Positions 1-64,000 of a DNA stretch of 64,000 bases are shown here, piece by piece. Under the pieces are notes generated by a model, which was not told where the DNA came from, ran no database searches, and was given only the letters and a program-made list of their open reading frames with translations. Made by a program: the position numbers and the translations under genes. Each line of letters starts with the position of its first letter. The stretch's first letter is position 1. Source of the DNA: Siphonodentalium dalli (taxonomy: Eukaryota; Mollusca; Scaphopoda; Gadilida; Siphonodentaliidae); assembly GCA_032622095.1 (NCBI GenBank), contig CP136061.1, positions 196,648,935-196,712,934 on the forward strand. Direction: 5' to 3'.

Positions 1-261
1 GCGACGCCATCTTCGCGCGTGCGCAGACGAGATCTCGGAAACGGGTCGAGCTATCGACTTGAAATTTGGTATGTGAATGTATCTTGCCCCGGATACGAAT
101 TTTATCGGGTCGCCGAGCCGGTGCGACGCCAGCTTCGCGCATGCGCAGACCAGATCTTGGAAACGGGTAGAGCTATCGACTTGAAATTTCGGGCTGGGTA
201 GAGCTATCGACTTGAAATTTGGTTTTTGAATAGCCCGGACAACGTCGGGCTCATCGGCTAA
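1..261 (+). mobile_element. Helitron-like element, 3' part (cut by window edge)
   Basis: This is the right end of a non-autonomous Helitron-like element. It holds about one and a half 122-bp core units, then the terminal block: a GC hairpin (stem arms AGCCCG and CGGGCT, 223-248) and the tail CATCGGCTAA. CTAA fits the Helitron 3' rule CTRR. The next element begins directly with TC at 262. The complete counterpart at 61272-61934 shows the missing left part. No protein is encoded; ORFs here are by-products of the repeat. Confidence 0.7.
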
Positions 262-893
262 TCTCATATATATTTTGAAGACCTCTGTATGTCTGTCTGT
301 TTGTTTGTCTGTCTGTCTGTCATTAATACAAATCTACGATTCTCGACCGATCGGGACGAAACTTGGTACGTGTGTGTAGTTTGACCAGGCGGTCGTCGTT
401 GTCGTGTTGGCGAGCCCGTGCGACGCCCGTACAGCGCATGCGCAGACGAGATCTCGGAAACGGGTGGAGGTATCGACTTGAAATTTGCTATGTGAATGTA
501 TCTTGCCCCGGATACGAATTTTATCGGGTCGCCGAGCCCGTGCGACGCCAGCTTCGCGCATGCGCAGACGAGATCTCGGAAACGGGTGGAGCTATCGACT
601 TGAAATTTGCTATGTGAATGTATCTTGCCCCGGATACGAATTTTATCGGGTCACCGAGCCCGTGCGACGCCAGCTTCGCGCATGCGCAGACGAGATCTCG
701 GAAACGGGTGGAGCTATCGACTTGAAATTTGGTATGTGAATGTATCTTGCCCCGGATACGAATTTGATCGGGTCGCCGAGCCCGTGCGACGCCAGCTAAG
801 CGCATGCGCAGACCAGATCTCGGAAACGGGTCGAGCTATCGACTTGAAATTTGGTTTTTGAATAGCCCGGACAACGTCGGGCTCATCGGCTAG
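262..893 (+). mobile_element. Helitron-like element, complete non-autonomous unit (632 bp)
   Basis: The element starts with TCTCATATATATTTTG, followed by a GTCT/GTTT microsatellite (290-320), a lead-in containing GACGAAACTTGGTACGTG (355-372), about four tandem core units of 122 bp, and a 3' hairpin with CATCGGCTAG as the last ten bases. 5'-TC, a hairpin about 10 nt from the end and CTAG-3' are the classic Helitron termini. The GTCT tract and tandem core resemble DINE/pearl-type elements (family knowledge). It is joined head-to-tail to its neighbours with no host DNA between them. Confidence 0.75.
372..860 (+). repeat. 122-bp tandem core repeat of the Helitron-like element
   Basis: Units start near 'cgagcccgtgcgacgcc' and repeat every 122 bp (ORF starts at 363, 485 and 607 mark the period). 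Each unit carries GCGCATGCGCAGACGAGATC, then ATCGACTTGAAATTTG and a 'cttgccccggatacgaattttatcgggtcgcc' segment. Because 122 is not a multiple of 3, reading frames rotate from unit to unit. This explains the many overlapping ORFs of 75-95 codons on both strands. Confidence 0.85.
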
Positions 894-1448
894 TCTCATA
901 TATATTTTGAACACCTCTGTTTGTCTGTATGTATGTTTGTTTGTCATTTATACAAATCTACGATTCTCGACCGATCGGGACGAAACTTGGTACGTGTGTG
1001 TAGTTTGACCAGGCGGTGGACGTTGTCATATTGGCGAGCCCGTGCGACGCCAGTTTCGCGCATGCGCAGACGAAATCTCGGAAACGGGTGGAGCTATCGA
1101 CTTGAAATTTGGTATGTGAATGTATCTTGCCCCGGATACGAATTTTATCGGGTCGCCGAGCCCGTGCGACGACAGCTTCGCGCATGCGCAGACCAGATCT
1201 CGGAAACGGATGGAGCTATCGACTTGAAGTTTGTTTTTTGAATAGCCCGGACAATGTTGAATTTTATCGGGTCGCCGAGCACGTGCGACGCCAGCTTCGC
1301 GCATGCACAGACCAGATCTCGGAAACGGGTGGAGCTATCGACTTGAAATTTGGTTTTTGAATAGCCCGGACAACGTCGGGCTGGGTAGAGCTATCGACTT
1401 GAAATTTGGTTTTTTAATAGCCCGGACAACGTCGGGCTCATCGGCTAG
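894..1448 (+). mobile_element. Helitron-like element, third unit of the head-to-tail array
   Basis: It begins with the same TCTCATATATATTTTG start and a short GTCT/GTTT tract, and carries three core units. One of these is interrupted by an internal copy of the terminal segment around 1240-1260. It ends with two successive terminal hairpins (1365-1384 and about 1418-1438) and CTAG at 1445-1448. The next base is T, and the left flank of the equivalent array at 61271 is A, so the array as a whole sits in an A^T target as expected for Helitrons. Confidence 0.7.
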
Positions 1449-1614
1449 TTATTATATATATGTATTTTGGAGCGCAGCCGCCAAGTGACTTTAATTTATT
1501 ATTGGTATAACTCTCCAGTAACGAAATATCGTGTGTTAAAACATCTGGTTATAAACATTACATCGTATGTTATATGCCATAACATGCAGTGATACATTCA
1601 TTATTAATTCATAG

Positions 1615-1758
1615 CTGGACACTGGACATCGTGGCACAGTGGTTACTGCAGTGTCACATGCGGCAAAGGTTCTGAGACAATAACACGGTTTTGCAGTGGC
1701 GGAATCAATTGTCTTGGCTCACCATTCAGCAGTCAATATTGCCACCGAGAGCCATGTG
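1615..1758 (+). CDS. Exon: thrombospondin type-1 (TSP1) repeat, first in this copy
   Basis: This 144-nt exon follows an AG acceptor and ends at tgtg|GTGAGT, with phase 1 at both ends. The translation reads GHWTSWHSGYCSVTCGKG, then an ITRFC segment and ends CHREPC. It has the TSP1 hallmarks: a W-x-x-W C-mannosylation motif, C-S-V-T-C-G-x-G, an Arg before the third Cys, and six cysteines in total. TSP1 modules are disulphide-layered extracellular domains that bind matrix or receptors. The upstream exons of this copy lie left of the window; the signal-peptide exon of the second copy is at 49691. An almost identical exon recurs at 63288-63431. The exact acceptor is inferred from phase agreement. 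Confidence 0.85.
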
Positions 1759-1855
1759 GTGAGTCTAGCTATATCTACTGTTGTGTGCAGAGAACGTCAA
1801 ACTTGTTATAAGATTCACATGCCCTGCAGTTTACTACACATGTCGGGACATTGAA

Positions 1856-2250
1856 GATCTCTAATTCGGCGTAATTCTATAGGAATTTGATTACTAAATT
1901 CGATTCCAGCTGGAATAGAATTTAGTGCACGATGTTAATAAATTTCGTATACAATTTCGACGAATTTGAGATCCATTTTAGCTAATCACATTTTAGCAAG
2001 GAAAAACGATATCGAAACGGCTGGCAGTTAAACACAAATTAATATTGATTTCCTTATCACAACCAAAGAGGAAGTATAAGAAGCCTTCAAGAACAAATAT
2101 AGTTCCATTTTAAATGTGTCTTTCATCAAAATTGTTCAATAACATTTATCACCCATGTCTATCTCACAGGCAACACTAAATAACCCAACACAAACTGAAT
2201 ATCATAACTATATTCTAATTAACATAATACTAATTCCGGCGCATTATTTA
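1856..2250 (+). repeat. Dispersed repeat with palindromic head, copy 1
   Basis: 1856-1973 folds on itself: left arm GATCTCTAATTCGGCG and following, right arm ending GAATTTGAGATC, centre CCAGCTGG near 1907-1914. The whole stretch to about 2250 reappears in reverse complement at about 13120-13521, including blocks such as ATTTTAAATGTGTCTTT and AATAACCCAACACAAA. A copy in the same orientation is at 63529-63923 because of the 61.7-kb repeat. It is probably a non-coding mobile element of unknown class. Confidence 0.65.
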
Positions 2251-2540
2251 ATAGTATTTTCGAACCGATGCTGTGTTATTGATGTAAGTTGGTACATTTC
2301 AGCCCATCAACCAAGTTTTTTCTGAGATAGACCATTCCAGTACTATAAAATAACAAAAAGATGGAGTGTTAGTGTACTCCAATTCGCCCCAACCAATCAG
2401 CTCGCTGTCGAAATGAATCCCAGTTAAAGGTGGTACGCCGAAAAGATCATTTCACGTCGATGTTTGTTGTGAAAAATGAGTAATCGACTATTGTTAAATT
2501 TCAACCAACAATGCAAGTAATTTACAAGAATTTACATTTG

Positions 2541-2562
2541 CTTGAGTACTCGAGTACTCAAG
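2541..2562. repeat. Perfect 22-bp palindrome
   Basis: The sequence is its own reverse complement, built from CTTGAGTACTC followed by its mirror GAGTACTCAAG. It is an isolated site within the first intron. No function can be assigned. Confidence 0.8.
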
Positions 2563-3013
2563 TCTTGCTTTACAACTGTACAATATTAGGAAATTACCGA
2601 GGAACGTTCTCCGTAAAATAATTACACTGTCTTGTTATGATTTTATAGCACAGGACCCAGCATTTAGTGTGGCTTAGGTAAGCTATATGATATTTATGTT
2701 TTTTTGAATGACACGACAATCATTTTGGAAAATTTCCAACCATAGCCTATTGGTGTCAGGTTGTAACTGTTCAACAGTTAGAACACATACGGTACCAATA
2801 TGGTGGGTGCGAGTGAATTTCCTGGAAGTACACGGAAGTCAGTTGGAGCATTCCGTTAAAGGGGTACTGTACACAGGGACGTGGCTAGAGGGTCACTGTT
2901 GGGGGTGTCCACCTTGGCCAATTCTCCAATTCCACCCCTTGAATCTCATCAGACCAAACACAAGTTTTGCATAATTCCATTTGCACCCCTTGAACCTCAG
3001 TGCTCAGGCCTAA

Positions 3014-3033
3014 TCTATATATATATTTGCGAA

Positions 3034-3068
<35 letters not shown>

Positions 3069-5974
3069 GTTCTATAGAAATTCACAGGGGACCACCTAGA
3101 TGGCACAAAAGGGGTCTAATAGGGGTAACTTTTTACGAGAAAGATAATGGCGAGGGTTAGAATTTTCTAAAGTGACACCGTTGTTGTCAGGGGCAGATTG
3201 CCTTCAAACTGATATATAATCATCCCCATAATATGAGGAATCTAATGGTGTGGTTTAAATATGTCAAAAGTCGCGCCGTTCGCGTCAGGGGTGCACGGAA
3301 GGGGAGAGGGGTACCAAAATTGATCAAAATAATTTTAGCGCCGAATTCCACCAAATTGATGCACATTCTTCTGAGATCTTCTCCATGATACAAGGAATCT
3401 TATTGTGTGATTTAAAGACGCCAAATTGGTGTCGTTGGGATGAGAGATTTGGGGGGGGGCGGTGGCATTGGGTACTAAATCTGATAAGAATTGGTTTAGT
3501 CGCCGATTCCCATGAAACTTATACAAATTCATCCCCATGGTATGAGGTGTCTAATGGCGTGGCTTAAAGCTGTCAAAAGTCGCGTCTTTCGAGTCAGGGG
3601 TGCACTGAAAGGGAGAGGGGCACAAAAATTGATACACAATATTTTTAGCACCAATTTCCACCAAATTGATACACATTCTTATCCATGATATGAGGAATCT
3701 TATCGTGTGATTTTAAAGACGTCATATTGGTGCTGCTTTGGTGATAGATGGGGTGGGGTGGGGTGTTCACTAAATTTGATAAAAAAAATTGTTTTGTCGC
3801 GGATTAGCACCAAACTTACAAATAATAATCTCCAATGATATCAGGAGTCTAATTGTGTGGTTTAAAGATGTCAAAAGTGGGGCCATTCGAGTCAGGGGTG
3901 CCTAGAGGGTGAGAGGGACACACGCATTGATAAACAATATGTTAGCGCCGATTTCCACCTGATTGATACATATTCTTCTCCGTGATACGAATAAACTAAT
4001 CGTGTGGTTTAAATGTGCCAAATTGGTGCCTTTTGGGTGAGAGATATGCAATGGTGGCCCTAAATTGATACGAATTTGTATACTCGCCAATTTTCATAAA
4101 TTTTATATATATTCATCTCTATAATGAGTCTAAGTGTGTGGTTTAATGATGTCAAAAGTTGCGCCGCTTGAGTCCGAAATAGGGACGGGAGGGTCACCAA
4201 AAACTTATAAAAATATGTTTAGTGCCAATTACCATCAAACTCATACACGTTCTTCTCAAAAGATACAATGAATAAAATATTTGCGAATATCTGTCTGTGT
4301 TCTATATATAACTTTAAGGGTACAACCGAGATGGCACCAAGGCGGTCTAACAGGGGTAACTTTTTACGAGTATGATAATGGTGCAGGTTAATATTTTCTA
4401 AAGTGACGTTGTTGGTGTCAGCAGCGGAGGTGCTATTTTTAGCGCAGTTTTCGACCAAATTGTTATATTATTCTTCTCCGTGATACGAGGAAAATAAACG
4501 TGTGATTTAAAGACGCGAAATTGGTTTGCGTGAGAGATGGGGGGGGGGGGTAATAACTATGATAATAATTTGTTTAGTTGCCGATTACCACCAAACTTAT
4601 ATATAATCATCTCCAATATATAATGCATGCATGAGTCTAATAGACATGGTTTAAATATGACAAAAGTGGCGCGGTTCACGTCATGCATGAGGGGAGTTGC
4701 GCCAAAGTTGATACAAATATATTTAGCACTGATTCCACCAAATTCAAGCACGTTCTTCTCTAATGATATGATGAATTAATTCACATTTGGGGTCGTTTGG
4801 GTCATGGATGGCGAGAGGAGATTCACTAGCATTTATAATATTGTTCAATTCGCCAATATATATAGCAAGTTATATATAGTCATCTCCCAGGCCATCTCCA
4901 TGTCGTTCTACGGAGTTTTTGGCATTCCAATTTCACAATCTCGACAAATGGTGACCGAATTATGTCACTTAAACAATTATATCTTCTCAACTGTCATATT
5001 TATATGGGGATGGAAACCAAGGCATTCCTATAACGATCTAGCAACACAGATACATAGAAGAAAGCATTAAAAGTATATTCATATCAATCTATTTAAGAGA
5101 TACATATATTCATTCAAACCGAGGGACCTTGAATCGTCAGAGGATTGCATATTAGAATGGCTCATGTATATATTATAACACGATTGTGTCTGTCTCATTC
5201 AATAGAGTTTCCACAAAAAAGTTACAATTGCCTAGAGATATGGAAATGTACAGCAGGCCTGTTCAAAAATAGTGGTCACAGTGTGCAGTCAAATATGGTT
5301 ACTTCTGAGATAAAGGAAAACGCAGTCTGTAGCACATGTCTTTTCAGGATCCTCCAATAGTGACATCTGACAAGGGTATATCTACCCGATACAGAGGATA
5401 TCTTTCATTTTTTTAGAACAGACTCATCGCCTAACATAAAAACTCAAAATCTCGCTGCGTCGGGCACATGTAGCTGCTATACTTGCATAACATCATTTAT
5501 TTTAAACTGAAAATGATTATCCAGAATATAGCACCAGAACAGAGGAGCACCTAGACATATCTTTAAAACATCTGTATCTTCATGAAGATATGATAAACTA
5601 GATTGATTGATTGATTGATACATCTCTATGTAAAACACAATTGTCGTCTTTTATTTTTTCGGACTTAAGTGTTTATGATGTTCATGTTCCATGATATAAC
5701 GTCTGAAGTATACGCAGTTGTAAATACATAAATACTTCTTTATTGGTGGGACGGATTAAACGCGATAAACAAAATGATAATCGCTCTGACCTGACAAGGT
5801 GAGCCACTACTTATATTCCCTGTGTAAGAATCATGTTTTGTGATGCCATTTGGATATACAATTTATGAGAATACGTGTAACACTTTGAGAGCAAGAGTAT
5901 TGTCTATTCCCACAAAATATCCACAGAGGGTTTCTCATCACTTTAACCTGGGCAACGCCGGGTAACCCTGCTAG
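3014..5974 (+). mobile_element. Helitron-like element, long family, copy 1 (2.96 kb)
   Basis: Its 5' end is TCTATATATATATTTGCG, preceded by A (3013), with (GTCT)n at about 3035-3068. Its 3' end has a stem-loop (acctgg ... ccgggt, 5946-5962) and the tail AACCCTGCTAG, followed by T (5975). This obeys the Helitron A^T insertion rule. The interior 3100-4750 is a degenerate array of modules: 'gccgatt-caccaaa-ttgatacacattcttctcc-atgatatgagga-tctaat-gtgtggtttaaa', then a G-run. There is no transposase or Rep/Hel coding capacity. The second copy is at 50630-53107. Confidence 0.7.
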
Positions 5975-6508
5975 TATCCTATATATTTATAAACCATGGT
6001 TCTACATTCCCGGTATGAGAACATTAAGATATTTTAACCTGAAAATTGCATAAATCCTAACATCTTGTGGTCTAACTCCAGACAAATGCACACGGTTACG
6101 GACAAGAGACCAGGACACACCGGGCCGACCACCGGTATACGATCATGTAAAACATATGTTGATACGGGGCGTATACCCAAACCACTCACTGACTAGTGAC
6201 TATACAATAACTTAAATGAGTATGTGGGACTAGTATGCATATGATATAACATTTTTTTGATACATTTGCTTGAAAACTGTAAAAAAAAATACTCGACAAC
6301 GATAATCTGTATTTTCGCATTCCGGCTAATCTGCCATCCGTAACATTACTTCGTACTCAACAGACTTTCAGATAATGGAAATCTGGTTACCTTATTCTAC
6401 GACTCAGAGACTATATAAACCATCAACAACATTTGAGTATAGTATCCCTTTAAATCAAATTGCCTTTCGTCGGAAAGGTGTGGTGTATATGTCGTTTTTG
6501 CTGGGCTA

Positions 6509-6811
6509 GCATTACCTAGTTATTTTTCTCGATTTTTTCTTTTTTTCACTTTTCACTTTTTACTTGGCATTAACCACGATCGTATCGCCGTATGAAATCA
6601 TTTTGCGAGCGACTTTCAGTGTACATAGAAACAAAATAATACAGAAACAACAACTGACTATATTGTCAATCCAACAATCCGCGCATAATGTATTTATTAA
6701 GCAAAAAAGTGTGCCTACCGCGACAACAAAAATTCGAGATCCGACGAAACCGGAAACGTCTAAACATGAGTCAACCGTACTGATACCAGACAGTGCATTA
6801 CCTAGTTATTT
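6509..6811 (-). mobile_element. Candidate retroposed fragment bounded by 17-bp direct repeats
   Basis: GCATTACCTAGTTATTT occurs at 6509-6525 and again at 6795-6811. The 269 bp between begin with a T-rich run (6526-6563) that would be an A-rich tail on the minus strand. A target-site duplication plus a tail is the signature of LINE-mediated retroposition. The inserted body is open in one + frame for 87 codons (6564-6827) with no recognised similarity, so no coding claim is made. Confidence 0.45.
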
Positions 6812-7442
6812 AAAATTCCACGCATGACGATGTTATTTTAACAATTTATTCAAAAGACCTGAAAGACAAGGATTATATTACTTATTCGTGTCTATATTTC
6901 TGGTCGCTTTGCGGTTATATTTCACTATTTACTTTATCAACTAAATCAAAACAAGAAATGTTTTCCTAAATGTATATAATAACCCTTTGTGTCGGGTAAT
7001 TTACTAATTTTAAAGTGATGAGAAATTCTTTGGTATAGGGTGATTAAATAAAAATTGAGAATAATCCTGCTCAAATTAGTAATTTTTGCAAATATTATAT
7101 CCAAAATGACAACACACACGGTCATTCTTATATAGTAATTGAATGCAGTGACTCTCGATGGCGAAATAGTTTTCGTTAGTTTATCGCCGATTGTTTCGAC
7201 CCGAATCGGGAAGTAAATATTTACAATTTAGCGTAGTTCCGACGATGTTTTCTATGCAGTTGTATACGGTCGATTTGCTTGAGATTTTCGGCGATGTTAG
7301 TAGAATACTACATTCCTCCAGTTAACATAGCGCCTGAGTACTAACTTATCAGTGTATCATATCGGAACAAGTCCATTAATATGTCTTTAACATAAGAACA
7401 TTAGGAACACAATATTTACATAGTGCTTTTCCGATATTCCAG

Positions 7443-7583
7443 TCCAGCATTGGTCATCCTGGTCAGAAGAAGAGTGTCCGGAATCGTGTTTGAGGTCTGA
7501 TACAAGATACTGCATGGTCGAACCTTGCGTTGGCGAGACGTCAAGAACAGTTGATTGTTATGGAGCTCTGTGTCCTAACCAAG
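7443..7583 (+). CDS. Exon: TSP1-like repeat 2
   Basis: The 141-nt exon follows ttccag and ends caag|GTACAT, phase 1 at both ends. It encodes HWSSWSEEECPESC, an RYCMVEPC segment, and ends with a Cys-Pro-Asn-Gln. It keeps the W-x-x-W motif and six cysteines but lacks the usual C-G-x-G turn after the second Cys, so it is a diverged or shortened TSP1 module. A second possible acceptor 5 nt downstream (ccag|catt) would break the phase. Its neighbours in the gene are the TSP1 exons at 1615 and 12714. Confidence 0.7.
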
Positions 7584-7662
7584 GTACATAATTAGTCATA
7601 GAGTACACAGTGTGACCTCGGTAACACTCAGTTGGTAATGTGATTGGCAGATAGGTCGACTC

Positions 7663-7850
7663 GTTCAAGTTCAAGTTTTTATTTGTAATGTATATATCAA
7701 CATAACAATGGTAAAAAAGTAACAAACAACAAATAGCGGTAATACATTACTGGGTGGTGGCATGACCTTCTGGTCGTCTTCATGCCATCTCCCAGGACAA
7801 AACTTCCTTTCTGGCTCTGAACTCCCCTGGTCAGAGGTCATACTTTCAAA
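7663..7850 (-). mobile_element. LINE 3'-end fragment
   Basis: Read on the minus strand, this is a 3' untranslated end: a stem-loop (ggcatgaagacgaccag ... ggtcatgcc), then an AT-rich stretch, AATAAA and a short tandem tail of TTGAAC units. CR1/L2-like non-LTR retrotransposons typically end in such short microsatellite tails rather than poly(A). The coding part is absent, so it is 5'-truncated. Confidence 0.6.
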
Positions 7851-8589
7851 TTAAACTTGTGCTTAAATGACATTGCAACTTTTATCAACAACATAGTAAT
7901 GCTACTGCAATATCATTGCATAATAATTATTGCAGTTTTTTCATTTAATGAAAATTGTTGAATGAAAATGAAAATGATGATGAGACAGAACAAGTGTCTA
8001 AATATCTAAACAGATATCAGTTTCCTATAATTTGTTAGTGATATGTTATGTGTTATGACTACCTCATGACATGACGCCTGGACAGCAACCATGACAATAT
8101 AAGTTGTTACACTCAACTTTTTCAAGGTAAGACTCAATTAACTCTAGTGTAACCTGGCGTTTAAAGTTGGTACGTGGCATATACTCGTGTAGCGGAACAT
8201 GTTTGTCAATAGTTTCCCTGTGTTGGTGGTTTCTACGTGCAGTGATGATTTCCCGGGAAGTGGCGATATAGTAGTTTAAGGGTATATTAACCCAATTTGA
8301 TAAGATTTTTCAACAGTTGGAAATGTCATGCATAACAAATTATTCTGATATTTGTATTTATATTTTAATAAATATTCAGTCTAAAATCTGTTTTGACCAG
8401 GATTTGAGTACTTTCCTGCAATCAGTGGAACATTGAGACCAAAATGGTAATCAGTTGAAGATTTCGAAGCATAAATATTGTTTTTGGTTGGAATAACTTG
8501 AAATATCATTTTAATAATTAAACTTGGGTGGATGCAGTTTCCCATAGCCATATAAACCGTTTTGTGTACGTACACTCTTAAAACAATAG

Positions 8590-8860
8590 GTACTCTAGAG
8601 TACATACGTAGGTACTAAGCTTTGTCCCAGTGGGAGTACCTAATTGTTGGTACTCTAGAGTACCTACTAAATATTTAGGTCACCGATGCCATGACGCACA
8701 CGATATGAAGTGCCAAGAAATACACGCTTTCTTGACACGCCCATTATATTATCTGAAGTACCAAATATCAAGACAGGTACTCTGAAGTATTTATATACTA
8801 TGCATAGTACCTAGCAATGTGGTACTTCAGAGAACCAAACATATAGGTACTATGCGGAGA
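8590..8860. repeat. Cluster of GTACTCTAGAGTAC-type palindromes
   Basis: A perfect 14-bp palindrome occurs at 8590-8603 and 8650-8663. Related mirrored words (GGTACTCTGAAGTA, GGTACTTCAGAG, ACTATGCATAGTACC) follow to 8860, so the block can fold extensively. It is likely the remains of a foldback element; no coding. Confidence 0.55.
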
Positions 8861-9239
8861 ACCTGCCCATATACCAAGCACTCGAAAGTACGAAAAATGG
8901 CCTACTGCAAATTTAACAATGTGGCATGTTAGATTCCAAATGATGCTACGGCGTTTAAACATCGAATTAAGTACAAAACCACATGGACTCCCTTGCATAG
9001 TGCTAAATGAAATATTCCGAATTATACATGTATTACTTTTATTAGTATAGAACCTTGATCGTGTTTTTGTACCGTACTTAATTCAAGGTTTAATATCTCG
9101 ATTTCAGGATTTCCCTGAACTGTTCCCTGCATGTGGAGTAAAATTGGTCTGAATGTCTAAAATAATCGGCCAAATTTCTTAATTTGTGTGCAATAATATT
9201 AAAGTAAACATAAATCAAATATCTTAAACAGGTCTCGAT

Positions 9240-10134
9240 GAAACACCAATCCATCAAGAATAGCCCGATAAATAAAAAACTACCTTGCGATAAATCGCAA
9301 ATATTTGCGAATCGCAAACTACTTTGCAATAAATATATGCGATTTAGTGCAAAGGTTTTCGATTGATCACAAAGGTTTGCGATTAATTGCAATGGTTTGT
9401 GATTTATCGCAGATATATTTTTATGCATTGACACTAATGGGCTTGAACGGTATAAATATAAATCAGACATCTTCAACAGGTCTGGGTAAACCACCAATCG
9501 ATGTATAATAGCACGGTTGGGCTAAAATAGACCGATCGGTCTTTCACAGCCAGCATGCATGTGTGATAAGGGGAGCAAACCTTTTCGATAAATCACAAAA
9601 CAACTTTGCGAAAAATCACAAACACCTTTGCAATAACTCGCAAACCTTTGCGATAAATCTCAAGCATCTTTACGATAACTATAAAACTACTTGGTGATTA
9701 TACTTTACAATTTATCGCAAACATGTTTGAGATTTATCACAAAGGTTTGTGATTTATTGCAGATATATTTGTATGCGTTGGCACTAATTCATTGGGCTTG
9801 AATCGTATAAACATAATAAATCAGACATCTTAAACAGGTCTTGATGAACCAAAAATCGATCTGCATGTATAATAGCATGGTTCGGGCTAAAATAGACTGA
9901 TCGGTCTTTCACAGCCAACATGCATGTGGGACACGGGTAGCAAACCATTACTTAAAACAAAATTAATTCTGATCTCTTTCGCAGGACACCATATAGTTAT
10001 TTACTGAGAATATTCAAAATAAACATACATTACATGTATACAGATATTCAAACAAACAGATTCAAATTGTCAAGAAATTTAGAGTTCCCCACTCTTGCAA
10101 CAGTGATCACTTTGCCAGGAAGACCGATCGGTCT
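9240..10134. repeat. Duplicated block of GATAAATCGCAAA words and AGACCGATCGGTCT palindromes
   Basis: Two related halves (about 9240-9560 and 9570-9960) each carry many copies of the mirrored word TTTGCGATAAATCGCAAA with variations. Each then has a 'tcagacatcttcaacaggtct' segment and ends in the palindrome AGACCGATCGGTCT (perfect at 9529-9542 and 10121-10134, one mismatch near 9894). The last is in the opposite orientation, which suggests a foldback element about 0.9 kb long. A further piece of the same family lies at 17030-17165. Confidence 0.55.
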
Positions 10135-11146
10135 ATTTTAGCCCGATCAGACTATTATAGTTAATCTGTGGTCCACGGAGACCTTTCTTTATACCCATAA
10201 TAAATGTTCCAGAACCTGACGTACAGTATGTAAATAGCATGCGATAAGCAAAATACTCAACAATGGGGAGACCATTAACGGTGGTTAATTAAAAGTGACA
10301 CCATGTTGTTTGCAAAATACCGTTGTAGTACTCACTAGTCCTCGTCACAATATTTTGGTGTTGAATGGCTCACCGGAATTATTATCACTCTCCCAAACAA
10401 ATCGCCACAGTGTTGAGTGTTTTGCGTATCGTACACTTCCAATGTGATGTATCGGTACATGTATATGAACAAATGCTAAGATAACACAGAATAAATTATT
10501 CTCCATTCGCATCTATGCGTCAACGAGTCAATGTCATTTCCTGATCACCAGAGCCATATAATGTAGAATTTCGCGAATATGGTTTCCAGTTATGGAAGAC
10601 TCAGGTTATTTCCTAGCAAAGCGGAAATAACCGAATCGTTCAGAATGATAGCCACACATGTTTTTATAAGAACATGATGCATCTGGAAATTGTAATGGTC
10701 TACATGTACATGTATGTATACAGCTATGTTCTAATTGACCCCCCCCCTCTTAATGATGATGACCACCAATTTACTCGACCGCGTTGATGCTATTAACCAT
10801 GATCAATGACAATCCTACCATGGATGACCTTCATACCTTTTTAAAGTCAGCATTATAACCACCACATAGTGTATATTTCTGGCATGGATTGACACTGCAT
10901 CGATGATGCAGTTGCGAATGTCGGTCAGTAACCCAACTTCAAATGTTGATTACACTGTAAACAAATTATTAATTGATACATATGTATATTGTTTTGTGTA
11001 TATTTAACACGGTGCATGGCACTCACAAAAAGCTGGACTTTGTGTAAGGTGGCCATTTGAAAAATTAATACAGTGGTCGCAAAATATTATTACTAATACC
11101 GTAGTATGATTACCGGCGGTTGCCACATGTCAACCACTTGACCATG

Positions 11147-11522
11147 GTTGAACGGCGGTATGGTATAACCGGTGCCATTAACGCTCTACAACCTTGTTAA
11201 AGGGGACGATTAATTAGAGCATAGCTGTAGTACGTTACCGGTACAGTGAACAAAGTCAAATTCTAATAAAAGCTTGTGACGGATTCAGTGATAATGTGTG
11301 TCCCAGAATTGGATCCGTGTCTCCGAGATTATCCGTCATCCCATACATATATCACAACAATATCACAGCGTCAACGTCGTTTCGATCAAAAGAATAGCAG
11401 ACTCCCATTATCCCATAACTGGGCGATATGTTATGCCGTATAAGAAAAATATCAATCGTGGTGATACCACTTGACTGTGGTTGAATGGCGGTACAACTGC
11501 GGTCATTAACGGCCTACAACCA
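11147..11522 (+). repeat. Direct repeat pair 'ggttgaacggcggta...cctacaacc'
   Basis: 11147-11192 and 11478-11522 are diverged direct copies (GGTTGAA-GGCGGTA ... CATTAACG-CTACAACC), about 330 bp apart, with 'caccacttgac-atgg' just ahead of each. This looks like an old local duplication; nothing coding is seen. Confidence 0.5.
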
Positions 11523-12713
11523 GTCCATGCATACATGTACATCACAACACTAGGCCTATAAATCAGTTCGTCGCAGACTCCGTAGAAACATTCAAAACAA
11601 TATTCAGCAGACTCCGAAACTGGTAGACATGGCCACACATATGTTTCAATGAAATATGATGTATCATGAGACGAGTGACTGATCTGTGTCCACACGTCAG
11701 TTCGCGATAATTAATTCCGAAGAAGACAATATCGACACATCATTCTGACTAAACTTTCTCAGTTTCTTCGTTGTTGTTGTTGTTTATATTGTCATGTACT
11801 AATCATTGGTTGACATCATAACTTTGGGGAATTTTTCTCGCGTCAGTACCAAGTGTAACACCTACAACAGCATTGGCTTGTACAGCTGTTGGAATGTTGT
11901 AAACAGTGACAGTCGAATTAACAACTCGAAAATATCACCATCGACCGGTTTTTGTAGTTTAAAAGCTTCCCCGATTCACACCCAGACCAAAATCAAACAG
12001 TGTTTACATTATTCCAGAACTTCTACAACACAAGAAGTAACCTATTTGATCCAATTTTGCCAAATTTTGCCAAAATAAATTCATTTTTCATTTCAATTTT
12101 CACGCCTTCGTTGTAACTTAGCAACCGGCAAATTATTATTGTTTCATTTTAGGCCACACTAAAACTTCAAATGTGTACCTGTAAGTCGAGGCCGAATTCG
12201 CCTTTAAATAAAAAATGCAAGCGGGTGTTGCGTCGCGTTTCTCCGTTGTTATAAGATTCTTGTAAACGATAGATCGATGACAGCGAGTCGATGAGCGGCC
12301 ATTTTTTCACTTTAATTTGATCATTTGCACACGACACTCGATATCGACGCACGTGACGGTCTCACCAATCAGCTTGGAGCCAACGATCAGGTTATGTGCG
12401 GAACCTATCATCTAGGTTTTATAGCGTTAAACAGGTTCTAAAGGTGTATAGTACCAAACTGTTAAGCACTACAGGAGCTATAGGTTCTTTGGAGTACCTA
12501 AATCAATTGCTTTATTTAAGAGTGTATTACCTGAAAATTTCGCACCAATTGATAGGAATCTTCCCACAGCTGTGTGATGTGTTCGTCTTTCTGTCGTCTG
12601 TTCATTTGTCCTGAACATCCATCTAGATGAATCCATTCTAACTTTTAAAATTGATGGGACAATCCACTCAGTGGGAGAATTGTTAATCATAATTAACGAT
12701 GTTGTGATTACAG

Positions 12714-12848
12714 GCATGTGGTCGGCGTGGTCAGAAGGTCATTGTAATGCGTTATGTGGCCAGGGCACAAGGACGAGGCACAGAACATGCACTGGACAAT
12801 GTGATGGCAGTAGCAGGAATGTGTCCCAGTGCATTAAGAAGTGTTGGG
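12714..12848 (+). CDS. Exon: TSP1 repeat 3
   Basis: The 135-nt exon lies between gattacag and tggg|GTATGT, phase 1 at both ends. It reads MWSAWSEGHCNALCGQGTRT, followed by an HRTCTGQC segment and CIKKCWG. W-x-x-W, C-x-x-x-C-G-x-G, R-x-R and six cysteines in TSP1 order make this a confident module. The domain folds as a three-stranded disulphide-bonded ladder outside the cell; ligands cannot be inferred. The first Met is internal to the exon and is not a start. Confidence 0.87.
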
Positions 12849-14598
12849 GTATGTACATGTCATATGCGATAATAATCAGATAAACATTCACGACAATATT
12901 CGTTATGACACTTCCAACGTGCAATAAATCAGCCCAACAATCGACAATTCTTATACCTCATTCGTCTTCAAATTGGCGGAGAACCATTTTCTCACGCATC
13001 CCATAGATGTATTTATCACATAATTAGCTCCTAATCCCGGCATCATATTGTCTAATAAGACACACGTGTCTTATTGACACCACAGTTACGTAATAGCTTA
13101 TAACTCAATGGTGACGATGCCAGAACTATATTACACGTATTATGTTAGACTATAATTGTGATATTAGATTTGTGTTGGGTTATTAAGTGTTGACTGTGGG
13201 ATAAACATGGGCAATAAGAACGGTTGAACAATTTAGTCAACACGAAAAGACACATTTAAAATGAAACTATATATTTTTTCTTGAATGTATATTTACTTCC
13301 TCTTTGGCTGTGATAAGGAAATCAATATTAGTATTCGTTTTGAGATCGATTTTCCTTGCTAAAATGAAATTATGTGATAAAATTGATTTCAATTTCGTCG
13401 CAATTCAAATAAATTTATTAACCTCGTCAAGTAAATTCGATTCGAGCCTCGGCTCGAATCAAATTTATTGAGCTCGGTTAATAACTTTCGTATATAATTG
13501 CGACTCATTAAAGATCCCCTATGTACGTATTTAACCCGTTCTATACTAAATACTAATTGGGAAATAGTTAGCATGTCGTTTTATTGAAAGCTCGGAACCC
13601 GAGCGATCTCTCCAATCAACGCTAATCGCGTCTCAACTCGATCATCAATTCGCCGATCACGAGTTTATCTGCGCCTAACTAAACTCTGTGCATACATATA
13701 ACTATAAAATCAGACATGTTTCTTTAAGAACATGAGCGTTGTGTTACCAAAAGGGCAGCGGAATAACAATCTATTCATATTTTCAAAATAACTACACCAG
13801 ATCTGATATATGTTACATATATATATATACTTTCCTTCATGTCGCATGTGAGAGAGTAGCCCAAGTTAAATCCAACATCACTTGGGTGGGTGCAAAGGTG
13901 CAAGAATATTTATTTCTAACTGTATCCTTATTATAATGTGTGTGCCTTAAGTCTGTATATATGTCTGTCTCCCTGACCATCCTGTTATATTTATCTCTGC
14001 AATAAAAATAAAAACAAAACAAAAATAAAGATATTCGTGAGGAAATGTGATGAGCGCTGTTAATACACATTGCGTTTATTCTTTTATAACCTCACTTCTT
14101 TCGATTCCATTGTAAAGCGGGCATTTGATTGGTCTAGAGGCTAGTACGCAACCCGAGATACCAGTGTATAGCTGTTCAAGCAGGTTACAAGCAACTAATT
14201 ATATAGAGTTACTCTTCTTGAATTTGTGAGAACTCGAGTCCGCACAGAACAAAAAATTGGCTGTTTTACCTCACCGGCGTGACGGTATTATAGCTAAAGC
14301 AGCAATTATCAGCAGAATCATGGCAAAACAATATGTGTATTCATTAACGAGCACAAACATTATATATACTTATTTCATTGTGTGTTAAATTTGTCCTATT
14401 TTCTATCTATATACATGTTGGAGATGACAACAACAGGCATTTAGCAGGAAATTATGCATGTGCATGCTGTTTTTATTTAAACCACACAATCGCGTATCCT
14501 TCATTTTCCGATATCATAAACATGTAGGCGTGTCACATATGATAGCCATGTCATCATACATAATTATACGCCATATGTATAATCGGCATGAAATACAG
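12849..14598 (+). other. Intron of the TSP1 gene (between TSP1 exons 3 and 4)
   Basis: It holds a 10-bp-arm hairpin at 13054-13075, the inverted second copy of the palindromic dispersed repeat (13120-13521) and a likely retroelement tail near 13970-14030 (AATAAAAATAAAAACAAAAC). The remaining AT-rich DNA, including 14040-14598, shows no supportable gene. Confidence 0.6.
13120..13521 (-). repeat. Dispersed repeat with palindromic head, copy 2 (inverted)
   Basis: This is the reverse complement of 1856-2250, diverged but aligned over its length. Its palindromic part is centred near 13453 (GATTCGAGCC/GGCTCGAATC). With copy 1 it forms a widely spaced inverted pair inside one transcription unit. 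Confidence 0.6.
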
Positions 14599-14754
14599 GT
14601 ACAGCTGGCGGGTGGACGCCTTGGACAGAATTTGGCCACTGCAGTGCATCTTGTGGAAACGGCGCCATGAAAAGAAGTCGGACATGCTTCAATTTGGGCG
14701 GTTGTTCTGGTCTCTCCGATGAAACAAAAACATGCAACTTGGGAGAGTGTCACG
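14599..14754 (+). CDS. Exon: TSP1 repeat 4
   Basis: The exon ends tcacg|GTGAGT. Two in-phase acceptors exist: aaatacag (start 14599, used here) and tacag 6 nt further on (start 14605). It encodes GGWTPWTEFGHCSASCGNG, an RSRTC segment and a GECHG end, with W-x-x-W, C-S-x-S-C-G-x-G and six cysteines. This is a typical TSP1 module and the last before the Cys-rich exon. Phase 1 on both sides lets it be skipped or duplicated without frameshift, as is common for shuffled extracellular modules. Confidence 0.87.
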
Positions 14755-16672
14755 GTGAGTAATATTTTGAGGCTGTGCATGGGAGGTTCTTGGGGGGGGG
14801 GGGTGTTTAATGCTCCACAAACGTTTTAATAGTTGAAAAATTCATGTTTGACACAATAATCAGTAGTTGTTGTTTATGTTGGATCAACTTGGATGTTGTC
14901 CAAACCATAAGTTTACCATTCATTTCGGCCACATTAGCGTGAAAATTTGGGACTCTTGTGGGTACAGGTTGGGAATTTCCGATAGTTGGAAAGCTTGAGG
15001 TGCCAGTTGGAAAATTTAACATATAGAAATGATCAGAATTCCCGATACAAATCACGAATAATGGAGATAACGCGTTATAATTTGATGTTAACAGGACATG
15101 TCCCATTTATAGATTTATACCACGTAAATCACCGGTGTTGGCCAGCCAGTCTATGCGTTCGTCCGCCACATATTTTTTCCTGGTGATAATTCAGCTTAAG
15201 TTGTCTGATTGTTTAAAAAAAAAATTATAATTATATATTACCCACAAGACTCGGAAAATACAGGTCAAATTCGCATTTCGTTTTGGTCCGCCCAATTTTC
15301 CCTCAGTTATGGTGCTTGTTATAAAATGCCGATTATTTTGATTTCTGAATGATAACTTTAGGTAATGTTATGCTTTTTAACTTTGGTATATGGATTAATT
15401 AAGTGAAAATACAGGTCAGGTTCAAATTTGGATTCGGTCTGTTGTTAACGCGGAGTTATGGCCCTTGTCGACTTAGTTGATTTGAAATCAGGGATGGTAA
15501 GATATGAATAAATAAATCTATGTAGACATTTTATACTTTTGAAAAAGACTTTGAAATAGCTACGAGATGTTTTGATGTTTTTGCACAGAAGGGAGAAGTC
15601 TGATTCTTCAATTAAGTCTATAAATTGAATACGTTTTTATCACAGGCCCATGGGGAAAATTACTGTCACACATAAAAGTTCTGAGTGACGCCAGATATTT
15701 TGATCGGGGTTTATTTTAAATTTTCTTATAGATCAGAATTAATCAAATCGTTCGAAATTTGAGATAAATTACTGCGTAATATTAATATCTAATTATTTGA
15801 TTGGTTATCGAAAACAAAAATGAATGTTATTTTTACGAATGAGATCATTTTGGTATACATTATAATATACACAAACTAGGTTTTATTTTTCTAATACGCT
15901 TTTACGAGGGAATTCACAATTAAAACAACAAATGTTCTCATAATAAACCTTCAATGGATGCACCAACAGCTTATATCTATTAACTTACTCTTTCTTGTTT
16001 CATTGCTCGTCGAATGGGATTGGTTTCCATTGTAATGCGCAAAGCAACTTTTTATCGTGATATGGGTCCCGTTCACACACCCCCGTTCATAAAATGCATC
16101 TGTGGCACAGTTACTAACTATACGTGATAAGTAAAATACATATAATTACACCTGTAACGATATCGATGAACCGAATTTACCTTCAATTATATAGCATCCA
16201 ATTGTACATGTACCATAAGAATCAATCATACAGGTATTTGAAGGACAATATCGATAGAATCGTTATAATGAGGAGCTACGGAGGAGATTTTACTTTACAT
16301 ATCATGTCGTTAGCTTCGGTAAAGGTTCATATGCCGACACCATGTGGTTTTCTACGAAGAAATGCCTGCAACACAGGAAAAACTTCACAGTGTGGACACG
16401 CTAACTTGACCGACTCACACTGATTTTGTGATATTCATGCAGGGCATTGAAACACATTTAAGTGAGTCTGTCCATTCGGTCGCTCATATACACACAATCA
16501 TGTTGGTATGAAAGGGAACCAAAATGTCAATATCCCCTTCTGTGCATGTTATAACGATATTTATATAACCGCAACATATGTATAGTCCAATATGTTAATT
16601 TAGTGTGCGTATATATATACTAAATTATGTTATGTCACGCCATGTTATGTTATACATGTATGCTTCATGCAG
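14755..16672 (+). other. Intron of the TSP1 gene (between TSP1 exon 4 and the Cys-rich exon)
   Basis: The notable content is an imperfect direct repeat at 15255-15470. The rest (14770-15250, 15480-16660) is AT-rich with poly-G and poly-A runs. ORFs such as 14807-15106 (-) and 16124-16423 (+) have no support from domain or splice context. Confidence 0.55.
15255..15470 (+). repeat. Imperfect tandem modules 'aaaatacaggtca...gagttatgg-ccttg'
   Basis: Two modules, 15255-15318 and 15404-15468, share GAAAATACAGGTCA, a TTCG-TTTGG-TC segment and AGTTATGG-GCTTG/CCCTTG. They are spaced about 149 bp apart. Such modules are common inside dispersed invertebrate repeats; I infer a degraded mobile element. 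Confidence 0.5.
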
Positions 16673-16960
16673 ACCGCTGTTTCGGACGAAACAGTTCAGA
16701 TATAAGCTGCGACGAGAACACCACCTTCTTTGTGACTAAAGCAACGTGCAACACCAGTGCTGTCGTCGACGAATCGTGCCGATTGGCTGTGCAAACGAGC
16801 ACAGATAAGGACAACTGCACAAGCGACATAACTAAACAAACAAAAGAGGCGTGTGAGACGGTGACGTCAAACTCGTGTGCGTTCTCAGAGATATCACGTC
16901 ATCTGACAAATACAACTATGGAAAATTGCGACGAAGCTTGTGTCTCTTATATGTGTAGAG
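16673..16960 (+). CDS. Exon: cysteine-rich, N-glycosylated module of unknown family
   Basis: The 288-nt exon lies between catgcag and tagag|GTATGT, phase 1 at both ends, so it fits the TSP1 gene. The 96 encoded residues begin RCFGRNSSDISC and contain ten cysteines spaced along the module (for example EAC, NSC, ENCDEAC, YMC). There are at least five N-x-S/T sequons (NSS, NTT, NTS, NCT, NTT), and Thr and Ser are abundant. There is no hydrophobic segment. The features suggest an extracellular disulphide-bonded stalk or domain. I do not recognise the family. It lies directly before the C-terminal exon. Confidence 0.7.
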
Positions 16961-17029
16961 GTATGTTTTAGTGCTGACTCGGCCATAACTTATTTTGTGG
17001 ACGACAATATACGGAAGCCCATCAGTGCC

Positions 17030-17165
17030 AACGCATAAAAATATATCTGTGATAAATCGCAAATTTTTGTGATAAATAGCAAACTACTTTGCGATAACAC
17101 GCAAAGATGTTTGCAATTTATCAAAGGTTTGCGATTTATCGCTAGATTTTTCGCAAAGTTGTTTA
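17030..17165. repeat. GATAAATCGCAAA repeat fragment
   Basis: It repeats the mirrored words seen at 9240-9780, with the same lead-in 'cagtgccaacgcataaaaatatatctg' in the opposite direction. It is a short remnant of the same element family. Confidence 0.55.
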
Positions 17166-17391
17166 GGAACACAACGAGGAGCAAACTGCAAAGCAGATTT
17201 TACTCCCCTAGCTACACTGGTCTGACCATTGCCACCACTTATACAGACTGTATTAAATCTAGCATTTTTTTATTTAAGACTTTTGTCGACTATAATTCAT
17301 TCTGATTTGATCCAACCAATTTCCAAATGAATATTATCAGTTCATTTTCTCGGAATATTGCTGAATGAATTGTAACCGACAATAATTTTAA

Positions 17392-17697
17392 AGGTGTACG
17401 GTACACTAAATACAGCCATGTATGGTACCATCTTCTATTATATTCAACAGGATATATGCAACACATGAAAGCATTTGAGCCATGGATGAGTGCAATATAT
17501 ACTCATGTGCTCCATGAACGATGTAGCCATAAACTCATTTTCATGATAATTACCATGTTATTTTCACCGTTCATAAAGTAAATGAGTGTATTTTGCACTC
17601 GCCAATGGCTAAAATGCATTCACTTGTTGCATACATTCAATTGAGTATAATAGAAAATGGTTCCCATAAAGCGCCGGATTTAGTGTACAGTCCCCCT
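17392..17697. mobile_element. TTAA-flanked foldback MITE (306 bp)
   Basis: Both sides carry TTAA (17388-17391 and 17698-17701). The left arm begins AGGTGTACGGTACACTAAAT. The right arm is its diverged reverse complement ending ATTTAGTGTACAGTCCCCCT. The arms pair over about 135 bp each, leaving a short centre. TTAA duplication is typical of piggyBac-type cut-and-paste transposases, but no transposase is present, so mobilisation would be in trans. Confidence 0.75.
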
Positions 17698-19017
17698 TTA
17701 AATAAAGGCATGCAATGTTTCCTTACATTCTGAATGTGTGAAGACACGGAATACTATTAAATATAATTAATGAACTCAGAAAAGTCCATACTGCATGATG
17801 TCCTGTAAATTAATCATATGATCCATCTTACCTGATAGAAGTAAGACAGACGCTCTTTACCCAGACAATGAATACTAAGATTCCAATACGATTTTTGCAA
17901 GGGATGTAGCGTTACCTTATATGTACTACAATTACGTACGGACATATTTTGATCACCGACAAGATCAAGCAACATACGCAATAATGTACTAGATTTTATT
18001 TGAGGGCGGACCCACGCTGGGCATTCGGTGCGGAAGATAGTTATCGGTCTCTAAATAGTAATGTTGTCAATCGGTGGGTAGCCACTTTCAGGGGGTTACA
18101 GATAAATCGTCGGCTGGACGCATTTCCTTGTACATATTTGAAGGACATTTAGTGCCTAAAATGTATGCAAATTGTTCAGCTAACTTGAATTGTGAAGGCC
18201 CATAATCTACGTAGGAATGTTACACGTATTCCAGTATATATCATGTCATGAATCCCTACCGCACATGGCTAACGCCCGCGGAGCGTAGAGTGGAGATTCG
18301 TGGCATGATATAGTATTTCAATACAACGGATAATTTTACGGTGCTGAAGTGAATTTTATGAGCTTCTCCCGTATAACACAAACAAACAAATTTTTACATT
18401 AATTCACCTATCTAAATATGACTGTGAGACTGTATCAGTGGTTAAGTGACAGTTGAGGTGATATGAGTGATTAAAGTGACTTCGGTCCTGTTCGGTCACC
18501 AATTTTCATGGAATTTTAACACCAAAATGAGAGTGGCCAAAATGCAAGCTTGGCGGTTTTTGAGGAAGGTGACTAAAAGACAAGCTTGGCGGTTTGAAAT
18601 TTTTAAAAGCATTTAAACGCTGTTTTCGCGTGAATTATGTTGGAATAGCATCAGCCAATTTTCGTACACTAATCGACAATATTGGCAGTAATGTCCCCGA
18701 TGTGCATCAAATACGCCCAATACGGACTTATTTGTAATATGAATACGCTCGTATACAGGAATGTTTTCGTGCCCCATTTACGTTCACATAGAGCGTAATT
18801 CAGATTCAAATAATGCCAATATGGGCGTATTTGGGTTTTTTAATAGGTTCAACATGGACGCATCTTCAAGAGAACAGGCTGATTCGTGATATAAGGTACC
18901 GACCCGGCCATGCATGACTGAGTCTAGGTTGACTGAGACGGTCGTTTGGCCTGCATGTACGCGAATACAAGTCACAGAAATTCACTTCAACTCGCTGAAT
19001 TAAATTTTGTTTTACAG

Positions 19018-19172
19018 TTCCAATTACAACACCTGCTACATGGCAGTGGACAACAAATCCATATCACCCAGGGTATGAACTCGCAAGAACTGGGGCCGCT
19101 GATAGACCTTCGCATGCAACACTATTAATTGCTATCACAACTCTGGTGGTGACAATTTCCGCGCTTGGTTGA
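19018..19172 (+). CDS. Terminal exon: C-terminal GPI-anchor-like tail, stop at 19170-19172
   Basis: After gttttacag the exon continues the phase-1 frame from 16960 (g+tt) and reads VPITTPATWQWTTNPYHPG, then ELARTGAADRPSH, and ends with the hydrophobic run ATLLIAITTLVVTISALG before TGA. A small-residue patch (GAAD), a polar spacer of a few residues and an uncleaved hydrophobic stretch reaching the very C-terminus is the layout of a GPI-anchor attachment signal. A tail-anchored membrane segment is the alternative. No downstream donor is needed because the frame closes here. I could not find a clear AATAAA shortly after, so the 3' UTR end is unknown. Confidence 0.6.
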
Positions 19173-20372
19173 TATCGAATTCTCGCAAAAGGATGCTGAC
19201 TTGCGGCTATTGCAACGGAGCGCAGGGACATGGCAACAGTGTGATGGTTTCACCCCAAAAACTTCCACCCGTTGGAATGTTTATGCCTTGCACAACATGA
19301 TAGTTGACAATGTTAGAGAACAATATGTTGATTTATAGTTCTGATATAGTTTGGACTGAAATGGCAATCAGTTCAAAATTACCAACCATATATAGGTTAT
19401 ATATATAGGTTGGACATTTCAATGAGTTGGAATATTTGAGGTTCATGTACCAGTTAGAACAATTCAACTCAAGTCGGGGTGGGGTGCAAATCAATTCAAC
19501 GGACTTGGACATTTCGGTCTTGCTCCAGGGACGGGTGGAGTAGGACAATTCAATGTGGACAGAATACGAAATGTGTTATGTGCGAAGATGAACAACAAGA
19601 GAACAAATTGTAATATAAGTAGTCGGTCGCAAACGCGTTACATTACCTGCTTTCTGTACCACAGCTGACATATATATGATCGGGGATAGGATTGTGTTTT
19701 ATTTCTGTTTAATGTCAACAGAGATTAACGCCCATGCACATAAGTGTACACATACACGAATGGTATGATGTTAACTCATTTGATTAAGTTCGACCAATTA
19801 AGTGTTATATTCTAACACGCAGCTGAAATTCCCCATAATTATACACGTTACTAAAAGACAGAAATTACAGGAAATTACATGATATATTTGACTCGTTATA
19901 CCAAAGTGCAAATTTCTCCTCTCTTATTATATATATCTGTATTTCCTCCATTCACGGAGAGTTATGAATAATATAAATTGACGATGTGTTTAGAAAATCA
20001 CTTGTGGCGTATTTAAATATGTGGATCACATTACATCGAAATTCACCATATAATGGCGGTTTTCTCTGAACGAATTACTTAAATGCACGATTATATCAGT
20101 GCGATTCATAATTTGTATACGGTAGTAATGCATATTTGTTTTACCCCCCCCCCCCCTATTCTCAGTTAACGCAAAAATGTTTACTAATATATTATGTTAA
20201 AGAATTTATATTTTCAACTTATGATAATTGTCAGTTGTTTTCGTTGACATGTAATACTCACATCTGCATAATAACCGATATTATGCTTCAGTCTCATCAA
20301 CTGTTTCTGATATTATTCATGTGCGTTTATTGGGGATGTCACCCCCCCCCCCGAATCATAAACACCAACTAA
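19173..20372. other. 3' flank of the TSP1 gene; no recognised feature
   Basis: This is AT-rich DNA with a poly-C run near 20143-20157. The minus ORF 19333-19548 and + ORF 20136-20372 are unsupported. It presumably includes the 3' UTR, but no canonical polyadenylation signal is obvious. Confidence 0.4.
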
Positions 20373-22091
20373 AGGCACGGATGGCCTTCGCGGTGGGTAT
20401 GATGTTAAAATGGTTACACACGTTAAAATTGTCATAAACAGAAAGACTATTAAACTATGGACATATTTTGTACTTATAGTCTGGTCGATAAACTCAAATT
20501 TTAGGGTCAACCTAGAAAAAATTCGGACTAAGTTGGTTTTTATACCATTTTGAAGAGGAAGCTCTCCTCTATAACATATCCAAAATCCGCTAAAATCCGC
20601 TTTGAGCATTTATTGTAATTCAAGATGGCGTCCAAGATGGCTGCCACTTTCCTGTAAGTCAGCTTGATGCAATTATAGTGAGAACAACTTGTCATATGTA
20701 TACACATGTATGCATTTTGGTGAAGCTAAGACATAATGCCACCTTTATATGCCAAAATTGGACCTCCCCGTCCAAGATGGCCGCCAAAATGACGACCGGA
20801 AGTGGATTTTTTACGTTTTTACTAATGTCTTTAAGATAAGTTTCTGTGGTTTGGAACTGGTTGAGAATTGTGACTTTATTTTGTATTTAGCATGTTAACT
20901 GACCATTGGAGCAATAAAATGTGCTGTTCGTTGGGTACACACCCCTTCCGATCACTCAAAAATTCGATTTTACAAAACGCGGTATAACATTTCACAAAAG
21001 ATCCCCATTGGGATTCTAGTCATATTTCATCAAGAAGAGGGAAGAACTGTATAATGTAAGTGATACATTCTATATCTTATTGATATTCGAACTGAATGGT
21101 ACCAAAATTGTCACTTTGGCTCAAAATGGCTGTCAAAATGGCCGCCAAAATATGGAAAATGGTAATTATTACACCAGCGTGCCATGTAACCGCTTACACG
21201 TTGTGGTGATGCACACAATTGACTATTCTGTCTTATATCCATTGAATACCAACATTTCTTATGCACCTTGATTAATTTTTACTATTTACTTTCTGAAATT
21301 ACCAGAATTATGGGATTTTTCTATCACAAACAGCATCAAACTCGGCAAAAAATCACTTTTCATGTTTGGACCATATTTTTCAAGTAAAATGGAACTATCT
21401 TTGGTATAAAATGTTCTTTTTATTTTGATATGCCTTAAATGTGTCATAGTGTGGTGTTTTAGACAATATTACTCAAGATGACTTGCAAAATGGCAACCAA
21501 ATTTGATAAAAAGTTTATATTCCGAACATTATTTTCTGCTGTTCCGAAATGGTAGCAAATTGTGACTCACTTGGTTATTAAACATGCTACTTAATGAACT
21601 GACAACTAAATCTTATAATTTGGTTGTCCCAGCACCTTATGAGGCACGACAAATTCATTTTAAGGGATGCAGTATGGATTTTGCCGAACACCTCTTTTGG
21701 GATTCTGTCCTTAATTTTTAACGGAAACGGACAGAACGTTGAAACTGAAATGGGTCATATTATGTGGCTACTCTGGCCCATTAGCATCAATTGATTAACT
21801 TATAAACTATTTTGTCAGGAAAACCGTTTTCTTCACATTGCATATAAGACGCAATTAATGTGGAGAACACTCTGATATTACCTCTATCGATTAACATTTC
21901 CTTGAGTTATTGTGGAAAGCGATAGTCACCCAAAGGGGCAAAAGTACAAATCACACATGAGCATGCAGTCACTCTATATATACATTGACACCACATAAAT
22001 GGCCATGTGCCACTCGCTGTATAGATATACACATCACCCATCACCATACAGCCACACCTGGGTTTATCCATACACCAACGCACGGTCCTAT

Positions 22092-23199
22092 TAGTACAGG
22101 CGATCTAGCCGAAAAATGGGGTCAACCCCAAACTAATTGCAACACAAATGACTTTTAGTTTACTGGATTGCTGAATATGTACTTCATCTGAATATAATTT
22201 TTTTAGAAAATCTAATTGGGACAAATTTGATAAATTTGTGTTTCCATGGCAACGATGGCTAATAATCGGGTATTTGAAATTTTTACATTAAATAGTGCTT
22301 ATAGTGAATAATTTAACAACTACCTAAAAGTTTACATTGGTTTATGGAAACACTTGTAATGGCCAGCATTTCCATATATCCATGGTGACCTTGAGATGTC
22401 AAGGTCATGTATAAAGGTCAAGGTCATTGTTAAAAATCTGGATTTTATCATATAGCTGTCATATTTTCGACCGTCCTGGTTAGGATTTATTACGAATAGC
22501 GATACCCAACACTATTTGTTAACTCCGGACTGCAGGCTCCATGGGAAGGTTCATTTGAATGGATATCGATATCTGCTTTAGAAACTATAGCAGTTTGAAA
22601 TATGTGGCGACAACATTTTTACGTTTAACAAGACACATACACTTGTGATATTTATGTTGTCGATTGTTGAGACAAAACATCACAGCATCACTTGTCATAT
22701 GCAACATGTCAGTTATTGTGAACTGGTTTTTCAACACAGACGTCTTTTGGCACACTGGGTAGTTGAATGTCTACCTTGTTATAATATCTTTTATTTTGGA
22801 AGATCCAACTGGGATAAATTTGGTAAATTTGAGTTTCCATTATATGATAGTATCGGAAAACGCACACATTTGTTTGCAATGACCTTGACCTTTACATATG
22901 ACCTTGACCTTCCCAAGAGGAGAACACCATTTCAAAATTTAGACAACAATGGGTGTTCATACAAACCAACATAATATTTCTCTGAAATAATTCTCGCCAT
23001 ACATGCAATTTAACACCTAGTTTCCAAACTCAGTTAAAATCACCCCTCGTTGCCATGGAAACAGGAATTTCGCTATTTGTCCCAAATATTGTTCTCTAAG
23101 ATTTTAGTATGTTGCACATATTGACTTACTCTATATGACGACACCTTTGCCATTTGTGTTGCAATTAGTTTTTGGTTAAACCCTAATTCGCCTGTACTA
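22092..23199. mobile_element. Nested foldback element (1.1 kb, ends TAGTACAGGCGA)
   Basis: TAGTACAGGCGA at 22092-22103 is mirrored exactly by TCGCCTGTACTA at 23188-23199. Inside, about 130 bp of each arm pair (AAACTAATTGCAACACAAATG against CATTTGTGTTGCAATTAGTTT), up to the shared 'ccatgg' at about 22245 and 23055. A second inner pair contains 'gaccttgacctt'-type words. It has inserted in, or evolved with, the centre of the larger element. Confidence 0.65.
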
Positions 23200-23214
23200 T
23201 ATAGCCGTGAATAA

Positions 23215-24660
23215 CCACACAGACACACCAGTTATACATCTACACATCACATGACCTGTATACATATTCACTACATACATGAACACAAAGTAACCTCTTC
23301 AGTCTTGTATACCTATTCGCCTCACCATAGTCCATACAGTCGTCACTCCATGTATATTTATTTGCCACATACATAGCTATATAGCCACTAAAGATATACA
23401 TATACACCCGCCGATGACCATACAGTCACTCCTGGTATACCTGTTCGCTACATCCTTGATCATACATCACTTCTTGTATACCTATTTGCCTCACCAGTGG
23501 TCATACAGTCTCACTCCCTGTATATATACATATTTGCGACACCCGTGGCCATATATAGCCACCCAAGATATACATAAACACCAACCCAAAACCATAGAGT
23601 CACTCCATGTATATACATATAGACCTCACCAATGGCCTTACATCCCTTCTAGATATACCAATGTCACGTTCGGCGCACACGGCCATTCACACACTCCAGA
23701 CTTGCATATACACCTGACCCATGACAATTCAGCCTCCCGCTGTATACGCATAAACCACATTCGTGATCATAGTCACTCCTTGTATATCAATTCACTCCAC
23801 CATTAAGTTTGCCATACTGTCAATCCCTATATACATATTGGCCGTGCCATGGTCATATAGTCACTCGTGATATACATATACACCTCACCCATGACCACAG
23901 CGTCACTCCAGGTGTATATATACACTTCATCAATGGCCATGCAGCCCTTCTAGATATACCAATACCCCGCACACACGGCCATTCGTACACTTCAGACTTG
24001 CATATACAGCTCAATCGTGACAATTCAACCACTCGATGTATACTTATACACCGTTTCCATGAGCATTCAGCTATTCACTGTATGTTTGTGCACACCACCA
24101 ATGACAATACAATAGGCCCTACACATAAACATATACATACCACCCATCACCCTGAGGTCACTCTCTATATACACTAGCCGCCAATGGCCATCAAAGTGTA
24201 CTCCAGGTATGCATATACACTTCAACAACGACCGTGCAGTCATTCCATGTACACATATACACATTGCCCATAACCATACAACAACACCCTATTTATACAT
24301 ACACCCATCCATTACCATAAATCCACCATATGTATACATACACACCCAACCATGACAATACAGCCACCCAATGTATACCCCTGCAGCCCACCCATGACCA
24401 CACACTCACTCCATATATACATACAGGACAGTGTATCTGCTCTCGTTATGCCCATACACCACTTCAATGACCAGACAGCCAGTCACTGTAAACATGTTCA
24501 CCTCACACAGCTACTCATTATATACCTATACATATCACCATGGACACCCCATCCATGACCATATAGTCACACCTTGTATAACTATTCACATCATTCATTA
24601 ATACAATAATTCCATGTATACCTACTCACTTCGCCTATGACAATTCAGTCAACAGACATA
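23215..24660 (+). repeat. Degenerate minisatellite, unit about 60-70 bp
   Basis: Units of the form 'cacc-catgaccataca-gtcactcc-tgtatatacatatacac' recur about twenty times with drift. Open frames of 130 and 122 codons (23414-23806 and 23809-24177) run through it and read His/Thr/Tyr-rich repetitive sequence, as expected from the repeat rather than from a gene. Confidence 0.65.
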
Positions 24661-26201
24661 CACACTGTATTAAGTTGATTAATGTTGATGATAATGGGTC
24701 AGACTAGCCACATAATATGATCCCTCTCAGTTCCGTTTTAACGTTCTGCCCATTTCCGTTCAAAAACAAGGAAGTGTTTTTGGCAAAATCCATATTGCAT
24801 TCCTCAAAATTAACTTGTCATGCCTCGTAGGGTACCGGGACAACCAGAATAGAACATTTAGTTGATTAAGAAGCATGTGAGTTACAATTGATTATGTATA
24901 CATATACACCACATATATACACATATGTATATTTATATAATAATGTTTACCAAATTTTGTTGCCATTTTGGAAGCCATCTTGAGTAATTTTGTCACATGT
25001 AACATTAAACATCTTTGATACCAAACATAGTTCCATTTTACTTTTTTAAAATGGCTCAAACATGAACAACGATTTTTTCCCGATTTTGATATCAGGTTTG
25101 TGACAGAAAATTTCGAATAATTCGGGTAATTTCAGTGGTTCTAATAGTAACAAATATCCAAGGTGCATCGGAAATGTTAGTGGTCAAGCTATATAAGACA
25201 GAATAGTCAAGTGGGTGCATCACCACAACTTGTAAGCGGTTGATTGGCACGCTAGGATAATAATTACCATTTTCCATATTTTGGCGGCCATTTTGGCAGC
25301 CATTTTGAGCCAAAATGACAATTTTGGTACCATTGAGTTCAAATATCAATAAGATATAGAATGCATCACTTACATTGCACATTTCTTCTCACTTCTTGAT
25401 GAAATATGACTAGAATCCCAATGGGTATCTTTTGTGAAATGTTATACCGCGTTTTGTAAAATCGAATTTTTGAGTGATCGGAAGGGGTGTGGACCACATG
25501 AACAGCATATTTCATTGCTCCAATGGTCAGTTAACATGCTAAAGACAAAATAAAGTCACAATTCTCAACCAGTTCCAAACCACAGAAACTTATCTTAAAG
25601 ATAATAGTGAAAAACGTAAATATTCTACTTCCGGTCGCCATTTTGGCGGCCATCTTGGCACATAAAGGTGGCGTTATGTCTTAGCTTTACAAAAATGTAT
25701 ACATGTGTATACATGTGACAAGATGTTCTCACTATAATTGCATCAAGCTCACTTATAGGAAAATGGCAGCCATCTTGGACGCCATCTTGAATTACACAAA
25801 AGTGCTCAAAGCGGATTTTAGCGTATTTTGGATATATTATAGAGGATATATTCCTCTTCCAAATGGTATACAAACCAACTTAGTCCAAATTTTTTCTAGG
25901 TCAAACCTTTTATCGACCAGACTATTATACCAATCATATATATCGCATAAATAGTATGTTATTGTAAAGTTTGTACGTTGTGTATGTAAACAAAAGCCAG
26001 GTTATGTAACATGTTTGGCTTTTGTTTACATAACGTAGCGTACGAACTTGACAATAACATACTAAATACGCGATATTTATGATTGGTATAAACACAAGGT
26101 ATGTCTATTTTTAAATAATCTTTCGATCTGTTTATGGCGGTTTTAACGGATGTGACTATTTTAACAGTAATACACAACGCGAAGGCCATCCGTCCGTGCC
26201 T

Positions 26202-28340
26202 TTAACAGAGAGGGGAAAGCTTTTGGACCAAATAAGAACATATGGACTAGAAGACTGCATGAGTAAATTCACACTAATATCACAGCGTTCACACGTCTGC
26301 TGAAGTAATATCCATAACTTAAATGAATTGGACTGAAGTACATCAATTAATTATAATATATGTCATTTCGGCTGAAAAATAACAACAATTTTTGTAATTT
26401 TCGCTTTAAAAAGGGGCGGGGGATATGATTCATGCATACCACTTGAAAGATCACCTGAACCCCGCGTACCAGAAGAAATGGGGGGTGACTCCCTCGTTAT
26501 GACTACTTTCGAGTCAGACTGTTGACGTTTAGTTGTCGTGTCGGATAATGTTGTCGCTTTTAGCTTTTTATACATGTTGTCTTCTATATGTTACAGTCAA
26601 CCTTTAAAATCAGTCGCTGGGGGGGGGGGGGGCAATCATATCATGAAATGACTAAAACTTTCAGCTATTTCATGAAACTGCTGGAATACAGTTATATTCT
26701 TTACACTACATGTACATGAATGTGTCTGATACGTTTAGTCAAATCGTGTAAATAAATGGCTTTTAAAATACACGTCATAACAAGTCTGAGTTTATCGCTA
26801 GAATTAACACAGCTCGCATCCATGTTGCCAGATCTGATGTTTGAGCATGACAAGACTGGACAATCCCTGAACCATACATGGTTATGTTAGGAGAGACGAA
26901 GATGACGTGCTGAGAAAGGACATGATCATAACATTGGTTACTAGCAATAATTTCGACAATTGAATAATGGGCAACACCATTTTGTTCAGTTTACCAAAAT
27001 TTTATATGGAATAACTTGATATATGTCTTTCTGATAACATTTTGTGATATTACTGCCCATAGTTTAGTCAAATCGTGTAAAAGATTGCTTTCAATAGGTT
27101 AAAACTCTTCACAACAAGTCTGAGTTTACCGCTACAATTACTACATACTCGCCTCCATGCATGGTGACTGAAACTATTGGTCATTTCACGATAGGACTGA
27201 CCTCCACGGCCATTTCATGAAATGACTGAATATGCTGGGCATTTCATGACATGGCTGATTCACAATGTGACTATAACATACCGTATACTAAATCCTCAAT
27301 GACTAGTACATGTAGCTCCCTTGGGTCGTTTGTTGAACGTATTATATGAAAGTTTCCTACCAATTAATAGTTATCCTATGCACCAAGGGTGCTTATACCT
27401 ATGGCAGGTGAATGACGTCATATATTTTTTTCTATATCCATCATTGATTTTTATAGATAGCGGGTATAGATTTTGGAGAAATTGTCACGTGACTTCCGGT
27501 TAGCAACCGTGTGGAGATTGCAAAAAACGCGGAATTGGAAATGAAGGATCGCGATAAAATTGAAAGTAACTACTTCACAACTTACGAAGAATTCACATGT
27601 GATTTCGGTCTATTAATTTCATTTAGACCAATTTCGTTGGTTCGCTTAATGAATACGAAAAATGAAGAAGTCATGACGAGAATCCAGACAAAATTTTACA
27701 ATGCACGACATGCCTTGTCAAGTTGGCATGTCGTCTCCGTCGTGACCACTGCATGATGTTACATAAATTATTCTTAGCGTTATGTCGCCGAAAAAAGGCA
27801 AATTTGAGGCAAATAATGTGTGGTTGCTCCACTACGGGTCACGTACGATTCATATTAGTTATCCTATGCACATGTGTTAACTTTTCGTATGTTTGTCATC
27901 TTCTCATGTTCCTGGACACGGGCCCCTCCGAATGACTAATACTATATTCCAGCGTATACGTTTATAACTGAGTGGGAGAACCCATTTAGTATGAAAAGGG
28001 TGAAATTATATTTCAAAAGAAGTGGAACATCACAATCAACTCTGTAATTCATTTGTGCATGACCGCCCATTTGAAAAAGACATTGTTTATATGTACCACT
28101 TGGTGTTGGACCCTAAAATAATAATAGACTAGAAAATTGTGTATGTCTTTAATCTGTTATACATTTAGTTGTTATATTATTGGTTAAATATTCTTCGGTA
28201 AAATTGTGTTGATGTTAAATTCGTTGAGTTTTTTTTTACCCCGCCCCAGCCCCGCGCGCTATCAGCATTCAGGCAGACACATACATGCAAACAGGTCCGT
28301 CAGAGATTGGGAAATAACTTCTGGGTCTGATTCTTCATCT
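26202..28340. other. Intergenic stretch with old duplications and TTTCATGAAA words
   Basis: A segment at 26736-26830 (AGTCAAATCGTGTAAA ... ACAAGTCTGAGTTTA) recurs at about 27060-27165. CATTTCATGAAATG-type mirrored words cluster at 26640-26690 and 27175-27255. A small hairpin (GACATGCC ... GGCATGTC) lies at 27709-27736. The ORF 27511-27756 has no start context or family I can name. Confidence 0.45.
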
Positions 28341-28504
28341 CCAGTTTAAGCCCGCGAGTTTAAACCCGCGAGTTTAAAACGGGTTTAAATCACCCCCATT
28401 GACCGTCCAGCCAAGTCGGTTTTAGGAGGGCTTTTATGATCGCTCATGCAGTGGCTAGCTGATTCGATGAGACACGCACGAAATCAAACTACTCAATTGC
28501 CAGG

Positions 28505-29250
28505 CGGATCACAAATAGACCGGTAGAATGGCTATTGGTACGCCCTCAACTAACGCAGACAAGCGCACGATTATAACAACCATTGTTTGAGAGTGAATCA
28601 ATTGCCATGATGACACCAAGCCTCCACTCTCATCTTATAGATTACGTCAGTTGATATTATTTACAGCTCCACCCATTTTACTGATTGTGTAACAATTGCA
28701 AAACTTCGTCCAGAAAAGACGTCCGTGACACAAACAATATATACATGCACGTTACAGGTGTGAGCGGTTCTCGCGTATAAATGTACAATTAATATATGCT
28801 CGAATCACACGCAAGCAGACCAGTAGAACGGTTATTGGCACGCCCTCAACTAACGCGAACAAGCCGGCGTACGCTTAACACCAAGCTGCCACTGTCATAT
28901 TATGGACACGTCGTAAATCGAGATAACGCTTAATACCAAGCTGCCACTGGCATCTTATAGACACGTCGTAAAACGAGATTACGCTTAACACCAAGCTGCC
29001 ACTGTCATCTTATGGACACGTCGTAAATCGAGATTATTTACAGCGCCACCCATTTAATTGCAAACCGCTGTCCAGAAACGACATCATCTCAGGTCTCTCC
29101 CTCCTCCAACAACTCGGGTTTGCTGGAACGTCGAATTATATGGTTTAGTTACCGGTTTGAGGTTATAAAACGCAAATAAATGATTTGCAAGTGACACCAA
29201 AATATATCCATGCACGTTACAGGTGTGCACGTGAGCGCTTCCCGCTTATC
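28505..29250 (+). repeat. Two diverged tandem copies of a roughly 300-440 bp unit
   Basis: Copy 1 (about 28505-28790) and copy 2 (about 28815-29250) share CAGACC-GTAGAA-GG-TATTGG, ACGCCCTCAACTAACGC, ATTTACAG-CCACCCATTT and ATGCACGTTACAGGTGTG. Copy 2 is longer because of a three-unit minisatellite (28871-29035). Confidence 0.6.
28871..29035 (+). repeat. Three tandem 55-bp units
   Basis: 28871-28925, 28926-28980 and 28981-29035 each start ACGCTTAA-ACCAAGCTGCC and end ACACGTCGTAAA-CGAGAT, differing at a few positions. A single related unit is present in the upstream copy near 28606-28650. Confidence 0.85.
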
Positions 29251-29668
29251 AATTTCCAATCAAAAAATATTCTCGTTATCTCACCGCGAAGGTCTGCATT
29301 ATTGGCAAGTACAATTATATAGTTCAAACTTCATACTGTACAATAAACTGATATGCACAAGAGAATTGATCATTGTAAATATACGTCTTTGTGTTTTTTT
29401 TCTTTCTCTCTCACCACACTAAAATTCATCAGTTCATCAATCTTCTCATTACATGGTATTTCTTCATCTTACACAATCTTATCTTCCACTTCTCACTGAC
29501 CACTATATGTCCACTATTCTTTTCTTAGGAGATGACTCTATATAAGCATCTAATGTGTGTTGTCAAATCCTCTTCTCTCTCCAAGTCTCTCTACATATAT
29601 ACACCAGAAAACTAAGAAGCATGCATCAGGTCGGCCGTGAACTATCTACCATAGAATTGTTGTAGCTA

Positions 29669-30043
29669 TCGATTATACATTTTGGAACACCTGTCTGTAT
29701 GTATATGTGTATGCATGAATGCATGTGTGTATGTGTTATAGACTCTAACACTGCTCGAATTTGGTATTTAACGTGTCAACTTGACCTCGCTCATAGGCAT
29801 GTTTCTGGAACTTGACCGATCCGACTAAAAAAATTGTGTGTACGACTACTTCGATCCCGGGAGCAATATGGACGGGTCAAATTTCACGTGGGACCATGTT
29901 CTCGAACGTGCTGATATAGGCATGTTTCTGGACCAATTGAACAATAATTTGGCCAGACGCTGTATATACTGGGTACTGTTCAGATGGAGGCGATCACAAA
30001 AAAATCACTAACTAGCCCGAACGAAGTCGAGTACATCAGCTAG
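29669..30043 (+). mobile_element. Helitron-like element, short (375 bp)
   Basis: It starts TCGATTATACATTTTGG after A, followed by a GTAT/GTGT tract, and ends with a hairpin (AGCCCG-AACGAAGT-CGAGT) and CATCAGCTAG before T. The termini and A^T flanks match the Helitron rule. It abuts the next element head-to-tail. Confidence 0.6.
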
Positions 30044-30543
30044 TTTAATATATATTTTGGACGTTTGTCTGTCTGTTTGTCTGTTAGCTATGGCCGGGAA
30101 AACTGCCGGACAGATTTGACGAAATTTGATACCTTGGGGAAATTATTTCCAGGGAGTATTTTGGACGGGTCAAATCTTGATCCCGACCTGACTTTGACAT
30201 TCAAAAAGATCAATTCAAGGTAAAATCTGGTAAAACGGAAGTATTTCAACGAAATTTGATACCTACTGTTACTTTTGTCCCAGGAGTGTTTTGGGTGGGT
30301 CAAATCATGACCCTGACCTGATCTTGACATTCAAAATTGTCAATTCAAGGTCAAATCGGGTAAAGCCGGGCGGATTTCGACGGGTACTTTTGTCGTGACT
30401 TTTGTCCGGGGAGTGTTTTGGACGGGTCAAATCGTGACCCCGACATGACCTTCACCTTTAAATAGTCAATTCAAGGTTAAATCGCGCAATTCTCCGAAAA
30501 TCAGAGGGGAACATCCCGGACGAAGTCGGGTCCACCAGCTACT
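30044..30543 (+). mobile_element. Helitron-like element with about 131-bp core units
   Basis: It opens TTTAATATATATTTTGG with GTCTGTCTGTTTGTCTG and carries three modules spaced 130-131 bp. These are marked by CGACGAAATTTGATACC (30116), CAACGAAATTTGATACC (30248) and a decayed third. It ends with the hairpin CCCGGACGAAGTCGGG and CCACCAGCTAC, where CTAC has replaced CTAG. Core text such as 'ggacgggtcaaatc-tgacc' matches the minus-strand element at 54755-55481, so the two are one family. Confidence 0.65.
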
Positions 30544-33500
30544 ATTATATATTTCTAGATTTAGTTACAAACTAAATACCTGTATATTGTACAAATAAAT
30601 GTTTGACAAATATATCTGTATCAATATTACCATACGGGTCATTAAAATAGATACGACGAAACAAATTTTGAAGGGTGCATGTATCAGGTAAATTTTTATA
30701 TTTCAAATGATGACAGGAATGCGGAAAGTTGAAGTACCTACGTATAAACTGGCTATCCGCATGAAAAGATATACATGTATATAAAAACCAAAATAGAAGA
30801 TGACTGCTGGCGACAATGTTTTCCAAAAAAATTCAAAGCATTCGATAGCTCCCATCTAGTTGTCAGCCCGAAGATCAATATGAAGTTTGGTGACTATCAG
30901 ATGAGGGATATGTCTGTACAGTTGCTAAACAATTCAGTCATGCAAAAGAGGATCAAAGAGTAAGATACCAAATTGCTGCCTGTGGTAATGTTTTTTAACG
31001 AAATTCGGGAAAATTAGATTACTCTCACCCTGGTTATACAGAAGATCATTGAGGAATCTGGTGACGATCGGACAAGGGGTGTCGTCTGTAGGATCAACCA
31101 AATTATTTAGTCATAAAAATAGTAAAATTGAAGATCACCGCTGGCAGTGATGTCTTCACAAGGACAGTTTGAGAACAAACTATGGCTCACATCTAGCGGT
31201 GACCCAAAATATCCACATGAGAAAAAGTTCTCCAATAAAAGCTGGCTGCAGGGTGCGCCAATTGATTCAAATTCGAAATTTAGCAGGGTGTACTGCTTGT
31301 TGCCATGTTTTCCCCGCAAATTTGATAGACTGATGGACAAAACCACTGAATCCGTTGAATCAATATACATGTATACATGGATTAATTTATATGCATTGTT
31401 ATACACAGTATTGGTATATAAAGGTACTGAAAATAACTATATTACTAGTATACACAAAATAAACCATATATCATGGCTATGGGTTATAATATCCGAACAT
31501 GACAGCTGAGAACTTGGTGTGAATTAAAGAGTGGTGGTTTCTCAAGCATATCTAACCCTCCACGCAGAAACATGCCATTAAATGTCATAAGTATAATCTA
31601 GCTTGAGGACAGAAGTGATCCATAAAACCCCCTTTAATTCAACCAGGTCCTCGCGTGATGTATGGTCGATCACATGATGATCTAGGGGGGGGGGGGGTAG
31701 AATTGTTGTATAAAAACAGCACTGCGTCAGTGTAAATATAAAATAAAATAGTGCTACATCTTATTACAGATTATTGCCATATATAATCAGTGATTATACA
31801 GACAGTCTGACAAAATAAAGTTTCAGTGACACTCTATCCGAAGAGGGGAATAATTTCATCTGTTACAGTCAATGGAGCAATTATGAATCTGGAAAGGTGA
31901 AATTTCTAAGTAATACTAGATATCGACATGACGCGATAACATATAACGTAAATGCAATATGGCCGCTGGCGACCATTTTTTCCTATGAAATTAAAAACAA
32001 ATTTGATAGCTCTCATCTGATAGATCAATATCAAGATAAATATGAAGTTTGGTGATGATCGGATGAGTGAAGTGGACTGTGGTCTGTGCTAAACGGTTTA
32101 GTAATGCTTAAAAAGATTCTTTTCTTAATATTTTTATGTTCACTTTATAAACTTCACTGAGTCATCTTTGTCATGTATTGAGTTTGATATCTTTTGTTAA
32201 CAGTTTATAAATCATGTATGTCTCATGTTTGTTATTTTAATTTATGTGTTTATTATCATTAAATAAAGTTGCATTCCTTAAAAAGATTCTTACCTCAATG
32301 TTTTTATGTTCACTTTATAAACTCCACTGAGTCATCTTTGTCATGTATTGAATTTGATATCTTTTGTTAACAGTTTATAAATTATGTATGTCTCGTGTTC
32401 GTTATTATATTATATACACTTTATAGTGTGTTTTCAGAACGGAAAAAAAAAATGAATAAAATCAACAAATTTGTAAATTTAAAAACAATTCAAACGTTGC
32501 TGTATTCCATGTCCCAGCCCGGACATATACACCAAATTTCAATAATATTCATGGAGAAACAACGGACCAAACGCTATATAACACCCGTATACATCTTTTA
32601 TTCCGAACCGGACTTAGCCTCGGGTACATGTTATAGTAGGTACCGAATTGACACACGTCGACTGGGGCGAGTTGGCCCTGGGGCGATTAGGCCGATTAGG
32701 GCACCTTCTATAATTTACCGTATGTATCCGTTTACGCGTAGTTTACTTTAGAAAGTTCCGCAATTAATACCGTAAATAGAGCGACCATATTTGACAGAGA
32801 ATGCCTCTGTTATTGATTATCAAGTTGCTATACATTAAAAACGACAAATTCACATGCTCGTTCAAGCGCAGTAGTCTATTTTCCCCATGTTAAAGGACAT
32901 CCACAAATACTAAATAACGCTAACCTACTGCCGAATGTTTTACACGACAACTGTTAACATATTTGGGCTGAATTCATCTGACGCGGTATTATTCCTCAAA
33001 ATAAACAACAAAACCATCGTTACTTGGAAATGTAGTTTGGGCTAACATTTACATAAATCCTCCACATCAATTATCCCGACACACACGTCAGATGAAAAGC
33101 AGCCATGAAGTAAACGGCCAAATTGGCCGAAATGACTGTCATGCTAATTAACTGTATATTTTATTTGGGACGAAATAGATATTGTTTAAAGCAAGTACGA
33201 TATTTGGCTCGGCGATATAGAAATACTACTGCTAAACCATGGGCTTGCTGTGGTTTAAACCACAGGTGACGAATGCGCCACTTTGACCTGCATTTATGGA
33301 TTTAGCTGCTGTCAAACGGCGGTTTAAACCCAGAGGTTTACGAAGATCAGGTTTAAACAGGTGATGACGAATCCGGCAACTGATGTTTCCTTACCAACGA
33401 AAGGGGCATGGGACGCGCAATATTCAGCCCACCCCCTGTGCGGTTCCCTTATGCGCAACTGCATGGCATTTCTACGTCACAATCCGTGGTGGTCGTGGCA

Positions 33501-34129
33501 AAGCGGGCGACTCTCTATTTATTGAGTGAAATCACTCACACCCTACTCCTATACGTACTCTGCACTGGTAATATATCAGTTAAGCGTCCAGGGACGCGTA
33601 GAACCAGAGGAGTTTCATTGGAATTTCCTACTGGGTACATTGAACCAATCCGAAAATCAACTCTTGGAAATAAAATTGCTCGAGATAGCATAATCGATGA
33701 CTGACATGTCGCGACAAGTGGCTCTATTGATGCCTTTGTCGTTCCCATATCGCCCATTAAAAAAAAAAATCTTATCTTACAAATCCCACACAGGTTTATC
33801 AACTTATGAACATGTACATATTGGGGTTGCCCTGATCATCGGAACATCTATATTGTACATGTCAACCATTTACGGTGCATAAACTGCATATACATTGTAT
33901 CATCCAGTATAATTTCTGACATATTTCCATTTGTTGCATGCCTGCATCAACCCAGTCTAAATCTGGCGTATTATTCTGGCTGTCGGGGCTGAAAATATAA
34001 GGTCTACCATGACAAAAATAGCAAGCCAAATTTGTTATCCTGGAAAAAGGAGATCTTCGTGTATAACATAACCCGCTTTAGGAAAATGTTCTGCAGCGCC
34101 CAGAATAGGGGTGGGGTCGGACGTAAATT
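30544..34129. other. Repeat-rich intergenic DNA
   Basis: 30780-32100 contains four degenerate modules ('gaagatgactgctggcgacaatg-ttt', 'gatcaatatgaagtttggtga', 'cggatgaggg') near 30790, 30970, 31120 and 31950, a repeat without coding. 32108-32450 is a tandem duplication. 32450-34129 has a G-rich tract at 32660-32700 and GGTTTAAACC words near 33250-33350; no gene is supportable. Confidence 0.45.
32108..32420 (+). repeat. Tandem duplication (period 171 bp) of a retroelement-like 3' end
   Basis: Starting at 32108 and 32279, both copies read TTAAAAAGATTCTT, TTTTATGTTCACTTTATAAAC, GAGTCATCTTTGTCATGTATTG and TTTGTTAACAGTTTATAAAT. The first copy ends TTAAATAAAGTTGCATTCC, a polyadenylation-type end. 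I infer a duplicated 3' untranslated end of a retroelement. Confidence 0.6.
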
Positions 34130-36990
34130 ATGAAGGTACGTATACGATATGTTGTGGCATAGGAATTACTCAGTTATACAAGTATATGTGAAATAAAAGC
34201 ACGGGGTCGAATATAGTGACACGGACAGAAAATAATACCATCGCTTCCATGCAATGGCCGTCAAAATGGCCGCAACTCCAAGACATACCACGACGAAAGC
34301 AAAATATTGGATAACCATATAGGAGTGAAAATACGTATTTTTAATGTACAAGTATGTTATTTAGTTTCTTGAAAGGTACACAGATCATTAAAACAGATCC
34401 AACTGAAGGATTTATTGATCACTGCAACGCAAGTGAAACCCAATGGTTTATGTCTTTACATTTCGGGTTTTCTGCTTATCCAACATCCAACTGTTCGGCC
34501 AAAATATAATAACTTTTGTCATGCAACACACGAAGTAATGCTTCGGCACACAGTGCATGGTAGTTTCATTTGGCATTGTGAATAATCATTGAATGTAAAC
34601 ATAAACACAACTGTTTCATTTGGCTTTGTGATTAAATATTGAATGTAAACATAAATACATAAACTGAAGTGCACACCCTTGTGGTATAAAGACTAGTTAC
34701 ATTTATGGAATTTGTTCTAAATAATCGACTCCTTAACCACAGCAGAATTATGGGTAACTTTTCAGGATTTAGACGGAAATATGGCTTCGCTTGTTGCCAA
34801 CAAGCCATATTTCCGACTAAATCCTGCAAAAGCTACCCGTAATTCTGCTGTGGTTAAGGAGTCGATTATTTAGAGCATTACTGTATGTCCCAATGCTTAT
34901 CATACTGCAAAGAAACACTCATTTCGTCAATAGATTAGCGCCATATCTCACCTGATCAACGTTGATCAAAGTTTATGTAAGACTAATTTTTATGCTACTA
35001 CCAAACCGGTTTATTAGAAGACAGTTTTGTTCAAATTACTTCAGTCCCCACTTTACAACTGGACTATACTACCACGCAATGCACAATATTAGTTTTCAGT
35101 ATCGTTTTGTTTGAAAATATCTTACCAATACCACCCACCAATTGTGCTAAATAGCAGGGGACCATCGTTTAAAGTTGTTATTTCAGTGTTGAACATTCGC
35201 TAAATGTTGCTATTTGTGATTTTGTGTACAACGACTATATGTAACATTATGGATAAGGGGTAAACGCGGTGATGCGGTTGCAGAAATCGCTGTACTTTTT
35301 GCGTATATGTGTCTTTGGTGAATATAACCAAATATAATTTCCAGCTATAAACACAGTCTCAGCTACAGAATATGTAAACCATATTAGTCGAGTTTAGAAT
35401 TTATTGAAGATAGGCTATGGTACTCCTTTGTGTTTTGATAATATACAACCATGCACTATTGTGATAAAAGCGAAATATTCGTGTTTTGTCACCTGATTGG
35501 ATGCAACTATGATTGCTATTGTGAGACATATATAATAGGATCTTCACATTTTACCCAGTACTACATGTATATGGAAATAAAATGAACATTGATAGATAAT
35601 CATATATTGCTCTTTACTGATTTAGGGCTTCACAACATACTATAATTAATATGGCAATGCAGTCATACTGTGTATTGAAAGAAAATTCATTTCACAGTAG
35701 ATAGCCATGTAGCGCCCTTTGACTGGTTAATGGTAAAACAACAGATTCACCGGGACCCAGTAGACAGCATACTATTCAGGTGATGAATATCGCACAGTTC
35801 ACATGGATATATTTGGAAGCAATACCATTTTAGGATGGTGATCATAAACAAAAGTGGATTATATTGCACCATCTGTGTAACTAAACTAATATATGTGTGT
35901 GTCGTTTGACTCTTTGCGACACATAAAGATACATATGATATTCGTTTTTGACAAACATAAAACTCATTGTGGAATAGATAGAAAGTCCGTATACTAAGCC
36001 ATATCTACTGAGGCGAGACTAGTCTCTGAGTAAACATTCTGCATAATGATATATACAAACAGGACACAAAGGCGCCACCATCCGCGCTGACTTGCGCCAC
36101 AGCGTGATTGTCGCGCCAGCTTGTTTTTCCGAGTTTCAATGAAATGGCAATTCAAGCAAAATGCGCGGCGAGTGTAGTGTATATATAATTAAACAGTTAA
36201 ATGGGATTTAATAGGAATGTATAATGATTATGTGACATTTTCTAGAAGCGGAAATATATGTACTCAGAGCAGTCTCACGAATGTGACCGATCATCATTTA
36301 TTTTGATATCTATAACATCAAACCTGTCAAAATTCATTGTTAGCATGATAACTATATTCATAGAGTACCGGATAAATTGTGTAGATCCTATTGTCCGTGT
36401 CTTAAAATAGTAATCGTATTTGCCCCCGGGTGAAACACGAATATTTCGCTTTTATCACACGAATGTATGGTAGTATACCATTAACGCAACTCATCAAAAA
36501 CAAAGGAGTAAAATGGACTATCTTCAATAAATCTAAACTTCACCAAAATTTGCTATACGTGGTAGAGACTATGTTTATACCTTAGAAATTATATTAGGTT
36601 ATATTCACTAAGACCGCATATACTCGAAACGTACTACGTTTTCTGCAACCGCATCACTGCTTCTCCCTAATATTACACTTATCTTTTTCACACAATACCA
36701 TACATAGCAACATTGAGTGAATGGTCAACGTTGAAATAATAACTTTAAATGCTGATCAACTGATATTTAGCTCCAGTACGTGGTGGCATTGGCAATATAT
36801 CTTCAAACAACAAGATACTTAAAACTAATATTGAGCAGTGTGTGGTTACTATGGTAGCATATTCCAGTTGGAAAGTGCAGACTGAAGTAGGTTGAACAAA
36901 ATTGTCTACTAAGAAACCGGTTTGGTAGCAGCATGAAAATTAGTCTTATATAAAATGGACGATGTTCAGACTCGTCGATCTGGTGAGATG
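34130..36990. repeat. Inverted pair of long arms (left arm and proximal part of right arm)
   Basis: 34130-35560 matches 44040-45300 in direct orientation. 36160-36990 is the reverse complement of the distal part of the same unit (for example ATAAAAGCGAAATATTCGTG at 35464 and its complement at 36437; GCGGTGATGCGGTTGCAGAAA at about 35268 against 36635-36655). The spacer 35570-36160 looks unique. The right arm continues at 37550-37681 and again at 41671-41910 after the insertion of another element. Confidence 0.65.
34717..34873. repeat. Near-perfect hairpin, arms about 70 bp
   Basis: 34717-34787 (CTAAATAATCGACTCC...) pairs with 34802-34873 (...GGAGTCGATTATTTAG) with only a few mismatches and a loop of about 14 nt. 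The related unit at about 44525-44590 lacks it, so it is an insertion or a local palindromic duplication. Confidence 0.8.
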
Positions 36991-37681
36991 GAGTGCTAAT
37001 CTATTGAAGAGATCAGTGTTTATTACAATATAATAAACATTACGACAAACGTGTATTGTTTATTATTATCGATCCCTTCACTAACACTATTTCTGATTGG
37101 GCAAAAGCCGTCAAATGATAATCCTGGACAAAGTCATATTGGACTCACAGAAGTCACATTGGACTACCGAAAGTCATATTTGACTCGCATCGAGTCCAAT
37201 ATGACATTTATACATATTTTTATCGGGACGCCGGACGTCATTTTGATAACAATACAGATGGATAATAAAAATATTTGTTCGCCACAACTCCTCCAAGTTG
37301 TGGTGAAAATTCATATGAGTTTTCACCACAACCTGGACTCGTACAAAAAATGCATACTGTACACAGCATTGTATAATAACTTTATGTTGTCACGATGAGT
37401 GTTGAAAACTCGGGAAATGTAACTAGTGTTATATGGCAAGGGTATGAACTTCAGTTTCTGCTTTACATTAAAAAACTAATCATTATTCCGATTGAAACTA
37501 CCACATACTGTAGTTCCATGCATGTCCGCAATTATTAGTATTGGCCCGACTACTGGAATGAATCCCGAAGCAGAATGAATCCCGAACAGTTATAAAGACG
37601 TAAATCATTGGGTTTTAACTTCATTGCAATGACAAATAAATCCTTGAGATGGATCTGTGTTAATGATATGTGTACCTTTAA
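36991..37681. other. Right-arm remnant and small mirrored repeats
   Basis: 37120-37205 holds alternating direct and inverted CATATTGGACTC words. 37280-37332 holds a hairpin (CAACTTG...TTGTGGTGAAAA with TTTTCACCACAA). 37550-37681 resumes the right arm and contains the 67-bp segment that is duplicated at 41671-41737. The 115-codon ORF at 37051-37398 spans these repeats and is not supported as a gene. Confidence 0.5.
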
Positions 37682-37902
37682 CCCTTTACCCAACAAACCG
37701 GCCAAAAACGCCCAAATAAAGCTGCAACAGCCTAAATTATCTTGGGTCTGTCTCAATACAACACATCATTAAAATAATATGTACTTCATATTACGATTAG
37801 CTCTAGTAACAATGCACGGTCTATACATATTCATGCTTGCATCTTTAATTCATTCTGAAGTGGAGGGCATACATTTCATTCATTCCATTATAGGTCGTAC
37901 TC

Positions 37903-40900
37903 ATGGCTACACATAACGTAAATTTGAGTGAGGTTCGGGATTCTGATGAATATAACTTTACAATGAAATGGAACGAAGCGGAACAGGAAAATGACGATTA
38001 TTTAAATTCCGCTATTAATACCTGCAATGAATGTGGATACATTTCACCATCACACACTATAGATCAATCAAATAAAAAACCAAAATTTTCAATATTCAGC
38101 CTCAACTGTCGAAGCATCAATGCAAATTTCGATCCTTTGTGTAATCTCCTATGCGACTTAAAGTCGAATAATAATTCATTCGACGTTATTGCTTTAACTG
38201 AAACATTTAAAATACGACAAGCATCGCACTTCCAAATACCGGGATATCACCCTATGGAATCCAAGTGTAGGGCTGATGACGATGATGGTAGAGGTGGTGT
38301 ATGCCTTTACATAAAAGATTCCATTCACTATAAAAATCGACCCGACCTTAGTGAATTTATTCCACACGTAATAGAAACAATATTCGTGGAAATTAACCCA
38401 GGAAAAAATGACTCTCGGATAATCGGCTGCGTTTACAGACCAAATACCGCACCAAAGGCCAACATTGATCAATTTTTGAAAAAATTCGACGATATTCTAG
38501 AAAACATTAATAACCACAAATCATATATATCAGGAGACTTTAATATTGACCTACTCAATTTCAACTCGCATACAAAAACGAACGATTTCATAAATAACAT
38601 TTTCACAAGAGGATTCGTGCCAAGGATAACTAAACCTACTCGAATGACTGAGCATTCAGCAACTCTCATCGATAATATATATACCAATAACCTACAAGGC
38701 GAATGTAAATCTGGCATAATCACATGCGATGTTTCCGATCATTTCGGCATATTTTATTCAGAATCTAACCAAAAGAGACAAAACAGCACCAATAATAACG
38801 AAGCTATCACTAATCAAAGAAGTTTTAGTCCTGATAACATAATTAGATTCAAAAATCTTTTAAAATCTTGTACCTTTGACTCCGTCACATCTTGTAGAAG
38901 TGTCGACCAAGCATATGAAATCTTCTTAGATATCTATATGAATGCATATGAACTAGCTTTCCCCATCAAAAGTCGACATATACCCAAAAAATTCATAAAA
39001 CGCAATCCTTGGATGACAGCTGGATTGATTAAGTCAAGTATTGTTAAGAACCAGCTATATTTACACAAATTGAATAAACCCACGGAAACGAACGTAAATA
39101 AATATTTGAGCTATCGTACCTTATATAATAAACTAATCAGAAGGAGTAAAAATATATACTATACAAATATTCTAGAAGTAAATAAAAATAACTTAAAGAA
39201 AACATGGGAAATACTTAAGGGTGCATTGAAGATAAATGGAAACACAAATAATAACCCCAAGACCTTTACCGAAAACGGAATAGAACTTGAAAATTCCAAA
39301 CTCATATCGGAAAAGTTCAATGACTTTTTCTCAAAAATTGGGCGGGAAACTAGCCAACTCAATGAACATGAAAATGACTCTCATTTTACAGATTTTCTCC
39401 ATAACCGCAAACCAGACGACATCAATTTCAAAATAATTCCGACCTCTATACAGGAGATCATCCTCACGTGTTTCTCTATGACTGGGAAAGTATCAAGGGA
39501 TTTCAATGGTATATCAACTAAACTTATCAAGGAAACAATTGAGGAGATAGCCCCAGCATTATTGCATATTTTTAACTTGTCCTTAGAGCATGGAATAGTC
39601 CCTAACAAAATGAAAATTTCTAAAGTAGTCCCGATCCCAAAAAATAATACCACTCATGAAATTTCCAACTACAGACCTATCAGCATTCTTCCAGCTATCT
39701 CTAAAATTCTCGAAAAAATAATGCATAAACGATTATTAGACTTCTTAAATGAACAAAACATACTCTATAAACACCAATACGGCGTCCGTCCTAATCATTC
39801 AACCTTCCATCCTATATTACACCTCCTCGATCAAGTTGTCTCAAATAATGACAAAATGACAAGAGATTCCACTTTAGCTCTATTTCTCGACCTCTCAAAA
39901 GCATTTGACACAATAAATCACGATATTTTACTCCATAAACTAGATCATTATGGTATACGAGGCACAGCATACTCATGGTTTCAGAGTTATCTGCAAAATA
40001 GAAGGCAATATGTTGAACTCAATGGTATTAAATCTAAATTAACGGAAGTGACGTGTGGAGTGCCACAGGGATGAATTCTGGGACCGATAATTTTCTTAAT
40101 TTACGTTAACGATATGTCAAATTCGACAACCATGGATATCTTATCATACGCGGACGATACGACTCTAGTAACTGGTGGAAAAAATGGTATCCTTGTAGAA
40201 AGTTATGTGAATAATGAGTTACGCAACATATTCGCTTGGTGCTGTAGCAATAAGTTAGTGATCAATACTAAAAAAAGCAACTATATGCTAATACATCCAG
40301 AGAACAATGATGACAAATGGAACTTTATAAAGGTTTACTTAAATAATAAGGAACTAAACAAGATAGGAAATCTTGAGCACGAATCCTCCACAAAATTCTT
40401 AGGAATCCATATAGATGAAAACCTGACTTTCAAAAAACATGTGTCCTCAGTTTGTTCTAAAATGGTGAATGCCATATACCACATCAATAAAGTTAAACAC
40501 TTCTTTCCTGGTAGCGCACTTAAAACATTATATTATGCTCTAATACAAAGCCATCTCGTCTACGGTGTTCAAATATGGGGACACGTCCCTGCGGTCAAAA
40601 AAATTTTCATGCTTCAAAAACGCGCGATACGAGTTTTATGTAATAAGAAATATAGAAGCCACACAGAACCTCTCTTTAAAAAAGAAAATATACTCAAAAT
40701 CTACGACATCCACAAAATACAAGCGGCTGTTTTCATGCATGATTGGTATCATATGCGCTTAATAGAATCATTCACCGACATGTTTACCAAACGCAAAACC
40801 GGACCAGACACCCGGCAAAAGCACCCACTATTTAAAAAAAAACCAAGAACATCTTGGTCCCAACAACTACCATTCCATTCTTTTCCAACTATATGGAACA

Positions 40901-41040
40901 ACTTAGATAACGAATTTACATCATACCAATCCAGACACACATTCAAACGGCGTTTACATGCCGATTGCATTAAAAAATATGCTGCAACAATTAAATGCAA
41001 CAATCAAAGATGTCCCGACTGTGTGGTAGCTCGTCAATAA
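37903..41040 (+). pseudogene. LINE ORF2: endonuclease and reverse transcriptase, one in-frame stop
   Basis: The frame runs from ATG at 37903 to the stop at 41038-41040 (1045 codons), broken only by TGA at 40072-40074 within the conserved G-V-P-Q-G / I-L-G-P motif. Residues about 60-285 form an apurinic-type endonuclease: LNCRS (67-71), ALTE (97-100), GDFN (211-214) and SDH (278-280) carry expected catalytic positions. Residues about 575-800 form the reverse transcriptase: NYRPISILP (589-597), FLDLSKAFDT (661-670) and the catalytic YADD (749-752). The C-terminus has a Cys cluster, CNNQRCPDC. This layout fits a CR1/L2-like or related Jockey-group non-LTR retrotransposon. No ORF1 was found upstream, so the copy is probably 5'-truncated. 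The otherwise open frame suggests a young insertion. Confidence 0.9.
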
Positions 41041-41405
41041 GTGACTTCCCCTATATCGCAATCCTCAACCTCACTCAGCACATTCTTACTCGACTTTCAA
41101 GGAACATCCCACTGACAAGAAAGAGACAAACCATCGAGTAACCAATAAGCGATTTATCTAGACGTATACCCTCCATGTATATAACCCAGTTAAATGCAAC
41201 CATTGTGTGATGCATAATTATATAGCCGTGCATTGTACAAGAAATCTTGACCGCCTATCGTAACATCTTTTCTTCTTTAAGGGGGTGGCAGTAAGACAGT
41301 CTAGTCTGACTATGCCACCCCCTCAAATATACAATGTAATATTTGTCAAATGTATTATGCATTAATGTGTGTATATTGAAATAAAATATCCTATCCTATC
41401 CTATC
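41041..41405 (+). mobile_element. LINE 3' UTR and (ATCCT)n tail
   Basis: It follows the ORF2 stop. A stem-loop (GGGGGTGGCAGTAAGACAG ... TATGCCACCCCC, 41280-41324) precedes an AT-rich end with AAATAAAATATCC and tandem CCTAT units to 41405. Such a structured 3' end with a pentamer tail is typical of this LINE group. Truncated copies of the same 3' end occur at 47590-47755 (+) and 53122-53270 (-). Confidence 0.8.
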
Positions 41406-41486
41406 CTAAAACCATACAAATATGGATATCATTGGAACCGGCTCATTGACCACATTGTGATGGTTACAGTTATGCCCTGTGCCAAT

Positions 41487-41645
41487 GCATTCTCTTATAT
41501 ATGCGAGTCGACCATAGGTCGCCTCGCATATATAAGAAAATGCATTGGCCTATTTTATAATTTTTAATGTGTTAAGCCAATGCATTCTCTTATATATGCG
41601 AGGCGACATATGGTCGACTCGCATATATAAGAGAATGCATTGGCA
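41487..41645. repeat. Two tandem palindromes with GCCAATGCATTCTCTTATAT words
   Basis: Each palindrome runs GCCAATGCATTCTCTTATAT ... and back to ATGCATTGGC, the first about 41482-41551 and the second about 41577-41643, around a GGTCGCCTCGC or GGTCGACTCGC centre. The same palindromic word appears in the MITE at 49863-50089, linking the two elements. Confidence 0.75.
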
Positions 41646-41670
41646 CAGGGCCGTTCTGTTGGGTAAAGGG

Positions 41671-42060
41671 TTAACTTCATTGCAATGACAAATAAATCCT
41701 TGAGATGGATCTGTGTTAATGATATGTGTACCTTTAAAGATATTTAGCAACATACTTGTAAATTACCAATACGAATGTTCACTTCTAGATGGTTATCCAA
41801 AATGTTTGTTTCGTCGTGGCATGGTTTGGAGTTGCGGCCATTTTGACAGCCATGTCGTGGCCGCTATTGCATTATTTTCTGTCCGTGTCACTCTATTCGC
41901 CCCAATACTCTGATTAAAAAAACACCTTAATTCCAATGGCCGGAATATGGGCATTTTTAAAATCGCTGTAAAAAAAATTGATCAAAGCGGATTTTGGATA
42001 TGTCATAAAGGAGATATTCAGGCTTCAAATGACTAAATGACCAGCCTATACCGGGAAATA
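41671..42060 (-). repeat. Distal part of the long right arm
   Basis: 41671-41910 is the reverse complement of about 34180-34420 (shared words GGTACACAGATCATTAAAACAG, ATGGCCGCAACTCCA and GTGACACGGACAGAAAAT). To 42060 it holds 'aaagcggattttggatatg', the same end word as in the elements at 20373 and 43819. With 34130-35560 it closes the broken inverted pair. Confidence 0.6.
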
Positions 42061-43818
42061 ATGATTTATCTGTCACGGGATATTATATCTCAATGACATT
42101 TGGCACGAATTTTGACCATAATGAGGACTTTCAACGCTGTTTTAATTAGTTTTGTTTTTATTATTCATTATATGGCTAATCACCTCTGTTTAGATAGATA
42201 AATGTTGATATGTGTCTGTCCGCACGAGTCTGAACCATGGGTCATCATATCTCAATGTCAATTGAATTGGGTGGATATATTCAGTACAAAGACAGCTTTT
42301 AAATAAAAGGATCCGTTGATGTGATCAAACAAGGTCATGGTCCTGTTACTTCTACTTTGGGCATGCCTAGCATTTGCTGTATGCACCAAGGGGGTATATA
42401 TATGCACCGGGCGACAATCCAACTCTTGTTTGCTACTAATTTGCAGGCTCCAGCATATCAAGTGATGTGTTTGCTGCATTCGCCTTTTACAGTCGGAGTG
42501 AAAATGAAGAGCGTTGTATTATTCAATGGACCACCCTTCGCGTTCAGACAATGCGTCCAGCGGACAAAGCGCTGTACATAGCAATAAGCAATCTCAAACT
42601 AATTACATTTATTGATATAAATTTAATTATGTATTGTCGGCAACAATATCAGATATATACATATCGGAACTATAAACTGTTAAACTCGCTTGTCGCGAGG
42701 GACAACTTGTCTGCATATTTTTATTAGTATTATAAAGAATACATTACATATAAGGGATTGGAGGACAAGTTATGTAAAACTTATATGGACATCCGCTCCC
42801 TTTAGATCATACATGAAACATATAACAATTTATTTTGGATTTATACCAGGTTTGCATTGATTCGGTTCCCATCGACCACGCACAAAAATAAATAAACGTT
42901 TGATAGAATATCAGCATCGCCTGCATACATGCATCACCATACATAACACAATCATGAAGACGATGGAGCGACAGACCAAACTTGGATATAATAGTAAATG
43001 GGAAGCGGACGAAGCAATGGGCAAATTCAAGAGATGTACTCATTGGAATGCACATTAAAAGTCAAGATTCAGACATGGACGATGACATAAAAGATTCAGA
43101 CGATGATTATATTTCTATAAACTTCATCCCAATATTATTTGTTTTGTCTTTGTTATATATGGTCTGGTGCTGTATGGCGATGGGTCTATTGCGAGGAACA
43201 GCCATTCAGAATATTTTAATTTCCATTGGTTGTGTAAGAGCTCTTCGCTATAATAACATCTGAATGTGGCTATTGGTTCATCAGATACTCAAATGTGTGA
43301 TACAGGCCATAACTTTTAATATGCTTTAAGTTGTAAAGATCGGAGTGAAAATATATGAAATGATTGTCTAATACTTTACCATGACACATGGATTTTCACA
43401 AAATGCTCTTCAAAATAAGTAAATGTTGGGGACACAGAACTATATGTTTGTTATTTGGAAAATGCGTCACACAGAAGCAACATTACCTCACAAATGTGAT
43501 TTATTGGTAAACTCGTTCAGAGAAACTTATGTGATTACGAACGTCCAGAAAATTGTTGCATGGAGTGCATGCTATTGCAGTTTGTAATCGATCGCTTTTG
43601 AAATTAATTAAATCAAGGTGTTTAATGTTTAAAGAGGGTTAGCTACATTAAGGTAACAAATTTAAAAAAGGAAAGCTGTACACTAGATTGTGGTTCGAAA
43701 GCTATCAGAACATTCAAATTATACAAGCGTGGGTTTAAACAGTTGCTCTCCTGTATGCAAAATGACCGCTTATATATGTATATCTTTGGGTAATAAACAT
43801 TTAAAAAAAAAACATATA
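42061..43818. other. Stretch with two unsupported ORFs
   Basis: 42433-42600 reads open after a possible acceptor (ttgcag) with a protein-like composition (DVFAAFAFYSRSENEERC, then IIQWTTLRV), but I know no family and see no donor. 42982-43263 encodes an acidic stretch followed by a hydrophobic run (NFIPILFVLSLLYMVWCCMA) and could equally be chance. No mobile element is clear here. Confidence 0.3.
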
Positions 43819-46082
43819 CCCGCCTGATTTACGTCAAGCTATAGTCTGGTCGTTGAGACTCGATTTTGAGGTGAACCTAGAACAAATTGTTTACAAGCTG
43901 TTTTCGGTGTCATTCGACGCGGAAAAGCATCAGGAACAACATATCCAAAATCCGAAAAAATCCGCGTTGGGGAAACTTTGTTATCCACGATGACGTCCAA
44001 CATGGTTGTCTATGCTACATCAGTTCTCGATATAAGTCATTATACGATATATAGTGGCATCAGAATTATGCCGTTATATCAGTTTGTGTTAAATTAGAAT
44101 GTGGGAGCGAGTAGAGTGACACGGACAGAAAATTATACAATCGTTGCCATGAAATGGCTGTCAAAATGGCCGCAACTCCAAACCATACCACGTAGAAAGC
44201 AACATATTGGGTAACCACATAAGAGTGAAATACGTATTGGCAATATACAAGTCGGTTGTTAAATATCTTTAAAGGTACACACATCATTAAAACAGATAAA
44301 TCTGAAGGATCATCGGTCACTGCACAGCAAGTCAACCCCCCAATGATTTACGTCTTTAACGTTTGGGTGTTCTGCTTATCCAACATCCAACTGTTGGGCA
44401 AAACAAAAATTGCTCGTGCATGCAACACACGAACTAATGTTTCGCCTCACAGTGCATGGTAGTTTCATTCGGCATGGTGATTAAATATTGAATGCAACGC
44501 CGAAATTTAAGTGCATACTCTAGAGGTATAAATACTAGTTATATTTCCGGAATTGTCAACACTCCCGGTGATAATAAACGATACACGTATGTCGCAATGG
44601 TTATTATACTGTAAAGAAACACTCATATCTTCAATGGATTAGCACCGAATCTCACCAGGTCAAAGAGAGTGTACATAGTACATTGTATGTAAGACTAATT
44701 TTCATTCTGCTATCAACCCGCTTTCTTAGTAGACAATTTTGTTAAAATTACTTCAGTGGCCACTTTACAACTATAATAAGCTACAGCGCAATGCACACTA
44801 TTAGTTTTCAGTATATTTTTGTTTGAAAATATATTACCATTACCACCCACGTAATCGTGCTAAATATCAGGTGATCATCGTTTAAGATGTTATTCCAACG
44901 TTTAACATTCACCCAATATTGTTAGTTGTGGTTCTGTGTGCAACAGACATATGTAACATAATGGAAAATGGGTAAACGCGGTGATGCGGTTGAAGACAAC
45001 GTAGTAAGTTTCGCGTAGATGTGGCCTTGGTGAATTCAACCAAATATAATTTCCAGGTATAAACACAGTCTCTGTCACAGATTATGTAGGCAATTTTGGT
45101 CAAGTTTTGAATTTATTGAAGACAGTCTAGGTTACTCATTTGTGATTTAATAAATTTAGTTCATGGTACACCATCACGCATTCTTGTGATAAAAGCGAAA
45201 TATTCGTGTTTTATCACTTGATCTGAGGCAACTATAACTACTATTTTGAGACACGTACAATAGGATCTACGCATTCTCCCCAGTACAATATGAACATAAT
45301 TCATACCGTTTTATAGCAATTAATTTTTTAAGATTTTATACCGTAGATATCAAAATAAATGGTGATCGGTCTCATTCGTGAGACTGCTCTGAATACATAT
45401 ATTTCTGATTCTAGAGAAAGGCCGCATAGTCAATACATCCCTACTAAATCCCGTTTAGCTGTTTAATTATACATATATCACACGATTCAAGATTAGCGGT
45501 ACAGATAAAACTGCGTCATTTTTCCGTTTCTTTTCGCCCAAAAGTCCAGATTTAACCGTTCCACAAGACCCTGATTTCGATTGCTCTCTCGCGAGATACA
45601 TCAGAAAGAATTCGTACATCTCTAATCAATAGTTTCTCTTATACTTGTAGTCATTCTTCCTCGCAATATTCGAGCGTTTGTTCACTCGTATAGGACTAGC
45701 TATTCAATTTTGCACTAAATGTAAATTTCATTCGATTTTGTCCATTTTGGTGGCCATTTTGGGAAAAATATTCTACATGTATGGTTTACGACTAAGCAAT
45801 GTATGTGTATATTTCAATTTATTACGAATTTGGCATTAATTGGAACACCTGCCGCAGAATTCAGTATTTTCAGATAACAACAGTCATTATGGACGCCATC
45901 TTCAATAGAGAATTTTCCCCAAAGCGGATTTTAGCGGATTTTGGATATGTTGTTCCCTACATTCTGCCCGACAATATGACACCAAAAACAGCTTGTAAAC
46001 AATTTGTTCTAGGTCCAATGCTTCAACGACCAGACTACTAGTCTCTTAGTCTCTCTCTATAACATGACGTAAAGCAGACGGG
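43819..46082. mobile_element. Terminal-inverted-repeat element flanked by TATA (2.26 kb)
   Basis: The left end CCCGCCTGATTTACGTCA follows TATA (43815-43818). The right end is its mirror TGACGTAAAGCAGACGGG before TATA (46083-46086). Subterminal arms also pair (AGTCTGGTCGTTGAGACTC against CAACGACCAGACT; AAATCCGC words). The body 44040-45480 is the unit shared with 34130-36990. No transposase frame is present, so it is non-autonomous. Confidence 0.7.
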
Positions 46083-46241
46083 TATATATATATATAGGGA
46101 CGGCGCATATGGGCAGTGCTATAGGGGCAAGCAGCAGCGGAGCGCGTTATATACAAGCCCCCTGTGGTCCGAGTCGTTTGTTGTGGGTGTTTGGGTAAAA
46201 TGACATTAAATACAACAATCATGAAGCATTCGGCTGCATGC

Positions 46242-46301
46242 AAATTGTTGCGTGCATGAATCAATGTACTACAGTTGTTTGATTCATGCATGCAACAATT
46301 T
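46242..46301. repeat. Hairpin with 23-bp arms
   Basis: 46242-46264 (AAATTGTTGCGTGCATGAAT...) pairs with 46279-46301 with one mismatch; the loop is 14 nt. Its function is unknown. Confidence 0.8.
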
Positions 46302-46429
46302 TAAAAATAATTATGGATATCGGCGTGTCACATGCATATAATGATGTGTTATAAACAGGCATATCGGTTTCAAAAATAAAATAGGGGTATACTAATTATG
46401 ATAGTATAGAATTGTTCCGCCGATAATTT

Positions 46430-46525
46430 GTTTCTACCGGGGTGTGACTCTCATTATGTTTGTATGTTTGTTTATGTCATGTATCACGCTTCTTGGCTGT
46501 CCAATAAATAATGGAATTGAATTAT
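46430..46525 (+). mobile_element. LINE-like 3' end fragment
   Basis: The end has an AT-rich stretch, TTGGCTGTCCAATAAATAAT and a short tandem GAATT tail, like the 3' ends of CR1/L2-type retrotransposons. Coding sequence is absent. Confidence 0.45.
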
Positions 46526-47116
46526 AAGTATGTCAGTTGTTTTCCGTGGGCCGATGGTTTACGTTTGCAATGGCGTACTTTCCCGGTAAAATTAACCATC
46601 TGCACGTTCTTTCCTCCAGCCATAAACATGATGTGAAATGACATATTGGCTGTTTTACGATTTGTCCCAATAAATCAACAAACCGACCGCATACGGAGAG
46701 GTAACAGTTCACCGGGAAATCAAGGATCTGCACATAACTCATGGACCCTTAAGTTGGCAATAACTTGTGCCCCAATCCAATCAGCTATTTTTGCTAATAA
46801 AATATGTTTAAACTAACTCATGGACCCTTCTAAACTTATCCACGCATGCGGTTCCATGACATTCGTTCCCCTGTCGTTGTGTTGATCACGAATATGCCTG
46901 TATCGGGAATCAAACCTGGTTTGCCACTGCTGTGCTTCATAATTACGTCAAATGCACTAAATATATGTACCTTAAACGGTTTGGGTCACCGAGGACATTA
47001 CAGCTGCATATATATGATAAATGTACATGCATTCAACCACAATTGTAAACATAAATATAGCATTGCATAAAATGTACTGAATCCGATTCGATGGTCCCCA
47101 TGTCATCAGATCCCAA

Positions 47117-47123
47117 CAACAGC

Positions 47124-47154
<31 letters not shown>

Positions 47155-47175
47155 GCAATAGCAACAACAACAACA
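47117..47175. repeat. (AAC)n microsatellite
   Basis: Interrupted AAC/CAA triplets. On the minus strand they read as a poly-leucine frame, which is not a gene. Confidence 0.9.
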
Positions 47176-47589
47176 TTTTTTGAAATTGCGCTTCAGTTAT
47201 CAGAATCGAGTAATTGCCCAAAAATAATGCTAACCATAGTCAACTATAGTATAAAATTGCCCGAAACCTGTTATTTATCAACATTTTGTTCCACGAAATT
47301 TTTCCCGGTTCGTCAAATATCTGACACAAAAAAGCCCTTGATTTTAAAGTTATCCATCTTCATCCGCAATTTGGTCCGAGGCGGTCTTCTCGTCGACTCC
47401 AGTTAAAATTATGGGTGGGGGGGGGGGGCTGAAAAATTATTTATTTAAAAAATCGATATCTGATCACTCTGAGCTTTGATGTGTGTGATCCTCGACTCGA
47501 ATCAACTATTTTTTACCACAAAAGCCAAGGAAATATTAATTTGCGAGCGTTAATTCGGATTATTCATCTTTAAACAAGAAAACTTGACC

Positions 47590-47755
47590 CCCCATCATAG
47601 CATCTATTTATCGTTAAGGTGGTGACATTAAGATAGTCTATCATGACCATGTCTCCTCCGAAATATATAATATAATATAACTAGCCTTTATTATTTAAAT
47701 ATTGATAATATACATATTGAAATAGAATATACTATCCTATCCTATCTTAGATGCC
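47590..47755 (+). mobile_element. Truncated LINE 3' end with (CCTAT) tail
   Basis: It matches 41250-41405 in order: 'catcatagcatct', a stem with GGTGGTGACATTAAGATAG and TATCATGACCATGTC, then GAAATAGAATATACTATCC and CCTAT units. It is a severely 5'-truncated copy of the LINE at 37903. Confidence 0.7.
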
Positions 47756-49527
47756 TTCGGGATTGTGGGCGTTTCTGATCGAGTGCTGCTTATTATCCCA
47801 CCGTTCTATTAATAGATTGGTATGCTTATTGATATGATGTGTTGTATAATTTTGATTGTTTTAATAAAACGGGATGAAGTTGAGCGCCTGCATGGATGTG
47901 CATCTGTGTTCCACTCCCAGACAAGGAAGACAAGAAAACCGTAGTCAGAAATGGTAACGAACGCCCTCATGATCATATTAGTAAGCATATCATTATATAT
48001 AATATAACATATATTGGTTTCATGAACGCGCCACTTCAGAATTCCGTTAAATCAACTAATCTTTCAAATTATTACACCAACTGAAGGTTTCTCATTCACC
48101 ACACCAGAAAGCCTCTAAATGCGGTCCAAAAATCTACTAATCGGATTAAATACACCCCGATACTTCACAATACGATATGTAATCTCCATTCCAACATCGG
48201 CATACTTCATCAGCAATGTTAGCTGTTATATTATGCATTGTGTTCCCGAAATAAAACTAACTATCGAAAGCAATTAACGCGGTCATAAAAGTTACACACT
48301 ACAACAATGAGACATCCGCGAAAAACATCCGCTAATACATACATCCTGCACAATGTATAACCGGTACGCAGTATAGCGAGTATGTTATTACAGAAAGCTC
48401 CTATTTTTTAATGAAAGTTTTATTCGTCAACATATGTTACTATTTGATTATTATATATTATTAGACGATATATATCATACATGTATATACAATGTCGGGC
48501 ATTGTTGATTAATCCTTTCTTATCGAAGTTGTTTCCGTTACCTATTTATCGTCATTCCGCTTTTTTGATTAGTCGCAATATTTGGCGTATGTGATTAAAA
48601 CAGTTTGTTTTATATTTACCGAAATTAAATTACATCTTCTGAAAATTATACTTGATGTCTCACTAATGACAAATGTTCTGCGAGCATCCCCATAGCTCCA
48701 TGGACACTGCCAGATCAATCTGGCAGTATGCACCCATATGGCGTAATAATGTCCTTAATTTGGCTTCCACGCTCCCAATAATTTCCCCGACTAAGTTGCA
48801 TCCATATGGAAATGAGTAAATAGCATGCGTTTAAACTTTAAAGGCACATGGTTACGAACTTTTTTGTAATATTTACTGTTTTCTTCGAAGGATGAATGTT
48901 CTTTGTTAAGACGATATTTTTATTAGGGAGAACCTGGTAGAACTATAGTTTTAACTTCAAATCTTCCTATGAATGGGTCCATATGTTCGATTTCATTATT
49001 TTATGCACACATACTATAGAGATAATATAGTTTTATAATGTCAACTCTGATTTGCATTCTTATTTAAGAGGTTGCACGCACTATACAACAAGACTGACTT
49101 ACTTTGCGGACGATTTATCACACACAATAGTAAACTACGTAAAATGTCACGGGAACACTGTGTGTATAATAGGAGAAGTTGTGTATTCACTGAGATAAAG
49201 AGCATTTGAAATCTATTCATAGACCAAGAGGGTGTTATTTAAAGTATACCTAGCCTTCCTTTATGTACACGCGCAGTTTAGTTGTACGGTTTTGTACAGA
49301 GCATAGTAGACCAGACTGTCCAGACAGATGAGTATTTTGCTGTATACCTACTATACACAAAACTATATGACGTGCGCTTATCTGTGAACAAAAACATGTG
49401 TCAACCGCGGCAAAGGCGAAAAATTGTATATATCCAATTCATGCTGGCTGGGCCATATCTATTCACCCACCTATGACGTGAATTATGAATTAAAATAGCC
49501 TGATAAAATGTCTGCATATAATTATGT

Positions 49528-49690
49528 CATTGACACGTGTATACATACGCGACGAAGACGTCATGTGATTGTGAGGTTTATGACTGTGTTATCAACGTGA
49601 GTTAACGGATATAAGGAAAGAACATGGACCATATTAACTTATTCGATATCTTTACCTCCGTGTGATAACAGTGTCTGTTCAAAGCAAGCG
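49528..49690 (+). promoter_or_regulatory. Possible promoter region of the second TSP1 gene copy
   Basis: Upstream of the ATG at 49691 lie a CACGTG E-box (49530-49535), a CRE-like GACGTCAT (49557-49564), and a weak TATA-like GATATAAGG (49608-49616), about 80 bp before the start codon. These are plausible but short matches; the transcription start is not determined. Confidence 0.3.
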
Positions 49691-49751
49691 ATGGATAAAG
49701 GGTGGTTGTTGTATTCCTTGTTATTTGTCTTGACGTTCAGCGTTTTATATG
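49691..49751 (+). CDS. Exon 1 of the second TSP1 gene copy: signal peptide
   Basis: The ATG in context AAGCG-ATG-G opens a frame MDKGWLLYSLLFVLTFSVLY and stops at a perfect donor, tatg|GTGAGT, leaving phase 1. It has one Lys near the N-terminus, a hydrophobic core of about 14 residues and a Ser/Tyr/Gly region for cleavage: the layout of a secretory signal peptide. Phase 1 matches every exon of the TSP1 gene, and the exon lies about 13.6 kb before the second copy of TSP1 exon 1 (63288). By the 61,673-bp spacing, the equivalent exon of copy 1 would lie about 12 kb left of the window. The link to the TSP1 gene is an inference from phase, strand and order. Confidence 0.6.
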
Positions 49752-49862
49752 GTGAGTTACGTCATGGTTGATGGATAGATCTCATATTATTCAAGCTAGA
49801 TTTCTGGCTTGCACTGTGATGAGGTACACGAAGTCATCGATACCCACATTGAACTAACTTAA

Positions 49863-50089
49863 CCCTTTCACGACGGGAGCTTCGCTGGTGCAGCATTAAT
49901 GACCATATGCCAGTGCATTCACTTATGTATGCGAGTCTCCAATAGGGAGTCTCACATATATACGAAAATGCACTGGCTTACAATGTTAAGGTAAACATTG
50001 ATAGGCCAACGCATTCTCTTATATATGCAAGGCTCTCTATGCATTGGCACATGGTTTTCGCAAACTCCAGGAAGGTCCATCATGGAGGG
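49863..50089. mobile_element. TTAA-flanked CCCT MITE (227 bp)
   Basis: TTAA stands on both sides (49859-49862, 50090-50093). The ends are CCCTTTCACGACGGG and CCATCATGGAGGG. The interior carries the same GCCA-TGCATTC-CTTAT-TATGCGAG palindromes as 41487-41645, so it is a small relative of the element at 37682-41670. Confidence 0.65.
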
Positions 50090-50629
50090 TTAAGGTACAT
50101 CTATTACCACACCCCTTCAAATTTATTCCTGGACTATATTTTCGTCAGGTATCTTCCAATTAAAATTTAACCCCTATAGATGACGACCATCTGTAATGTG
50201 TGTGATGTCGTGGATTTGAACAAGTTGTGATCCTCAGAAGGACAGAGTATACTGTGATAACGTCCGGTGAGGGGTGACATTTAGAAACGAGCATCGAAAA
50301 TGCACACATGAAGTCACCGACCATTTATCCAATCAAGGAACAAACTTTCAGCAATCCATTTGGACCTTTTTGTTGTTGTGGATATGTATGCTGTGGCCTA
50401 GTGTTCTTTCTGCCAATCAAACCAACCGCGCGAACAAGCGGAATGTATATACTAATGTTAATAGCGATACAAGTTTACCAGTGGTATACACGCATTTGAT
50501 TACATATAAGTATCAACGAGTCAGCGATTATTGTTTACAAACAAATGTGATAGTGTCACTTTTGTGAGCACATATCTATACATGGACATAATATACATAT
50601 AGGATTCATTGGAATACCGATACACGCTA

Positions 50630-53107
50630 TCTATATCTATATTTGCGAATGTCTGTTTGTCTATATATATAAATTCACAGGGGACCATCTAGATGGCACC
50701 AAAGGGGTATAATAGGGGTAAAGTTTTACGAGAAAGATAATGGTGCGGGTTAGAATGTTCTAAAGTGACGCCGTTGTTGTCAGGGGCAGAACAAGGGGAG
50801 GGGCAGAAATATTTTTTGTCGCCGATTGCCACGAAACTTATATATAATCATTCCCATGATATGAGGCATCTAATGGTGTGGTTTATATATGTCAAAAGTG
50901 CCACCGTTCGCGTCAGGGATGCACGGACGGGGAGAGGGGAACAAAAATTGATAAAAACTAATTTTAGCGCCGATTTCCACCAAATTGATATATATTCTTT
51001 TCCATGATACAAGGAATCTTATTATGTAATTTAAAGACGCCAAATTGCTGTAGTTTGGATGAAAAATTGTGGGGGGGGGGCACTAAATTTAATAAGAATG
51101 GATTCAGTCGCCGATTGCCACCACACTTATACAATATCATCCCCATGATATATGAGGAGTCTAATGGTGTGGCTTAAATCTGTCAAAAGTTAGGGGTGCA
51201 CTGAAAGGCATAGGGCACCAAAATTGATACGCAATATTTTTAGCGCCAATTTACACCAAAGTGATACACATTCTTATCCATTACACGAGGAGTCCAATCG
51301 TATGATTTACAGACGCCATATTGGTGCTGTTTGGGTGATATATGGGGGTGGGGTGGACACTAAATTTTATCAAAATTTGTTTAGTCGCCAATTAGCTTAT
51401 AAATAATCATCTCCATGATATCAGGAGTCTAATAGTGTAGTTTAAGGATGTCACAAGTGAGGCCAATCGAGTCAGGGATGAATAGAAGGTGAGAGGGAGA
51501 CAAAAAAGATAAACAGTATATTTAGCGCCGATTTCCGTTCCACCAGATTGATACATATTCTTCTCCGTGAAACGAGGAATCTAATCGTGTTGTTTAGATA
51601 CGCCAAATTGGTGGCGTATTGGCGAGAGATATGTGGGCCCTAAATTTGATGTACATGTATACTCGCCAATTTTCACCAGTTGTACATATATATGCATTTC
51701 CATAATGAGTCTAAGTGTGTGGTTTAATGATGACAAAAGTGGCACCGCTTCAGTCTGAAATAGGACAGGGGGGTCACCAAAACTGATACAAAAAATATGG
51801 TTAGTGCCAATTACCATCAAATTCATACACCTTCTTCTCAAATGATACGAGCAATCAACTCGTCCGTGTTAAAGGCACGTGCGGCCTTAATTGTCGAAAT
51901 ATTCATATTTGTTCCAAACACCGTAAACAGAAAAACATTAAAACGCGTACAGTTCCGTTCATATATACCATGACCATCGCGTAAACAGCATGTTATCATA
52001 CGGACCTACTATATTTTATCTAAGCAAGAGCCTGATTGTGTTACAGAAGACAGCACAATGCTACTGGCTAATCACACACAAATGGCATAAACGCTTTTTA
52101 TTAGTTCCATATCAGGTATTCACCAACAAAGAACGCTCTTTATGTTTACCATCATAATATAAACAAACACCAGAAAAGTAACTTTTTACGCTTTTGTTTA
52201 CATAACAATGGTAAAACATATGACCGTAACATACTGTTTATGCGATATTTCTTATTTGTATACGGACAAAGTATATCTACATTTTGATGTTCTTTCTGTT
52301 TGTGGCGGTTTTTGACAGGTGGAGATATTTTCACAGGATACCCACCGCCAAGGCCAACCGTGTCTTTAAAACGTACAATGAGCTAGCAATCTTGATACAT
52401 AGAAGTAATCATTAAACGTATATTTATCATTTTATTTAAGAAATACACATATTCTTGCAAACTGGGAGAACTCGAACCATCATAGGATTGCATATTATAA
52501 TGGATCATGTATATATTATAAAACAATTGAGTCTGTTCCATTCAATATAGTTCCCACAATTTTTTTTTACAATAAACCACTCATGTAGCTGATATACGTA
52601 CATAGCAATATTTCTTTTAAACTAAGAATATTTCGCCAATAGCGCCATGAACAGAGGAGCACCTGGACAAGTTTTTAAACAACTGTATCTTCATGGAGAT
52701 ATGATAGCCAGGTGCCCTCAAACTCTTAGTCTAACCCACTAGATTGATTTTTTTTATACATCTCTATATATGTAAAACCTAATTGTCGTCTTTTATTTTT
52801 GCGAACTAATATGTTTATGATGTTCATGTTTCATGTCATAACGTCTGACGTACACGGAGATGTAAATTAATAAATACTTCTTTATTGGTGGAACGGGTTA
52901 ATCGCGATAAACAAAATGACAATCTACAATGTGAGCCACTACTTGTATTCCATGTTTAAGAATCATGTTTTGTTATGCTATTTGGATATACAATTCATAA
53001 GAATATGTGTAACACTTTGAGTAAGAGTATCCTCTAATCCCACCAAATATCCACAGCATGCAGAGGGTTTTAACTTTAACATGGGCAACGCCGGGTAACC
53101 CTGCTAG
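50630..53107 (+). mobile_element. Helitron-like element, long family, copy 2 (2.48 kb)
   Basis: It aligns with 3014-5974 from the start (TATATTTGCGAATGTCTG, then CACAGGGGACCA-CTAGATGGCACC) through the modular array (50770-51830) to the identical 3' end GGGCAACGCCGGGTAACCCTGCTAG (53083-53107, given in parts: GGGCAACGCCGGG, TAACCC, TGCTAG). The flanks are A (50629) and T (53108). A TTAA MITE (51873-52365) is nested in it and absent from copy 1. Confidence 0.7.
51873..52365. mobile_element. TTAA-flanked AGGCACG MITE nested in the Helitron-like element
   Basis: The 493-bp element lies between TTAA (51869-51872) and TTAA (52366-52369). The left end is AGGCACGTGCGGCCTTAATT; the right end is GCCAAGGCCAACCGTGTCT, its imperfect mirror. 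The ends match those of the 5.8-kb element at 20373-26201, and internal words such as CGTAAACAG and TGTTTGTGGCGGTTTT are shared, so this is a deletion-type relative. Confidence 0.75.
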
Positions 53108-53121
53108 TAGCTAATATGAAC

Positions 53122-53270
53122 ATGATAGGATAGGATAGAATATTTTATTTCCAATACACATATATATTACATAATAATGATGAAAATTATGGATAATTCT
53201 GTCGTATATTGTGGGGCATGGCATAGTCTGGCAAGACTGTCTTCCTGCCATGCATGCCCAGTATGGTGTA
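53122..53270 (-). mobile_element. Truncated LINE 3' end (minus strand)
   Basis: The + strand begins with GATAGGATAGGATAG, the complement of the CCTAT tail, followed by the complement of the LINE 3' UTR including the stem words GGCATGGCATAGTCTGGCAAG and CTTCCTGCCATGC. It is a 5'-truncated copy of the family at 37903-41405. Confidence 0.75.
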
Positions 53271-54754
53271 TATAGAAATGAATAACAATAGTAAGATGGC
53301 CTCGTGTGAGCCGTGCACAGATTGTGTATATGTAATTTATGAGTTTAGCGCTTAATTTAAGGGTGTGTGGAAATGGATACTACCGAGGGCTATTCAATAT
53401 CATGTATATGGTTCAAATTCAGATGATTGGGTAGTATTTTTGGCGGATGAGGGTACAGGGACTACTGATTCGTATTGGTTGGCGTTGAAACCGTTATATG
53501 TACACTTAACGGCATACGATCTGGGGGACAGTCTGGTCATCCTCGATTGTTTGCATTTGATATTGTTGATATTATTGATAAGATAGCGAAAGGTACTTAC
53601 TATAATTTCACGATTATATAGCGATTGATATTCAGGCAGGTTAATGGACGGGCTGTTAGACATTCGTAAACTAGATGGCCCAGTCGCGAGTCCATATGCA
53701 TTAACCGACTTAAAACATAGTTTCATAATATACAAGGAGAAAGTACATTTATACAGACGAAACATTCCGATTAATGAGACGGTTACGAACTTTTTTTCTG
53801 GAGACAAAAATAATCCTCAACTGACAGCAAAACCACGCCCCTTGACCCGACTCGTGTGAGTGGGAATTACATGTCAATTTTGCCGTGAACAAAATAGACA
53901 CAATACCAAGCGGTACACCTTTGTCAGTAAATAAAAGTTGATGTACGCAAATTTGATAAATTATTTGTTTTGTGCTGTACATTGTATAGTATTTACACGT
54001 AATATATACTGTTGATGCAATTACATGTATCTATATGTTGGGCACGTATGCATTTTAGAACATTTTTGACTCAATATCAATGTTGTTTCCAGAAGAACAG
54101 TAACACTATTAGTGGAGTCTCGAATATATTAGATCCGCCTGGTATGCCTTATACTGACTATGGACATGGGGTTCATAAGTACTATGCAGATGTGTGTTAA
54201 TGTGGACGGGTACAAGAAGTGAACTATTTCTCTGATATATAGAGGTCCCCTTTGGAGCTCGTTGTGCATAACTTGGGAGACATGACCATTCTAGATTTTA
54301 CGAATGTCGAATTGTGGTGTAGATATATGGTATAAAGCATGATATAAAGTGCACATTCGGAGAAATATAAGGTCCAGGTAAAACAAAGGAGCTGTGTTTT
54401 AAATCGCAGTTAGGATATCTTAACATGATAGGTTGAGGCTATATAGGATTATTGACGAAATGACTGAGATATATGAAGAAGTGTTTTAAAGAGCAATCGC
54501 TATAAAATCTTGTATTAGGTGACGCTATCGTATGTTTACGTTATCGGTGTGGGATGCGGCTCGGTTTCTTGACTTTTGACCGAATACTGATAATCTCTGA
54601 GGCCCAGTTATCTGGCCTAAAATTTTAATAATTACGATAAAATGAAAACTGGTTGTGGATTGGAAATGTCGCAAAGTAGAACGTATCCTGTATATAATGT
54701 TGTCGCAATCAATAACCATTATCGCCACGCCGATCTCTCACATTTATAGTTATA

Positions 54755-55481
54755 CTAGAAGGTGACCCGACTTCGTCCGGGCTTTGACCTTGAATTGTCC
54801 ATTTTGAAGGTCAAGTGGGGTCACGATTTGACCAGTCCAAAACATTGCCCGGACAAAAGTACCCGACAAACGTGCCCGTCGTAATCCATCCGCTTTTACC
54901 CGATTTGACCTCGAATTGATCATTTTGAAGGTCGAGGTCAGGTCGGGGAAACGACTCGACCCGTCCAATACACCAGTTCACAAAAGTAACCCTACGTATC
55001 AAATTTCGTCGAAATCCTATCAAAATTGGCGATTTGACCTTGAATTGACCCGATTTCAAGGTCAATGTCACGTCGCACGGGCAAATGAATATGCTTATGA
55101 GACTCCCCATACGAAAGTAGCCCCACATACCAAGTTTCATCGAAATCCCGTGATATTCGGGCGTTTGACCTTGAAATGACCCGATTTCAAGGTCAAGGTT
55201 ACGTCGCACGGGCAAATTAATAGGCCTATGCCACTCTCCGGCCGAAGGCACCCCCATATACCAAGTTTCATCGAAATCCCGTGATATTCGGCGTTTGACC
55301 TTGAAATGACCCGATTTCAAGGTCAAGGTCACATCACACGGACAAATTAATAGGCCCATGCCACCCCCGGCCGAAAATACCCCCACATACGAAGTTTCAT
55401 CGAAATCGGCTCGGCCGTTTTCGAGTTCATCGCGAACACACACACCACACACAGACAGATCTTCCAAAAATATATAATAGA
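54755..55481 (-). mobile_element. Helitron-like element with about 131-bp core units (minus strand)
   Basis: On the minus strand it starts TCTATTATATATTTTTGG with a GTCTGTGTGTGG tract and has core units spaced 131-132 bp. These are marked on + by TATCAAATTTCGTCGAAATC (54997), ACCAAGTTTCATCGAAATCC (55128) and a repeat at about 55260. It ends with the hairpin AGCCCGGACGAAGTCGGGT and CACCTTCTAG before T (54754 is A on +). Its upstream flank is CCTGCTAG, the 3' end word of the long Helitron-like family. The 233-codon minus ORF here is a run through the repeats. Confidence 0.7.
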
Positions 55482-55521
55482 CTAGCAGGTTAGCTGAATA
55501 GGTCACTCTCATCGGTTTTCT

Positions 55522-55571
55522 GTGATAAAGTTACCCAGGTTCCTAATTTTGTGATAAAGTTACCCAGCTTG
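55522..55571 (+). repeat. Two tandem TGTGATAAAGTTACCCAG words
   Basis: TGTGATAAAGTTACCCAGGTT (about 55520-55541) and TGTGATAAAGTTACCCAGCTT (about 55548-55569) are 28 bp apart. They equal the terminal inverted repeat of the small element at 57018-57231 and may be remnants of excision or end-to-end insertion. Confidence 0.6.
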
Positions 55572-56827
55572 GACTATATACGAAAATCATTATGTGAATC
55601 AACGATCGACCCCTTACGAATTGCATGTCGCACATGAACACTCTATACTAACCGATAAGTATATACATATATCAAATAATATTTTTAGCCAGAGAGTTTT
55701 AATGGCATATCATTATAAGAAATATATATATTGCTCTCACTTCCAAGAACTGGGACAGAAATTCTACAACATTGTATTTCTAGAACACTGCGAATACTGA
55801 TTGAAGACAGGTCTGTTGAACTAAATATTTGTTCCACATGACTATATTTTAGGGATTATCTGACTTAGCCATTTTCTAAGAAGGGCCTATTAAACCGACT
55901 CCGTCGCATCGTATAGGGCGAATACATGATAATAAATGCCGATGTTTATGGCGATTGGTTGTGTTTCTTGTATATATGTAATGTGCTTGATCACTTGTAA
56001 ATATTAATTTCACATGTAAACTTATTCATATATTTACCTCAAATACTGTATGCATATGTACGGTTTTTATTAAGATTAAACAAATTCAAATTCAAGGTAA
56101 GTTTCCATTTCTATGTACTAGTATTGTTTAATAACATTGACATATTAATTCAGTCATATGGCGGTATTGTTGTATGCAAATCTTTGTTGTCCCTTCTAAT
56201 TTGCAACTGAATGACAAAGTGATGACAAATATCTGCCTCAGTAATCCCCAATTAGCAGTGTCTAGTGGAGGCATTGTGTCACCAGTAAGCTGGTGGTCAC
56301 AAAGGCTAATTCTGTTAATGACTCTAATTAACAATCAGAGTGTTGATAATCTCATTTTCCTTTACAATGGCCTGGCTGTGTGACTGACTTACTGAGACAG
56401 TCCTAATTATTTAATAATGAAATGATGGATACATGTATATGTTAATAAAATACTCTATTATTTTCATAACGAAAGCATCGAGATATCTACACAGTCACAC
56501 ACGCAAGTGATCAATAACCTAGAATCTTTCAGTATGTAAAAAACATCAGTCAAGAACCAAAGCATTGAAGATAGTTAGCAAAGTTCTCAAATCTCTGATA
56601 TCATCTGAATTTCTAGAAGATCAACCCCGGCTACTAGCTGCCAATACAGCATGCTGGAATTGTTAGCTCAGTTCTACGAACACCAGTCCTATCCTGAACT
56701 CAGTACATTGGCTGCTCTTTGCAAAGTGTGCTTCATTAGTGTGCTTATTCGTGTATTTTATCTTGCTTGTGTTAAATTTATGTTTTGTTATCAAATAAAG
56801 TATTTATCATATAGATAAATAGTGTTC

Positions 56828-56995
56828 CTATTTCAATTATGTATTGAAATGTAATTGTAATTGTAATTGAATTACATTTCAAAGTAATTGTAATTGTAAT
56901 TAATTACATTGTGAAATAGATGTAATGGTAATTGTAATTGTAATTGAAAAATGTTGAAGTAATTGTAATTGTAATTAATTACATTCACAAGTAAT
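56828..56995. repeat. (GTAATT)n hexamer repeat with mirrored halves
   Basis: Runs of GTAATT alternate with AATTACAT so that segments can fold back on each other. It lies directly before the small inverted-repeat element at 57018. Confidence 0.75.
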
Positions 56996-57017
56996 TGCCC
57001 CAAGCCCAGGTTGGTGA

Positions 57018-57231
57018 GAATTGTGATAAAGTTACCCAGGTTAAGCAAATCTCACAATATCAACTCGATTTAAAAGTGACAGAGGGAAATATTATTCAGT
57101 TATGGCAAGTAATAGCCCTTATCAAGCATAAATTAAGACATATTAGTACTGTAGTTCGTCATTTTGATCACAAAAATCAATAATTTGTTGCTAAACATGA
57201 ACTATTATTAACCTGGGTAACTTTATCACTT
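57018..57231. mobile_element. Small inverted-repeat element (about 214 bp), ends GTGATAAAGTTACCCAGGTT
   Basis: GTGATAAAGTTACCCAGGTT at about 57020-57039 is mirrored by AACCTGGGTAACTTTATCAC at about 57211-57230. The interior is AT-rich and encodes nothing recognisable. The target duplication is not evident. Confidence 0.65.
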
Positions 57232-57623
57232 CTTTTTTTTGTTGAATTTTTTTTCAATGAGGTAATTGTGCCTTTTTCTGGCGGAAAAATTGACCCGATG
57301 AAATCCACCCCCCCCCCCTTCCTCGGAACGACAGACAACGCATTCTTTGTTTTTCAATGAGTTAATTCATGGTACCCGTCCTAAACTTCCCCGTTCCTAG
57401 GAACCACATACTTTTTAATCAAGAGAAATTATGATACCCGTCCCTAAAAGAGGTATGATTTTGTTTTAACCTGCCCGTGGCCATTGAGCAGCCCCTGACA
57501 GATGTTGTCCACCCTTACGAGATGGTCAATAGTCCCCGCAAAGAGCGGACAGTCAATTAACCCCGCCGTGAACCCCATCACCAACGCGACGTAATTTTGT
57601 TTGGTATCATGTGTTGCGTTCTA

Positions 57624-57819
57624 AAAACAACTCGAACGAATGGCAGTTTAGCTATTCACAAAGAATTGTAAATCAACTGCGTCTGTTCCCGTATATCTCT
57701 GTTGCGTTGAATTGTAGATCTAAAACAACTCGAACGAATGGCAGTCTAGCTATTCACAAAGAATTGTAAATCAACTGCGTCTGTTCCCGAATATCTCTGT
57801 TGCGTTGAATTGTAAACAA
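57624..57819 (+). repeat. 98-bp tandem duplication (two units)
   Basis: 57624-57721 and 57722-57819 are near-identical: AAAACAACTCGAACGAATGG, then CTATTCACAAAGAATTG and TCTCTGTTGCGTTGAATTGT. They differ at a few bases. This is a recent local duplication. Confidence 0.85.
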
Positions 57820-58446
57820 ACGCTCTTTTATAGCGATGCGTCAAAAACAAAACGTTCATTAAATTATCACTTGATTAACCACCGCAGTGCCGTTTTTGTG
57901 ACTGAGAGTGGAGAACTGGTGGTCTGAGCTTCTCCAAAACGCCGCGACGACGATTCCCGTGGGTTTTTACCCTTAGATGGGAAGTTTGAACTCAATCGAG
58001 CCAGCCGTTTTAGAGTCTATATATAGAGGACACATATATTTATATATTTATATATATACGGAGTTCTAAAAATATATAGTAGAGAGATAAACTTTACTAG
58101 TTTTCGACTGATGAGGCCAAATAGGCCTATAAATAATTTCTACCGGTCTCCTGGATCAAATTCTCAGACCATCAACTTCGGAGGCGGAACATTTTTGGAT
58201 AACACTCGAAACTTTGAGCAGTGACACAATGTATCTGGGACGCTTTAATTTCCATGACAAATTGGTTATACCCCAAATATGTGGATATCTGAAATAAAAT
58301 GACATAAATTGACCGACATTTCTACAATAACCCACGAGAACATAATTGATTAAGCCTAGCTTATATTTATTTTCGGGCCTCACAGCCACAACACCAATAT
58401 AACAAACACGACAAGAATCAACTTCAGAGAAAAATTGAAACGCACG

Positions 58447-58965
58447 CCATTGGCTGCGGACACACGTATCACAGTAGCGATGGCATAGTATGTGTGACCA
58501 TTAATTATGGTACAATTTTGGTGACAATTGGTCGTCATATTCCTGTGCCATATCGAGACATGTCGCCCGCCGCACATTCACACAATGAGCCTTTTCCAAG
58601 CTCTATCAGGGTCGAGATCGACATCTCAATGATTTATCAAACCGAATGTCTTGTCGCTGTTGATCGTTACTCAACACGCAATGTTATATTTGTAATGCTA
58701 ACACACAAGACAATTCTGGACGATCGGTCGTGCAATTTTAAATATCGTAGAGAATACAATATGGCTAAACGTATTGAGTAGATATCAACATTGGTGAACC
58801 TCAATGGGTTAATTGGTCAATCGACTCACTGTACGAATATGCGGCGCGCGACACGACTCCCTATGGCATATAAATTATGTTGACCAATTGTCACCAAACT
58901 CTACCATAATTAATTGTCACACCTACTATGCCATCGCTACTGTGGTACGTGTGTCCGCAGCCAAT
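58447..58965. mobile_element. Inverted-repeat pair, possibly a MITE
   Basis: The left arm (about 58447-58540: ATTGGCTGCGGACACACGTA, then AGTAGCGATGGCATAGTA and GACCATTAATTATGGTA) is mirrored by about 58885-58965 (TACCATAATTAATTGTCAC ... GCCATCGCTACTGTGGTACG ... GTCCGCAGCCAAT). The arms are about 85 bp and the element is about 520 bp in all. No clear target duplication. Confidence 0.65.
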
Positions 58966-59393
58966 ACTAATCCCTAATGTGGAATGAATGCACATATTTA
59001 TTTTTGGTTTAATCAGGTTTAATAGGGATATTTTGAAAGTCAGTATATATGGCCATAAACATCACATGCATGAATGGACTTTTATGTGTGATATCATTAT
59101 ATTCTAATACCGTAATACGAACATGTTACAAATGGTAGTTGTTCAGTGGAAATAATGTTGGACATCTTTATGACAAAATATTTCATGTACTGAATATTCA
59201 GACATCCTTATCAATCCAAGTGCAGTTTCAGCTACAATGTACACATGTAGGATCCATCACATGGACGCCCAATCTACGCGTCAAATAGTCACGCATCTAA
59301 CAACTGAATCTCTCTGTTATATAACATAATGCTCAAATACAAAGGTAACTATTATTGATATGTACAGTATAATTATATATATTTACTTTTCAG

Positions 59394-59561
59394 AGCATAT
59401 CCGGAATAGAGGCGTAAATGCCAGAGGAAGCTCCCGGTCCTCCCGGTCCTCCCGGTCCTCCTTTCGGTCCTCGTCCTTCCGGACCACGCGGCTTATTCGA
59501 TCAGTCCCGCTAGTTCGGTCCACTCGCTTTGTTCGGACTTCCCGGTTAATCCGGGTGTCAA
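59394..59561 (+). CDS. Candidate exon: Arg/Ser-rich segment of the second TSP1 gene copy
   Basis: The 168 nt between a pyrimidine-rich acceptor (atttacttttcag) and a perfect donor (a|GTAAGT) are open in phase 1-1, the phase used by all exons of the TSP1 gene. The sequence reads HIRNRGVNARGSSRSSRSSR, with Arg about every third residue to the end (RTTRLIR, RFVRTSRLIRV). It derives from a 9-nt repeat (TCCCGGTCC). In the +1-shifted frame the same DNA gives Gly-Pro-Pro triplets like collagen but is broken by three stops. It could be a real linker after the signal peptide, a decayed collagen exon, or a chance microsatellite between splice-like sites. Confidence 0.35.
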
Positions 59562-60418
59562 GTAAGTACATACATGTCAAGTAGGCGTTTAAATTGAAAA
59601 CATCTACCTTCTCCCGCAAAATCAGACTATTATATTATTCAAGGTGTGACGGAATATCATGGCCAAAAGTAGAACATCTATATATATTTGTGTTGATATA
59701 CTGTACAACAATACGTGTGAATGTGCCACACGAAAATAGGCCTTATTTAATGCTGGTTATAGTATAACACGCTTCATATCTAATTGACTCGTCTCTCATT
59801 ACGAAATTGCTGAATTGTGTTGCACGGATTTCGTTTGGAAATAGAACATAGCTGTCTGACTGATTGGATAATATTTCCCCGCCTCGGAGACTGAGAAATG
59901 TATGTCATGCATGACGGGCGGAGTTACTAGAAGTTTTAAAATCTAAACATCCTTATGTCAGATCAAATCTAGTACATATACACGCAATTTATCGTTCTTG
60001 TCACATTAAAAATTAAATGCTTACGTATACGCTGGTAAATATGTGGTTCGGTTCCTGAATTTGATCACACCAAAGGGCAGACAAAGAATGCTCTGTCGTA
60101 ATTTAAATTGAACGATGATTAATAATGGCCTGTCATATTTAACACACCTACATGTAAATTACTAAATCTTATAAAATAAAAATAAAAATATATATATATA
60201 GATACATATGCATAGAGTCGACAAAAATTCGAGGTGCAGAAAATAAACATATTTCAAAAATAGAAATCTAATAGCACTGAGCTTTGAAGGGTATAGATTC
60301 CTCGACTCAACTCAAATACATGTATATTCTCTCTAAAAGCCGAAGAAATAGTAATTTAGGGGCGTTAAATGTGACAGGGAATCACTAAAATATTGTGCAG
60401 TGATTACTCTATATACTC

Positions 60419-60582
60419 AATGCATATATACGGCATATACCGCGTTCTACTCTACGCAATGGATCTATACGGCATATACCCCATTCTACTATACGCAATG
60501 CATGTATACGGTATATACCCCGTTCTACTATACGCAATGCATGTATACGGCATATACCGCGTTCTACTCTACGCAATGCATC
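60419..60582 (+). repeat. Four tandem units of about 41 bp
   Basis: Each unit reads ATGCAT-TATACGG-ATATACC, then CGTTCTACT-TACGCA. A single extra TATACGGCATATACCGCG lies at about 60997-61015, just after the hairpin at 60836-60991. Confidence 0.8.
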
Positions 60583-60640
60583 TTTATTACACGCTTGTTC
60601 CTAGAAATACGGTGTTATTGCTGTTCCATATTTACAAATC

Positions 60641-60664
60641 CGTATGGAACGTACGTTCCATACG
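60641..60664. repeat. Perfect 24-bp palindrome
   Basis: CGTATGGAACGT is followed by its exact mirror ACGTTCCATACG. It stands between the tandem array and a cluster of CRE-like TGACGT words (60673-60698). Its function is unknown. Confidence 0.85.
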
Positions 60665-60672
60665 CATCTCGT

Positions 60673-60698
60673 TGACGTCAAATGACGTAAATGACGTT
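60673..60698. promoter_or_regulatory. Cluster of three TGACGT (CRE-like) words
   Basis: TTGACGTCAA, ATGACGTAAA and ATGACGTTCG follow each other within 26 bp. TGACGTCA is the full cAMP-response element. The cluster may be regulatory or simply part of the local repeat; nothing else supports a promoter here. Confidence 0.3.
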
Positions 60699-60835
60699 CG
60701 CCTCAACCATGAAACTGGAACTATTTAAATAAAAGAATCATCACACATAACAAAAACCCCTGTATGAACATAAATAAACCTTTAATCCTGTATTTTTAAT
60801 GCACGGATTCTAGGACGCGAAGAATGTAATAAAAA

Positions 60836-60991
60836 CAGAACGACACGATGTGTAAATGGGTTTGTCGATATATACGGCACTCGTGCTGTCGCGGAAGGAT
60901 AGAACTCGAGGCACAAGCGCCTCTCGTTCTATCCTTCCGCGACAGCACGAGTGTCGTATCGACAAACCCATTTACACATCGCGTCGTTCTG
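60836..60991. repeat. Near-perfect hairpin, arms about 73-77 bp, 6-nt loop
   Basis: The left arm 60836-60912 (CAGAACGACACGATGTG...) pairs with 60919-60991 (...CGCGTCGTTCTG) with few mismatches around the loop ACAAGC. The stem includes GTCGCGGAAGGATAGAAC. It could form a cruciform or, if transcribed, a long double-stranded RNA. Confidence 0.85.
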
Positions 60992-61271
60992 TGTATATAC
61001 GGCATATACCGCGTTCTAGGGACTGTGTCACAGACATGTCCAACTATTTTCAAATTTTCGCACAGAAGTGAAATAAACGCTGTTTATTTCTACATGTACC
61101 ATACCAGGATTAGAACAGGAGTAGACCACGTGCAAATGATTGTTTTTGTTTGGAACCCAAACTTCGTGTTCAAAGTTGTATTTGTTATCACTTCAATGCG
61201 TCTTTCAAAAATGCTCGTAACAAGGTAGTTCAACTATCTATCGACCTATAAGATGCAGCGAAAAGCGTATA

Positions 61272-63121
61272 TCTCATATATATTTTGAACACCTCTGTTC
61301 GTATGTTTGTTTGTATGTTTGTGTGTATGTCATTGATACAAATCTACGATTCTCGACCGATCGGGACAAAACTTGGTACATGTGTGTAGTTTGACCAGGC
61401 GGTGGACGTTGTCGTATTGGCGAGCCCGCGCGGCGCCCGTGCAGCGCATGCGCAGACGAGATCTCGGAAACGGGTGGATCTATCGACTTGAAATTTGCTA
61501 TGTGAATGTATCTTGCCCCGGATACGAATTTTATCGCGTCGCCGAGCCCGTGCGACGCCAGCTTCGCGCATGCGCAGACGAGATCTCGGAAACGGGTGGA
61601 GCTATCGACTTGAAATTTGGTATGTGAATGTATATTGCCCCGGATACGAATTTTATCGGGTCGCCGAGCCCGTGCGACGCCATCTTCGCGCGTGCGCAGA
61701 CGAGATCTCGGAAACGGGTCGAGCTATCGACTTGAAATTTGGTATGTGAATGTATCTTGCCCCGGATACGAATTTTATCGGGTCGCCGAGCCGGTGCGAC
61801 GCCAGCTTCGCGCATGCGCAGACCAGATCTTGGAAACGGGTAGAGCTATCGACTTGAAATTTCGGGCTGGGTAGAGCTATCGACTTGAAATTTGGTTTTT
61901 GAATAGCCCGGACAACGTCGGGCTCATCGGCTAATCTCATATATATTTTGAAGACCTCTGTATGTCTGTCTGTTTGTTTGTCTGTCTGTCTGTCATTAAT
62001 ACAAATCTACGATTCTCGACCGATCGGGACGAAACTTGGTACGTGTGTGTAGTTTGACCAGGCGGTCGTCGTTGTCGTGTTGGCGAGCCCGTGCGACGCC
62101 CGTACAGCGAATGCGCAGACGAGATCTCGGAAACGGGTGGAGGTATCGACTTGAAATTTGCTATGTGAATGTATCTTGCCCCGGATACGAATTTTATCGG
62201 GTCGCCGAGCCCGTGCGACGCCAGCTTCGCGCATGCGCAGACGAGATCTCGGAAACGGGTGGAGCTATCGACTTGAAATTTGCTATGTGAATGTATCTTG
62301 CCCCGGATACGAATTTTATCGGGTCACCGAGCCCGTGCGACGCCAGCTTCGCGCATGCGCAGACGAGATCTCGGAAACGGGTGGAGCTATCGACTTGAAA
62401 TTTGGTATGTGAATGTATCTTGCCCCGGATACGAATTTGATCGGGTCGCCGAGCCCGTGCGACGCCAGCTAAGCGCATGCGCAGACCAGATCTCGGAAAC
62501 GGGTCGAGCTATCGACTTGAAATTTGGTTTTTGAATAGCCCGGACAACGTCGGGCTCATCGGCTAGTCTCATATATATTTTGAACACCTCTGTTTGTCTG
62601 TATGTATGTTTGTTTGTCATTTATACAAATCTACGATTCTCGACCGATCGGGACGAAACTTGGTACGTGTGTGTAGTTTGACCAGGCGGTGGACGTTGTC
62701 ATATTGGCGAGCCCGTGCGACGCCAGTTTCGCGCATGCGCAGACGAAATCTCGGAAACGGGTGGAGCTATCGACTTGAAATTTGGTATGTGAATGTATCT
62801 TGCCCCGGATACGAATTTTATCGGGTCGCCGAGCCCGTGCGACGACAGCTTCGCGCATGCGCAGACCAGATCTCGGAAACGGATGGAGCTATCGACTTGA
62901 AGTTTGTTTTTTGAATAGCCCGGACAATGTAGAATTTTATCGGGTCGCCGAGCACGTGCGACGCCAGCTTCGCGCATGCACAGACCAGATCTCGGAAACG
63001 GGTGGAGCTATCGACTTGAAATTTGGTTTTTGAATAGCCCGGACAACGTCGGGCTGGGTAGAGCTATCGACTTGAAATTTGGTTTTTTAATAGCCCGGAC
63101 AACGTCGGGCTCATCGGCTAG
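61272..63121 (+). mobile_element. Head-to-tail array of three Helitron-like elements (complete copy)
   Basis: The units are 61272-61934, 61935-62566 and 62567-63121, each starting TCTCATATATATTTTG and ending with the GC hairpin and CGGCTA(A/G). Internally each has a GTCT/GTTT tract and 122-bp core units. The outer flanks are A (61271) and T (63122). 61674-63121 is the same DNA as 1-1448, with substitutions at 62110 (C to A) and 62931 (T to A). Head-to-tail arrays fit rolling-circle transposition (family knowledge). Confidence 0.75.
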
Positions 63122-64000
63122 TTATTATATATATGTATTTTGGAGCGCAGCCGCCAAGTGACTTTAATTTATTATTGGTATAACTCTCCAGTAACGAAAT
63201 ATCGTGTGTTAAAACATCTGGTTATAAACATTACATCGTATGTTATATGCCATAACATGCAGTGATACATTCATTATTAATTCATAGCTGGACACTGGAC
63301 ATCGTGGCACAGTGGTTACTGCAGTGTCACATGCGGCAAAGGTTCTGAGACAATAACACGGTTTTGCAGTGGCGGAATCAATTGTCTTGGCTCACCATTC
63401 AGCAGTCAATATTGCCACCGAGAGCCATGTGGTGAGTCTAGCTATATCTACTGTTGTGTGCAGAGAACGTCAAACTTGTTATAAGATTCACATGCCCTGC
63501 AGTTTACTACACATGTCGGGACATTGAAGATCTCTAATTCGGCGTAATTCTATAGGAATTTGATTACTAAATTCGATTCCAGCTGGAATAGAATTTAGTG
63601 CACGATGTTAATAAATTTCGTATACAATTTCGACGAATTTGAGATCCATTTTAGCTAATCACATTTTAGCAAGGAAAAACGATATCGAAACGGCTGGCAG
63701 TTAAACACAAATTAATATTGATTTCCTTATCACAACCAAAGAGGAAGTATAAGAAGCCTTCAAGAACAAATATAGTTCCATTTTAAATGTGTCTTTCATC
63801 AAAATTGTTCAATAACATTTATCACCCATGTCTATCTCACAGGCAACACTAAATAACCCAACACAAACTGAATATCATAACTATATTCTAATTAACATAA
63901 TACTAATTCCGGCGCATTATTTAATAGTATTTTCGAACCGATGCTGTGTTATTGATGTAAGTTGGTACATTTCAGCCCATCAACCAAGTTTTTTCTGAGA
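63122..64000 (+). repeat. Right end of the 61.7-kb direct repeat (matches 1449-2327)
   Basis: Every base I compared from 63122 to 64000 equals 1449-2327, including the TSP1 exon and the palindromic dispersed repeat (63529-63923). The match continues to the window edge, so its right limit is unknown. Confidence 0.9.
63288..63431 (+). CDS. Exon: TSP1 repeat 1 of the second gene copy
   Basis: It is identical to 1615-1758, with the same acceptor, GTGAGT donor, W-x-x-W, C-S-V-T-C-G-x-G and six cysteines. Its position after the signal-peptide exon (49691) and candidate exon (59394) gives the 5' structure that the first copy lacks in this window. The rest of this copy lies right of the window. Confidence 0.85.

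Follow-up and report, generated by a model that had tools for sequence, protein, structure and literature searches.

Tandem TSP1-domain genes in a patchwork array, very probably homogenised by exchange between units

Results

Gene content of the repeat unit

The window analysed here, a stretch of 64,000 bp, represents one period (unit U1) of a longer tandem array. The following exons were identified in the window.

1615..1758, + strand: TSP1 exon A, with splice signals and both ends in phase 1 (Pfam TSP_1, 26.4 bits)
7443..7583, + strand: TSP1-like exon B, recognised by its motif and by a profile of exons A-D to which B itself contributed; no Pfam match
12714..12848, + strand: TSP1 exon C (Pfam TSP_1, 21.5 bits)
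14599..14754, + strand: TSP1 exon D (Pfam TSP_1, 36.5 bits)
16673..16960, + strand: cysteine-rich exon E, with 9 matches genome-wide
49691..49751, + strand: candidate exon for the signal peptide of the following gene copy, with a hydrophobic core of 20 codons and a phase-1 donor, GTGAGT
63288..63431, + strand: TSP1 exon A belonging to the following gene copy (unit U2), at exon A + 61,673, in the open frame 63281-63481

Exons A and D passed the curated Pfam TSP_1 cut-off of 21.6 bits, and among solved structures the joined exons matched thrombospondin-1 best (7yyk, E 7.7e-21); in these respects the gene resembles the TSP1 repeat proteins (Pfam PF00090). It differs from them in that exon B has no Pfam match, exon C falls 0.1 bit short of the cut-off and exon E has no hit in Pfam at E 0.01. 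The score of exon A bears out the preliminary description of this DNA, which had placed a coding TSP1 exon within a direct repeat. The candidate signal-peptide exon is identical across units U0-U3 and the inverted unit I1. Frames and splice signals were observed directly, and they suggest that the signal exon, TSP1 exons A-D and exon E probably belong to one gene, whose product is a probable secreted thrombospondin-type protein. Each gene copy would then cross a unit junction, beginning with the signal exon towards the end of one unit and continuing with TSP1 exons A-D and exon E in the opening part of the following unit. Comparison of the exons gave no support for positive selection, an excess of replacement changes being significant in none of 20 unit pairs (smallest p 0.336; the range used for exon C took in a few intron codons).

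Repeats and mobile elements

Outside the exons the following elements were identified.

1..1448, + strand: Helitron-like units head to tail (the end of one unit, then 262-893 and 894-1448), recognised by end motifs, hairpin positions and dispersed copies
20479..25924, strand unassigned: insertion bounded by inverted ends, found in U1, with empty sites in U0 and U2
37763..41406, + strand: LINE-type element with an interrupted reverse transcriptase frame (RVT_1), present in U1, with an empty site in U2

Individual units thus carry private transposon insertions. Sites private to U2 include the edges of a 23-kb insertion. Positions 1-1461 form a dispersed repeat found on all nine contigs, with many copies at 87-96% identity among the best 40 of 11,167 candidates scored. 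This repeat apparently consists of the head-to-tail Helitron-like units, which recur at 61272-63121; the label Helitron is given by resemblance to the features of such elements. Positions 1470-2330 gave four full-length copies (98-100%) as well as partial ones (90-93%), every one on C1, the contig of the window, among the best 40 of 3,067 candidates scored, and include one short dispersed repeat. The unique intron DNA formerly ascribed to the repeated stretch is therefore present in part of it only, and 1-1461 does not qualify. Neither RNA families nor tRNAs were found within the 64-kb window. In the genome as a whole, Chitin_bind_4, a large family of arthropod cuticle proteins, gave 0 matches in a search in which no control genome gave a match either; this speaks, short of proof, against the scorpion Hadrurus arizonensis as the source.

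Copy number and layout of the array

Exon E has nine matches in the 2.23-Gb genome, all on contig C1 and none with a stop (33 of 33 candidates scored). Six copies lie in direct orientation at 196.61-196.96 Mb, and three are reversed, 1.55 Mb past the last direct copy; copy counts from other probes agree with those from exon E. The six direct copies are neighbours in the same orientation on one chromosome, as expected of a tandem gene cluster, and they support the tandem duplication of the TSP1 gene proposed in the preliminary description. Units U3, U4, I1 and I2 are partly covered by sequence, and U5 and I3 are known from exon E alone. Unit alignments comprised collinear matches of at least 150 bp, with insertions relative to the window left out; the stretch of U2 corresponding to 12530-14353 is absent from the projected alignments, though present at 99%. 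The 250,000 contiguous bases around the direct pair contain no N bases, a count in which a filled gap would stay invisible. Among the literature matches listed for tandem TSP1 clusters, none was on the subject by title.

Extent of the near-identical repeat at the window ends

The reported repeat and the tracts that surround it are listed below; negative coordinates are counted with position 0 as the base preceding position 1.

1..2327, + strand: first reported repeat copy, start of U1; 2 substitutions against 61674-64000
61674..64000, + strand: second reported repeat copy, start of U2; 2 substitutions against 1-2327
1..8088, + strand: in-window share of a 10.4-kb tract, head of U1 against head of U2; 5 substitutions in 8,084 sites; extends left to -2339
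59334..61673, + strand: tail of U1, alike to the tail of U0, and the left part of the 10.4-kb tract as seen from U1/U2; 2 substitutions in 2,340 sites against U0
43777..59059, + strand: second near-identical tract, U1 against U2; 10 substitutions in 15,282 sites

Base-by-base comparison of 1-2327 with 61674-64000 found exactly the two substitutions reported earlier, at 437/62110 (C/A) and 1258/62931 (T/A), and no indel; chance is excluded. The edges of the window are not the edges of this repeat. At the offset of 61,673, near-identity spans -2339 to 8088, that is 10,428 bp with 7 substitutions and 3 small indels, and the alignment of sequence past 64000 with 2328 onward, which had been proposed as a check, accordingly stays near-identical as far as 8088. 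On the left the tract begins at 59334 in the comparison of the U1 and U0 tails, next to a substitution at 59333. The 10.4-kb tract sits within a 99.4% alignment (-4039 to 10488), in which 38 substitutions fall in the left 1.7 kb, 7 in the 10,428 bp of the tract and 12 in the right 2.4 kb. The widest span with at most two substitutions in the U1/U2 alignment was equalled in none of 2,000 random placements.

Divergence between units

Overall, U1 and U2 differ at 329 of 48,439 sites (0.68%), rising to 1.17% over the comparable sites within 8.1-43.5 kb, a value that rules out a recent whole-unit duplication as the sole event. Outside the tracts U0-U2 are about 1-2% apart, and U1 differs by that amount from both neighbours over most of 14-43 kb. 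The second near-identical tract, 43777..59059, is common to U0 and U3 up to about 53 kb, so that the four direct units U0-U3 are near-identical together at 44-53 kb, and to the inverted unit I1 up to about 49.3 kb. Elsewhere the pairings shift: U1 is paired with U2 and U0 with U3 at 53-59 kb, U0 with U1 at 59.5-61.7 kb and U0 with U2 at 30-32 kb. Among 27,415 sites with data for U0-U3, 172 split the units two against two, the three possible splits being represented by 131, 30 and 11 sites; these sites fall in 8 runs, compared with a mean of 67 and a minimum of 50 in 5,000 shuffles. Tract edges are sharp, their ends vary by pair, and differences private to single units stand directly beside the tracts. 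Since the tracts are near-identical among differing combinations of units, neither a single tree nor a single pairing of alleles fits the array. Identity tracts flanked on both sides by higher divergence, together with relationships that conflict along the sequence, are the pattern of concerted evolution.

Two other causes of the identical tracts were rejected. Constraint is ruled out on two grounds: within 49-55 kb, a region of broad similarity among U0-U3, U-1 and U0 differ at 163 of 4,495 sites, and the tracts extend over non-coding DNA as well as a dispersed element of 2 kb. A mobile element is ruled out for the identity at 44-50 kb: the full stretch occurs five times, at homologous places in four direct units and one inverted unit (best 40 of 23,763 candidates scored), and only its first 2 kb are dispersed.

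Discussion

Probable tandem duplication with patchy homogenisation

The units of this array form a patchwork. Our analysis makes it very probable that a TSP1-domain gene was truly duplicated in tandem and its copies then patchily homogenised, most likely through non-allelic gene conversion, and that the window ends are probably neighbouring copies in a gene array, an assembly overlap being improbable. Under this explanation unequal exchange would have raised the copy number, and later non-allelic exchange would have overwritten parts of units with parts of other units, in tracts of about 9-15 kb. The near-identity of the window ends would be one 10.4-kb exchange tract lying across a unit junction. 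As the 0.1% divergence belongs to that tract, it dates the last exchange there and not the duplication; such a low value across a few kilobases is no sure guide to when a 61.7-kb unit was duplicated. The earlier view that likeness is kept by gene conversion thus gains support from the bounded tracts and shifting pairings, whereas a very recent duplication of the whole unit does not agree with the 1-2% that separates U0-U2 outside the tracts or with their private transposon insertions. We infer gene conversion in preference to double crossover, although double crossovers could also produce such tracts, as could a whole-unit duplication that was later partly overwritten.

The inverted locus

An inverted locus at 198.48-198.69 Mb is bordered by mirror-image copies of both array flanks, which diverge by 0.4-0.8%, an allele-like value. 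A reading in which this locus represents the animal's second haplotype, placed in reverse next to the first during scaffolding, has a slight edge over a true inverted duplication, and it is compatible with duplication and homogenisation of the direct array. Parts of both flanks were found in mirror order with 5/1287, 6/720 and 12/1677 substitutions. One of the conserved-gene controls, a polymerase gene, is likewise doubled as an inverted pair (12 mismatches in a 1,810-column alignment), so some redundant haplotype sequence may be present in the assembly. Unequal gene numbers between alleles are known from the sea urchin SpTransformer (Sp185/333, SpTrf) family, with allelic clusters of 7 and 6 genes (PMC8634487). 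Against this reading, part of the right flank aligned at only 94%, bases 1-1941 of the left probe were not found at the mirror place, inverted and direct units diverge by as much as several percent where they share no tract, and true inverted duplications do occur. The mirror locus may be the other haplotype, misplaced, with three units found against six, and the gene count at the locus (9, 6 or fewer) depends on whether it is. Among the literature matches listed for inverted haplotigs, none was specific to them by title.

Direct false duplication and other alternatives

It is quite improbable that two haplotypes of one locus were joined in direct orientation, with U1 and U2, or blocks of units, as alleles. 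The divergence profile alone leaves alleles possible, because the overall U1-U2 value of 0.68% is similar to that of the mirror flanks and allelic divergence may be uneven; the doubled polymerase gene shows that redundancy can occur in this assembly. However, four direct units near-identical at 44-53 kb exceed two alleles, and no pairing holds from region to region. Should the mirror locus prove to be the second haplotype, no place would be left for another one. Two adjacent near-identical copies of a gene region, as in the false heterotype duplications described in PMC9516828, would resemble the reported pair. False duplications mostly have a gap between the copies according to the same source, while here the copies are gap-free, more than two and paired in a mosaic. 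The earlier suggestion that the assembly had joined two overlapping copies of the locus is accordingly unsupported for the direct pair, and allelic redundancy, earlier named as a serious alternative, is to be taken seriously for the mirror-image locus about 1.5 Mb away with its allele-like flanks.

A single recent unequal crossover that made U1 a chimera, without gene conversion, would explain why the head of U1 is like that of U2 and its tail like that of U0. It is very improbable, since it predicts identity over the full period of 61.7 kb and the run observed is 10.4 kb, U1 is distant from both neighbours over most of 14-43 kb, and the four-unit identity at 44-53 kb is left unaccounted for. 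Reads from near-identical repeats may be misplaced, and consensus calling or polishing could have blended reads of similar units in a real array; the sharp edges, pair-specific ends and adjoining private differences of the tracts make this very improbable.

Comparison with known systems

Tandem duplication with homogenisation is a familiar route of gene family growth, and the array described here clearly illustrates how an invertebrate-like tandem array can be homogenised patch by patch. Human segmental duplications likewise contain extended stretches in which duplicated units are unusually alike, with ordinary divergence around them; interlocus gene conversion was called there in 102 haplotypes, donor and acceptor both being known, with a mean event of 6.26 kb and the largest of 504 kb (PMC10172114). 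In contrast, the present reading comes from a single assembly and gives no direction of transfer. The SpTransformer clusters resemble the present array as an invertebrate gene cluster of tandem segmental duplications, with an unequal allelic gene number there; unlike it, they encode an unrelated protein in much smaller units and have a demonstrated immune role (PMC8634487), the array here being known from its sequence.

A fast-changing cluster is a speculative and rather unlikely further reading. In it, the block at about 44-53 kb, which holds the signal exon and the presumed promoter, is near-identical in four direct units and partly so in the inverted cluster about 1.55 Mb past the array, the TSP1 exons differ more, and copies number 6 against 3 between the haplotypes of one animal. 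If true, the array would offer a live view of control regions being homogenised alongside diversifying recognition domains.

Extent of the repeat

Comparison of positions 1-2327 of the window with 61674-64000 found the preliminary description, which had the two stretches identical apart from two substitutions, to be exact: the only mismatches are at 437/62110 and 1258/62931. The genome searched comprises 2,226,750,531 bases in 9 contigs, with the window at 196648935-196712934 of contig CP136061.1 (hereafter C1), and the flanks past both window ends were readable. Alignment beyond 64000 against 2328 onward, the check proposed at the time, revealed that the repeat continues, with -4039 to 10488 matching 57624 to 72165 at 99.4% identity (position 0 is the base before window base 1). 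The 57 substitutions in this alignment are spread strongly unevenly, with 38 at -4039 to -2340, 7 at -2339 to 8088 and 12 from 8089 on, and its widest span with two substitutions or fewer, 4,511 bp, was reached in none of 2,000 random placements. Owing to this uneven spread, the reported pair is assigned to a 10.4-kb tract of near-identity between unit U1 (window 1-61673) and the unit to its right, U2; the left edge of the tract is sharp and the right edge softer. Farther along, U1-U2 divergence is 1.17% over 8.1-43.5 kb (272 of 23,282 comparable sites), and over 43.8-59.1 kb 10 of 15,282 sites differ. Unit positions are given in window coordinates; U-1 and U0 stand left of U1, U2 to U5 right of it, and the inverted units I1 to I3 near 198.5-198.65 Mb of C1.

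The repeated gene and its copy number

The units carry exons of a TSP1-domain gene. The coordinates of exons A-E are our own reading of the sequence; all five are in phase 1 at both ends with AG/GT signals.

Exons in U1
1615-1758, exon A, passes Pfam TSP_1
7443-7583, exon B, no Pfam match
12714-12848, exon C, 0.1 bit short of Pfam TSP_1
14599-14754, exon D, passes Pfam TSP_1
16673-16960, exon E, cysteine-rich
49691-49751, candidate signal exon, hydrophobic, 20 codons, phase-1 donor

The position of the candidate signal exon makes it probable that every gene begins at one unit's end and continues into the following unit. This exon is identical across U0 (left of U1), U1, U2, U3 and the inverted unit I1. 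In U-1, left of U0, its donor GT is changed to AT (C1 near 196593.2 kb), so the gene with its TSP1 exons in U0 may be impaired. A secreted protein is suggested by the candidate signal exon together with the domains. Among units with data, exon A is open in 7/7, B in 5/5, C in 5/5, D in 5/6 and E in 3/3 (9/9 in the genome-wide search); exon C meets a stop in three units, beyond the donor, and exon D is not open in I1 owing to a one-base gap. None of 20 unit pairs showed a significant excess of replacement changes, and strong constraint on the exons is not claimed. No exons were found downstream of E.

Exon E (96 residues) gave nine matches without stops, all 33 candidates being scored.

Exon E matches on C1, genome search
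196614864, 196665606, 196755200, 196848531, 196904284, 196956552; + strand; direct
198633715, 198578870, 198511358; - strand; inverted

Three low-copy probes were also used, with the window's own place counted and the best 40 candidates scored for each. The exon A region occurs at five direct places (196602778, 196650404 and 196712077, with 196816867 and 196887239 in pieces) and two inverted places; probe 44000-50000 at five places, four direct and one inverted; and probe 12400-14350 at four full direct places and a fifth in pieces, with pieces also in the inverted cluster.

Probable patchwork homogenisation

Pairwise counts revealed that units U0-U3 are alike over 44-53 kb (U1 against U3: 4 mismatches in 6,003 columns at 44-50 kb), and that I1 resembles U0 between about 42 and 49.3 kb. 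At 53.5-58.5 kb U1 equals U2 and U0 equals U3, with about 2.4% separating the two pairs. Near-identity further links U0 with U1 at 59.5-61.7 kb, U0 with U2 at 30-32 kb and U1 with U2 at 1-8 kb; U-1 and U0 differ at 163 of 4,495 sites at 49-55 kb.

Two-against-two splits were found at 172 of the 27,415 sites with data for U0-U3: 131 of the kind U0U3/U1U2, 30 of U0U1/U2U3 and 11 of U0U2/U1U3. These fall in 8 runs (shuffled mean 67, minimum 50; 5,000 shuffles). Repeated exchange between units yields this pattern; a single tree or a single allele pairing does not. At about 9-15 kb, the tracts of the array exceed the mean of 6.26 kb given for human interlocus events in PMC10172114 and lie inside the human range given there (largest 504 kb).

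Origin of the array

The best explanation is a true tandem duplication of TSP1-domain gene units, which would have been followed by patchy homogenisation, most likely through gene conversion. This kind of locus is already well known, and the array is a further example.

A reverse-oriented copy of the array, the mirror locus (C1:198.484-198.691 Mb), carries parts of both array flanks, with three units found there against six in the direct array. Positions 1944-4000 of the left flank probe recur reversed at 198689275-198691292; bases 1-1941 of this probe are absent from the mirror place and match best on contig C8. The right flank probe recurs reversed at 198484252-198488391. Flank substitutions are 5/1287, 6/720 and 12/1677, and a repeat-rich part of the right flank is 94% identical to the mirror copy. 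We lean slightly towards the mirror locus being a second haplotype scaffolded in reverse; most of the remaining probability belongs to a true inverted duplication. Should the mirror locus be the second haplotype, the direct array would probably represent a single haplotype, making an allelic reading of U1 and U2 weaker still.

That reading, in which the assembly joined two alleles by direct overlap, is unlikely. The overall U1-U2 divergence (329 of 48,439 sites, 0.68%) is allele-like, and alleles too can diverge unevenly, but the near-identical copies are too numerous and their pairings change along the sequence. Among the marks of false duplication described in PMC9516828 are half depth and gaps between copies; no such gap was seen here, as the 250 kb of contiguous sequence surrounding the window contain no N bases.

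As controls, three conserved-gene domains were searched in the genome. PROCN gave one main locus on contig C4 (9 exon matches) and two short matches on another contig, these Prp8-type matches lying 4 kb apart at C2:230962114-230966274. MCM gave nine loci, no two of them obviously near-identical. RNA_pol_Rpb1_2, an RNA polymerase largest-subunit domain, gave four loci, of which two lie 300 kb from each other as an inverted pair (C4:90.47 and 90.78 Mb; 98.84% over 1,810 columns, 12 mismatches). By these results the assembly lacks wholesale doubling and contains one suspicious inverted pair. Mirror-locus divergence resembles that of this doubled gene, whose inverted architecture is also the same.

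Private insertions and other repeats

The units have private histories too. U1 holds a 5.4-kb element (20479-25924), for which both U0 and U2 show the empty site. It also holds a LINE-type element (about 37763-41406), and for this one U2 shows the empty site. U2 holds a 23,218-bp insertion (C1:196729632-196752849; window frame 80698-103915) that has a 9-bp target duplication; its inverted ends are similar and consist of tandem repeats about 530 bp long. With a weak match to MULE transposase besides (22.2 bits; cut-off 27.6), it is a possible very large MULE-type element. U2 also has an internal 4.6-kb tandem duplication (69613-78866, window frame), 99.2-99.5% identical.

An inverted repeat at C1:196774450-196782934 (window frame 125516-134000), running into the end of the analysed stretch, has 3.7-kb arms, 99.71% identical and about 1 kb apart. 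A dispersed element, about 2 kb long or longer, lies at 44000-46040, towards the left of the second homogenised tract; many 95-98% copies lie on other contigs among the best 40 candidates scored. Three Helitron-like units stand head to tail at 1-1448 and 61272-63121, a hairpin and CTAA or CTAG being followed directly by the next TCTCATAT start; they contain a 122-bp tandem repeat.
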